From contig CM026424.1 of NCBI GenBank assembly GCA_014871385.1, positions 3,351,131 through 3,415,130 on the forward strand: 64,000 nt of DNA. Reading direction: 5' to 3'. The position numbers and the translations under genes were made by a program. The notes below the pieces were generated by a model, which saw only the letters and a list, made by a program, of their open reading frames with translations, had not been told where the DNA came from and did no database searches. Shown here piece by piece: positions 1 through 64,000 of this stretch (the stretch's first letter is position 1; every line of letters begins with the position of its first letter). The stretch is from Ceratodon purpureus. Its lineage: Eukaryota > Streptophyta > Bryopsida > Pseudoditrichales > Ditrichaceae.

Positions 1-1251
1 TCTCCACTGTTGCCACAAGCATGGATTGCTGTTTTGTGGAGTAAACACATTGAAATCAAATTTCTTGGGTATTTCTTTCAGAATAATTTTATTTTTCCTG
101 TAAAAGTATACTATAAAATTTGATTACCCTTACTCCATAAGTCTACAAAGATGTCACATCCCTACTCTTTGAGCCTTTTCCAACAATTCCAAGCATGTAT
201 TTCTAATCCTTACAGTTTGGAAATAACAATGGTAAACTAAAATGATAATTACCATCACCAATTCCAACTATCTTACTTCTAATTGATTGGAAACTACATT
301 ACCAACATTAAACTTTAACAATTTGTTATTGTTTCTACAAGGCAATATAAATATAACATCACTTATGATGACATTAAATACTTTATAATACTAATTGTAA
401 ATTTTAGTGTGGTGTATGATAGATGAACTGCCCCCATAGAAACAGACCAGGTGTTGCCTTCAGATTGTTGGATTTTGCAGAGGAATGTTGTTAGATGTGA
501 AGACAGTTATGTAAGGACAAGAAAACCACTGGATTAGTATCATGAAACTTACAATTGTTTCTGTTTGCTGCATGTAACAACACTAGGAACAGAGCGTACC
601 TCATTCAGTAGTTGGCCTATTTGTGCAGATGGCAAAGAGTTGGTTTCTTCTGCATCTTGCAAAGCTGCAACCTGTGGCCCTTTTGTGAAAGTGCTAAGAT
701 GTAAGGTAGATAAATCAAAAATTGTTAAAATAAGGTAATTTGATTGGAGGGAATGGAGTTGGAATTATGTGAAATTTTTTTGAGATGAAGAAGAAGAAAT
801 GATGAAGAATGCAAGTTGTTTTGTATTTTTCTTCCCCATAAATAATTATCTATAATTTTTCAAAGTGGGAAGTTTGTCAAACCACCTTCTTGTATACTAG
901 ACTCTTCCTCAACTAAATGTGGTTGTATCCTTTTCAACACATAAAACCACCCAAAACCGTTAACTAATATCACAAAAAACCGCACATAAAACTACAACTT
1001 GACATATGTGGCACTGCAAACCACCAAAATCAGATCACATTACACCAAAACTAACTCATAGTCCACCAAAACTAGTTTACATTCACCCAAAACTAACTCA
1101 TAGTCATGCAAAAATTCTCCATTTTTTATCTACCATCTCCATGATTTATTGCGACACTACTGCACGCCTTGAGGGCATTAACGGTTTTTGGTTTCTCTAC
1201 CTTAGTCATAAGCCGTAGGTGTTCTTTAAGGAGTAAGTTAAGGGACCATGG
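1..1251. other. AT-rich intergenic DNA, no gene seen
   Basis: No reading frame here has coding character. The only ORF of note (1006-1218) is a low-complexity run of Pro/Lys/His triplets produced by a repeated ccaaaact-like pattern and is not credible as a gene. No RNA gene was recognised. Confidence 0.6.
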
Positions 1252-2188
1252 TTAACCCCTAAAGGTTCTGGAAATCCAAAATGGCTCTCGGCTATTTCGG
1301 GCAGCCTAGATGAAGGGGTTAAAAGTAATATTTTTGCATAAGAATTTTACTGGATGCTCGTTATACAGCAAAGTGTATGTGGTAAAAATTTCGACGCCAA
1401 ATTTCACTTTTAGAACCTTCATCTAGGAATTTTAGGTTTCAAGTCCAAAACAGGCAGTTTAAAATTAGGTTTTTTTAGAATTTTTTTTTTTGGAAATGTG
1501 TTCATAACCAATTCTCTACTCAAAATCCAAAGTGGCCTATGTCAAAAAACTTACCAATTTTACAAGGGCACCCTCCAAAATTCACAAAAACAACCTTCTC
1601 AGTTTTGGTAATTTTACAATTTTTTCTTTCAAAATTTGTCAAAATTTGAGATTTAGGAATTTTTCAAATTTATATTTTCCAATAATTCAAAAAATCATGG
1701 ACATAACTTTTAACTATTCACTTTTTAAAAAAACCAAAAGCATTTCACGTCATTTAGGTTTTACCATATTGTGGTTTTTGCACCTTCTTGTGGAAATTAA
1801 TTTGCATGAAGGCCAAAAAATTGTAATGAGACTCTAAAATTTTGCATGGAGGTGCTCAACTTAGTTACCTACATGGAAAAAAATATGAGCAAAATGTTTG
1901 AGGTAACAATAATCAAGTCTCCCTTGGCACCATTTAGAGTATGCCTTTCCCGCAAAGCCAAAAAAAAAAAACAATAAACTTTGAACGTTATAATCTCACA
2001 AATGATAAAGATCCAACCGTTGAAATTTAACATGGTATTAGTGCAAGTAGTTAGGTTTAAGATCTTACGGTTGGATGTATCAAAAAATTAAAAAATTAAG
2101 AATCATACTTCAACTTCTACAAGGTCGTCAAAAATCACAGTTTTTGGTTTTGGAGTTCCAAAAAACGGCTTGAACCTTTAGGGGTTAA
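1252..2188. mobile_element. TTAA-flanked terminal-inverted-repeat element (MITE-like, piggyBac-type signature)
   Basis: A perfect 13-bp terminal inverted repeat, CCCCTAAAGGTTC at 1256-1268 and its complement at 2172-2184, bounds 929 bp. Each end is flanked directly by TTAA (1252-1255 and 2185-2188). A TTAA target duplication and tips starting CCC are the known signature of piggyBac-type DNA transposons. There is no transposase inside, so this would be a non-autonomous copy. A diverged relative lies at about 39450-39935. The TIR and flanks are seen directly; the superfamily is inferred from signature only. Confidence 0.65.
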
Positions 2189-3262
2189 TCAAATCAAGAA
2201 ATCAATGAATAAAATTCCAGCATGAATTTAAGAGTATGTTGGTACAAAACAATCATGAGTGAACATAAGTCTTAAGTGTGTCCAAAAAATACCCTTTGAA
2301 TGTCAAAAGAATATCCAAATTACTCACAGAAGTACAAAGGTTTTTTAAAAAATAATGAAATATCATTGTACTAAAATGTTTCCATTTTTATACTACATTT
2401 TGGATTGAAATGAGATTTCAACTTGGGAAAAAAATTACATTGAGAAGTGCAGCAAAAAATTTGGAGCTATCCTTAGAGTAGAAAAGAATCCCTTTGGACA
2501 CCATAAATATCTTTTCCAAAGTCTAGCCTAAAGAAAAAAAGCTCCTATAAAGCTATTGCAATTCCCTATGTCTATGAAAATTTAGAAAATCACATTCAAA
2601 ATTGACTTGTAGAAACTTATTCATGATCTCAAAAAGCCCATTCTAGGAGAATTGTATTTGAGGGGTTGATATGATAACTTGCTAAAATAACTACAAAACA
2701 ATACAAGAATGAATCAACTTCATTACTTAAAAAAGGAATATATAGTAGAATAACAAAGTTTACAAGACTTGAGGACTACAAATGTTGAGAAACATTTTGA
2801 ATTATTTCTTGAGTGTTTAAAAGATACCATGGGTTTCACATATAATATTGTAGTTTTTTTTTCTTCCTCCAAATAATTAAAAGGCATGGAAGAACTTGGT
2901 GGTTTCATCATGCTTAGTGTGTAAAGGCTTTGTAATCACTCAAATGAATAAATAATGTAATCTTATTGTCATTCCATTCTTGAAACTATTTTTTTCAAAT
3001 TTAGAAACCACCAAGCTCTTATGCACCAAATATGGAAAGAGTACCAAACTCTTCTACATCTTTATTTTGAGAAACAAACGCATCATAGTTAAGATTGTTC
3101 TCTTCAAGATCTAGTCATCTTTGAAACTAGTTTTCTTTGAGTTTAAAAACCACCAAGCTCTTATACATCAAAGGTGGAGAGAGCATTAAATTGTTTCACA
3201 TCTATTAGTTATTGAAAGTGAGCAAATAAGATTATGTTTAATTGGTACTTATGGTATACAAG
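2189..3262. other. AT-rich intergenic DNA
   Basis: The sequence is AT-rich with scattered homopolymer runs. Two segments near 2985-3060 and 3125-3200 are similar to each other (both contain aaaccaccaagctcttat), which suggests a short local duplication. No gene is supported. Confidence 0.5.
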
Positions 3263-3596
3263 GCCATTTATACTAAGGGCTGGATCATACTCAAGACCAA
3301 TTTACACTTGGGGTTGGATTGAGGCTATGCCCTAGCTTTTCAAATTTCATTTAATAGAATTGCTCAAATTTTTCAAATCGGGCCCAAGGGCTTTATGCTA
3401 AGGCTATAGCAAACTTCAATTTATCTTATGAGGTATCCTACGTGGCATTGTTTTGGCGCCAAAATATTTGGGCCGGTTTGATGCAATTGGAACAAGGTTT
3501 CTCTTTATCAAAACTTTCAACTTCGGGCTGAATTTGGGGCCACATTAGAGCCTGAAAAAAATTCAACCTAGCCCACCTTCCAGCCAGACCGAGACT
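3263..3596. repeat. Dispersed repeat, copy 1 (inverted relative in 21190-21510)
   Basis: The segment is recognisably similar, in the opposite orientation, to about 21190-21510. Shared landmarks include caatttacacttg, gatgcaatt and cccaccttcc, in matching order. Divergence is substantial and there is no coding capacity, so this is an old dispersed element of unknown class. Confidence 0.5.
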
Positions 3597-4370
3597 ATAT
3601 ATAAATAATGTGGGCATAAGGGATGTTTCAGACCCGGGGCTAAGGGCCAAGTGCCGAAAGCCTTGAAAATGCCTAGATAGTAAGACTTTCCAAGAGTTTT
3701 GGCACCAAGATTTTAGCCCCTCGAGGATATTTTGGGTCATTAAAGAATAGAAACCAAACCTCTTGCCAAGAGACCCAACTCCTCTTCATCAAAATATTTA
3801 GAAAATTGCCAATTCAATATTTAAATATTTTTCTACAACTCCAAAACTCAGCCCCTCGGCATAGTTTGGCCTTCAACAAAGAGGCTATGTGTAAAACGCC
3901 CCTAAGCCAAATACCAAATACTTTCACAAATAACTCTATTGTTTTACAAATGCATGTCTCCTGTCTGGTGGGCACCGGGTCATTGACATACGAACGGACA
4001 CTTTATTCACGCCGGCCCTGACAAAGGGTTGGAGTTTCTATCTATCTATTTTACAAATGCATCATTGAGAGTTGAGACTGTGCTCTTCAAGCTTCCGGCT
4101 CACACAACACAAGGACATGCAAAGGAATGTGGGCTCATGCCATGACTCACATGAAGACGGCAGCCTCATGAGCGACGCCACTGCCACTGCCACTGCCTCC
4201 GCGGACAACGTGATCGAGCAATCGGATGCTGGAGCAAGAGCTCTGGATGTTGTGGATGTTGTGCACTGTTGAAGTTGAAGTGGAGCTGGAGGGAGGGAAT
4301 TAGCCAAAGGGAAGGAAGGAAGGAAGGAAGGAGAAGCACATCATCATCATCTGCATCATCATCATCGGCG
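3597..4370. promoter_or_regulatory. Upstream and 5' leader region of the 4371 gene, with microsatellites
   Basis: No gene is seen. The last 60 bases before the ATG at 4371 contain a short AGGA tract (about 4313-4331) and an interrupted ATC/CAT tract (about 4339-4366), which is typical of a plant 5' untranslated leader. No clear TATA box could be assigned. Confidence 0.35.
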
Positions 4371-7300
4371 ATGGAGACTCTGGAGCGTCTGCAAGCAGTG
4401 CACGCCCATGTCCGCCTGCTCCACACGCACCACATCGCCTCCGCGCACGCCCCGACCGACCGCTTCCTGGCTCAGTTTCTGCTGCTTCTCGTCAGTACAA
4501 TTTTCCAACTTGGGTCGGCTTTTTTCATGCTGCAAATGGGTTTTTGTGACGTGACCCACTTCGATCTCGTGTATTCTCCGTCTAGGTCTTGATGGGATTG
4601 CGGTTTGGGATTTTGACAGTGCTTGGTGTTGAGATTCCGTGTTCTTGTTGTGATTAGGTGGAGTTAATTATGGTTTTGAGGAGTTTAGGATTCAGGGTTT
4701 AGGGCTTTAGGGTTTGGGATTCGATCGGTGGTTGATTTAGAATTTAACGATGGAGCTGATTTTTTGTGTAGTTCATGCTTGCAGTATGTGTTTCATTTAG
4801 AGGAGCATTCTTGCAGATTTGGTATTGAGTTGTGATGAGATTTTGTTGTATGTGGGGCTGGCATAGGGTGAATCAGGGAAGAGCTCTGCTGAGATGGAGA
4901 GGTTATGTGACGTATTGGTGGATTCGGTTCCTAAGGTGAGATTCCATTCATGTCGGTAGTGAATTGCGTGTAGTAAGTAGCTCAATACATGTCATTCTTT
5001 CGCCGCATTTCGAGGGAATCTTCTCATGTACTGGCTCCGGTTCGAGGAAGGTTACATAATTTGAACATGATGTTATCTTCTATTGATGCGATTTAATGTT
5101 ATTTTGAGTTCATTGATTTATTTAAAACAATGGGCTGATTTGACAGATGAAAGCCTCGACATTATTTGATGATATGGCGCAAACGAATGCCTCTGGTATG
5201 TTCACTCTACAGCACTTTTAAGATTCCACTCTTTTCATGTTTACAAGGGTTCTTACTATACTTAGCGGAAAACGCGATTGTTTTATCCACTTTGATATAT
5301 ACGGGTGATCGGCATTGCTGTGCAGTTTCTGATAACCAGCCTCGTAGTAACTCGCCTAGAATACAATTTGCGGCTGAAGATAAGCTGAAGGTCGAGAATG
5401 TGACTCCACGTGGAGGTTTATGTAATCGAAGTGGTCATCTGGATACCAATTCCCAGGATTTACGAACCAGTGAAGTTGTAAGTGAACATACATTGCCTAC
5501 ACAGCGACATATCTCCGGAGGTGGTGCTTTGAACTGCATGGTTAGTTTCAAGAGCATGGAGCGGGCTCGATCTACGGTTGAAGATTTTGTAAGCAATACA
5601 TGACACTCCATGAATCAGCAGTTATTGATTGTGTGATCTGTTATATCTTTTGCTCGACTTGGCGCTTGATGCTTCAATTTTGATATTGAGCTAGCTGATG
5701 ACAGTGCAGGTCATACTTCATGTTCCATGACATGGACGTGCGGAATCCCACACATGTCTTTCGCCATCTCCCATTGCTTGTATTTGTAGAGTCCTATGTA
5801 TATCAGGTTTGTCCTGCACGCTATAACATTTTTCTGTGCAGTACTTAGCATCCTAGAGCTAGGTGATAACTTTCAAGTTACTGATATGTATCTCTTTTGA
5901 TATGTTCATGAACCCCTTGAGAAGACAGATTCATAGAGAGTTTTTGTACGAGGTTAGGCGTGCGCGTGACTTGGGAACATACGGAGGGCACGTGTTAGTT
6001 GTAATTTTAGCTTTGTTTTGAAGTCAAAGCTTTTCATTGAGAAGATTAGTGTTGTGGTTGCGCAAACAGCTTGATGAGCAGAATGAAGAACAGTTATATT
6101 TATCACCTATAATTGGAGGATCAAAATCCTCACATGAGGTGTCAAGTAAAGTTGCAGATGGGTTGGGAAAAGATCCATTCGCAGGACTACGAGCAATATT
6201 GCATGAACAAGATTTACTAACAAAGAGGTAAGCAGCCTGATTGTTCTCTTTTCAGTGTCACTTTATTTACAGACAGTCAATGACATCCGACTAGAACATG
6301 CATTGCTAGCCTTTTCTTGAAGCTGACATACGTTTAAGTCAGTGAGTAGGAGCGCTAATGGATGAATTTTTGTAGTTTCCAGTCTGGGTTCTAGTTGTGT
6401 ACTCTGACGGCAATGATATGGCTCTATTGAACATTATGGTTATTATAATTCACATAAAGCGTGTGAACCCGCCTAGTGCAACTGAGTATGAGACTGAATA
6501 TGTGGAATGAATATGCTTTGGGTGTAGGATTGAGGATGAGCTCATAGATGGTGTTCAGTATTGGCGATTGGAACAGTCTCTTTGTACTGCGCTTGCAACT
6601 GGAGAAGAGGCAAGTTTTGAAGAACTCCATGGTGCATATTACTCATTGTTTTCTGTTTGGTCAGAAGTGAGTGGCTTCATCTAAGAATGTGTGGCTTGTG
6701 ACAGGTCAAGGTTGAGGATGTCAAGCAAGCTCTATGCCTCAAATCATTTGATTATCGTGTACTGAACCTTCTTTTGTACGGCTTGCGTAAGGAACCGGTC
6801 AGTGGTCATCACCTTTGTGCAAGGCTTCTATCAAACTTTTACGATCGTTTGAACATGTCGTTTCTCTAACGTTCTGTTCCTATTGCTGCCGCAATTCTAT
6901 ATCCTCGGCTACATATTCTGTTCGTCAGGTTTCTTCTGCATTTGTTCATGGGTCGAGCTGACTCGATCACTGGTATTACGTGGGATGCCATTGCTAAACA
7001 GGTCAATGAGGCTCATTACGAGTTTCTTTCTATTTCGGAACTTCTTGTGGAGATCGCTGATGATTTGTAAGTGGCAGATTCAATGGTTGTCCGATTAGCA
7101 CAACTTAGATTTTCACGAATTTAGGTCAGATTGTTCAATTTGCAGTCATTTGTTATGCACTCAAAGCAGTTTTTGAAGTCGTATGTCGTGCAACTGGTGC
7201 AACGTAGGGAACTAAACACCAAGGCTATATGGTGGCTTTCCTACATTGCATTTACACTTATAAAGAATTCTGGATTTATGAAATAGCTTTGGTTCATCAG

Positions 7301-8042
7301 TGGGTGTGATTCGATTTTATTTCTGCTATGGCAGGTATGATTATGAGGTGATTATCACGAGCATACGGTATTTTCGGGACGTTTTTTGTGCTCTGCATAT
7401 GTTCAAAGTTATGTTTCTAGATAGAAAGTAAGCTGGAATGGCTGTGAGTGACAATCGAAAATATGTGTACATGTGCAGGAAGATGTAGCAAAGAACACCT
7501 TCAACGTGCTCCGTATGTTTTTGTACATTTTTGGACCTCGTGAGGCTCCTGCCATGCTTGTGAGTTGTCATGTCTAACCAGCTGAGCTGCACAGTTCAAG
7601 TAGGCTGTAGCAAGCCCATTTAACACTAGTGCTTTCTTTGTCCATGCATGAAGAGTCAGGTCGGATGACTTTTTGTGAGCATGGTTCCCGACTTGATGTT
7701 GATTCACGAGATCAATACGGGAAAACTGATGTGCAGGCTGAGTTCATTGGCAAGAGCGAAGACAAGTATCAAAATCTATCGAAAGAACTAGAACCGGGTA
7801 TTGAAGCCAAATACAAGAAGCGTTGTGAAGAGGCTGTAAAAGAAGGTGATGACCTGATCTAGTGGGATTCTTTGCGATGTTGTGATGAGTCTGTAAGTTT
7901 AATGAGGCTGAAGTGCATGCTGTATTCACATTTCTTCCAAATGGTGTTGGCAGGTGGGAGCAAGTCTGTGCATGTGCTAGGATCATGGACAATCCCTTCG
8001 CTCATCACTGACGAGGAAGCCTTCCGAAAGCAGATCATGTGA
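4371..8042 (+). CDS. Conserved plant protein of unknown function, 13 exons, 430 aa
   Basis: My model joins 4371-4490, 4867-4935, 5147-5195, 5326-5588, 5705-5806, 6070-6227, 6528-6609, 6705-6797, 7002-7066, 7335-7347, 7479-7559, 7737-7845 and 7954-8042. Phases agree throughout and give 430 residues ending in a stop at 8040-8042. The most family-like stretch is the C-terminal half, with FDYRVLNLLLY, FLSISELLVEIADDL, NTFNVLRMFLYIFGPREAP, YKKRCEEA and a closing GSWTIPSLI. I associate these motifs with a conserved single-copy land-plant family but cannot name it or give a function. No signal peptide or membrane segment is seen. Two points are odd. Exon 7 ends in a GC donor (GCAAGT after 6609), and exon 10 is a 13-nt microexon (7335-7347). 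The weakest joins are exons 2-4, where similarity is low. A further possible exon at 5929-5952 was left out because the flanking sequence reads through better without it. Confidence 0.8.
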
Positions 8043-9430
8043 AGACGTGTGAATGTCATTTGTAGGCATCAAGTAGTGGAGTAGCGAAAGAAGATTAGCG
8101 ATCATAACAATTTCTGGAGAGTTTTTAGTTGCTATGGACCGCAGTGGACACCAAAGTGGACTACCATTACATTGTTTGACAGGGTTTAGCATAATGTAGA
8201 GGGGCTGAGTGACCTGGTCGACACTGTGTTTTTATGTTTCTCAAGCTAAAACAGCAGATGCCTGTAAAAAAACGTAAATGACATTTACAATATATACTTG
8301 GTAATACATTTGTATTCGCTTTTTCAATTTTGGTAATTAGTAGGTACATAAATTCTGTGAACATGTGACTCCCTTAGCATTGTTGAGTTGAGTTCATGGG
8401 TATTTTGCATGCATAGACGATCGGTTCTGTATGAATTAGCAATTTGATATACCACTTCACATGATTCGCTAGGAACTATAAATTAGCTAATAATGCGATC
8501 CAAACAGCAAACATATTATGTTTAAAATTAGAACTCAACAAAAAATTATTGGGATGAATTTTGATGGGCTGATATTTTTCAGTGAACGGAAGTGCAGCAT
8601 TATTAGGTTCGTCAGCTTGAACTTCACTTTAGATCATTTTCCTACACCATTCTCAACCACAGCCTTGTGCATGAACATATCACAAGGAACACCAGTTAGA
8701 ACTCGGGACCATTTGCTTATCGCAATGCACAACCACCTGAATTGGCTTAGTAGGCACACCAGACTTTCGATGCAAGTGGTGTGCAAGCATCCAGACCAAG
8801 GTTCCCACAAAGTACAGCGAGCTTAGAGCATGACGCACATTCATGTTAGTACCGCTCCTTCAGTTGCTCCATTCCACTTTGCGAGCCAAAATGTTCGAAG
8901 TATAGCAAGTATTATTCAGGAATCACTGGCAAATTGTTCCCTTATCTCCCCCTCGGATCACTACGTGGTAGGGAGATGCAACTGGAACAGTGGGCCTTCT
9001 TCATCACGAGTATGCGGATCCCGTGGAGCATCTGTTTAAAGTGTTGGACAAGGTGGTTCCATTCTCCCCGAATTAGCTTAAGGGGGTGTTGACATAGTTT
9101 CTCATCACTAGTTATGGTTTCATCCTTAGTCACCTCTTTCATTCGAAGTTTGCGGCGCCTGTAGCTTTAAAGTACCCCGCTTCTGTATTGTAAAGCCCTC
9201 TCTTTTCTCTGTCAATACGTTTAACACTTTCTAGTCGTATATAGACAGATCGAAGAGGTTCACACATCTGTGGAGATGACGTTGTTTAAGTTGTGGTCCC
9301 AGCTAGGGGACTACATTCCTTGCTTGCTATGTCTACTCCGAAGTTGACTGTGCTGTAGGTGGGTTCTGGTACTGTTACCCGATTCACAGAAATGGTTGTT
9401 GTTGCTAGGGAAGTACTGAAGTAGGGCATT
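8043..9430. other. Intergenic region, no gene supported
   Basis: The beginning is probably the 3' untranslated region of the upstream gene. Several ORFs of 60-100 codons occur on both strands, but none shows a recognisable domain or clean splice context. Confidence 0.4.
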
Positions 9431-9751
9431 GTGGAACTGAAGCGAAAGACAGCGGTGATGGCTTTGGCGGTGATAATAGCGTCTGTCACATCTGGAGGGG
9501 TTATCCTTCTGATGCTCCTCGTTTGTTGCCTAGTACTTTGCACTCGACGTAGGCGTCTGAGACTTCAAAAGGAGTTGGATTCAAAACCCTTTTGTGCTTG
9601 GAAAGCTGATTGTGGAGAAGCCAATTGGCAGGTAATGACGCCGTCGAACAGCACAAAGACGGCAATTGGAGCACGAGGAGGGAATAAGATTTCGGAACCC
9701 AGCCCCCAGACTCAAGCACCATCTGTGAAAACCTCAGCCAGTGGAAAGTAA
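9431..9751 (+). CDS. Possible exon of a single-pass membrane protein (uncertain)
   Basis: The open frame has its first ATG at 9458. It encodes about 25 strongly hydrophobic residues (VIIASVTSGGVILLMLLVCC and following), then a basic stop-transfer cluster CTRRRRLRLQ, then a polar tail. This is the layout around the membrane-spanning segment of receptor-like kinases, but no ectodomain or kinase domain is found on either side. It could be a remnant of such a gene, a small membrane protein, or chance. A GT donor follows Gln at about 9630, so the true exon may end there. Confidence 0.25.
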   Translation: MELKRKTAVMALAVIIASVTSGGVILLMLLVCCLVLCTRRRRLRLQKELDSKPFCAWKADCGEANWQVMTPSNSTKTAIGARGGNKISEPSPQTQAPSVKTSASGK

Positions 9752-11771
9752 CAAGTTACAACCGTTTCCATTATCACTCGAGGTCCATGTCAACTCCGAG
9801 ATCATGAATGTCTGCCCCATTTCCACCGCCCCTGTCTCCCGAGGATTGCACTGAAGGTTCGCTTTGTCTCCATTTTAGACCGTGGCTTTTCCAGGTGTTT
9901 TACATGTACTTTTGCAACGCTATCTTCGATGTGCGCTTTCCATTGCAGCAAAATATGTGAGGACGAGAATATGACGTTGATTATTTTGGTGTGGATCTAG
10001 AGCTAGGTCCTAGCACAACATTCATGTACACACAGCTTTAGCTAAGGATTCTGAGCAGGCGCTGATCTCAAGAGAGAAATGTGCGGGAGATGGCAATTTT
10101 CACTGATGTCTTTTACAAAGCGCTTCGGACAACATACAACACTCAAAAAACTAGCTTGCTCATGTCAAAATCCGCCCTCCGATGAAGTAGAAATCAAATG
10201 CATCTACTTCTGATTCTAGTGCGTGTGTGGCCTAAGATGTGATCCAATATTTGTTGGCCAAATTTGCTTACTCCTTGGCACAGTGTGATGAACTCTAAGT
10301 TACAGCTTGGGGTTGGAATTGGTTGGGCCCCAGGAGGGGCAATCCAAAAATTAGGGTATGCCGGTATATGTTCCCAGCTCACGGTATTCTTTAGTAAAAG
10401 GCGAAAGAGTAGTTCGCTCTGTTCTGGGCACTAGGCCTGATGAAGTGGATTTCGAAGACTTCGGCAATTGTACCATCTGTTGCAAGAGAAGCCGCCAAAT
10501 AGGGTGGGATAAGTGGTTGGCAATGGCGACGGTGCCAGAATCTTTAGTTGGTTGATCCTTAACATCAATTTCCTGTGCTGTGTATGGGTTACTTTGAGTT
10601 CTAGAAGTCCGTGCATTGCATTTAGGACTCAAGAGATCGGAATATTAACTTCATTTCTTGTTCGCCTTCGGCGATCAAACTTGCTCCATGCTATCTGTGA
10701 TCGATTCAATACTCTCAGAACTCCCGTAATTTCGTGATGGAATCATCCTCGAATTTGATGTAACTCATGCATCGTCCGGGCCAATGTTACGCCACTGAGT
10801 TAGCACCGAGAGCTCGCGTGCACAATGCCACTAAGATCATGTATTCCTGAAAGGTTTTGAATTTCTTCCTCTCTTGCGTTGAAAATTTCCTCTCCGATGT
10901 GGGACGGATTCATATCCTCGTATCCCGAACATAAGCACTATTACACTGGTTATTAAGTGCTTGCTTTTGTTTTGCCACAAAATTTGATGTACGTCCCATT
11001 GAGGAGAAGTCCTCCTCCACAGTACGAATTTATGGATGCTGCTACCAGCTTCGGAGTCTATTCCGCGAACTGGGCTATGTACTAAAGGTATACCAAAGGA
11101 TCTGTTTTACAGTGATGAAAACAAGACCAGCGATGGCATTAATTTAGCTTTAAAACGTTTTTAATTGTACAAGGCCCATGGGCTAGAAAAGTGTTTATTC
11201 AGCACTCTTTCTTTGTTAGAGAAAATCCAGTGCTTTTTCTCCTCTTTCCATCAGCGAGGAAAACCGGTAAACCATATTCTTCACTGAGAAGCGAGTCATG
11301 GTATAAATTCGGAATAAATCTCCCGGGGAGGTATCTGCATTTCACTTTAGAGATGTCTAAACGTTTCTTTCATATACACTCTAAAAAGCAGAGTGAGGTA
11401 AACCATCGCATTGAAACACAGCATTCAGATATAAAGAATAAACGGTATGCTCTTTTTACCAGATTCTCGCAACCATTGGCTGAGGACCGCAAGGAATACA
11501 ATCAAGATAGCCTGATCCAAAAAGCAGGATGGGTACAAGTGAACACTGCAAGGTAGTGTCCAGGAAAAATACCCAGATTCAATTACGTTACCGTAAGTTA
11601 CCATAACGTTCCATGCTCAAGTGGACAAACAAGGTTTCCATTCATTCATGCATGAGGAAAATCGACTAATTGCGCGTTGACAGAGCGAATAGGTTACATT
11701 ACAAGGAGCCTTGGCTGGTGTATAGACATCAAAACTGAGAGGTTCAGGAGGTCGACTAATCTTCCATTGAT
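9752..11771. other. Intergenic region, no gene supported
   Basis: Short ORFs at 10358-10555 and 11191-11556 lack recognisable domains. The last about 200 bases probably hold the 3' untranslated region of psbO, which is transcribed leftwards. Confidence 0.4.
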
Positions 11772-13078
11772 CTATTCTACCTGAGCATAGAAGATACCCT
11801 CAATCTTTACTTCCTTGGGGGCCTTGGAACCCAAGTCAGTGTCAGAAGGCTGGATGCTCTCGAAAGTTCCTGCGATCTCGCCAGTCTCGGCATCAGTCTT
11901 GGCAATGCTGAAGGTGATGTTACCTTCCAAGGCAGCAGTGTTCTTCTGGTTCTCCTTGGCAAGTTCCTCCTCATCACCAGCTCCACCAGCGGGCAAAGCA
12001 ACGGCGTTGTCATAACCGGTGGATCCACCCCTGCCCTTGGGGTCCAAGAAAGAGGATCCTCTGTATGAAGGAACCAGGAATGATCCGCTGAACTTCTCGG
12101 GTGTACCCTCAGCCACCAACTCCTTCACTGTAAACAAGAAAGGCACCCTCTCCCCTCCTGGAAGCTGCACAGTCACCGCAGCGTAATCGATGCCATCCTT
12201 CTCCTCGAACCTCAACTTGCCGCCGGCCACGGTCAGAGGCCCCTCGATCTCATCCAAAGTGTACGTCAAGCGGGTCATGAGCTTGGTGTTCTGGAACCCC
12301 TCACTGCCACCCTTGAATGGAGACTCTGCCTTCACAGTGAAGGAAGTGGGCTCCATGCACAGCTTCTTCATGGTATACTTCCCATCCTTGATCGTGAACT
12401 TGTCCGATCCAGTTGCAACAATCGGGCACTGGTTTGCTGTTCCTGATCCCTTGACGTCCAAGTAGGTCTGGGCGTTGACCTCATCGAATGTCAACCTCCC
12501 GGGGTTACCCTCCGCGAATGCAGCCTGCATAACCAGACCATCATAACCGTCCCAAAGTTAACCCCATGGAAACAAATACTTTCCAACATACATGTTACTC
12601 ATCACTCAATCCTTCCTGTGATAATTGCGATCAATTGGTTCCAGATAAGACCTAGGTAGAAAACGGGCCCTAGTTACCAATCTAGAACATCGACTCTCCA
12701 TCAATTAAAAACAACTGTGACCATACAAATACAAATGCGGCATAGTCGGCAAACAAAACACTCCATTTACAGTACCTAGAACCAAGCATCAGACCAGATG
12801 TTCGACTAGAAGGCAACTAGATAGTAAGATGAGAAAAACCAACTTACCCCTGCGACGAGAGCAGACGAAGCCAAGACGATAGCCGCGGCCTTGGCACCAT
12901 CGACGACGCTGCGGACATTGTCCTCCAAGCTGCAGGAGACGCGAGACACGGCGGGCTTGAGGCCGAAGGCGGTGTTGACAGACACAGGGCGGACGCTCTG
13001 GGCCTTGTCGAGGCGGGCGGAGGAGGCTGCGAGCGAGGCGGAGGCCTTGCAGCCGACGGAGGCAACGGAGGCCGCCAT
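11772..13078 (-). CDS. psbO: Photosystem II oxygen-evolving enhancer protein 1 (33-kDa PsbO)
   Basis: PsbO is the manganese-stabilising extrinsic subunit on the lumenal side of photosystem II. Exon 1 is 13078-12848 and exon 2 is 12524-11772, with phase-0 GTAAGT/GCAG splicing, giving 327 residues, the usual length. Residues 1 to about 55 form an Ala/Ser-rich chloroplast transit peptide. They are followed by a hydrophobic thylakoid signal ending in AAFA, with predicted cleavage before [12 protein letters not shown]. The mature part has the family landmarks [37 protein letters not shown] (with the conserved cysteine pair), [10 protein letters not shown] and [20 protein letters not shown]. The gene appears intact. 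Codon use is GC-rich compared with the AT-rich surroundings, as expected for a highly expressed photosynthesis gene. Confidence 0.98.
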
Positions 13079-15410
13079 AGCGAAGTTATCTAGATTTTCC
13101 GGAGCTCTGATGGGATGGGATCACAGACTGAGAGGGTCCAAGCTCGGAGATGAAATACAAGAGAAATGGGCTCGCGGGGCGTGTGGGGGCGGGCATGGGT
13201 GGGGCGCGGCCTTGGGGGGCCCGGGGGCGGATAAGGGGCGGTGATTGGGCATTGGTGGCGCATGGGATAAGGTGGCCAGTAGGATACTAGGAGCGGGTGT
13301 GGGATTGTTAGGGTGCTTGATTCGGGAGCCCTGTCACTGGTTGCACTTCAGTTCTGGTCATGGTGAGCGTCGATGTGGTGGACGGCATCCGTGGTTTGAG
13401 TGAGTTGCTGGTGAGTGTTGAGCAAGTGCTGAGGGTCGCTGGAGAGTGAGTGCAGGGTGTGTGAGAGCTTTGTGTTAACATCCCATTCCACTGTCGCTTT
13501 GCAGTTACAGTCAGCTGGAGTGAATGAGTCCCTGCTTAGAATCTCCAGTACCATCCTGATTACTGGGTTAGGAGGACTTGGGGAGATTTCTGATCGTAAA
13601 AAAGTTCAGCTAAGGTTGAGACACCATAGCCGACAAGTGACCAATAGCTGATATATTCTAATTCCTAGATTATGAAAGAACAGATGTACCTCATTTGTAC
13701 ATATCGGTTATTGGGTCGGAAGTACTTTTCACTTTGAAAAATTGTACAAATTTCAATATTGGGAGATAATTCATGGAAAAATGCTCATTCTTCATGAACC
13801 TTATTTTCCTACGAACGAAAATTATCTCCTTATCGATAACCCAAGCTCTGATATGCTGAAATGCTTTAAGTTGTCGGTTATAGGTGTTTGTACCTTAGCG
13901 GCGGAGTGAAAAAAAACTGTATCGTGATGTTACATTTCGTGATGAATACTTATTTCCATGAACCATCATGGTCCAAGAGCTTATTCTACACATGTCACCG
14001 TCACGTAATCCCGGCTAGATTTTTTTGTACAGTATTGAGCTCCTCCCACAACATACCGTGGGTTTTTAAGCGTAATTCTTCCAACGTAGGAAAACTTGCG
14101 AGGAGTTACGCTGGGAGAGCCTCAACCAAGAAGGATTCTCCTTTACCAAATTCTTGAGAGATTTCTGAAGAGTTTTTAGTTGTGAGCACTATTGTGAAGC
14201 ATTGAAAAATAATTTTGTTCTTTACATGTAAGAGAGATGGTCTTTGCATTGAAATTTGGAGTTCAAATTTAAAGAAGAGTGAGAATGAAAGAGCTAACAT
14301 CACCATAGAAAGCTTGAAGTGGACCAAAAGATTTATATGTTATGCTAAGAAATCTTGTAGCATCCTCCTATGTCATGTTTCAAGCATTGATTGCATACTC
14401 ACATTTGCCAAGTATGCTAAGTCCTTAATTGATAAGTAACAACACATTTCATTTTTATCTGAAAGATTTTGATTGTGACAAAGTGTATTTTTGGGGAAAT
14501 TGACCATTCTATCAACTATAGTAATTTATTCAAGTAAGTCATAGTATCAATGATTTACATATCAAAGAAAAGAAGTTGGAAAGATAAGTACCAACAATCA
14601 ACTTGAAGAATAAATTACAATGCTGACAAAGGATAAATCTATTTGTACACCAATTAAAAGAATAGATAGAAGTACTTCGGTCTTTTATTGAAAGACTAAC
14701 TTGAATTAAATGTTTTTTTGTAAAGTACCTTGTATCATTGTTCATAGAAAAACTAAGAATTCAAGACCATTACCTTGCTTATAGAACAAAAATACTATGA
14801 ATAGGTAACAATAAAACATACAACAAAGAGCAAAACAAGATAATGAATAGATAATTGAAAATTTTGTATCCACTTCAAGGTTCCCAATCCCAACGTCTTT
14901 CATAACAAAGTCATTTGCACTCTCGAGAAGGTCTAGCTTTATCTTGTCAATGACGTAGAGAAGGTTGTGAAAGTTGAAGGGAGATGTTGAAGAGTTGCTT
15001 CAAAGAAAGCGCAAGTTTAGCTTCAAAGTCTCAAATTTGGAATTCTTTTAAGACTACTGTGATGGACATATCATAAAACTTAAAAGAGAGTCTACAAAAC
15101 AATCCAAAATTTTATAGAAAGTTTATTTCAAAAGTATTAATACTTAAACTTCAAAGAATCATATGGAATACTTATTTAATTTTACTAATTAACTAATTGA
15201 AGCATAGCATAGGAAAACCAAAATAAGTCTAAGGTTTTCGTTACCTTTTAGGATGATTTTGGACATTCCATATGGAAAAAGGAAATTAGACAAGTTGTCA
15301 TGAAGGTATAATGTTGTGTCTCCAAACAATGTCATTGTTGTACTTTATGAACTTTGTTAGCGTTTGTATCTATTTGCAATTAAGAGGTGTTCTTTGAAAA
15401 CATAGGTTAA
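13079..15410. other. psbO upstream region, then AT-rich intergenic DNA
   Basis: 13079-13400 is GC-rich and includes the psbO leader and promoter; individual elements could not be fixed. From about 13650 the sequence becomes AT-rich. No gene, RNA gene or clear repeat was recognised up to the CACTA terminus at 15414. Confidence 0.45.
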
Positions 15411-15413
15411 TAT

Positions 15414-15506
15414 CACTAGTAGAAATCCCGCAGGTGAATCAACTGTTGTGGAAGAGAATTCTGTTGATCAAATTAGTTGATTCCTCTTGAATCGGACGAG
15501 TTGATT
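15414..15506. repeat. Left CACTA terminus with subterminal AATCAACT repeats
   Basis: The tip is CACTAGTAGAAATCC. Three copies of AATCAACT or its complement lie at 15437-15444, 15475-15482 and 15499-15506. Clustering of one motif within 100 bases of the tip matches the organisation of known CACTA transposase-binding sites. Confidence 0.65.
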
Positions 15507-16932
15507 CACACGTCAGGAAGAGAGCTGTCTTGATTTGTTGTGTCTCGAGAGCGCGATGGCAGGTCAGAATTCCAGCGTGTACCACCCGCTGACTGGGTGG
15601 CCACATTGATACCCGGAATACTACGTCGCTACCCGGGACGCTATTGAGTCTGCGTTCACTGTACAGTCTGCGGTTGTATTAACTGTGAGAATCTGCCTTG
15701 AATGGTCAACGGATTCTTCGATAATTAATGACACGGTAAAGTCACAATTATTGGGATATAACCGCTGAGTGCCATGGGTTTGGCAGGTGGCACCCTCTCT
15801 AGCCACCGGGAGTTTTCACATCGACGGTGAAGGAACTAACTCGTGAACAATTGTGGAGCGTTGGAAGTGCGGAGGCAGTTGACAGCTGCCGGTAGATCTG
15901 AAGAAATTGTCGTTCTCAGATGGTAACACGTGTCCAGTTATTGACTGATCCAGTTTTAGGGTTTCTACTTCGCATTGTGCACTGTATAGAGATACGTATG
16001 AACGTATGTGTACGGCATGATAGACTATACGCATTGTAATTCGGAATTTTCAGAATACTGGAAAACAGGGATTGGCCGCAATAAACGAAGAACACAATGT
16101 CGGAGTGAGAATATGGGTGGACGATGTTGAAATGGGATATACATTACCGGAATCTTTATTTCATGTGAGAAAAGGGGAACAGTATGACCAATACGTAGTC
16201 AACAAAAATGCGTACACCTGGACTGAGTAAAAACAGAGGGGCCTGAGAGATTCCCAGACCAGCAATTCGCAATTCGACATTGGATGCGTGGCATGGGGAC
16301 GAATATCAGGTTCATGGCGTGATTAAATAACACTACTGCAGTCAAGTGCACGGTGGACGTTGATATACACGGTTTAGTGTACTAGAATGGAATTTGCGGT
16401 CGAGCAATCGACCTCAAACATGGAAATACAGACTCCGAAGATCAACTGAAATACTGCGTGGGAATGTGCCGATGCAGTGGTAACGAGGGCAGGGCATGAA
16501 GGCGATTTGTCTTGACCATAAAGGCGGATTGATGTCATGAAGCTGCTCCCCAAATCGCCAGCAGATTCATGTGTCCTATACAAGCAAAAACATGGAGTGT
16601 TTGGGAAGTGAAAAAGTTATGGTTTAGTACGAAGTGGAGGACAAATGGTGCATGAAAAGACGCGTGAGCCAATTCGACTGCTCAAATAGAAGGACAGGCG
16701 GAAAAGTACTCCTAATAAGCAAATGAAAATTCAGTAAATAAGTCACCTGGCGGTTGCCTCTGGGCCGGCAGAGCAGAGCACTCACAATAGCCAATTGCCT
16801 ACTGTTCAAGACACCGTGGAATTTCACTGGGTGATAAATTAGACATGTAGAATACAGTAGAGTTCATGCACATGTATAACTGTGAGAGAGAACCATTAAT
16901 ACACAATTTTTGTATGTGTTGAGGTTCATACC
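15507..16932. other. Non-coding interval between the left CACTA tip and the TNPA-type gene
   Basis: No convincing coding exon was found. Base composition is close to that of the flanking transposon gene. It presumably includes the 3' untranslated region of the minus-strand gene and left subterminal sequence. Confidence 0.4.
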
Positions 16933-19845
16933 TCAGAAATCTCGAACCTTTTTCTTGATTGCCCGACCACTTCTTCTATTCTGCGGAATTGTCTTAGTCG
17001 ACTCTGGATTTGCATCGTTGGGAGCGTCCTGTACCAGTGGCGTATGATGACAAAATGTAGGCTAACGGATCAGAGAATAAAGGGAACGTGACAAAGTCAG
17101 AATTGTGATTACGGACTCATTGATGCAATGCATTTACACAGATATCTATGCATTCCTTGGGTGTACTGTACACGTATGACATATTGTATATAACTGGAAT
17201 CATGAGCTCCTGATGATATATTGAGAACTGTCAATGCATATAGATACTCAAGCTATAACATTGAGATATGGAGGATAATTACATGGCAGGTGCAGTCAAA
17301 TCTCGTGGAGAAATGAAATTAGCATGTGCATTGGACATACCTCCTCCCTAGCAGCTTCCATCGATGGAGTTGATATGGAATTGGACTGAGGACATCGGAA
17401 ATTAACTGCTTCCGGCGCCACAGGGGCAATTTGTTCACTTACGGATGCACTCGAACGATCTCTCATGGCGTTCAGCTGGTTGTGTAGAGTAGTGATCAGC
17501 GACAGTCCATCTGAAGTCTGCTCCATGCCGCACTCGAGAAGCTCTTCAATTTGACGCTCTAAGATGAGACTCAGTGGATTCCGGGGCACCTTGGACGTGA
17601 CACGAGCAGGAGAAAGCATCTCATATGTAGATTGGAGAGTACAGGGATCCGGTGCACTGGACAGATGGGGAAGGTCCGCACCAGCAAGGTCATCTTCGTC
17701 GTTTCCATCAGAGCAATCCATGGTTCCAGTAGAAGGATCTTGGGGCACTCCGCTCAAACTCTGACCATCCTCGTCGGTAATGGATTTGGAAGAATTGGAT
17801 TTGGAATTCCTACGGCTACGCCCACCGTATCCCTTGTCTCGGCTCATTTCTGCAAATATCTCATCTGAAGTAGGGGACCGCTGCAGGTGCAATCGAAGGC
17901 GCTCAGTGATGCCGGAGGCTCCAAGAGGCCCGGTTCGCCCCTTGGTGCGTCGGCAAGTGTTTGCATACTTCATCTGCTCGCTTTTCGCCTTGAACTTCTC
18001 TGAGTTAGCAAGTCTCGTAAGCTTCTCCCAAACTTCATCAGAGACCCACGGTGGACGGTCTTGCTCCGCTTGGATCATCCTAATGATCTCGTGGCGGTAA
18101 GACGAAAGCGCATTCCCGATACGGGTGCGGAGGTAAGAGGGATTGAGAGGTTCGGAATAATCGAAATCGTCATCTAATCTCTTCATTAGAATTTCAATGT
18201 TATGAAATGGCTGCTGCCTGATGTCTGTGTAACTGGGGTCCAGCCCACGGACCATCTTTGCGAGAGCATCATTCCACACTTGAACACCCAGCCCATATGG
18301 TTTCCCTTCAGAGTTGACGTTCACGTGGTGAGGTTTCTTTCCAGTGCGTAAGCGGTTTTCAGCGCTATCCTCCTTGTGAGATTCGCGATCCCTCCTCTTT
18401 CGGCGCTGTTCGCTCTCAAAATTGAGAGGCAGACCAGTTAAGAGCCGAGCTGTCCTTCTCCCGGTGGACACAGAATCCGAGTGACTCAGGCTGCCATGAA
18501 CTGAAATGCGACGTCCTTCATCATGCCTATCCTCATACCTCTGTCGGGGATGTACAGGGGAGGCCCACGAAGGATGTCCCGACCTCGTATGAGGGCTGGG
18601 AGATCTCTCATGGTCTCTGTCTCCAAAACGCGTGTCCCCTGACTCTTCGACAAAGCGGATGTGTCTACCATGATCCTCAGAAATGGATCGACGTTGAGTG
18701 GAAGCCAGATGATGACGCCCATGATCGCCTCCTCTCCTAGGTGAAAAATCATGTAGACGTGCACCTTGGCGACTGGATCGTCGACTGTCTTCAGGAGGGG
18801 AAGGTGTTCGGGAACGACTCCTGTCACCGGGTGTGTAGCGACGATGCCTCTGCGGAGAAATTGACGATCCCAGAGTTAGTAGACAATTACTACTTTCTAT
18901 ACTGCAAATACAAGAAGAATAACACTTAAAAGCTACAGACCTCGTAAATTGCGTCCGGGGAGTAAGGAGACTTAGAACGAGAGCGATGCCAAGACGTCCT
19001 GCCCAGAGAACTCCGCCTGCGATGTACTCTATGCTCTTCGGAGTCATCAAAAATTATGTCTTGATCCGTGGTGCTTCGTCTGTAATCACGCCCTTCGTAG
19101 TCACGTGTCCGCTTAGTAGGGGAGACGTAGCGATCAGACTTCCTCGTCGATGCACCTTCCACAGCATGGTCGACCGTCCTGCGAATACATGTGACGGGAC
19201 TCCCGGGAGAGTCTGGGCGGACTACAGTGTCCTTGCGGAGACCTGCACATATAATTGCATGGGTGATTTTCGGTCTCCAGCAAATGTTAATACAGCCAAC
19301 GGAACATAAAATAAACATGGAAAGTAGGCTAATTATGGTTCTGGAACACTATGGAGAAATCATGGTCATGCAAGCAATTGATGGTGCCGTAATGCTTTAA
19401 GAGAATCATTCGGGCCTCATACACTAAAAGACACAATATATTCTTGAACATCGTATCAATGTGGGACGCGGCATGTAGAAAGCAGATAATACGGTAACAT
19501 ACCTGGGGACTCGACTGTACCTATGAAATCGGGAGAGGTGCAACCAGCAGGTACGTCCTCGACAACAGCAGGGGCAGAATTCTTCTTAGTTCTGAGCGCG
19601 TACTCTTCAAGAATCTCTTCGCACGCGTCGGGGGGAGGGGGGAGTTTTTTCGCACTCAGTGCAATTGTCTTGCGAACCTCCTTGAGCGCTCCCGAACTCT
19701 CTGGCCGACCAGTATCCAGAGGATCTGCGCGATTTACAGGACGCACCGGCTGCACGGAGACAGGCAAAGGCACCTTGGGGGTGGTCTTTCTCTGCGTCGA
19801 CGCCCAACTTTCGCAATTACGCCGAGGTTTCGTAGCCGGCGCCAT
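16933..19845 (-). CDS. RS-rich Transposase_24-like protein (TNPA-type CACTA accessory protein)
   Basis: Four exons (19845-19503, 19242-18941, 18849-17341, 17028-16933) join in phase and give 749 residues. Residues about 1-114 are basic and Pro-rich. Residues about 150-330 are rich in Arg-Ser and Ser-Pro, with RSRSRTPSPP and similar runs, resembling RS domains of splicing factors. Residues about 400-560 resemble the plant Ptta/En/Spm transposase family (Transposase_24, PF03004), with PPWVSDEVWEKLTRLANSEKF, KYANTCRRTKGRTGPLGASG and a downstream SPTSDEIFAE. In En/Spm the TNPA product binds subterminal repeats and works with the TNP2-type transposase. The model is open throughout. Upstream in-frame ATG 19980 would add 45 residues; I chose 19845 because MAPATKPRR looks like a natural start. 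Possible non-coding leader exons lie at about 20110-20200 and 20322-20460. Confidence 0.75.
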
Positions 19846-20600
19846 GAAATAGGAAACGATCTGAACACGAGAAGAGGAACGACTGTGCTGTAAGTGAGTT
19901 GACACCACATCCAGATATCGGAGGAGGATCACATTGCACCAATCAAGCTCCAGCGTCATAGATTTAGGGAATACTAACATCTGTAATGCTTTTCCGATAG
20001 TGCAAGACTATAAATCTAAATACATGGATAACTCCCAACGATAAACAACAGTGTCATGCCGTTGGCGTGTTCATACAAGAGCGCATAGGGGCGCCAGAAG
20101 CGTAACGAACTTACTTGAAGACGCGGGGTGGTGGCGGCGGAGGCGCCCGATAGCGTCCCGACTCCCCAAAACTGCGCCGCGATCACCACAAACACAGCTG
20201 CAAAGAAGGAAACTAATCACATGATTGGGACCATGCGAACGGTGACGAAGCGCATGCAAGAATGAACTTGTCGCTGGAATTAGGGAAATTGTGTGTAAAC
20301 GACAAATAGCAGTTCTAACCTTCCAGCCACCGGGTTGCTAAGTCCAGGTCTTGCAACGTCACGCACGCACTCACAACGCAGTAGAAAACAGTGCAAGGAG
20401 GAGCGCCTGTGAGGTGTCTCAGGAGGCTGATCTTCCTCCATAAAAACCTGGAAGAAACCGGAGGCTATTGTCATTACAGCCACTACTCGAAGCATTCACT
20501 AAGAACCTACGACAGGAGCTGAATTGTAGCGTAAAAGTAGGTAATTCTCGGTAGGGAGGCCTAGCCATCATAGACTAATCGTGAGACGCATTCATTTTGA
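19846..20600 (-). promoter_or_regulatory. Probable 5' leader exons and promoter of the TNPA-type gene
   Basis: On the minus strand, two segments (about 20460-20322 and 20200-20112) are bounded by plausible acceptor and donor sites. They read open but hit a stop after joining to the 19980 exon, which suggests spliced untranslated leader. Composition changes to AT-rich at about 20600, where the central block begins. Confidence 0.35.
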
Positions 20601-21986
20601 TACCGTAACTTTCAACTCTCAATCTTAGTTCAAAAATAGAGACATTGATTATGATTTTCCATGATAAGTAGAATCAAATAATGAAGACCATACCATCTCA
20701 TAGTGCGTAATATTCCAATTGAATTACAATAATTTTAATTTTGTTTTATTAATTTTGGATTTGTAATTGAGTTTTAATGATTAATGACATTATTTACTTT
20801 GTTTTATTTCTTTATAATTTTGGATTGCTTTTTTGTAAATGTAGCTAAGGAATCTTAAGGATTAAGAAAAATACATTACCAACCAATCAAAGCATGAGAG
20901 TATAAATAAAATGAAAATTAGGTAGAAAAAGTACCATAACTTCCTAGAAATTTGGACAAAATCAAACAATGCCTAATATTTTTGGAATTCTTTGGCTTTA
21001 TTGCAGTATAAAAGTAAAAAGTAAATCAAAATGATGCCTAAAATTGTATACGTGTGACAAAAATAATTCAAATACATGTTAGAGTCATTCAACTTGCCAT
21101 TTCTTTTATCTTGCAAGAACATCTTACAACAACAATAAAGTATTAATACAAAATATAGATAAATGTTTGGAGCAAGGTCAAATTCACATGCCGTCTAGGG
21201 CTGGACGGAAGGTGGGTTGGATTGCTCATTGATTCAATCTTTAATTGGGGCTTCAATTCCGACCAAAGTTGGGAGTTTGGGCCAAAAAAAACCTTGACTC
21301 AATTGCATCTATAAGGCACAAACATTTGGTCCCAAAATAGTGCCACATTGGATGCCACATAGTATAAATTGAAGTTTTGATCAGGCCCTAGTATAAAATC
21401 CTTGAGTCCAATTTGAAAAAATTGAGTGATCCTATTGGTTGAAATTTGAAGAGTTTGGACTAGCCTTCAATCCAGCCTCAAGTGTAAATTGGCCCTAAGT
21501 ATTGAAAGCCTAAGGAAATAGTACAAAACTTGGGGAAAATTAAATAAACAAAAATAAAACTTTAATAGTTATTTCAATGGATATTTCATTTGTTTTCATC
21601 AAATTCTTCCAAAATCCCAATTATAATATGTTGTCTCCCAAGCTGCTTAATCATATAGTGTCCAGGTAACCAGTAAGTGGTCACTAGATAACTAAAAAAT
21701 AAAATGCTAAAAAATCTGTGAACCATCTCACTTCAACTTTTGAAGTTGTCAACCATCTCAATTCAACTTAGCAAATACTCACAAATACGACACATGTACT
21801 ATGTGGTATTTCTTATGTTTGCGAGTTTGTTATCTGATTCTTTTTTTGGGAATTGTGTTCTCTTGTTCGTGTTCTAGTATTGTATATATTTTAATGTTGA
21901 TCGATGTACAATCTCTTTTCTTATTTTAACGTATAATATTGTCTTAAAATGTACATGGATAAGTCACTTTCACTTGTAAAATCTAC
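20601..21986. other. AT-rich start of the central block, including an old dispersed repeat
   Basis: No gene is seen. 21190-21510 is an inverted relative of 3263-3596. The rest is unremarkable AT-rich sequence. Confidence 0.4.
21190..21510. repeat. Dispersed repeat, copy 2
   Basis: This is an inverted, diverged relative of 3263-3596, with shared blocks in conserved order over roughly 320 bases. It carries no coding capacity. Confidence 0.5.
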
Positions 21987-22829
21987 AGTAATTATGTATA
22001 AGTATGTTCTTGACATGAAAAATTGCAATGAAGAGGTGTTGATATAAACCATTGCTGAACATCTTCACTTTTAACTTTGAAAATTTAACCCAAATTCTAT
22101 TTAACCTTGAAGTCAGACACCTCCAAAATCTCACGTCAACCTAATATGTTTCATTATTTAAATTCTTGTCAACGAGGGGGTTTTGGGCCCTACATGGAAC
22201 AATCTTGCGAATGTGTTCTCCCTCTCCGTCTGTCTTTCATAAGTGATGTCTTGCCACAAATATGGCTGGAGGTTCATACTGTTCCCTTGAAATTTGTGCC
22301 ACCTTATTCTCACATCACAAAGTCACAAACAGCCACACAGGCCAGCTAGGATTAACAGCCGGGCTGAACCACCTTCATAATTTGAACCTGGTTGTCTAAC
22401 TTGGCCCAATCTAAAACTATATGTTTTTATTCAGAATACCTTTGCACATAGGCCTAAGCTGTATGCAAAGCTGAATTTCAGTCGGAAGTTTGGCCCCTTT
22501 CCTTGGTGGATTGCCGCTGTGCTGCAGTACGTCTATGATCAATATAGACAATCAGCTGATTTGACGGTTGCAGCCAAGTCATAATAGTATACACTAAGCT
22601 GCAATTTGTCTCCAGAGAACTCCCACCATTTATGACAATGTGCTCCTTGTGCGAGATATGACAGATAGCCTAAAGTTCGTACCCTAGAATGTTAAATAAC
22701 AACAGGTTCCATTTGTTGGTAACTAGTTTTGTTTTCTTTGGGAATTTTGGAGGCATGTGAGTTTGGGGATTGCATATTGTAGCCGTTGTCCAGCTAGGTG
22801 AGCTATGTGATCGTGGTGTCTTTGATCAT
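21987..22829. repeat. Repeat X, left copy (inverted relative to 40624-42181)
   Basis: This 843-bp segment is nearly identical, in inverse orientation, to 40624-42181 once a 730-bp insertion in the right copy is removed. One further difference is a run of about 15-18 bases near 22500-22520 missing from the right copy. Its far end abuts the LRR array directly at about 22830. It has no recognised coding content. Confidence 0.8.
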
Positions 22830-22837
22830 TTCTCGAC

Positions 22838-25621
22838 ATTTTTCTTAACATTCTTCTTCATTGAAGCAATATACTAAGATTGGTTGATGTGCAAAGTGAT
22901 TACATCTCCTCATCTTATAGGCAACTTACCACCATCATTCGGAAATTTGACTAATTTAGCATCATTGTAAGTAAATTTCTTTTAAATATTCTCCTTCACA
23001 ATGCCATTGATTATTTGTTGAATTTATCATCATCAATCAATTTCTTAGTGACTTAATCATTGAATGATCATCAATTTTATACTAACATCAAGTTGCCATT
23101 GATTTCTTACAAAGCAAAAATAATTCTTTGTTCTTTTGTAGAACCATAGGAGGGGCTCAAAATTTAACTGGTCCACTTCCTAACTTCACCAAATTAAGAA
23201 GCTTAAATTCAATGTAAGCTTAGTTTTCTCTTCATATACACTTTTTTGGGGTTCTTTTTAAAAATTGATTTAAACCATGTCTTTATTTTAAATAACTAAA
23301 TTTATTTTAATAAAATTTAATAAAAAATCAAACTATATAGTTTTTACCTACTTGTTTTATTAGAAGCTGATAACTTTTTTGGCTATTTCCCAAAATGCTC
23401 ATGGTATTTGAATTGTGTTTCAGGTTTTATGGAATTATATTATCGTTCTCCTAATATTTAGAATCTAGAAAATTTCATATTCTAAATGTGACTTAATATC
23501 TTTTATTCCAGAAAATTTGGAGGCAATAGTTTGAATGGATCAATACCTGTATCAATCACATCATCAGAAGCTCTTCATTATCTGTAAATTCTTACACCAT
23601 CTCAATTGATAGTTGTATTTACATAATTACTTCACCAACAGATTTGTAATTCTTTCATTACGTGGCAAAGACTAACTTTACTGTTTTAAATTATTCAAAC
23701 TACCTTCTTTGTCAATATCATTAACATCTTACTTATAAATATTTGTTGCATATTTGCAGAGACTTGAGTAGAAACAAATTTACTGGAGAAATTCCTGGAG
23801 ATTTTTTGTCCAAGACCATGGGTTTGCAAACATTAAATGCATCTCAAAACTTACTGTTTGGTGTTTTGAACCAAACAATGTTTCAGTTCCAATCCTCTTT
23901 AATTGAACTGTAAGTGTAACATTTGCCCAAGTTCTCAATTTCAGTCCTTCGTCTTTGGAGAACACACTTATAAATGTATCTTGTAATTACTAGCCACAAA
24001 TAATTTGTTAATAATTGTCAATGTATTCTTTTATTTCCTGTAAATATTGTGAGCTTAGGTGACTCGTTGAATTATTATGCTGTAATTCAATAAGTTAGTA
24101 ATTAATTTGTTATGTTGCATGATTTGATAGAGTTTAAAAAAACAAATGTTTGTCCAAAAATCAATTCAGTGGAACTCTTCCGAATCTAACTCCTCCTTCC
24201 TTATATTACTTGTAGGCCACTTTTCACCAATTTAATCTTCTTTTTTTAATTTTTAAAATATTTTTAATTTGTACTGCTTATTTATTCCTAACATTATTTT
24301 AGAAACTGTTTCAAATTTTTTTATGTCTTTGATATTGTTTTGGAGCTTGATGCAGAGATGTTTCTAACAATAATTTCAAAGGATATTTTCCCAATATGAG
24401 TTTGTTACAAAACATTCAATACTTGTAAGTATTCTTGATAATAACATCAATTTTTCAAATGAAAAAATTCAAATTAACCTCCAATGTAAATGCCATGATA
24501 TTAATCTTTTTCAAAGGTGTGATTCTAGAAATTTGAGACATAATCAATTCGTTTTGGGGACACATACCAAATTTGAGTTCTTTAACAAATTTCAAGACAT
24601 TGTAAGTTCATTCCAACTTGTCCAGATTCAAATAATTATCATTTTATTATAAAAATGCGAATTTAAATTATGCTCAGATTATTTGATTATCTTATCTTAG
24701 TCCATGTATTTTTTGAAGAATTCCAAACTGTGATTTTATAAACACCACCAAAAAATAAATTGATTGGGATTTAATTTAGTTTTTTTTAGTTCAATTTAGA
24801 CATGGAATTAGTAGTCATTAATCTATCTAAGTTTTGAAATGTATGCACCAATGGGTTCTCCATATCCATTAAAAATTTGAGGTACAACAATTTCCAAGGA
24901 GAAAATTTTCCAAACTGGATCGCGGAACTCACTCATCTAGAAACGCTGTAAGTATCTCTATATATTTTAACATTATATTCCAATGTCTTTGAGCTATTTA
25001 AATGTTGGATCATATATTATTGAAATCTATTCTACACACATTCATATAATTTGGTGCTAATTTCTTTTCCATCTTGAATTACTTTTGTTTTCCAGATCAT
25101 TGGATAATACAAGCATTTATGGATCTCTAGATATTTCAAGATTGTTTTCAAATGCAAGTGCACTGAAATATTTTGGCTCTCAGCTTGTGGGAGCAGCTGC
25201 AGACGAGGCAGAACCTGGATCCTTCCCTTCCCGGATTACTCACCGGAGCCCTTCGGAACCTACAGTTCCTCTCAAATGTCCCATATCAAATGGGACTTTT
25301 GTGAGAGGCTTGGATATAACTGACCACTGTAACATGTTGTAATGTAAATGGGGTACCAAGTATGATGAGATTGACGTGGCAACCAATGTGGTGCTTGTGC
25401 CGGATTTCATCCACCCTTGGACCCCCCCCCCCCCCCCCCTTCGTCCCTCCCCACTCTACCCTCTCTCTGCAGTCCCACCTACCGGCCCTTAGTCTCCTTC
25501 ATAGACTTTGACACAACTTTTTAATTTAATTTTTGCTTTTATTTAAAAATTCTTGAATATGCGCAAATATTTATACTTTATTATTTATCATTTCCTTTAT
25601 TGATTATACTGATAAATAACT
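22838..25621 (+). pseudogene. LRR receptor-like ectodomain exon array, copy A
   Basis: Short phase-2 exons separated by introns encode leucine-rich repeats: an exon with NLPPSFGNLTNLASL, then NLTGPLPNFTKLRSLNSM, GGNSLNGSIPVSI, LSRNKFTGEIPGDF, VSNNNFKGYFPNMSLLQN and NWIAELTHLETL, and lastly SLDNTSIYGSLDISRLFSN near 25097. One LRR per exon is typical of several plant LRR-receptor-kinase subfamilies. No signal peptide, membrane segment or kinase domain is attached, and some exons (around 24530) no longer read as LRRs. After about 25190 the frame runs into unrelated sequence with a C18 tract at 25422-25439. It is one of four near-identical copies and probably cannot encode a whole receptor. Confidence 0.75.
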
Positions 25622-27297
25622 ATTTTTCTTAACATTCTTCTTCATTGAAGCAATATACTAAGATTGGTTGATGTGCAAAGTGATTACATCTCCTCATCTT
25701 ATAGGCAACTTACCACCATCATTTGGAAATTTGACTAATTTAGCATCATTGTAAGTAAATTTCTTTTAAATATTCTCCTTCACAATGCCATTGATTATTT
25801 GTTGAATTTATCATCATCAATCAATTTCTTAGTGACTTAATCATTGAATGATCATCAATTTTATACTAACATCAAGTTGCCATTGATTTCTTACAAAGCA
25901 AAAATAATTCTTTGTTCTTTTGTAGAACCATAGGAGGGGCTCAAAATTTAACTGGTCCACTTCCTAACTTCACCAAATTAAGAAGCTTAAATTCAATGTA
26001 AGCTTAGTTTTCTCTTCATATACACTTTTTTGGGGTTCTTTTTAAAAATTGATTTAAACCATGTCTTTATTTTAAATAACTAAATTTATTTTAATAAAAT
26101 TTAATAAAAAATCAAACTATATAGTTTTTACCTACTTGTTTTATTAGAAGCTGATAACTTTTTTGGCTATTTCCCAAAATGCTCATGGTATTTGAATTGT
26201 GTTTCAGGTTTTATGGAATTATATTATCGTTCTCCTAATATTTAGAATCTAGAAAATTTCATATTCTAAATGTGACTTAATATCTTTTATTCCAGAAAAT
26301 TTGGAGGCAATAGTTTGAATGGATCAATACCTGTATCAATCACATCATCAGAAGCTCTTCATTATCTGTAAATTCTTACACCATCTCAATTGATAGTTGT
26401 ATTTACATAATTACTTCACCAACAGATTTGTAATTCTTTCATTACGTGGCAAAGACTAACTTTACTGTTTTAAATTATTCAAACTACCTTCTTTGTCAAT
26501 ATCATTAACATCTTACTTATAAATATTTGTTGCATATTTGCAGAGACTTGAGTAGAAACAAATTTACTGGAGAAATTCCTGGAGATTTTTTGTCCAAGAC
26601 CATGGGTTTGCAAACATTAAATGCATCTCAAAACTTACTGTTTGGTGTTTTGAACCAAACAATGTTTCAGTTCCAATCCTCTTTAATTGAACTGTAAGTG
26701 TAACATTTGCCCAAGTTCTCAATTTCAGTCCTTCGTCTTTGGAGAACACACTTATAAATGTATCTTGTAATTACTAGCCACAAATAATTTGTTAATAATT
26801 GTCAATGTATTCTTTTATTTCCTGTAAATATTGTGAGCTTAGGTGACTCGTTGAATTATTATGCTGTAATTCAATAAGTTAGTAATTAATTTGTTATGTT
26901 GCATGATTTGATAGAGTTTAAAAAAACAAATGTTTGTCCAAAAATCAATTCAGTGGAACTCTTCCGAATCTAACTCCTCCTTCCTTATATTACTTGTAGG
27001 CCACTTTTCACCAATTTAATCTTCTTTTTTTAATTTTTAAAATATTTTTAATTTGTACTGCTTATTTATTCCTAACATTATTTTAGAAACTGTTTCAAAT
27101 TTTTTTATGTCTTTGATATTGTTTTGGAGCTTGATGCAGAGATGTTTCTAACAATAATTTCAAAGGATATTTTCCCAATATGAGTTTGTTACAAAACATT
27201 CAATACTTGTAAGTATTCTTGATAATAACATCAATTTTTCAAATGAAAAAATTCAAATTAACCTCCAATGTAAATGCCATGATATTAATCTTTTTCA
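25622..27297 (+). pseudogene. LRR exon array, copy B (truncated)
   Basis: This is a direct repeat of copy A displaced by 2784 bp, covering the LRR exons up to NNFKGYFPNMSLLQN. It then breaks off at 27297, inside the next intron, and the sequence turns back on itself (see the fold-back at 27222-27320). Sequence identity to copy A is almost complete, so the duplication is recent. Confidence 0.75.
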
Positions 27298-27866
27298 TTT
27301 GAAAAATTGATGTTATTATTGAACGGAAAATCATACTCCAAAGAACTTCAGTCCTTCGTATTTTTCCTGGTTCACTGGGAAAATCAACTCAAGAAGTAAA
27401 TATCCATTTAAAATTTAACAAATTCAATTCAAAAAATCCATCAACAGATGATACTAACTATTCGATAGTCCATGAAACAAAAGCAGAATCTTATGATTTT
27501 TCAATGGTCTAAACAAAAATAAAAAATAAAAAATAAATCATGCAATAGATCAAATTTCCAGAATGTGAGTAATCCGGTCATCAACAGTTGTTATGATTTC
27601 GGAGTATACTAGGGAACGGCCTTTCTTTATAAATCTACTATGTTAAACATATAATGAAGGTTCATATAATATAAGAGTTTACATTCATTGAAGTAAAAAA
27701 ATATTCAAAATGTTTAAAGAATAATCTAGGTAAAAGAAAAATACCATTATGCATATGAAATGGAATGTTCATAGTCCACATACAAATCCAAAATCATATA
27801 ATGAAAACGATATATTCAACATTGTGCATTTCTCTATACACAAAGAAAAGTGATAAGATATAAAAT
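27298..27866. other. Junction and 3' flank of the first dioxygenase gene
   Basis: The first about 20 bases are an inverted copy of 27222-27247. The remainder is AT-rich and probably contains the 3' untranslated region of the minus-strand gene ending at 27867. Confidence 0.4.
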
Positions 27867-29357
27867 CTATGCAGCACCATAAAATCTCTCAGAATCTAGC
27901 CAACTCTTAGTCATACGGTCATTAATACCGTCATGGAGTTTCTGCTGCAATAGATGGTAACCCTGGAAAAATGTACAACTCTGAAACAAAGCAATGCCCA
28001 ATTGTCCGGTTGATCCACTAGTCTTCGAGCAATGAACTATCTCATTGCTTTTGCAAAGAAGAATATCTCCGATAGCAGGCTCAAAATAGTAACCAAGAGC
28101 TGGAAAATAAAACCTCGTTTCATTTCCAGCATCATCTTGAGTACCTACATTCAAAAAATAAAATTATAATTAAATTAAAAAACATAAAAACAAATAAAGA
28201 TAATAAAGACATAATGTAAAGTTTGAAGAATTATAGAATACTTACCATTGGCTCCCAACCAAATAAAGAAGCCATAATTCTGATCTCCTTCGTCTGTGTG
28301 GGGATTACAGGAATAATCCTTGGTAACACTGATAGCTGTGAAAGGAGAGTCACCAACTCTACCAATACCAGCTGGTAGATTCTCCTTGGCCCAAATCATC
28401 TCCAACTGCTCCAAGACTAGAGGAAATAGGGACCTCAAATGGTGGTAAAGCATAGAAGCTAACTTATCACCATAAGAGTAGCAGAGAGGATCATCCTGCT
28501 TAAACCTACAAAAATATGTACAAAAAAATAGATTTATGTAAAAGTAATTATAAAGACTTAAACTATAGATAGACAAAACAAAATGTTAAAAAATATACAT
28601 AAAAGTAATCTTTGTTTGATAAAACTTACCTTCCAATATAACCTTGACCATGGCGGAAACCGGAGCACATCATTTTAGTTCCACCTTTTATCCCTTCTTT
28701 CTTATCATCATTCCTCACACGATTACCTTTTTTCGCAAGGTATGATGCCAAGGTAGTCATCTCCTTAACATCACTCTCATTGAATTCTCCATTCACAATT
28801 TGAAGAAGAAATTCATTTCCACCATTAGAAAGAATAGTGGTCGGCCCTGTAAGCTTCTGAAAATCTGGAATCGCTGAAGGTAAATCAAAGTTCTTCCAGA
28901 ACTTCTTAGTCTGCTTTCCCCCTTGATTGCCATGAATAATCTTCGGTACCTGAGAACCCCTGTAACCTAATGGAGATGGAGGAGGATAGAAAGGTTGAAC
29001 AGTAGAAAAGTGTTTTTTGAACACGTGATTCTCAAGCTCTTCATAACTTGCTGGTAAATTCCCCCTTTGACAACTCTCCTTGTCACATCTGAAACTCTTT
29101 CTCCCTTCCATCCAACTGAGACCCTGTTTCAATAGAAAAGGATAGAATAGCTCCAACTTCTCCATGTTCTTATGAATTCTCCCCTTGAAGTGTTCTTCAA
29201 GTCCTTGGCGAGCCACTGTTTTCGAACATGCGGAACAGAAGAAATCTTCATCTTCCTCCAATGTGAAATCTTGACCACTTGGTAAGGTAACATTCTCCCG
29301 AGGCCGTTTTGATGGTCGTTTAGTTGGTCTTCTATTTCCTCTTTTGTGGTCTGCCAT
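27867..29357 (-). CDS. Zinc-finger TET/JBP-like 2OG-Fe(II) dioxygenase, gene 1
   Basis: Exons 29357-28630, 28505-28246 and 28144-27867 join in phase with consensus splice sites and give 421 residues with no break. The N-terminus is basic. A U1/matrin-type zinc finger follows (C41, C44, H56, H62), then a second Cys2His2-like cluster (C91, C96, H111, H116). Residues about 237-380 look like the double-stranded beta-helix dioxygenase fold: an HxD iron motif at H312/D314 (NPHTDEGD), a predicted strand GFFIWLGANG, FYFPALGYYFEPAIGDILL, and a distal iron ligand H367 in EIVHCS followed by GQLGIALF. This order matches TET/JBP enzymes, which oxidise thymine or 5-methylcytosine in DNA. The usual 2OG-binding basic residue after the distal His is not obvious. 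Four tandem repeats lie just upstream. DNA as substrate is inferred from family and zinc fingers; other 2OG oxygenases remain possible. Confidence 0.75.
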
Positions 29358-29465
29358 CCTGTATAAAAACAAATTTAAAATTTCATAAAAATAAAAAATC
29401 ATATTAAAAAAAGGGAACATCTACTATATACATTTAGTTAAATTTTTATTAGATTTTTATATTAA

Positions 29466-29811
29466 AGAGAACATCAGAAATCCGGAAAATCAACCCTTTC
29501 GAGAAGATAATCCACCAAACGAGTTCTCAAAAAAAATTTAAATTAATATTTTTCATGATTTAAAGAAGAACATCAGGAATCCAACTTATTAACCTTTTGG
29601 GAAAATAAGCCACCAACCGAGTTCTTCATATTATTTTAGATTTTATTAAATAGGGAATTAAATTGAACGTCAGCAATCCGAAGAGTTAACCCTTTCGGGA
29701 AAACAATCCACCATGCGAGTTCTATAAAATTAAAATAATTATTTAAATTATTTAGAGGACATCAGGAATCCGGCTTATCAACTTTAGGAAGATAAACCAC
29801 CAACCGAGTCC
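29466..29811. repeat. Four tandem repeats upstream of dioxygenase gene 1
   Basis: Four copies of a roughly 60-base core lie at 29466-29528, 29563-29626, 29664-29722 and 29755-29811, spaced 91-101 bases apart. Each starts near catcaggaatcc and ends near ccaccaaccgagtt. They lie 110-450 bases upstream of the minus-strand ATG, so they could be promoter or leader elements. Confidence 0.75.
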
Positions 29812-30154
29812 CCTCTGGATTTTTATAAATTACAATGTTTATAATAAAACAAAAATTACATTTACATTGTACTAAAGAACTCACTACATTCACATTCACA
29901 TTTACATTCACATTTACATTTACATAAATGAAATAGTGGTTAACAACTCCAAAACAAAACTTACAAATGCAATGATATTCAACACATAGTCCACTCATAC
30001 AATTCATTCCACTATGCAACACAACTTTCACAAGCATAGGCAGCTATATAAATGCCGGCAACTGCCCATGCCGTAACTAAATCATAAACACGCTGCACGG
30101 TTGATCGTGAATCTAATCTAGGTGCTGATCGAAGTCCCATGCTAGTTACTTACG
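29812..30154. other. AT-rich spacer with a hexamer-type microsatellite
   Basis: 29885-29927 is an acattc/acattt microsatellite. No gene is seen. Confidence 0.5.
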
Positions 30155-30785
30155 GGGCCGGAGCAGCAGGTGTTGCTGGAGCAAGGCTTGGAGCGGGTGC
30201 TGCAGGAGTCTCAGCTACAGGAGCCTGAACAACACAATTTAAAACAAATGCACCATAGATAATAAGTTGAGATGGCATGAATAATCCTTGCTGAAACTGG
30301 AATGATGAAAGGCCTGTAGTAGGAGAAGAATAAGTACGGTAGAACCTTACACCAAAAATGGATGTCTCAAGGTAGCCGGGCGTGATGATATTCCAAACAT
30401 ATGGTATGAACCTGCAGACAACGTCCAAAAGAACTGAGCAGCGACTCCAAACGTAATGACAGACGAATTTTCAAAGGATGCTTGCTCGAAATAAACATGT
30501 TAAATTGCAGCTTCCTGTGTCGAAAATTTCTAACATCTCTCATTTCTCGCTCACCAGATGAACATAAACAAAAGCAGAACAAGATGACAAACTATAAAAC
30601 CGAATGCTCTCACATAAACGATCAACTCATAAATGATTTTGAATTGGAGAGCTCACCTTCCAGGTATCAGAGAGAAAGTGCCAGAGATAGCATTCGGGAA
30701 GAAGGCATTGGCGACATAGCCCGTGACAAGAACTGCAGCTAGCCCTTTCGAAAGCCGGGTGAAGCCCGAGAAAAGGCCCCCAGTC
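30155..30785 (-). pseudogene. Fragment of a TMEM115/rhomboid-related (RBL19-like) gene plus an Ala/Pro-rich exon
   Basis: On the minus strand, 30785-30657 encodes GLFSGFTRLSKGLAAVLV followed by TGYVANAFFPNAISGTFSLIPG. After an intron, 30411-30351 encodes FIPYVWNIITPGYLETSIFG. Together they match the start of the TMEM115-like, rhomboid-related membrane protein of plants (Arabidopsis RBL19 type), with a plausible splice phase. A further exon-like segment (about 30225-30155) encodes an Ala/Pro-rich stretch (PAAPAPSLAPATPAAPAP) that does not belong to that family. The rest of the gene is missing. This looks like captured exons rather than a working gene. Confidence 0.6.
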
Positions 30786-32505
30786 TGCACAAAAAACCAC
30801 TCATGAGCCATCAAATTAAAACCACAATCCACAACAAAAAAACAAAAAACCCAAACTCTCTAAGGGAGCAAACAGACCATGGATAGAACACAATAATTGG
30901 AAAACTTATCCAAAGCACTCTTCCCAACAAGGCAAAGAGTCTCAGCAGTGCAAATTCTCCTCACAACTTGACAGCGACCTTAGCAGCGAAGGACTCGAGC
31001 TGCTTCTCACATTCCTTTTGGATCTCGATCGTATTCCGGTTTCAGAGCTGATCGGTTCTAAGGCATAAGGACATCATGATCCCCGAGTCTGTCACGATGA
31101 TCCTCTGCGGCCGCTTGATTATGCGCATCCAGCCTAATCATGTTCAAACATGCAGCTGGGTAAAGTCAGTTTTAAGGTGCAAGATGAAGTTAGAAGCAAG
31201 GAAACGCATCCATAGCTACTACATGAGCTACACACTCAACAGTCTAATGTCGCCCTTCTAATCCCATCCTATGGATCATCCCTACTTAAGTGAGCTTGGG
31301 TACTAAGAAGACTTCACTGCTAATCCTCTGTATCACTGTGCAAGAGGCACTAACTGAAGACATTGAAAGTCTATCAATATCACTTTTCAAACTCAGAAGA
31401 AGCTCATGCAACAATCACTTCCAGTGGATGTCACAGTAGGGGCACCACATCCTTAGAAGCTTGAAGCATGGTATAAAGTTTTGATGAAGAATGGTCTTGC
31501 ATGAATCAGAACTATTTTCTCCTACTTTGAAGGAAGAAAGATGAGTGAGGTGGCAAGTTGTGAGCAATTGCCACCACTCTCGATCCTTGGAAGATTTCCA
31601 CCCCTACACGAAGAACATGGAAATCCTCCAAGAATTGCGAACAATGTGAACTGCTCACAGCTTATCACCCCATACATCTAAAGTAGGAGAAAACGGTGCT
31701 CATTCATGCATACCATGCTCCAACCCCACTTTCTGCCATACTCCATTCTCAAAGCCTACTCAGACACCCCCTTCCAGAAACAAAAACAGCCCAAATATCC
31801 AATGCAGAGTGCAGGGAAAGCTTTCCACAGGCAACTCACCACAAAGTAAGAGCCCCTAATACCGATCGACCAAGAACAGCTGAGCTGACTTTTCCCAACG
31901 CCGGTTCTCACCTCAGCTCAACTCAGCCCAGGGCTGCAACAATCAAGACAAAACACGAACGTCCTCTCTATCTGCGGCCGCTTGATTATGCGCGTCCAGC
32001 CGTATTAGGCTTTGCGTTACTGGAAGTGCTTCGCTTATTCAAATCAGACTCCAAGTCCTTGAAGAATTCGTCTGCAATAAAGGAGAGAGAGAAATATGAA
32101 AATCAGAGGTCAGAATAATGCAACCGTGCCAAAGCTTTCCATCATCAAACACCAGAGGGAAACAGAGAAGTTCGACGCTCTACCAACTGAACCCTGCAAG
32201 TCATTCCACAACTCGCCTGCAACCCACCGGCCCACTCCGTATAAGTCCCCTTTCCTATCTCTACACTTGGTGCATTACCCCTCGGGCCTCTAAATGCTTA
32301 TAAAGCTCATCATTGTATCGGTTCTACACACTAATCCTAAACATTTATTCGCAACTGAGAGCCACAAATACCAACCAACTTCTCACGCAGCCGTCATACT
32401 TGAACTGCAGATTCACTTTGCTATACATCATTGCTCTCCGGTAGGGAGAGCTATGATATTATATGAAGAACACGCAAAGATTGTTTTAAAAGTATCAGCT
32501 GGTGA
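30786..32505. other. Mixed-composition region with hairpin; possibly more captured fragments
   Basis: No complete gene is found. Two similar segments (31107-31138 and 31973-32007) share ctgcggccgcttgattatgc and are 866 bp apart. The minus strand near 31060-30965 reads as a possible short C-terminal exon (IEIQKECEKQLESFAAKVAV, then a stop shortly after) of a gene I do not recognise. The hairpin at 31515-31693 is listed separately. Confidence 0.35.
31515..31693. ncRNA. 179-nt imperfect hairpin, candidate small-RNA precursor or fold-back element
   Basis: The base is a perfect 14-bp stem (31515-31528 with 31680-31693). Pairing resumes inwards, with aagttgtgagcaattg opposite gaactgctcacagctt. The top is a tight stem between 31581-31600 and 31618-31639 that closes on a loop of about 17 bases. 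Size and mismatch pattern fit a plant MIRNA precursor. A small MITE or a young inverted duplication would look similar. The mature sequence was not recognised as a known family. Confidence 0.35.
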
Positions 32506-32859
32506 TTAGGAGCATGAAGGAATGGAGGACAGAAGAACTTCAAGAGCAAACACGGAAAATTCAGAGAGATTGGGCGTTTGAAATGTACTGAATCCGTAAA
32601 ACTCCTCTTTCACTTGTGTAGACTTGCGCCCTGATGAAGAAGCACCCCACTGAAATGGATCCCAATCATCCGCTCGTGTACGACTCCCTGCATCGTACTT
32701 GGACCGGCTCTTGCTGTCAACTAAAGTCTGGTATGCATTCTTAATTTCCAAGAACTTCTCTTGCGCTCCTGGCTGGCCACATGATACAATCGAAAGAAAA
32801 CTGTCAAGCCTTGGTGCATTAACGATGTAAGGAGTGTCCTCACCAGATGAGCCTTTCAT
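32506..32859 (-). pseudogene. Fragment of a DnaJ (J-domain) protein gene
   Basis: The open frame contains AQEKFLEIKNAYQTLVDSKS followed by RSKYDAGSRTRADDWDPFQW. This is the last helix region of a J-domain with its flanking linker, as in plant organellar DnaJ-domain proteins. The HPD-containing first half of the J-domain is absent, so it is a gene fragment. It lies on the same strand as the neighbouring DDB1 and TMEM115-like fragments. Confidence 0.6.
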
Positions 32860-33113
32860 GCGAGTCTCAAATTATACTATGGGCGTCAGTATTAGCAAAA
32901 TGTCTTTCCAGCATTACCATCCCTTAAACCCTAAACCCTAGCCATCAAAACCTGAGTTGTATAAAGTCTCCCTCGGCGGCTTCTAATATACCAAGCAGCG
33001 TCTTCCCTCGCTCACGGATACCGCACTACGTTGTTAGCAGCACTTGTTGGAGGGACTCCTACCACCACACGCCCACTGTTACTCCCCCGCGTCCCTCTCA
33101 CGCTCATTCTAAC

Positions 33114-33476
33114 TTAATGCAACCTAGTCAGCTCCTCTACTCGTTTGCACAGCTCCTCCACAGAGATGTCCAGCGGACTCGCGATCTCTTCCATCTTGTT
33201 CCGGCTCAGGTCCAGGAACGACTCGATCAGGTCCCCGTCCAAAAAGTTGCGCGCGTCCACCGTCTTCCGCTCGTTGCTGAACGACCGCCACTGCTCGTGG
33301 CTCAGCCCGCCCACGCCCTTGATCACCTTCACCAGAGCCTGTTGGAGCTTCTGCAGGAACAGGAACTGCTCCTGGGGCAGCGACGCAATCACCCCTATCA
33401 CGCCGTTCACGGTTACGAACTCATCTCTCCACAACATCACAGCACAACAACACCGAGAACAAGGTCTTCCAACCAT
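33114..33476 (-). pseudogene. C-terminal fragment of DNA damage-binding protein 1 (DDB1)
   Basis: From about 33428 leftwards the frame encodes TVNGVIGVIASLPQEQFLFL, then KVIKGVGGLSHEQWRSF, DARNFLDGDLIESFLDLSRN and a C-terminus ELCKRVEELTRLH before the stop. This is the highly conserved end of DDB1, the adaptor of CUL4 ubiquitin ligases. Only about 105 of roughly 1,090 residues are present. The sequence before about 33428 does not match DDB1, so this is a captured 3' exon or truncated copy rather than a working gene. Confidence 0.85.
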
Positions 33477-33818
33477 AATGGCCGACTGCAGTAAACAGAA
33501 ACCGGAAACAAGACATCGCTAACCTGATGCGCACGGCAGTGGACGTTTGCAAGAGAGTCCCTCTGAAACCTTAAAGACAACAAAGCTTACGCACCACAGC
33601 CCACCGAGGCATACCAAGAAAGAAGTCCCCAGATTCAAACCCACGCTCCCCGCCCTCTTCCCTCGCTCCCCCCCAACTTCCATCCAACGCATTGAACCCC
33701 CCACTCCATCCCTCAGTAGTACTCCGCCGTCAACACTTAATGTAAACTTTCATTATCTCAATAAAGTTGCCAAATTCCATATTTGATATTTGAATTTATT
33801 CCATAAGCACTCATTTAG
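33477..33818. other. Spacer between the DDB1 fragment and minisatellites
   Basis: C-rich sequence around 33650-33720 gives long but low-complexity ORFs on both strands. No gene is supported. Confidence 0.45.
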
Positions 33819-34134
33819 TAAAATCATGAATGGAAGATCAAAAATCATAAATGGAAGATCAAAAATCATAAATGGAAGATTAAAAATCATAAATGGAAGA
33901 TTAAAAATCATAAATGAAAGATTAAAAATCATAAATGGAAAGTCAAAGATCATATATAGATACGAGGTACAAAGACCAAGATATCTTCTTTGAAAATCCA
34001 AAAATGAAAATTAAAGATCCAAAAATGAAAATTGAAGATCCAAAAATGAAAATTAAAGATCCAAAAATGAAAATTAAAGATTCAAAAATGAAAATTGAAG
34101 ATGCAAAAATGATAATTGAAGATCCACAAATGAA
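33819..34134. repeat. Two adjacent 21-bp minisatellites
   Basis: About six 21-bp units like aaaatcataaatggaagat run over 33819-33944. After a short break, six to seven units of a related 21-bp motif (aaaatgaaaattaaagatcc) run over about 33998-34134. ORFs across them (KIINGRS and KMKIKDP repeats) are artefacts of the 21-base period. Confidence 0.85.
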
Positions 34135-34205
34135 TTTATAAAATATATCTTCATGAAATATATATAAGTAACATGAAGTCTTCAAATATATTCATCATAT
34201 ATCAA

Positions 34206-35335
34206 GTCAAACTTCAAAATATGTTTAAGTCTCCAAATAAATTCATAAATAAGTCTGCATCCATCAAAAAAAGATCAAAGGTTAAATACAAACACAAGTT
34301 ATCAAACCTTTGAAATATATTTGAGAAATATATTCATAAGGGAGGAAAATATATCATGAGAGTTATATTTCTCCAAAATATATGAAAAGACAAGTGAGAT
34401 AATATAATTTCAACAAGTCATGTGCTTTATATACTACACGAAAGCAATAAAAGTAGAAAAGTTGTTTTTGAAAGTAAAAGTATACCTCATATTTAGAATT
34501 ATCTTTTGTCATCTATAGACAAATTGTTAAAAGAAAGACAAAAAGTAAAGATTTCACATTCAAAATAAAAATAAAAGATAGTATGTACTAGAGTCAAGGA
34601 ATGAAAATAGGAAATGATGTTTGAAAATATAACTCACCTTATATTTAGAATTCTTTTTTTTTCATGTAGACTCTTTCACATTCAAAATAAAAATAAAAGA
34701 TAGTATGTACTAGAGTCAAGGAATGAAAATAGGAAATGATGTTTGAAAATATAACTCACCTTATATTTAGAATTTTATTTTTTTCATGTAGACTCAAATT
34801 GTTTGAAAATGAAGATTTGAAATATATTTATAAATAAAACATATCAATCTTTAGATATGTCTAAGTCTTCAAATAAATTCACAAATAAGTCTCCTATCAT
34901 CAAATATATTTCAAAGGTTTGATAAAAACACATTTTATCAAACCTTTGAAATATATTTGAGAAATATATTCATAAGGGAGGGAAATATATCATGAGAGTT
35001 ATATTTCTCCAAAATATAAGAAAAGACAAGTGAGATAATATAATTTCAACAAGTCATGTGCTTTATATACTACATGAAAGCAATAAAAATAGAAAAGTTG
35101 TTTTTGAAAGTAAAAGTATACCTCATATTTAGAATTATCTTTTGTCATCTAAAGACAAATTGTTAAAAAAAACAAAAAGTAAAGATTTTGCATTCTTAAT
35201 AAAGAAAAAAGATAGTATGTACTAGGGTCAAGGAATAAAAATAGGAAATGATGTTTGGAAATATAACTCACCTTATATTTAGATTTTTTTTTGTTTCATG
35301 TAGACTCTAATTGTTTGAAAATGAAGATTTGATTT
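34206..35335. repeat. Nested tandem duplication, unit about 637 bp, with inner 121-bp duplication
   Basis: 34206-34850 and 34851-35335 are similar in order and content. Within the first unit, 34552-34673 is repeated directly as 34674-34795. The junction contains a perfect 28-bp inverted repeat (34900-34927 and 34933-34960) with a 5-base loop. It is AT-rich and non-coding. Confidence 0.75.
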
Positions 35336-36628
35336 GAAAAAATAAACTAAAAGTTAGTCAATACTTTTGTGAAGGAATAAATAAATGGATAGATGTTTTT
35401 AAAAGTATATAGCATCTTATATTTAGATTTTTATTTTTTTTTCTTATTTTTTTTTTTTTTCCTGGTGGACGCGAAGTGTTTGAAAACAAAGATTAGTAAA
35501 GATTTGTCTTCAAAAATAAATTTTGGAATTCTGTATTTGAAATTGGAAATCGATATTTGGAATTTGGGATATTGATTTCGGAATTTTATATATACAGTTC
35601 AGAATCACAGTGGATTGGATTTGGAATTTTGGAATTTCCTCATACGAGAGCTTGGGACAAAAAGTTGACGTCCTGTTTAGAAATTATCAATATATGTCAT
35701 CTCAGCGAAAAAAAAATTAAAATGATCTTGCACCGTTCTACTGGCGAGCGTGAAGCGTGGTGGGGTGGGCGTCGAAGGGTGACCTGGAGCCCGGCACAAG
35801 CCCCCGGAGGGTGCCACGACAGCTCAAGATCAAAGCCAACGATCACCAAGCCACCAAGGCTTGAACTGGAAGGAGGGTAGTGCGTGAACGTATATATATC
35901 AGTCAAGGCGGACAATGGCAAACGGTATGGGATAACCAGGACTCTGCCAAGCCAGGGGAGGTTCCTAGTGAGTTGTACTGTTTTCCCGTTTTTGCAATTG
36001 CCCCTGGCTACAGCTGGCTCGCTTTGATAAATAATGTGCAGAAACCAAGATCATTTTAGTTTCAATGCTGGCTGCTGGTGGTCATTTTGCTGGTCTGGTG
36101 TTGAATTCTCAAGACGGTTCTGTTCTCGGTCATTGTCTTCTGAACTAGTAATTTAGAATTCCAGACAAAAGTTATTATTTTCTCTGACTTAACCTTTCCT
36201 AAGTGTTAAGCTTCATGTAATGAATTATTATATGCTTGTGAAATTTTGAAACACTGTTGATTTCCAATTACCTTTTTAAGTTACATTTAGAAAAAATATG
36301 GTGGCATGTTAGATTATAAATGTTTACTTCATTATTACTTTTACTTTTGTTTTAAACAGGGAATTTATTTTATGACCCAAGTTGTTCTCTTGATAGTAAA
36401 AGAAACTATCACTAAAGCAGCTAAAATAAATTTTTTCCACATAATTGTAAAGATTCATGTGCTTAGGGCAAGTTTTACAGATCATGTAACAGAGGGTTTG
36501 AAAGTGGGTTTGAAAGTGAGAATAACAATCTTAAGAAATAACAAAACTAAATAAAAATCAATCCAATTTCAAAGAAACAAATGAACAAATCATTTTCAAA
36601 AATAAATTTTTATTAATTCATTTAAACT
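35336..36628. other. AT-rich spacer with a small GC-rich patch
   Basis: 35740-35880 is a GC-rich island with no coding similarity that I recognise. Otherwise the interval is AT-rich with homopolymer T runs near 35430-35460. Confidence 0.4.
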
Positions 36629-37891
36629 TCATTTCTTAAACCTTTTCGACTCAAATGTATTATTGTAAACTATCTTTTGTTTTCTATTATTTATCCCCTT
36701 TTCTAATATTTTTCTAGCCTCTTTCTCTTCTTTACGTTGTTGGACCAAGACACTCGGTGCACCCATTTGCCTTCTTAATTTTTCACAAGCTGCTTTAATC
36801 ACTTTCTCCTTTAAAACTAATGCTATTCCAATTTGGGTATTTCCGAAGTTTTCTCTAGTATAATGATATATCTTAGAAGAATCAAACAATAATATCGTGC
36901 CTTGTTGAGGTTTAATATATATATTCCACTCTGGAAATACAAATTCTCCCCCTCGACCTGTATTGTTATCGGATTGAAACCAAATTATAAAACCGTGGAG
37001 TGTGTCTGTGACATCAATATGAGGAATCACATAATAATTTTTTGTTATAGACAGAAGTGAAAACGGACTACATCCAACTCTACACCAAAAGTCCGGTATT
37101 GTATTTGGATGTAGCACTTCTAATTCATTCATCCATGATGAAAAATTTGATTGTAGTATTTTAGATACCATTGATGTCCAATCCGCTCCCATTTCACTTA
37201 ATAATCCCGGAGGGAATTCATTAGTAAGGGCTGCAGATCTTCCCGGATGTATGTATTCCCCAAAATCATCTGTTTCATTAATATACCTCCATCCTGTTAA
37301 AACCATGTCTGCCCCTCCCATGGTTTTGCCCCTGGCTACTGTACCCCCATTTTTATATATTGTATTCAAAGTCTTATAGGATTCCTCACACATCTTCTCT
37401 TCAAGATTGTTAAAAAGAACTATGCCCAAAACTTTTCCATTTTTATAAAAAATAGAAGAGTTAGAAACTTGTGACATTTGTAATAGGTTTTCCTCGTAAT
37501 TCTTTCTATTGAATTTTGAGTGCGGTCCAACCTTAATCACATGTTGAATTTCATTTGGAATTGAAACACCATCATTCCGAAGTGATTCTATAATTTTCAA
37601 AGAATCTTGGATTCCCAGAAACATATTCCCATTTCTGTCAGTGGATTTAGAGACATCACCACTAACAGTAGTCACTTCGGATTTAGAGACATCACCACTA
37701 ACAGTAGTCACTTCAGTTTCATGAATACCAATTTTAACATCATCTTCACCCGTAGGTTTACATGTAGTACCTAAGTTTTGCTTCCTAGCCCACTTTTCAT
37801 GATGCCTACCTCCCTTGTGGTCATCAAACTGTTTAGAACTGGTAAAATATTTACCACATTCACAAAGTCTAGGAAATTGAAGAGTTGTCAT
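36629..37891 (-). CDS. Zinc-finger TET/JBP-like 2OG-Fe(II) dioxygenase, gene 2 (intronless)
   Basis: A single open frame of 420 residues. A U1-type zinc finger lies at the extreme N-terminus (C10, C12, H25, H31). Then comes a linker with a perfect 12-residue tandem repeat (EVTTVSGDVSKS, residues 60-71 and 72-83). The C-terminal half has MVLTGWRY (compare MMCSGFRH in gene 1), SITKNYYVIPHIDVTDTLHG with the HxD iron motif H291/D293, GFIIWF, GGEFVFPEWNIYIKPQQGTI, and the distal His 343 in KIYHYT followed by NTQIGIALVL. Strand order and spacing match gene 1, so the two are paralogues, though sequence identity is low. The tail is Lys/Arg-rich and could be a nuclear signal. Gene 1 has three exons and this gene none, so they are not recent copies. 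The 2OG-anchoring Arg/Lys position appears to be Gln here. Confidence 0.75.
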   Translation of the reverse strand: MTTLQFPRLCECGKYFTSSKQFDDHKGGRHHEKWARKQNLGTTCKPTGEDDVKIGIHETEVTTVSGDVSKSEVTTVSGDVSKSTDRNGNMFLGIQDSLKIIESLRNDGVSIPNEIQHVIKVGPHSKFNRKNYEENLLQMSQVSNSSIFYKNGKVLGIVLFNNLEEKMCEESYKTLNTIYKNGGTVARGKTMGGADMVLTGWRYINETDDFGEYIHPGRSAALTNEFPPGLLSEMGADWTSMVSKILQSNFSSWMNELEVLHPNTIPDFWCRVGCSPFSLLSITKNYYVIPHIDVTDTLHGFIIWFQSDNNTGRGGEFVFPEWNIYIKPQQGTILLFDSSKIYHYTRENFGNTQIGIALVLKEKVIKAACEKLRRQMGAPSVLVQQRKEEKEARKILEKGINNRKQKIVYNNTFESKRFKK

Positions 37892-38400
37892 TTTGATAAT
37901 ATGAATTTATTTCAATAAGAAAAGTCTCACTAAAATAAATATGTCTTGAAATAAATAAAGTATGGAAATATAAGGAGAATGAAGAAAATATATTAAATGT
38001 ATAAAACATAGAGTAACAGCTTGTATTTATAGTTCAAATTTTGTAAAAATAAATTAAAAGTTTAAAAGAAAGGAAAATCTAAAAGTAAAAGTATAATTTT
38101 AAATGAAGATCTAATATAAAGTGAAAGTACAATCTAAAATGACGATCTAATATAAAGTGAAAGTTCAAATTACAATAGAAGTGAAACTAAGTATTCAAGT
38201 TAAAAGTCAAGGTTGAAATTTATAATATTTTTAAAAATTAGAAAAGTCCAATTTCATGCTAAAGTTAAAGACCAAATTCAAGCAAAAGTAAAAGTCCTAA
38301 TTCAACCTAAAATAAAAGTCCAAGTTCAAACTAAAGTAAAAGTACCAATTCAAGCTAAAGTAAAAGCCCAAAATAAGATTGTGAATTCCAAAAGAAGAAT
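37892..38400. repeat. Upstream AT-rich region with short tandem repeats
   Basis: 38090-38170 has two units of about 42 bases (gatctaatataaagtgaaag). 38230-38376 has about six 24-bp units of an aaagtaaaagtccaattcaa type. The ORF at 38213 (KVKVLIQP-type repeats) is a by-product of the 24-base period. Confidence 0.7.
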
Positions 38401-39449
38401 ATTTTTCAATCAAATAAGAAAAATGAATAATTGGCAGGAAGAACTATGAATTGGAAAATGGTTGGCACATGATAAAAACTACATGATAGAATCCAAATCG
38501 ATCCATGTTATTTATGATAATGATTTATATCGTTAATAATTCTATAATTAAATTCTTTAAAAAATAGAAATTCATAAGGTTAAATAAATAAATATCAAAA
38601 AATAAACTTTAGAGATATTTATCTAATCTTAGAGATACTTAAAAATTAGAAGTGAAAATTTGCTAAGAGAACTGTATAAACAAAATGGTTTTGAAATCCC
38701 AAGTATTACCAAATTTGGGTAAGTTTCTTTGAAAATCCAATATCTATGATTGGCATGATCTCAAATAGTGAGGAAATTCACAGACACAAGACAAGTAGTA
38801 AACATTAGACTAGATTTGCCTCATGTCAATAAACCATTCCAATTCTATATAAAATCTACATGTACAGAAGAAATAATTTGACATAAACTAGTTATGTTAT
38901 AATTTCATTTGATATTACTATCATCTATTACTTATTTTAACTTTGATTTTGGTTCCTTTGTACAAATATTTCGTAAAGAATACTAAATAACGTAAAAACA
39001 CCCGATGAAGTGGCTAAAACTTTTGATGTCCAACCATGCAATCCATGAAGGGCAAATAAATTCATTCAAGTTCAACAGCTTGGATTCAAAATATTTTTGC
39101 ACCCATGAGTAATGATATGGCGCTGATTAATTGTAAAATACAAATACAAAAAGAAATATCGTAATACAATGAACTTAATAAAATCCAAACATTGACCGAT
39201 GATGTCTATAATAGTAAAGAAACTATACTATCTTAGGTGTAAAATATATGTACTAGTATCCTATATCTATATTACCCATCATACTAAAATTTACAAAATT
39301 TTTAGTATCTACGTGACTGACACTTAACTTGCCATAAGTGTTCAATCAAATCACGGGGAAGACGAAAAAATGTATCATAATTTTCGATTTCCATTGTACC
39401 TTGTACATAGTTGTCGAAAGTCAAACCTCTTTGAATATGAGAGACATTT
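38401..39449. other. AT-rich spacer, no gene seen
   Basis: No coding, RNA or repeat feature could be supported. Confidence 0.4.
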
Positions 39450-39935
39450 CCAAAATCAAGAATTTTTCCTTTAAAAATTTGTCAAAATTCGAGATTTTTG
39501 AATTTTTGAATTTTGTTTTCTTCTGAAAATCACAAATTCATGAAGGTACCTATTCACCGTTCAATTTTTCTTTAGCTCACAAATTGTTTTTGTAATGCAT
39601 GTTTTACTATTTTGTCAATTTTATACCTTCTTACAGAAAATAATTTTTATGAACGTCTAAAAAGCGTTTTTTTGGCCTAAATTTTTGCATGAGCATACCT
39701 AACCTAGTTAGCTACATGGAAAAAAATGTGACCAAAACGTTTGAATTAATAATCATCAAGTCTCCCTTTGGCCCATTTGCACCATGCCTCTCGGCTAAGG
39801 CCCCAAAACATATCTGCTGAAACTTTGAACACTACGATCTCACTAATGAAAAACATCCAACGGTTGAAATTTGAATCAGTTCTTCCTAGTAGGGTTAGGT
39901 ACAAGATCTTACGGTTGAATTTCCAAAAAAAGATA
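39450..39935. mobile_element. Decayed relative of the TTAA-flanked element at 1256-2184
   Basis: This segment aligns with about 1600-2100 in the same orientation. Shared tracts include ttagctacatggaaaaaaat-like sequence, aataatcaagtctccctt, caacggttgaaattt and agatcttacggttg. Its right end is cut off at 39936, where the 873-bp direct repeat begins, and no intact terminal repeats remain. Confidence 0.6.
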
Positions 39936-40808
39936 AACTTGATGTGTAATTTCATTAAACTTATACAAAGACTGAGTGAAGGGTTGGCTGGTAGGAAGCT
40001 ATAGAACTATGTGAAAAGTCTTTTCCTAGTATATTATCTTGGAATGTAAATGGATTTAGTTTTAAATTAATGTATACTTTATTATTACCAATCTGCAATC
40101 TCCGTTTTTGTAGCAGCATCTATACTAATACTGACGAACTATTTCAACTAAGTGGTTTTAGAATTTTCAACTCCGTGGTTTGAGAATTTTTAAAAAGAAA
40201 TTAATATTTCTTTTGTTAACCAGTTTTAGGATTGGGGTTTTGTGGTTTATCACCTTAATAGCTGGTAGTATGAAAGTGGCTTGATGGTATTTTGGAATGT
40301 GAAAAATGTTTCATGGAGTTAAATGTGTGAGTGTAGTTAGATAGTATAGTATATGGTAGTAGTTTAGTGTATTACGTGGGATATCATCTGGTTTGCTTGT
40401 TGAAAAAATCTTTGAAAGTTCCCGAGATAGTCTGTACAGTTCAATGGGTGGTATCATCTCTGATAAGCAATGGGGTCATGTGAAAGAGTCTGACAGTGTG
40501 TGATAGAAAACTTCTGCATTGAACCATGTCAGACTCCTTAAACGCCAGTGTATCAGAAAATTTAGCTGCAATCCTTATGTTCTAACTTGATATTTGAAAC
40601 CAACAAAACGGAGATTCCTCAATATGATCAAAGACACCACGATCACATAGCTCACCTAGCTGGACAACGGCTACAATATGCAATCCCCAAACTCACATGC
40701 CTCCAAAATTCCCAAAGAAAACAAAACTAGTTACCAACAAATGGAACCTGTTGTTATTTAACATTCTAGGGTACGAACTTTAGGCTATCTGTCATATCTC
40801 GCACAAGG
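39936..40808. repeat. 873-bp direct repeat, copy 1
   Basis: By eye it is identical to 49836-50708 except for two substitutions, with no indels (constant offset of 9900). Its right part (40624 onwards) overlaps repeat X. It has no recognised coding content. Confidence 0.9.
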
Positions 40809-42181
40809 AGCACATTGTCATAAATGGTGGGAGTTCTCTGGAGACAAATTGCAGCTTAGTGTATACTATTATGACTTGGCTGCAACCGTCAAATCAGCAG
40901 ATTGTCTATATTGAACATGGACGTACTGCAGCACAGGGGCCAAACTTCCGACTGAAATTCAGCTTTGCATACAGCTTAGGCCTATGTGCAAAGGTATTCT
41001 GAATAAAAACATATAGTTTTAGATTGGGCCAAGTTAGACAACCAGGTTCAAATTATGAAGGTGGTTCAGCCCGGCTGTTAATCCTAGCTGGCCTGTGTGG
41101 CTGTTTGTGACTTTGTGATGTGAGAATAAGGTGGCACAAATTTCAAGGGAACAGTATGAACCTCCAGCCATATTTGTGGCAAGACATCACTTATGAAAGA
41201 CAGACGGAGAGGGAGAACACATTCGCAAGATTGTTCCATGTAGGGCCCAAAACCCCCTCGTTGACAAGAATTTAAATAATGAAACATATTAGGTTGACGT
41301 GAGAGCACAGAGCTCAAAATAATATTCCAATGTAGATCACACTCTTCAAATGGAGTTTTGTCTTGGGAAAGCCCCAAATTCCCCCTCCTCCACCTTGAAT
41401 ATTTCACTGTGGGATGGGTCAGATGATACCTTATGTGCAAACTTATGGACATATCATCTGTGGGTCGACATATGGACATCTTTGTTGTTCACATCAGTTG
41501 ATGTGTGCTCATTTTCAATTTATTGGTTCCTTTGTTGCTACCATGGTTTTTTAATTATTGATATTCTTGAGCACAATGCTTAACCCTTTAGTGCCAGGGT
41601 GGTTTTGGAGAAACCATTGTTTTTTGGTTGATGTATTTTTAAAACTCTCTTTGTTGAAATTAGTGATATTATTAATAATATCCAATCGTATGAATGTAAA
41701 TATTGCTTAATGAAACAAGTGTCAATTAAATATCTGTAAGATCAGATCGTTGGATTGGAAAACTACAATATGTCTTTGATCTGTACCACAGTCCGGGGAG
41801 TTTTTTTTGCTTAACCGGATATTTTCTGACATTTTCACAAACCAACCGGTTTTTGGAAAAACAATTCGGCTAGGCCTTTAGAAAATAGAGAATATTCTTA
41901 GATTTTCCCTTAAAACGATCGGTTATTTTCCTACACTTTGCTATTTCATTCGGAAATTTTCAATTTCACCGGCTAGGTCGTAACTAAATGCCGGTACTCC
42001 CCGTTCATAGATCTGTACAATGTACATTCAAAAATGAGATTTTGGAGGTGTCTGACTTCAAGGTTAAATAGAATTTGGGTTAAATTTTCAAAATTAAAAG
42101 TAAAGATGTTCAGCAATGGTTTATATCAACACCTCTTCATTGCAATTTTTCATGTCAAGAACATACTTATACATAATTACT
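40624..42181. repeat. Repeat X, right copy (inverted relative to 21987-22829)
   Basis: This is an inverted near-identical copy of 21987-22829, interrupted by the 730-bp insertion at 41305-42034. Confidence 0.8.
41300..42039. mobile_element. 730-bp insertion with 5-bp target duplication TGAGA
   Basis: Comparison with the uninterrupted left copy of repeat X shows a precise 730-bp insertion (41305-42034). It is flanked by TGAGA on both sides (41300-41304 and 42035-42039). The inserted sequence starts gcacagagctc and ends acattcaaaaa, with no clear inverted ends and no credible gene. Class unknown. Confidence 0.75.
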
Positions 42182-42540
42182 AAACCTGCTTTACATATCT
42201 TTAAGGACATATAAATTGCTATTCCTATGAACAAAGTTCAATTGAGAATCCACTTTCGAGAATTTAGATAAAACAAAGAAGATTAATTTGAAAAGAAAAG
42301 GCTTTTTGATACAAAGGCATTTTGCATACTTTGGAAAACTCTACAATCAGCAAATCATCAACTTTTTTAATTCAATATGTGTATATATATATATATATAT
42401 ATTTTTGGAATGTATTTAAAATGTCATTTTCTTCATTTTACTGAAATAAAATGTAGACAATGACAATCTTGACATTCTAAAAGTACACCTTTGAAAATAA
42501 AATAAAATCTTGTATGTTAGTTCATTCATATTTAATTTAT
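42182..42540. other. AT-rich spacer with a TA microsatellite
   Basis: An (AT)n tract of about 24 bases lies at about 42378-42402. No gene is seen. Confidence 0.5.
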
Positions 42541-45318
42541 TTGCGCATATTCAAGAATTTTTAAATAAAAGCAAAAATTAAATTAAAAAGTTGTGTCAAA
42601 GTCTATGAAGGAGACTAAGGGCCGGTAGGTGGGACTGCAGAGAGAGGGTAGAGTGGGGAGGGACGAAGGGGGGGGGGGGGTCCAAGGGTGGATGAAACCG
42701 GCACAAGCACCACATTGGTTGCCACGTCAATCTCATCATACTTGGTACCCCATTTACATTACAACATGTTACAGTGGTCAGTTATATCCAAGCCTCTCAC
42801 AAAAGTCCCATTTGATATGGGACATTTGAGAGGAACTGTAGGTTCCGAAGGGCTCCGGTGAGTAATCCGGGAAGGGAAGGATCCAGGTTCTGCCTCGTCT
42901 GCAGCTGCTCCCACAAGCTGAGAGCCAAAATATTTCAGTGCACTTGCATTTGAAAACAATCTTGAAATATCTAGAGATCCATAAATGCTTGTATTATCCA
43001 ATGATCTGGAAAACAAAAGTAATTCAAGATGGAAAAGAAATTAGCACCAAATTATATGAATGTGTGTAGAATAGATTTCAATAATATATGATCCAACATT
43101 TAAATAGCTCAAAGACATTGGAATATAATGTTAAAATATATAGAGATACTTACAGCGTTTCTAGATGAGTGAGTTCCGCGATCCAGTTTGGAAAATTTTC
43201 TCCTTGGAAATTGTTGTACCTCAAATTTTTAATGGATATGGAGAACCCATTGGTGCATACATTTCAAAACTTAGATAGATTAATGACTACTAATTCCATG
43301 TCTAAATTGAACTAAAAAAAACTAAATTAAATCCCAATCAATTTATTTTTTGGTGGTGTTTATAAAATCACAGTTTGGAATTCTTCAAAAAATACATGGA
43401 CTAAGATAAGATAATCAAATAATCTGAGCATAATTTAAATTCGCATTTTTATAATAAAATGATAATTATTTGAATCTGGACAAGTTGGAATGAACTTACA
43501 ATGTCTTGAAATTTGTTAAAGAACTCAAATTTGGTATGTGTCCCCAAAACGAATTGATTATGTCTCAAATTTCTAGAATCACACCTTTGAAAAAGATTAA
43601 TATCATGGCATTTACATTGGAGGTTAATTTGAATTTTTTCATTTGAAAAATTGATGTTATTATCAAGAATACTTACAAGTATTGAATGTTTTGTAACAAA
43701 CTCATATTGGGAAAATATCCTTTGAAATTATTGTTAGAAACATCTCTGCATCAAGCTCCAAAACAATATCAAAGACATAAAAAAATTTGAAACAGTTTCT
43801 AAAATAATGTTAAGAATAAATAAGCAGTACAAATTAAAAATATTTTAAAAATTAAAAAAAGAAGATTAAATTGGTGAAAAGTGGCCTACAAGTAATATAA
43901 GGAAGGAGGAGTTAGATTCGGAAGAGTTCCACTGAATTGATTTTTGGACAAACATTTGTTTTTTTAAACTCTATCAAATCATGCAACATAACAAATTAAT
44001 TACTAACTTATTGAATTACAGCATAATAATTCAACGAGTCACCTAAGCTCACAATATTTACAGGAAATAAAAGAATACATTGACAATTATTAACAAATTA
44101 TTTGTGGCTAGTAATTACAAGATACATTTATAAGTGTGTTCTCCAAAGACGAAGGACTGAAATTGAGAACTTGGGCAAATGTTACACTTACAGTTCAATT
44201 AAAGAGGATTGGAACTGAAACATTGTTTGGTTCAAAACACCAAACAGTAAGTTTTGAGATGCATTTAATGTTTGCAAACCCATGGTCTTGGACAAAAAAT
44301 CTCCAGGAATTTCTCCAGTAAATTTGTTTCTACTCAAGTCTCTGCAAATATGCAACAAATATTTATAAGTAAGATGTTAATGATATTGACAAAGAAGGTA
44401 GTTTGAATAATTTAAAACAGTAAAGTTAGTCTTTGCCACGTAATGAAAGAATTACAAATCTGTTGGTGAAGTAATTATGTAAATACAACTATCAATTGAG
44501 ATGGTGTAAGAATTTACAGATAATGAAGAGCTTCTGATGATGTGATTGATACAGGTATTGATCCATTCAAACTATTGCCTCCAAATTTTCTGGAATAAAA
44601 GATATTAAGTCACATTTAGAATATGAAATTTTCTAGATTCTAAATATTAGGAGAACGATAATATAATTCCATAAAACCTGAAACACAATTCAAATACCAT
44701 GAGCATTTTGGGAAATAGCCAAAAAAGTTATCAGCTTCTAATAAAACAAGTAGGTAAAAACTATATAGTTTGATTTTTTATTAAATTTTATTAAAATAAA
44801 TTTAGTTATTTAAAATAAAGACATGGTTTAAATCAATTTTTAAAAAGAACCCCAAAAAAGTGTATATGAAGAGAAAACTAAGCTTACATTGAATTTAAGC
44901 TTCTTAATTTGGTGAAGTTAGGAAGTGGACCAGTTAAATTTTGAGCCCCTCCTATGGTTCTACAAAAGAACAAAGAATTATTTTTGCTTTGTAAGAAATC
45001 AATGGCAACTTGATGTTAGTATAAAATTGATGATCATTCAATGATTAAGTCACTAAGAAATTGATTGATGATGATAAATTCAACAAATAATCAATGGCAT
45101 TGTGAAGGAGAATATTTAAAAGAAATTTACTTACAATGATGCTAAATTAGTCAAATTTCCAAATGATGGTGGTAAGTTGCCTATAAGATGAGGAGATGTA
45201 ATCACTTTGCACATCAACCAATCTTAGTATATTGCTTCAATGAAGAAGAATGTTAAGAAAAATAGTTATTTATCAGTATAATCAATAAAGGAAATGATAA
45301 ATAATAAAGTATAAATAT
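42541..45318 (-). pseudogene. LRR exon array, copy C
   Basis: Minus-strand copy of the 2.78-kb LRR unit, nearly identical to copies A, B and D. The exons for LSRNKFTGEIPGDF, GGNSLNGSIPVSI and NWIAELTHLETL are all recognisable. It has no signal peptide, membrane or kinase exons of its own. The homopolymer at 42668-42680 is 13 G, against 15 in copy D and 18 (as C) in copy A. Confidence 0.75.
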
Positions 45319-48300
45319 TTGCGCATATTCAAGAATTTTTAAATAAAAGCAAAAATTAAATTAAAAAGTTGTGTCAAAGTCTATGAAGGAGACTAAGGGC
45401 CGGTAGGTGGGACTGCAGAGAGAGGGTAGAGTGGGGAGGGACGAAGGGGGGGGGGGGGGGTCCAAGGGTGGATGAAATCCGGCACAAGCACCACATTGGT
45501 TGCCACGTCAATCTCATCATACTTGGTACCCCATTTACATTACAACATGTTACAGTGGTCAGTTATATCCAAGCCTCTCACAAAAGTCCCATTTGATATG
45601 GGACATTTGAGAGGAACTGTAGGTTCCGAAGGGCTCCGGTGAGTAATCCGGGAAGGGAAGGATCCAGGTTCTGCCTCGTCTGCAGCTGCTCCCACAAGCT
45701 GAGAGCCAAAATATTTCAGTGCACTTGCATTTGAAAACAATCTTGAAATATCTAGAGATCCATAAATGCTTGTATTATCCAATGATCTGGAAAACAAAAG
45801 TAATTCAAGATGGAAAAGAAATTAGCACCAAATTATATGAATGTGTGTAGAATAGATTTCAATAATATATGATCCAACATTTAAATAGCTCAAAGACATT
45901 GGAATATAATGTTAAAATATATAGAGATACTTACAGCGTTTCTAGATGAGTGAGTTCCGCGATCCAGTTTGGAAAATTTTCTCCTTGGAAATTGTTGTAC
46001 CTCAAATTTTTAATGGATATGGAGAACCCATTGGTGCATACATTTCAAAACTTAGATAGATTAATGACTACTAATTCCATGTCTAAATTGAACTAAAAAA
46101 AACTAAATTAAATCCCAATCAATTTATTTTTTGGTGGTGTTTATAAAATCACAGTTTGGAATTCTTCAAAAAATACATGGACTAAGATAAGATAATCAAA
46201 TAATCTGAGCATAATTTAAATTCGCATTTTTATAATAAAATGATAATTATTTGAATCTGGACAAGTTGGAATGAACTTACAATGTCTTGAAATTTGTTAA
46301 AGAACTCAAATTTGGTATGTGTCCCCAAAACGAATTGATTATGTCTCAAATTTCTAGAATCACACCTTTGAAAAAGATTAATATCATGGCATTTACATTG
46401 GAGGTTAATTTGAATTTTTTCATTTGAAAAATTGATGTTATTATCAAGAATACTTACAAGTATTGAATGTTTTGTAACAAACTCATATTGGGAAAATATC
46501 CTTTGAAATTATTGTTAGAAACATCTCTGCATCAAGCTCCAAAACAATATCAAAGACATAAAAAAATTTGAAACAGTTTCTAAAATAATGTTAGGAATAA
46601 ATAAGCAGTACAAATTAAAAATATTTTAAAAATTAAAAAAAGAAGATTAAATTGGTGAAAAGTGGCCTACAAGTAATATAAGGAAGGAGGAGTTAGATTC
46701 GGAAGAGTTCCACTGAATTGATTTTTGGACAAACATTTGTTTTTTTAAACTCTATCAAATCATGCAACATAACAAATTAATTACTAACTTATTGAATTAC
46801 AGCATAATAATTCAACGAGTCACCTAAGCTCACAATATTTACAGGAAATAAAAGAATACATTGACAATTATTAACAAATTATTTGTGGCTAGTAATTACA
46901 AGATACATTTATAAGTGTGTTCTCCAAAGACGAAGGACTGAAATTGAGAACTTGGGCAAATGTTACACTTACAGTTCAATTAAAGAGGATTGGAACTGAA
47001 ACATTGTTTGGTTCAAAACACCAAACAGTAAGTTTTGAGATGCATTTAATGTTTGCAAACCCATGGTCTTGGACAAAAAATCTCCAGGAATTTCTCCAGT
47101 AAATTTGTTTCTACTCAAGTCTCTGCAAATATGCAACAAATATTTATAAGTAAGATGTTAATGATATTGACAAAGAAGGTAGTTTGAATAATTTAAAACA
47201 GTAAAGTTAGTCTTTGCCACGTAATGAAAGAATTACAAATCTGTTGGTGAAGTAATTATGTAAATACAACTATCAATTGAGATGGTGTAAGAATTTACAG
47301 ATAATGAAGAGCTTCTGATGATGTGATTGATACAGGTATTGATCCATTCAAACTATTGCCTCCAAATTTTCTGGAATAAAAGATATTAAGTCACATTTAG
47401 AATATGAAATTTTCTAGATTCTAAATATTAGGAGAACGATAATATAATTCCATAAAACCTGAAACACAATTCAAATACCATGAGCATTTTGGGAAATAGC
47501 CAAAAAAGTTATCAGCTTCTAATAAAACAAGTAGGTAAAAACTATATAGTTTGATTTTTTATTAAATTTTATTAAAATAAATTTAGTTATTTAAAATAAA
47601 GACATGGTTTAAATCAATTTTTAAAAAGAACCCCAAAAAAGTGTATATGAAGAGAAAATTAAGCTTACATTGAATTTAAGCTTCTTAATTTGGTGAAGTT
47701 AGGAAGTGGACTAGTTAAATTTTGAGCCCCTCCTATGGTTCTACAAAAGAACAAAGAATTATTTTTGCTTTGTAAGAAATCAATGGCAACTTGATGTTAG
47801 TATAAAATTGATGATCATTCAATGATTAAGTCACTAAGAAATTGATTGATGATGATAAATTCAACAAATAATCAATGGCATTGTGAAGGAGAATATTTAA
47901 AAGAAATTTACTTACAATGATGCTAAATTAGTCAAATTTCCAAATGATGGTGGTAAGTTGCCTATAAGATGAGGAGATGTAATCACTTTGCACATCAACC
48001 AATCTTAGTATATTGCTTCAATGAAGAAGAATGTTAAGAAAAATAGTTATTTATCAGTATAATCAATAAAGGAAATGATAAATAATAAAGTATAAAATCA
48101 CGTGTTTTTGAAAATATACTACATATCGACTACCTTAAACATAATTGTAAGCTACCTTGAATAAAATCATAAATAACTTACAACATAACAATGTAAACAT
48201 TCCATCGAGTAGTATCATTTGTCCATTGCTTTTGAAGGCATCTCACACCAAACCATGGTTTCAAAGGATCACAAGGTTCTTCATTTGAACCACACCAACT

Positions 48301-48935
48301 TACTAAATCTCCATTCCAAGTTTGATGAGGTTGAGCCTGCCAATTCGCACAGGTTTGGGACATAGCATCCACTAACACAATCACCACATTATCCAATTCT
48401 ATATAAGTTAAATTTCAAAGAATTAAAATTTTAGAATGATTTACTTAGAACTTAGTTTGGATTATATATGGGGACACTCTAAAACCATGCCAAAAATTAT
48501 ACATAGAAAATATTTCAAAAGTACAAAAAACTTAGCTTAAATGATAAATCCACGGTTAAGACATATTAATTAAAAAAAATAATTGGTAGAAATTCCCCTT
48601 TTTGAACAAGGAAAGTTACAAAATAGTCTTATCTTCTATATTTGACATTCTATATATTTTGTATCAAATTATGGCAATACTATCTATATATTCAAAATTT
48701 AAACCCAATACCCTAAACCTTTAACAATTCTAAGCTTTAATTAAAAAATCCGGTAGTTACTCATCACAGTTTGGAACCCACATTAGACAAAATGACCAAC
48801 ATAAATTTTGAGAGAGAATGAGGCGATCTAGTATGACTTACATTCCACTCGACCCAAAACATATGAACTGTTCTGCCCAGCAGAACATGAAATGAAGAGG
48901 AAGAGGAACACCAAGGCCATGAATGACAAATCCAT
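45319..48935 (-). pseudogene. LRR receptor-like gene copy D with its 5' exons (probable source copy)
   Basis: Only this copy has a gene start. 48935-48842 encodes a signal peptide (MDLSFMALVFLFLFISCSAG). 48398-48182 encodes an LRR N-terminal cap (WNGDLVSWCG, then PWFGVRCLQKQW). The LRR exon array runs from about 47960 down to 45540. The two 5' exons do not join cleanly, because direct splicing brings a stop codon into frame. The first LRR exon phase is also unclear. There is no kinase domain. It could be a truncated secreted LRR protein or a decayed receptor. The array end at 48095 is the boundary of the duplicated unit, so upstream exons were not copied. Confidence 0.65.
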
Positions 48936-49504
48936 GCTATCAATATTGGCAACAGAGAATTGTACTCTTGTGCACTGATGTGTGCACTTGTTAGTTACAA
49001 GACTCATCACTGTTTTTCGCAAGACCTTTCAACCTGTATATGCACCATTGAAGCAACCAACTGTAAGTTAGTGAGTGATTGTTTATATATGAGTGATATC
49101 AGTGTAGACATGTTAGTAGATTCCCTCCCCTCACTGATTTTACTTCAGATTAGAGTTACATCAGGTGATATGGCCAGTTAGTGATATGTAGAACACTTGT
49201 GTAACAATTCTGGAAACCAATGGCTGATTCTTTAAACAAATCTGAATTCTTATTTGTCAGTAATTAACTATAATTTAAATGTATGTTTATTATATCATAT
49301 AGTAATCTGCTGTTTAGAATAAGTTTTAGAATAAAAGTTTGGATTTTACATCAAATTTGTGCAGCTTACCACCAAGTCAGTAAACATATCATCAAATTAA
49401 AGTATCTCTGTGTATTTTAGTGATTATACAAATGTAAAAAGTGTTCTGATTATAGTGAAAAAGAATTATGTGCTAATGAGTAATTTGTTGCAATTGGAAT
49501 ACAG
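48936..49504. other. Spacer between divergent LRR 5' end and dioxygenase fragment
   Basis: No gene is seen. It would hold the LRR gene promoter (leftward) and the last intron of the rightward dioxygenase fragment. Confidence 0.4.
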
Positions 49505-49758
49505 AACTTGAAGGGGAAAGAGGAGATTGTATCAGGACTCAGTTTCTTTTACCAGATTGTGGTTATTTTCTAAAATTAGGAAAAGGTACTGTTGTTGGCC
49601 TCGACTGTGCAAAAATCAAGCATGGATCACTAGAAAATAAGGGCTATAAACAATATGGAGTTGCATTGACCTATAAAAAAAGAGTGGTCACTGCCTGTAG
49701 GAATGAAATGGCAAAGAAGTTTGGCTTCGATTTCACTATTAAAGAACCTGAGCAGTAG
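49505..49758 (+). pseudogene. Last exon of a third TET/JBP-like dioxygenase gene
   Basis: After an acceptor (acag, 49501-49504) an 84-codon frame reads TQFLLPDCGYFLKLGKGTVV, GLDCAKIKHGSLENKGYKQY and GVALTYKKRVVTAC, ending at a stop at 49756-49758. It aligns in order with gene 1 (FYFPALGYYFEPAIGDILL, EIVHCS, GQLGIALF) and gene 2 (EFVFPEWNIYIKPQQGTI, KIYHYT, IGIALVLKEKVIKAAC), including the distal iron-binding His. The exon with the HxD motif was not found upstream, where the LRR gene lies on the other strand. It is probably an orphan fragment. It has no ATG and would be missed by simple ORF calling. Confidence 0.65.
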
Positions 49759-49835
49759 TCTTGTTGAACTACTACATGAATTATTTCACATTTTTCAATC
49801 ACGTTATAGAAGTAGTTCACATTTTTCATTTAGAG

Positions 49836-50708
49836 AACTTGATGTGTAATTTCATTAAACTTATACAAAGACTGAGTGAAGGGTTGGCTGGTAGGAAGCT
49901 ATAGAACTATGTGAAAAGTCTTTTCCTAGTATATTATCTTGGAATGTAAATGGCTTTAGTTTTAAATTAATGTATACTTTATTATTACCAATCTGCAATC
50001 TCCGTTTTTGTAGCAGCATCTATACTAATACTGACGAACTATTTCAACTAAGTGGTTTTAGAATTTTCAACTCCGTGGTTTGAGAATTTTTAAAAAGAAA
50101 TTAATATTTCTTTTGTTAACCAGTTTTAGGATTGGGGTTTTGTGGTTTATCACCTTAATAGCTGGTAGTATGAAAGTGGCTTGATGGTATTTTGGAATGT
50201 GAAAAATGTTTCATGGAGTTAAATGTGTGAGTGTAGTTAGATAGTATAGTATATGGTAGTAGTTTAGTGTATTACGTGGGATATCATCTGGTTTGCTTGT
50301 TGAAAAAATCTTTGAAAGTTCCCGAGATAGTCTGTACAGTTCAATGGGTGGTATCATCTCTGATAAGCAATGGGGTCATGTGAAAGAGTCTGACAGTGTG
50401 TGATAGAAAACTTCTGCATTGAACCATGTCAGACTCCTTAAACGCCAGTGTATCAGAAAATTTAGCTGCAATCCTTATGTTCTAACTTGATATTTGAAAC
50501 CAACAAAACGGAGATTCCTCAATATGATCAAAGACACCACGATCACATAGCTCACCTAGCTGGACAACGGCTACAATATGCAATCCCCAAACTCACATGC
50601 CTCCAAAATTCCCAAAGAAAACAAAACTAGTTACCAACAAATGGAACCTGTTGTTATTTAACATTCTAGGGTACGAACTTTAGGCTATTTGTCATATCTC
50701 GCACAAGG
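49836..50708. repeat. 873-bp direct repeat, copy 2
   Basis: Near-perfect copy of 39936-40808. It stops at 50708, exactly where composition changes from AT-rich to the more balanced DNA of the right CACTA portion. Confidence 0.9.
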
Positions 50709-51726
50709 CAACACGAAAGACGCTGTGGGATTTATGAGGACGGAGGAAGAGTAGGCATTCCATGAGGTTTCAAGGATCAACTGGGGAGATGGAGCGTCAG
50801 GTCGACTAAGCGTTTCGTTACTTCTGCGGTCCTAGCCGGCCCAAGCTGAGGCGCTGCGCACCGTCTCTATTCATCAACTAATCATTCAAAGTGAGTTTGT
50901 TATTAGAGTCTCGGCTGGAAATTCTAGGGTTTTGTTGTTCTTGCGTATGTGCTTTCGAGAACCTACTTGTAATGGGAGGGGGGGGGGGGGGGGGGGGGGG
51001 TGGGTGGAGGGGTTGGGATGTCAGTTGCAAAACTTCTGATTTCCTTTAAGCGGATACATGTGAGTCTCTGCACGAATGCTGTGCTAAGTCCTAAGAGCCT
51101 TGATTTGGGTGTCGTAGTTGTTGGGTCCAACAAGATCGTACTCTTGAAAAGAGACGTGTTCTAGACTTGGTTTAGGGGTTTCTTATGGGGTGCCTCACTA
51201 GTATAGAACTGGTTATTCCCAGGGTAACTATCCAAGGTTCCCTAATCAATATGCGTCTAGTTCTTTAGTACGTGGTCGGGCTTCGACGCTGCTGGATTGG
51301 AAATCCTAATTCATTTCTTCCTTTCAACAGAAAAAACATAAGGGGAATAAGGAGGAAGTTACATTACTCACAGAATACAAGGGATCTATTCAATTGAAGA
51401 GGGAGGTTGCCAGGAAATGCGACAGATTATTTCAGAGGCAGACATCTAAGTGGAAACGTCGCTGGTAATCACATACTCTGCAGTACTGAACGGACTTCGG
51501 CTGGACCAAAGACACAATTGCCAACATGGACTGAGGTCAGTGGACCAGCAAGCTATCATATCTATCTGGTTTTCACATCGGTCATAGAAATATGATACGA
51601 GGGAGCTCTCCATCTGCGTATTACAAGGAAATTGGTATATATATATTTCAATGGGAGGACTGATATCCTCTTACGTCTGTGGTGTCACCGGATCAATCTA
51701 ACATACGGCATTCACGTGCAGGTAGG
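50709..51726. other. Left flank of the TNP2 gene within the CACTA element
   Basis: It contains a G23 homopolymer (50978-51000) followed by more G-rich sequence, a potential G-quadruplex or assembly-sensitive tract. ORFs here (for example 51407-51595) are not recognisable. Confidence 0.45.
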
Positions 51727-52282
51727 ATGAAGGAGAAATTTAAAAAAAAAATTAGTGAGATGGAGGGACACTCTGAAGAAAGTGTCGAGAGTAAAGGAGA
51801 GATAGTCTGTGCTATTTACATGGAGTGGCTCCTTGACTCGGCCATTGAACGCGAAATTGGCTTGGCAGAAAGACCGGATGAAGTTGTAGCATTCGGAAAA
51901 TTGGGATTATGTTGCAGGCGATTTAGGCTGCTCACGAAGCACTCGAGAGTTATTAACATGTTCGACTACCTCCTGGAGTATATGTGCATGGACTGGGCCT
52001 ATGAAGTACGTTACTAACAAGGTACGTTAGAGGACTGTGCCATAAATTGCTGATGATTTCTCACCTGTCCTATACATTGGGTTACTTCCTTACTTATCCC
52101 TGAAATGATCTGCATGTCATGAAAGAAGAAACGAGGAATTCAAATGGTAAAAGCCCATGCTCTTTGATAAAATGAACTTTGCGACAGTGCCGAAAAGTAT
52201 GAAGCAGTTAGCTCTCACGTTTCTAACTTCATGTTTCTTGATTTTACAGAGAGATAGTACCAATGGGCAGTTGACCAAGTAG
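51727..52282 (+). CDS. Small hypothetical protein upstream of the transposase (uncertain)
   Basis: Exon 51727-52005 (MKEKFKKKISEMEGHSEESV and onwards) joins in phase to 52250-52282 and stops 25 bases before the TNP2 start, giving 103 residues. It is charged with a hydrophobic middle and has no recognised domain. It may instead be part of the transposase transcript leader. Confidence 0.3.
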
Positions 52283-52306
52283 ACTTAGGATTCACATAGT
52301 TTAGCA

Positions 52307-55300
52307 ATGAGGCATCGCCGACTTTGTGCGGCGTTCCATATAGAAAGGAGTATAGCTAATCGGTTAGGACTCCCGGAGTACCCTTGCGCATGTGCGAGGT
52401 GCCGAGGAGGTCGAGTGAGAATGAGTCAAACCGTAGTCAGACACCACCGGCTATTCGGAAGAGATGATCATTTGCCCCATCCGGTTCTGGTGAGTTCCTT
52501 ACCTTATCCCGCGCTGAATTATGGCATGTACGCTGTGAATCTGAACCTGTCCAACGTCAACTCTTCAGCATGAGAATCACGTTTGTGCGTATTTGGATTA
52601 TACAATTTCACGACTACTTGGATTTTTTAACAATCATATAATAACTGTGAATTTCGTGGTCATGCATCAGACTGTGCATGGGTTACCTCTGAGGGGCCCC
52701 ACTTTTACGCGTGAAAGGGGAGGCGGTAACGAAGGCACTCTAGAGGAATCTGAAGATGAAGTAATTACCGATGAGACCGAGGACAAGGAGGTCAGGGCTC
52801 GTAATTTGGCGTACGACGCCTTCGGGAGGGCCGATTCACTGGAACGAGAAGCGTATGCTGAGGAGGGAGTTCCTCACATGGGGGCTGATGGCGACGAAGA
52901 CCATTTGCAGGAGAACGAAGTGGAATTCCAGAACACAATGTCGGAGTGTATGGAGCCTTTGTATGTGGGTTCACGGGAGACTAGAATGCAGAGTGGCATC
53001 GTTTTAATGACCCTCTCAACTGTGTTCGGAGTTTCGGATACATTCCTGTCTGCACTATTAACTTATCTAGCAGGAACTTTGCTGCCCCGGCAGAACCTCC
53101 TCCCAAGAACGGCATATGAATTAAAACGGATGATTATGAGGATCGGTCTGGATCACCAGAGAATTGATTCCTGTCCAAACGGACACATCCTATTTGAGGG
53201 CGAGGTTAATGGAACGCTTACAGAGTGTCCCCGGTGCCAGCATCCGAGATTCATTTCAGAGACTTCAAAGGTGCCGCATGCGGTAACGAGGTATTTTCCT
53301 ATCATTTCGAAGGTGCTGAGGCTTTACCGTTGCCCTTCCATAGCTGAATTGCTGAGGCATTTCAATGGACATACTGGTGACTCCCCAGTAATGACATCAA
53401 TAGCGGACAGTCACCAGTGGAAGGAGGTATCCAGGATGTACCCCCTGTTTCGCGACTATGAGTCCAGCCTCCGCATGGGACTCATCGCGGACGGAGTGTG
53501 CCCACATGGGAATCAAAACAGTCGGCATTCGACGTGGATTATACTGTTGGCTATATACAACTTCCCAGGCTGGCTTGTTACGAAAAAATTCTTCTTAAAC
53601 CTGTCAATACTCATCCCTGGCCCGAAGGCTCCCACCTCCGACACCATCGACGTTTTCTTGAAGCCACTGGTCCGAGAGCTACTTCAGTTATGGGATGGTG
53701 TCCCTGCGCTAAATATGAGTAAACCTGTGGGGTGCCGTTCTTTCACATTGAGGGGCATGTTACTTTGGTCTATACATGACTTTCCTGCTTTTGGCTTGAT
53801 AGCAGGTCAAACTGTGAAAGGGTACGTTGCATGTCCCATATGCGGGGAAAATACATGTGCTGAGCATTCGATACATCTGAAGAAAATGTGTTATTTAGGC
53901 CATAGACGATTCTTGCCGCTCGGACATCGCTTTCGAAGAGCGAGGGCCGCCTTCAACAATTCACAGGAGCTTGGTGTGGTTCCTCCACGCAGAACCGGTG
54001 AGCAACTGATAGAGCAAGGAAGGGCTCGGTCCGCGTGGCTGCGCAACGGTGGCACCGAAGACTCACCGGATGATCCAGTTAAGACTCATGGAGTCAAGAG
54101 AGCGTCTATACTCTACGCATTACCTTACTGGAAGGTAAGTCACACCATTCCTTGTCATTTTCTCAATTACTTAACTGATGCATGTTTACATTGTCGAAAA
54201 AGATGTTGAACCTAGACTGCTGCCTGTGTTCGAAATCTGGCATGTCATTACAGTCTGGCCCTTTCCGTACGCCGGACGGTCTACCGCATGGGCATGTCCT
54301 TATGATATTAAGAGAACCCATGGCTGCTACGGTCATCTGCCTAACATGTTGCGTTCTGAACTTGGGGCGGATATGTCGCTCGTATTTAACACACTCATCC
54401 ATGGGACTGTATTGCATAATTGCTTCCAAGGAATTGCGAACTCTTCAACTCATTTTCCTTGTTTTTTTTTGCAGGATCTCCCCGTTCGAAATTTGGTGGA
54501 CTGCATGCATGTGGAGAAAAATGTAGCAGAAAACCTCCTCCGGACATTGTTCGGTGAGAAGGATGGGCCTAGTGTACGTCTCGACCTCCGTCGTAGAAAC
54601 ATCCGCAGACACCTCTGGATGCGAGGTGTACCTGGGCAGGATCATCGGGCCTTCATTCCGGAAGCCCCTTGGGTGCTCACCAAGGAACAACGTGGCATTT
54701 TTTTGGATACTTTGAAGAACATGAAGCTTCCTTCCCACTACTCTAGTTTTCTATATGGAAAGATTAGCTCCGGTAAACTAATGGGTCTCAAGTCACACGA
54801 CTATCATGTACTTTTACAAGACCTGATGCCGCTGTGCATGAGAAGCTGTGGATGTGAACATATGACTGCTGTTGTCATTCGGGTGAGCCGTCTCTTCAAG
54901 AAGATATGTAACAAGAAGGTGGATATCGCTGAACAGGACGCACTTTTTGAGGAGTGTGTTGAGACTCTCTGTCTGTTGGAGAAGCAACTCCCGCCATCTT
55001 TCTTTGATATCATGATTCATCTCTGTATCCACTTAGTAGAGGAACTCTTCATATGTGGTCCCGTACACGTCCGCTGGATGTACCCATTTGAGAGGTACTA
55101 TAAGACTTTGAAGGGGTACGTGAGAAATCACGCCAAGCCTGAGGGGTGTATGGCAAAAAGATACGAATTAGAAGAGTCTTGTGGCTTCGCTTCGGAGTAC
55201 TTAGGAGCAGGACAGTCTTCTGTCAAACGTGTGTGGGAGAGTGAGGAAGATCCAACGATGAACGACATTTTTCTGGAGGGTAAAGGCAAAGTTAGGATTC

Positions 55301-56396
55301 TCGATCAAGCTCTCCTGGAAGAGATCCACGACTTCGTCATCGATAATGTCGACATCGTCGAACCCTACAGAGAGTAAGTTGATCACTAAATTCATTTCAC
55401 TAACACTGCTCCCTGTTCCTAGTCTTGCAGCCCACGGTCACCGACTGTAATATCCTCGGCTCTGTGGCTGTGTAAATTCACTTTCTGATGTTTCGTGGTG
55501 TTCCTAACTTCTACAGAGCCTACCAGCACCTGGTCGAACAACGCAATCTGGATAGACAAAGCTGGAGGTCACGGCACCCTCGTCGGGAGGGCACACGCGC
55601 TCGCAATTTTCCGCCAGAGCTTTCCAACCTGCCTCCGTTCCGAGACTGGTTCCGTGCTCGGATAATCAATGAAAAAGCAGAGGGTCTTCATGTTGATCAA
55701 ACTGTGGAAGCGGTTTCGTGTTTCCCATCCACTATCGCTACTCGTTACAGAAGCATGTTTGGATATGGCTATCATTACCGAGTGAGATCAGCAGAGATCC
55801 CTCTGAAGTCAATGGACTCAGGTATAGCAGCCACCTTTCTCCGAGAATGCCGATTTGGCATGAGGGACATGAACCCTATTGTTGCTCCTATCGAATACAT
55901 TGGGAACCTGGAAGAGATAATTGAATTAGACTATTCTGTATTTCGACAAGTGGTTCTCATTGGTACCTGGGTCAGGGCGAATTACAGGGGCTCCAACGCT
56001 ACAGTCAAGAAAGACCAATGGGGATTTACCATTGCTAACTTTACAAGAACTATCCCATTCGGTCGGGAATCATTTGCTTTTCCCCAGCAGGTCGAACAGG
56101 TATTTTTCTGTGATTGTGTTGAAGCTCCGGGTTGGAAGGTTGTTGTTCGGACTGAGCCCAGGGGAAAGCGAGTTGATGCGAACACCGCAGACGTAGGAGG
56201 AGGATTGTTATTCCGTCACGGCAGGGATTCTGAATTCTCGGCTTTGCGTGTGCCCGAAGTTGTGTCCGAAGACCCGCTCCCTGCATGTGAGAATGGCAGG
56301 GTTATCCGAATGACAGAAGCACTCGAAGATGACCCGCAAGAGGAACACTCGACTTTTGATGCTGATTTAGGTGCTTCGTCGTCGGAGGAGGATTGA
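52307..56396 (+). CDS. TNP2-family CACTA transposase, intact, 1141 aa
   Basis: Exons 52307-52489, 52671-54134, 54475-55373 and 55517-56396 join in phase with consensus splice sites. Residues about 25-50 hold a small Cys/His cluster (CACARC, then VVRHH) like the transposase-associated domain. The TNP2 core (Transposase_21 type) follows: DSCPNGHILF, CPRCQHPRF, RMGLIADGVCPHG, LLAIYNFPGWLVTKKFF, LSILIPGPKAP, TIDVFLKPLVREL and LPYWK, spliced to DLPVRNLVDCMHVEKNVAEN. The DUF4218 region (CIHLVEELFICGPVHVRWMY, FERYYKTLKGYVRNHAKPEG) and the DUF4216 region (GTWVRANY, KKDQWGFTIANF, FPQQVEQVFFCDC) follow in the canonical order. The protein ends in an acidic tail. The enzyme cuts and joins CACTA element ends. 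No break was seen, so the element may be recent or active. It pairs with the TNPA-type gene at the far left end. Confidence 0.92.
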
Positions 56397-57421
56397 GGTG
56401 AGCTTTAATATTAAACCATGAACCATCTCAGTTGGACAGAATAACGTTCTCTAAATTAGCGTTTCATTTTTATGAGATTATTGTTAGTTGTGGGCATGCA
56501 TGATTATGCTACGCTGCCTGTCTCTGCAGTGCTAGGTCAATTTCCTTGTCCTAAACCCAATGTACGTGCATTCCTTGTGCTGGGATCCAGACGAATTTTG
56601 CCATGTATATTCGAAATGAATTCTCTAATCCATTGCTGATAGCTCTGTTTACGTGGGCGTTATTTTTCCTTCGCTTATTTCCTCTTTCACTTCTGTTTTG
56701 TACATTTTTTTCTATGAAATCAATTATGACTTCGGATTGCTAAGGATTCTTTGTTTCAATCAGTTAGCAATAAAAATATCTTGTGTCATGCCGTTGCAGT
56801 AAAACCTCGGAACGTGATTTCCCTTCACGGAATCATTGTCTGAAGATCGAAGTTCACTGTGTGCCCCTGCGATGATCACTGCGTGAAGATGGAAACCATC
56901 GTGATCAGGAGTGAAGGAACCTTCTCAGCTCTCGCAATGTTAGATAGTATGTTCATTTTACCTACGTCCTGCAGTTACGGTATAGTCAATGTACATATTC
57001 CGGATATATGTCCCAACAAGGAATAGGATCCCAGCAAGTAGATTTTAGTTTGTTGAAGAGAAGACCAACGATTGAGATCCGTCCACATTGTCATACTCCC
57101 GACATTGCCCTGTTTTCCGATGTCCGGGCTATGGCGGTGGAATGCACACCTGTGTATCTCGATTCTCGAGTTTAAAATAAATAAAGGGTCCTCTAATTTT
57201 TGAAAATATGAAAGTCTGCACAGTTCGCAGTGTATGCAATGAGGTTCCCAACCTAAACCCTATTCGCCGCCATGGCTAACGCAGACTCAATTCACGCTGC
57301 CTCGTGGCGGGAACTTATGCCCTCGGACATCGTCACCGCGTCTTTCCCTCACCAGCAGGGAGTTCAACAGTTTTCACTTGGTTTCAAGAAGAGCGCTCAT
57401 TCTCTTGGGAACCTCCCCTGT
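56397..57421. other. 3' flank of the transposase gene inside the element
   Basis: Probably 3' untranslated region and right subterminal DNA. The ORF at 57272-57466 has no recognisable features. Confidence 0.45.
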
Positions 57422-57505
57422 AATCAACTATGCATCAGGTCTGGTGTTAGAATCAACACTTTTTAGTTGTTTTTTAGTTGATTTTTAGACGATTTTCTAG
57501 TAGTG
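57422..57505. repeat. Right CACTA terminus with subterminal AATCAACT repeats
   Basis: Read inwards the tip is CACTACTAGAAAATC. AATCAACT or its complement occurs at 57422-57429 and 57476-57483, the latter in nearly the same register as at the left tip. The flanking TAT at 57506-57508 matches that at 15411-15413. Confidence 0.65.
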
Positions 57506-57508
57506 TAT

Positions 57509-58557
57509 GGTGGCGCAACGTACAAAGAGTATTTTGCTTTCGCATGTGGTGGTACTCAACATGACGGGAATGATGACTATGAAAAAAAATTGAGGTTGGT
57601 CGAAGAGAGTTTTGGGACTGGCGATTGCGTTGAGGCATCAAAGCATTTAAAGACATGCTTTCTGAATGTAAAACAAAGCTGACTCTGCATGCGTTTCCCT
57701 AATTCATGAAAGGTACTGCAATCTTCAGTTGAACCTCAAATTCCTGACATCAGGAAGCTGGTGATCACCTCTGGAGATGGTTGTGTTCAAATTTGTGTGA
57801 GTAGTTTCCGACCTGTGAGGCTGTGATAGCGTTTCGAGAGCAAGTTAGAGACGATGCTGTACTCTGAATATCCAGTCACAAATACTTAACGGAACAATTA
57901 TACAAGAAGAGCTTCTGATTGAGAAAAAGCTCTTCCATGCCTCGAGCAGATTAGAAGTGGAGCAGACCAGGAGCCTATTAAATTCGTTCTCAACCTGGAG
58001 GACACCTTGCATAGCTATCCAGGAAGTGAAGCTTCAGGGATAGAAATCAGAATAGGACTTCAGAAGTACAGAGTGACTCGCTATTCTCGTTTGCATTCAA
58101 ATATGACTTTGCCCAACTAGGGTATCATGAACAGCGATTTGAAAATCATTCGCCTACATGGGCTTGAAGTTTCGTGCTAGAAATGCTTTCTGTACTTGCA
58201 AATGTAAAATAGCCATAGTAATCACACGCTCGTCCAATCATGTTGGAACTTCTCACTTATGAAAGTTCTCACGGACTGAGTAAACCTGGAAGTACTCAGT
58301 GCACTGTTTCGTTTAAGTGTCACTATGGGAAGAAAACATCAAATGAAGTACGCGACTTCCAAATGTCACACTAACTTTTGCAAGTGGCAATGGCCAATAC
58401 GGATTCATATTAGCCTAGTATCTGTCACTAACATATCCATTTTGTGACTCGGATTTGACCCCATGGAAGAAATAAACATATGGCACCACGTTACTGTTAG
58501 TTAAGCAAAGCAGTGTATGTACAGTAGACAGATGAGAATATTAATAGCACAAACAAG
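57509..58557. other. Spacer between two CACTA-like elements
   Basis: No gene or repeat recognised. Confidence 0.4.
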
Positions 58558-59300
58558 CACTAGTAGAGAATCGGGTTTTTTCTATGGGTTGAGGGAGGTT
58601 TTTTCTAGTGATTTCTATCGCTGCGACGGACTTAGCAGAATGAAGCACCCTCCCGCAGAAGTCGACCCGTGGGAACATCTCCCTCCAAAAGGTGCTTGGT
58701 CGTCTTTGTCATTTTGTACAGGCGAAGTTGCTGCGTACGTCCGGTTCGGCGCGGTTTATGTGAACATGGTGAATTCAACCACACCTAGAAACGTTCTTTG
58801 CATTTTCTTACCCTTGAACTCATTACTGAAGTTACATGTATAGGGCAATTCATTTTCACGGAGACCGGTGCTGCCCGTTGACAGACAGACGTTACACGTA
58901 CGACGCGGTTAAAATCAAACACAGGCAAATGTAACTTTTACGATAAAATCCTGTGGGTACATTTACTACAGTGTGGTTCCAGATTCACCGTGCTGTGATG
59001 TAAATTTTTTTTTTGAGTAAAGGAGTCTTCTCTAAGTCAGTGCTGTGAGGTGTAAGGACAAACTATGTACATAAACAGATTTAGAGCGTTCCAGGGAGTC
59101 CTCATTAATCGCCTAAATAATACTATTGTCCACCGACAGTACACCCGCATGATCAAACTGTGAGTCCAAAAAAAACACTTCAATATCATTGCATCACATC
59201 ACGGAACTCTGTCGGAGGTTCAGAATGGGAATTCAGATTTTTTTAGGACATCATGCTATGGCAGAGAAAGCCACGACCTGTACAACGCATCGGAGCCCCA

Positions 59301-61403
59301 CTACGGCTCTACGTTTCCCTCTCCTAGGCTCTCCCAGAATCCGAAATAATGCTTGTCGTCCACTACCAATGGGAACTTGCAATTTATGTCGGTGCAGTTA
59401 CAGATATAGCCGGCATTCTGTAAAGCCTCGCGGTCCGTCGTTGCCGGTTTCTTTAGCTCTCCTACAAGCTCCGCGACTCGCTCATCAAACCTCGACTCCC
59501 ACACAGCCAGCACTCGGTCAATGGTCTTGATCGTCCTCTCAATTCGTAGTATCTGCCCGCGTTTCGTACGCAGCATAGAGTAGGCTTCAGTCACCTTCGC
59601 AGCTGCATCTATCATTCGACTGAATGAATTCAGTTCCCGGTCATCGTTGTGGCTCTGATTCCCGTCATGTCCTTGTGTCTCTACAAGGTACTTCGTCACT
59701 GCTATCTCCAGTTTGTGTTCGTCCCGAAGTCTTTCCCTCCTCAAGTCCCACACCTTGTAGCACAAGTGAAGCTCTTCCTCCTTGGACTTCTCTCTTTTCA
59801 GCATCTCCCTCTTTGAAAGCAACTCGTCCTTCGCCGACACGATCCTCCGCATGAGCTGCTCCCTACAGGCTTCAATGGTCGCTGCGAGACGTGGAAGATG
59901 ACCTCTGGGCTCACCTGCAAATAATTTTTTTTTAGAGATGCGTCAGGCTGTCACTACGTCATTCTGAAAATCACAGAATCAAAACTTACATTGCCTTCTA
60001 TGATCATACACAAACAAATGAGTCCAATGGCAAAGCTCCTCCTGTAGCGATAGTTTGCAATAAGGTTTAGGGAATACCGTACCCTGTTCCGCAGGTTCCT
60101 CTTTCACAGGCAATGTCACTGTAATCTCCTCCTTCACCACACTCGAAACGGCTTCAACTGTTGGTGGTGCCGGCTGTTCATTTCTCACAGTCATAGCGGC
60201 CCCAATCACCGTTTCCGTGTTAACGCTAACAGCTGCGAGTGCTGCGGTGTCTACCAAAAAATCCAACACAGAGTCACTGTCAAATCCCATGGAATGCTGA
60301 ACTCGTACTTAGAGTATACTCGCACACGCAGCAAGTTATTGACAGATTCATACTTAACGTTACGAGTTTACTTGCATTTCTAATAGGATTACGTACCGGA
60401 TTCTGGTGTGTTTATGTTATCAGCGGCTACAAATTCTGTTGCGAAGGAGACCTGTTTGCGGGTTCGTCGAGACCTCTGTCGTGGCGGACACCTCTTCCTA
60501 TTCACCGTAGCTTCACCATGACTGCCTCCCTCACCTTCTACTGGTGCCATCACTGTGTCTATATAATAGGGGGGTGACAAAGATTAGATACTCGACCTCA
60601 GTGAGTATTCCAAAAACAACTTCAATTGCTCAGTGTAATTTCAATCGTACTGTACGTTCTCCAAGAGGGTGAAGTAGAATCATACCTGCAGTGACTGTCG
60701 GGGCATTAGGGCGCACTGTTGAAGGTCCCGCAACATCTGCAACGGACCTGATGGCCCCTCCCGTGTCAAACAATGACGAACGTCTTGTGCCGACAGCGCC
60801 GAACTGAACATTGATGCACCAGTCGTCATCCCTACCCTCTGCAGATTCTGTGTTGGAGTCTTCTTCGTTCCTCGGCCATTTGTTCGGAGGTGTTGTCTTC
60901 CGCAGGTCCTCCATCGACATGAAGACGAACGGCTTACCACCTTTCATCAGGCCCGCACTGGATGGAGCTCGGCCGGGTATGTGGGCCGTGTCTCCAGTTC
61001 CACGATGAGTCATCTTCCGCGCATAGCCGGCCCAATCGACAGGATATCCTTTCCTCTCCGCCAACAGCCCCCGACCAAAGTGATAAGGTATGGCATCGTT
61101 CGCACCGATGGGGCGTTGAAACACCTGTTGAAACAAATAACGAATGCGCTTGCCCATCCTCGGTGAGACTTTCCTCCTGTACCGTCCCCCGTTGTTGATG
61201 TTTTTCTTCCCCCAGAACTCTTCATACTCAGCCTTGCTCACATGCTCTTCGCCGAGAGTGGTGCCCGGGATGAATCCTAGCACGTTCAATCCAATCACGA
61301 CAGTGAACCACCATCGACTTCCGGGCGCCTTATCCTCTGAAATCCCATTTGATGATGCACCCGTTTCGGCTCCGCTGGAGCCCTTCGAACGAGTTCTCGC
61401 CAT
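59301..61403 (-). CDS. Hypothetical 584-aa coiled-coil protein in a CACTA-like context
   Basis: Exons 61403-60686, 60558-60397, 60250-59990 and 59914-59301 join in phase with good splice sites and no stop. The N-terminus MARTRSKGSSG is basic and Ser-rich, like the start of the TNPA-type gene. Residues about 30-170 look like a compact domain (WWFTVVIGLNVLGFIPGTTL, MGKRIRYLFQQVFQRP, GRGLLAERKGYPVDWAGYAR) of no family I recognise. The middle is acidic and Pro/Glu-rich. Residues about 390-540 are highly charged, with heptad-like Leu spacing (predicted coiled coil). The C-terminus has a C-x-C-x4-C cluster (CNCTDINCKF). By position it may be the accessory (TNPA-like) protein of the second element, but no Transposase_24 similarity is visible. 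It may also be a captured host gene. Confidence 0.6.
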
Positions 61404-61424
61404 GACGGCTGAAGAAGGAAGATC

Positions 61425-62120
61425 GCTCCCTGTATTGCCGTATTTGAAGTCAACAACCACGACACAACATCAGTGGAGTCCCGTTCAAGTTACAACATCA
61501 GCACGTACATTTAATGCGCGATTAGAAGCCATTTAGGTCACTACTGCACAGAATGGACCTTCTCTTCATATGTACGACGCAATTCATATATCATTAGAAT
61601 GTCCCCAATCCTAAGAAGGGAGCTGAAAATTTGACATCGCAGAAGTGAAAGCATGCATCATGTGGATAAATCAACTTCAAAACGCACGTACCTGCTTCAG
61701 AGACAGGACCGTAGCGAACGCTTCCGGATCCGCACGATACCCAGAATCACAGCCACCTCCCTACAAGTGAGGAGGGAAGATCGTTCCGCGTACTACCATG
61801 TTTCAAGTCAACACCCATGCGACAACGTCAGAGGACATCTGCACAAGTTACTAAAGCGGCACGTACAATTTATGCCTACGCTGGAAGCGAATGATGTCAG
61901 TGCCACACAAAACAGACTTTTTACCCATGTGTAGGACACAATTCGTATAAAACTAAGCATTATCTACTCTAAGAAGGGTGCATAAAAAAGAATACATCGC
62001 AATTCCGAAACCTCGTATGCTGTGAAGAAATGAAATTGACGACACACATACCTGATTCAGAGAGCCCCTCCAAAACCGAACGGATCCACACGATATCCAA
62101 AATCACAGCCACCCCGTGCA
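61425..62120. repeat. Degenerate tandem duplication upstream of the 584-aa gene, period about 355 bp
   Basis: About 61425-61765 and 61777-62120 align in order. Shared blocks are gaagatcg, caagtcaacac, caagttac, gcacgtac, gacgcaattc/gacacaattcgtat, cctgcttcagag/cctgattcagag and atcacagccacc. On the minus strand each unit has a GTACGT/GTATGT-type donor after the cag block. Each unit may therefore carry a leader exon of the downstream gene. Confidence 0.6.
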
Positions 62121-64000
62121 AGTACTGTGTGAAATCGGCAAATGCAATGCACTGTCAACTCTTCTACTTGAACCACAAACGTTGCTACACTAACAGAAGT
62201 GGTGGGGGTTGGGGGGTACAATTAACACGCTTGTCGAGGAGGAAAAAAAAACTGTGAAGCAACACACCGCAACAACGAAGACATGCATAACAGTCGCATA
62301 CTATGCAGTTCAGTGACAATCGAACAAGGACAGATTGAATTAAGCATTACATGTGTACCCAGCATCGGCGGCTTGCTGACTCTGGGTTTCCGCACCTGCT
62401 CGAACAGAGAGAATCCCCTCCAAACAGCTCCAGCAAATAGTATAAACCGAGCAAATGCGGCGCACCCGACTGATGGTGTCCAGCAATTGAGGCGCCTCCG
62501 TCTGCATAAGTCTCCTTTTATACATGCGAAGGTGACGGAGATGATAACCCATCCTCCCCCATATGGGCCCATGGCCATGTCTATGGGTATGGACCCATGG
62601 CCATGTCCCACAATCCACACTACCAGTCTCATCGTTAGGCAATTCAGTCCCCCCTAATCCCCACTACACAGGAATCCGACATTCCTAGAAGTGCCATCAT
62701 TGCCCACACTCTTCAGCCACCTCTCCCAGAACGCCACGTAATGTATAGTCGCCTCCTCACGCTGTCATAGTCTTCCCCACCTCTGCTCCATCTACGTCGC
62801 TTCCAATGATCATGCAGTACTGGGTGGTAATCATACTCATACGATTGTACCCCGGTAGCCGTATTCCAGTACAAGTGCGTATAGCTATACCAGTCAATGT
62901 CATCCCCTACTTGTCGGCAATCTTATTCGACAAAATTAAAAGTCTCAACTGCAGAATGCCACCCAATACCATCAGATGGTATCCCCAATCTCTGCACACC
63001 ATGTACGAGAACTGTATTAAAAATGAATTCACCATTCCATGTATTTTGAACAACACATGTGCGGAGAGAATCATGAGCGTCGAAACAACCCTTCACATTC
63101 GCAATGTCCCACAGTTTGTGAAACCAAAATAGTGAACTTCGCAAGATAAATAATGACATGATACAAGCACTAGTACGTTCCCGAAGTTTGCATTACCTTC
63201 ATAGATGAGATCAGCATTAGCCCATCCGATTCACTGGAAAATGGATAACACATATAATGTGAGCGATGATAGTTCTCTGACATGCATACTTTCCATAGAT
63301 GATTCGCCATTAAAAAAAAAACTGACAAATACATGTTCGAGTGGAGTATTACTCACTCACAAGAGGTGGCTGTGCTTCGATGCAAGATCCATATATGCCT
63401 GCAGCATACTCAACCACAGCAAAATATAAAAGTACGTATCATCAAGTCAAATTAGCAGATCATTGATATTATACCACCTCCCCTGTGACTGCGAGATGTG
63501 TCTACCAGAACCTGCATGTTGTGTAACACTTCAAGGTCCCCAACAGCGGAAATGTATCAGAACCTTTAGGTTATTTTTTACAGATTTACTTAGTTAACAT
63601 GAATATAAACTACCGGTTGCGGACATAAAGTTAAAACAGGACCGCAATGGCAATGTTTATTTCCGGATGCTCGAATGAGCGGCAAGTAGACATCAGCAAC
63701 ATCCTAACTTCGTAACATTTACATCTACTGTGCCCCACAAGTATCCATCGAATTAGAGACCGTCTCACTTACGGTCGGTCAGATAGAGGAACTACTCTTT
63801 TATCGCCAAATATGATGCCACAGGGACAACCCTCTTTTCCTTAAGGCAATCCTCCAACCACTCATGATAGACCACGTGTATTTTATTCCCACTCCCCGTT
63901 AAAAGTTCCGAGAAGGAAACCATATCTTGCTCTGGTTGACCTCCTAAGCTGCAGTCATGCCACTAATGTGGTTTCAGTCCCTGACCAAACGTTTTCCACA
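62121..64000. other. Unassigned right end of window
   Basis: 62550-62610 contains a short cccatggccatg repeat that is nearly palindromic. No gene, RNA or terminus was recognised. Confidence 0.4.

Follow-up and report, generated by a model that had tools for sequence, protein, structure and literature searches.

The window analyzed, a 64,000-nucleotide stretch of DNA, contains three loci (A, B, and C), as an earlier note on this sequence had described, and their products were found by blastp to be homologous in the catalytic domain. The features of these loci are as follows.

28630..29357, minus strand: locus A exon 1 (728 bases, ATG at 29357, donor GT), encoding a basic N terminus, two C2H2-like fingers, and the start of the catalytic region
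29172..29237, minus strand: locus A finger 1, C-x2-C-x11-H-x5-H, residues 41-62
29010..29087, minus strand: locus A finger 2, C-x4-C-x14-H-x4-H, residues 91-116
28246..28505, minus strand: locus A exon 2, encoding the RVGDSPF..S-TKDY..PHTD..D..GFFIW block, including HxD (H312, D314); the enclosing open frame scores 18.3 bits against Pfam Tet_JBP
27867..28144, minus strand: locus A exon 3, encoding the F-FP block, distal H367, Q377, the GIAL strand, and the stop; enclosing open frame 27870-28163
36629..37891, minus strand: locus B, intronless, 420 aa, CMD1-like (CMD1 E 5.6e-8; Tet_JBP 18.8 bits)
37799..37864, minus strand: locus B atypical finger, C-x1-C-x12-H-x5-H, residues 10-31
37013..37021, minus strand: locus B HxD iron motif, H291-I-D293, aligning with CMD1 H345/D347
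36863..36865, minus strand: locus B distal iron ligand H343, aligning with CMD1 H397
36833..36835, minus strand: locus B Q353, at the position of the 2OG-binding Arg of TETs, two residues ahead of the strand Gly
49505..49758, plus strand: locus C, orphan last exon, with the F-LP block, H48, Q58, and G-V-A-L (residues numbered from 49480)

Splicing of segments 29357-28630, 28505-28246, and 28144-27867 on the minus strand reproduced the three-exon, 421-aa protein proposed for locus A, with both introns being GT-AG. Locus B was likewise recovered as described, as a single frame of 420 aa (37891-36629, minus strand) with no intron. It contains an internal duplication of 36 bp, a multiple of three, and its R218 sits in a GR motif that aligns with the GRATSYTE motif of phage proteins. 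The open frame of locus C spans 49480-49758 on the plus strand, its coding part probably starting at 49505, after an AG, and retains only the distal His of the iron triad. When the three proteins were searched against the whole window with tblastn (up to E 10), neither an upstream exon for locus C nor a convincing further copy of A, B, or C was found; the idea of an upstream exon was dropped, and locus C stands as an orphan last exon.

Comparison of A and B by blastp gave an E value of 2e-19, with 31% identity over 172 columns, and was credible in the catalytic domain only; the corresponding values were 2e-10 for B and C and 0.003 for A and C. The motifs noted earlier were all present: A and B have HxD, and all three loci share the F-[FL]P block, the distal His, and the G-[IV]-A-L strand. 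By contrast, the U1-type finger said to be common to A and B could not be upheld as one common finger, because the two motifs differ in spacing (C-x2-C-x11-H-x5-H in A versus C-x1-C-x12-H-x5-H in B), score below the Pfam cut-offs, and lie outside the catalytic region to which the blastp similarity is confined. U1 spacing is present in the first finger of A only. No Pfam zinc-finger model exceeded its cut-off in A (zf-C2H2_13, 12.9 versus 27 bits; zf-C2H2_jaz, 7.8 versus 22.6 bits), and zf-met scored 14.8 versus 21.2 bits in B. A zinc-finger fusion is plausible for A; the finger of B is atypical.

Also encoded in the window are a land-plant-type PsbO, a CPSF_A C terminus, which is taken to be that of DDB1, and a CACTA-type transposase; given these genes on the same sequence, fungal or algal contamination was dropped as an explanation. 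Recent duplications and CACTA-type genes abound around the loci. The mature PsbO shares 75% identity with PDB chain 8c29 and 71-72% with 5xnl and 9i4t (presumably spruce, pea, and Arabidopsis, respectively), whereas the latter two share 81-83% with 8c29. A flowering-plant host is not supported by these values, and the PsbO sequence suggests that the source is a land plant other than a seed plant.

The best Pfam family for both A and B was Tet_JBP (PF12851), at 19.9 and 18.8 bits, respectively. The family proposed earlier, whose activity is oxidation of 5mC or T in nucleic acid, was ranked first, but both scores fall 15-16 bits under the gathering cut-off of 34.9 bits. The second Pfam match of B was 2OG-FeII_Oxy_3 (17.1 bits). 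Matches of A and B to PHROGs were weak, the best for B being phrog_61, a generic 2OG-Fe(II) oxygenase family (E 7.6e-7); the PHROGs scan of C and the NCBIfam scan of A and B gave no match.

CMD1 (5-methylcytosine-modifying enzyme 1) of the alga Chlamydomonas reinhardtii couples a vitamin C-derived fragment to methylated DNA, making 5gmC from 5mC with ascorbate. When B alone was searched against all PDB chains, CMD1 was the best match (E 5.6e-8), the next two, unrelated, appearing at 0.52 and 1.5, and CMD1 was the sole match of A up to E 10, at E 0.17. With a three-row plant profile, CMD1 (E 6.4e-9) was the sole chain matched at E values up to 10. Upon addition of two phage TETs to this profile, the first seven of nine PDB matches were CMD1, TET2, CcTet, and NgTet1. 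In the reverse direction, a CMD1 fragment searched against 2310 sequences ranked B (E 8e-11) and spliced A (E 2.5e-4) first. It also matched the exon 3 frame of A alone (27870-28163; E 0.0081) and one 2OG-FeII_Oxy_3-type control (E 0.013), and none of 1000 shuffles or 21 phage TETs.

The plant profile matched all 21 phage TETs (best E 6e-9), a single control of 78 (E 4e-5), and no shuffle. The control, L048, is a biased one because it is the same gene as L001, already found by the plant pattern search. That pattern-guided search of viral contigs with the plant proteins had yielded L001, a 2OG-FeII_Oxy_3 gene, and L002, a phage Tet_JBP gene, which at 83 bits is over the Pfam Tet_JBP cut-off as the one member of the phage family tested (L023 is on the same contig); other pattern-guided searches confirmed no relative in viral contigs or prokaryote genomes. 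In profile-profile comparison with the plant proteins, phage TETs reached a probability of 90.8 over 191 columns and the control family 86.6 over 56 columns, a preference that is modest in probability. When B was compared with phage records by tblastn, matches were seen in 25 of them, all short and weak; the lowest E value was 3e-3, over 57 residues. In a small tree, CMD1 grouped with A and B (support 92/88) on long branches, and with midpoint drawing the plant-CMD1 group was placed, through a weak fork (74/91), with the controls and apart from TET2 and the phage TETs; given the length of the branches, this tree is not leaned upon.

Two AlphaFold models, with no deep alignment behind them, were too poor (mean pLDDT 42.5 and 42.3) to show whether A and B adopt a double-stranded beta-helix fold. 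A Foldseek search of the PDB with the first of these poor models placed NgTET1 at ranks 2 and 5, CcTet at 9-11, and an unrelated carboxylase at 1, 3, 4, and 6-8; nothing reached E 0.001, and CMD1 was absent among the 50 PDB chains listed. Top matches in a viral fold library were mostly generic 2OG oxygenases, none at E 0.001.

In CMD1, Asp350, Phe416, and Arg418 serve 5mC recognition, Asp350 reading cytosine N4 and Phe416 being the base-stacking aromatic, and the substrate loop holds two essential residues, Arg244 and His249. The latter two lie outside the part of CMD1 that was compared. The iron triad is complete in both A (H312/D314/H367 by alignment to CMD1) and B, and in both an Asp five residues past the first His occupies the position of Asp350. 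Of the eight vitamin C contacts compared (S335, T337, V342, I356, W358, F371, T399, and S414), B is identical to CMD1 at seven (background 36/151, p 2e-4) and A at four (background 25/136, p 0.04). Ser335, Thr337, and Trp358 are kept in both proteins, B also keeps Thr399, which is replaced by Ser in A, and Ser414 is replaced by Ala in A, B, and C. The Phe416 position holds Val in B, Phe in A, and Thr in C, and that of Arg418 holds Lys in B, Ser in A, and Lys in C. Counting from the first His, position +13 is Trp in A, B, and CMD1, Leu in all 21 phage TETs, and Val in TET2.

Two residues ahead of the strand Gly, A, B, and C each have Gln where CMD1, TET2, CcTet, and the phage TETs have Arg, which in TETs binds 2OG from the last core strand. 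HMMER sets this Gln opposite the TET2 Arg, and MAFFT leaves an adjoining 3-residue gap relative to CMD1. A passage of PMC11040006 describes the Arg as highly conserved across the TET superfamily and reports that its replacement in CcTet (R385A) abolishes activity. With Gln at this position in all three, the loci are not filed as canonical TETs.

Taken together, the sequences indicate that A and B are probably divergent relatives of the TET/JBP superfamily, nearest to CMD1, in a land plant that is probably not a seed plant, and that C is the remnant of a third, A-like gene. The TET/JBP reading of the earlier note is thus retained as a relationship, in which the Pfam, PDB, reverse CMD1, and phage searches agree; plain membership is not claimed, owing to the sub-threshold Pfam scores, the Gln-for-Arg replacement, and the poor AlphaFold models. 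A and B are best read as putative CMD1-like enzymes modifying nucleic acid bases, possibly with ascorbate as co-substrate. In such a mechanism, the protein would be recruited to nucleic acid through its zinc fingers and basic segments, and the target base, cytosine or 5-methylcytosine, would flip into the pocket. Fe(II) and O2 would modify this base together with ascorbate, or with some other small acid for which the Arg is not required, either by glyceryl transfer as in CMD1 or by hydroxylation. The narrower proposal, that of a land-plant ascorbate-using DNA (or RNA) cytosine-modifying family that has wholly lost the 2OG anchor, is tentative and somewhat doubtful.

A and B might instead be canonical 2OG-using TET-type 5mC hydroxylases in which the Gln or another residue anchors 2OG. 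The retained iron triad and Asp at +5 would suit such enzymes, as would the CMD1 and TET chains that head the PDB matches once phage TETs enter the profile, but the loss of activity in CcTet R385A, reported in part of PMC11040006, concerns the very Arg that is replaced, and the residue at +13 is Trp, as in CMD1, whereas TET2 has Val and CcTet and the phage TETs have Leu. This is considered unlikely. A prolyl-hydroxylase-like 2OG oxygenase acting on a protein or small molecule, its TET likeness arising from the common GG-F-FP block, would account for the second Pfam match of B, the phrog_61 match, the match to the biased control L048, and the profile-profile probability of the control family. 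It is quite improbable, given that no prolyl hydroxylase in the PDB was matched up to E 10 by the plant profile, A alone, or B alone, that one control against every phage TET was matched, and that the PF[ST]xx[ST][IV]xK[ND][FY] block ahead of HxD is common to phage TETs.

It is very improbable that the loci are decaying copies without catalytic activity, derived from a TET-like family that is mobile or has expanded in this lineage, with C a dead exon and the Gln a mark of lost function. The orphaned state of C and surroundings rich in duplications and CACTA-type genes are in keeping with decay, and fungal TET/JBP expansions are described as transposon-linked in a portion of PMC8889193. However, both A and B retain an open coding sequence longer than 1.2 kb, all iron ligands are kept in both despite 31% identity, and the 36-bp internal duplication of B is a multiple of three.

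Such land-plant genes would be named enzymes to test for oxidized 5mC and 5gmC, and they go undetected by Pfam when its own cut-off is applied. Statements within two publications (PMC6917789, 2019; PMC11233409, 2024) hold that TET/JBP enzymes have not been identified in plants, the main TET/JBP surveys being outside this scope. Evidence for oxidized 5mC in plant genomes is called limited and ambiguous in a section of PMC6917789, and an excerpt of the 2025 5gmC paper (PMC12458080) states that 5gmC has not been reported in other species. If correct, the proposal would extend vitamin C-derived base modification beyond green algae, beside plant ROS1/DME demethylation, and the combination of Gln for Arg with kept vitamin C contacts leads to a testable prediction on the shift of an iron oxygenase from 2OG to ascorbate.

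The plant proteins resemble CMD1 (PDB 7CY4-7CY8) in the iron triad, the residues corresponding to Asp350, Ser335, Thr337, Trp358, and Phe371, the Thr or Ser at Thr399, and, in B, the GGEFV[FL]P block. They differ from it in overall identity (39/154 for B and 28/139 for A over the compared piece), in having Gln for Arg410 and Ala for Ser414, in not retaining Phe416 and Arg418 together, and in their finger-like N-terminal motifs. With TET2, CcTet, and NgTet1 they share HxD...H and, as in TET2, a polar residue at +5 from the first His (Gly331 in CcTet), but a sequence match to these proteins appears only with phage TETs in the profile, and the 2OG-anchoring Arg of TET2 and CcTet is Gln in A, B, and C, with Trp in A and B at +13 in place of Val (TET2) or Leu (CcTet). 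The phage Tet_JBP proteins of viral contigs (L002-L047) have in common with the plant proteins the PF[ST]xx[ST][IV]xK[ND][FY] block before HxD and the H-x-D-x-x-D motif; their identity to B is ∼18-23%, and in all 21 representatives they carry their own Asn at -8, Leu at +13, and Arg at the 2OG site.

The earlier note described two complete genes and an orphan last exon (here A, B and C) as TET/JBP-like dioxygenase loci, which are organized as follows.

29357-28630, 28505-28246 and 28144-27867, minus strand: gene A, 421 aa when spliced, GT-AG introns
37891-36629, minus strand: gene B, a single open frame of 420 aa
AG before 49505, open frame ending at 49758, plus strand: C

The loci are real genes, with GT-AG splicing in A and an uninterrupted frame in B, and 420 open codons are beyond chance expectation in DNA of ~33% G+C. 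B contains a 36-bp exact duplication, whose length is divisible by three. The AG preceding C and a split codon in the same phase as the second intron of A suggest that C represents the terminal exon of a gene resembling A. Pairwise blastp gave E values of 2e-19 (A-B), 2e-10 (B-C) and 0.003 (A-C), and tblastn of all three against the whole window revealed no convincing further copies up to an E value of 10. Four degenerate tandem units of ~98 bases lie at 29459-29809, immediately upstream of the start of gene A.

Inspection of the polypeptides reveals finger-like motifs, two in A (C41-x2-C44-x11-H56-x5-H62 and C91-x4-C96-x14-H111-x4-H116) and one in B (C10-x1-C12-x12-H25-x5-H31), for which the Pfam finger matches were below cut-off. 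The N-terminus of A is strongly basic and may serve nuclear or DNA targeting.

The genes adjoining A, B and C are of plant type.

13078-12848 and 12524-11772, minus strand: PsbO (Pfam MSP, 327 bits)
33476-33114, minus strand: CPSF_A C-terminus (63.5 bits), which we take to be DDB1
52593-56393: CACTA-type element (Transposase_21, 211 bits; DUF4218, 112 bits; DUF4216, 25.8 bits, below its cut-off)

Mature PsbO was 75.2, 72.4 and 70.7% identical to PDB chains 8c29, 5xnl and 9i4t (presumably Norway spruce, pea and Arabidopsis, respectively), and 8c29 is itself 82.6% identical to 5xnl and 81.4% to 9i4t. The five top chains scored 380-406 bits and the following chains, which we assume to be from green algae, 320 bits or less. 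The simplest reading of this single gene, a thin one, would be a non-seed land plant; the identities lend no support to a flowering-plant origin. A U5 spliceosomal RNA gene is present at 10325-10437 on the minus strand (78 bits). Loci A and B are flanked by the arms of an inverted repeat, in which a 4.46-kb stretch at 22838-27297 recurs at 43588-48044 with 99.8% identity (internal duplication, ~2.78 kb), reflecting either a recent duplication or an assembly effect. An 873-bp direct repeat (39936-40808 and 49836-50708, 99.8% identical) has its second copy starting 78 bases past the stop of C.

Tet_JBP was the top Pfam family for both A (19.9 bits, E 4e-4) and B (18.8 bits, E 1e-3), but both scores fall below the family cut-off of 34.9 bits. 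The second match of B was 2OG-FeII_Oxy_3 (17.1 bits), and both proteins matched the Tet-like 2OG-FeII_Oxy_6 at 13-14 bits. Among PHROGs, B matched phrog_61 (2OG-Fe(II) oxygenase; E 7.6e-7) and phrog_24024 (3e-5), A matched phrog_24024 (0.03), and C gave no match.

When all PDB chains were searched, B matched CMD1, the 5mC-modifying enzyme of Chlamydomonas reinhardtii, at E 5.6e-8, followed by two unrelated chains at 0.52 and 1.5. CMD1 was the sole match of A (0.17) and, up to E 10, of a profile built from A, B and C (6.4e-9). Once two phage TETs (Tet_JBP proteins of viral contigs) were included in the profile, nine matches were obtained, of which the top seven were CMD1 (3.7e-6), three TET2 (0.005), two CcTet (0.02) and NgTet1 (0.31), those to the last three enzymes being helped by the phage rows. 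In the reverse direction, the 158-residue piece of CMD1 printed by the searches was compared with 2310 sequences (1210 frames from the window, 21 phage TETs, 78 controls, A and 1000 shuffles). It matched B (8e-11), spliced A (2.5e-4), the A exon 3 frame (0.0081) and one 2OG-FeII_Oxy_3-type control (0.013), and none of the 21 phage TETs. These searches point to a real and specific link of A and B to CMD1.

The plant profile matched all 21 phage representatives (best 6e-9), no shuffle and one of the 78 controls (4e-5), a gene already retrieved by the plant-alignment-guided search that had also yielded phage protein L002. In Pfam, L002 belongs fully to Tet_JBP (83 bits). With hhalign, plant versus phage TET gave a probability of 90.8 over 191 columns, plant versus control 86.6 over 56 columns, and phage TET versus control 11.4. 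In a small tree with very long branches, to which no weight is given here, CMD1 grouped with A and B (support 92/88); drawn from the midpoint, the tree placed this group with the controls at a weak fork (74/91) and not with TET2 and the phage TETs. A single scan of viral contigs gave 45 loci of the phage family to which L002 and its relatives L003-L047 belong. At L002:1806-6338, the genes around the Tet_JBP gene encode a cytidylyltransferase-like protein, an NAD epimerase and a UDP-galactopyranose mutase, as would fit a further attachment of sugar to the oxidised base.

AlphaFold models of whole B (25 alignment rows) and of its domain (19 rows) had mean pLDDT values of 42.5 and 42.3. In a Foldseek comparison of the low-pLDDT whole-B model with the PDB, NgTET1 took ranks 2 and 5 and CcTet ranks 9-11 (probability 0.90-0.99); ranks 1, 3, 4 and 6-8 were an unrelated carboxylase, no match attained E 0.001, and CMD1 was absent from the 50 matches listed. 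Against viral models, the top named matches were generic 2OG oxygenases, again short of E 0.001.

Our literature search found no report of a land-plant TET/JBP protein, the surveys likeliest to name one (Iyer 2009, 2013, 2014; Xue 2019; Aravind 2019) lying outside it. In the excerpts available, one source states that no TET/JBP has been identified in plants to date, with none among spruce gene models (PMC6917789, 2019), another that plant TET homologues are unidentified (PMC11233409, 2024), and a third that there are no reports of 5gmC from other species (PMC12458080, 2025).

According to an excerpt on CMD1 (PMC7854593), iron is bound by H345, D347 and H397, vitamin C is contacted by R244, H249, S335, T337, W358, T399 and S414 with hydrophobic V342, I356 and F371, and 5mC by R244, D350, F416 and R418; R244A, H249A, T337A, W358A and T399A are inactive. 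At S335/T337/V342/I356/W358/F371/T399/S414, the residues of B are S, T, V, I, W, F, T and Ala; those of A are S, T, C, F, W, F, S and Ala. Identity at the vitamin C contacts within the compared part of CMD1 is thus 7 of 8 for B (p 2e-4 versus background identity) and 4 of 8 for A (p 0.04), values that overstate the case for ascorbate because the residues of an active site are conserved in any case. Both proteins keep the Asp at Asp350. CMD1, A and B share a Trp 13 positions after the first His, where 21/21 phage TETs have Leu and TET2 has Val; in CcTet the residue is Leu339, counted from H326 (PMC11040006, in excerpt). The same excerpt gives R385 of CcTet as binding the 2OG analogue and R385A as inactive. 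This position is occupied by Arg in all 21 phage TETs, TET2 and CMD1 (R410), and by Gln at each of the three plant loci, a placement open to some doubt, as MAFFT sets a three-residue gap there against CMD1. The Gln stands two residues before the strand Gly, as does R410 in CMD1, and in the HMMER column opposite the TET2 Arg.

Taken as sequence evidence, the comparisons make it very probable that A, B and C are homologous to the TET/JBP superfamily. The proteins encoded by A and B are predicted, with rather less assurance, to act on nucleic-acid bases, and ascorbate would be a doubtful, putative co-substrate. The PHROGs matches, the absence of CMD1 from the Foldseek list and the lack of phage TETs among the matches of the CMD1 piece speak against the reading, but leave these estimates unchanged. 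The TET/JBP reading of the earlier note holds as homology to the superfamily, with a link to CMD1; A, B and C are not filed among the canonical TETs because of the change to Gln at the 2OG site. A and B resemble CMD1 at Asp350, Ser335, Thr337, Trp358 and Phe371 and differ from it in that Arg410 is replaced by Gln (in A, B and C) and Ser414 by Ala (in A and B). By contrast with the Gln of A, B and C, TET2, CcTet and the phage TETs carry Arg at the 2OG site.
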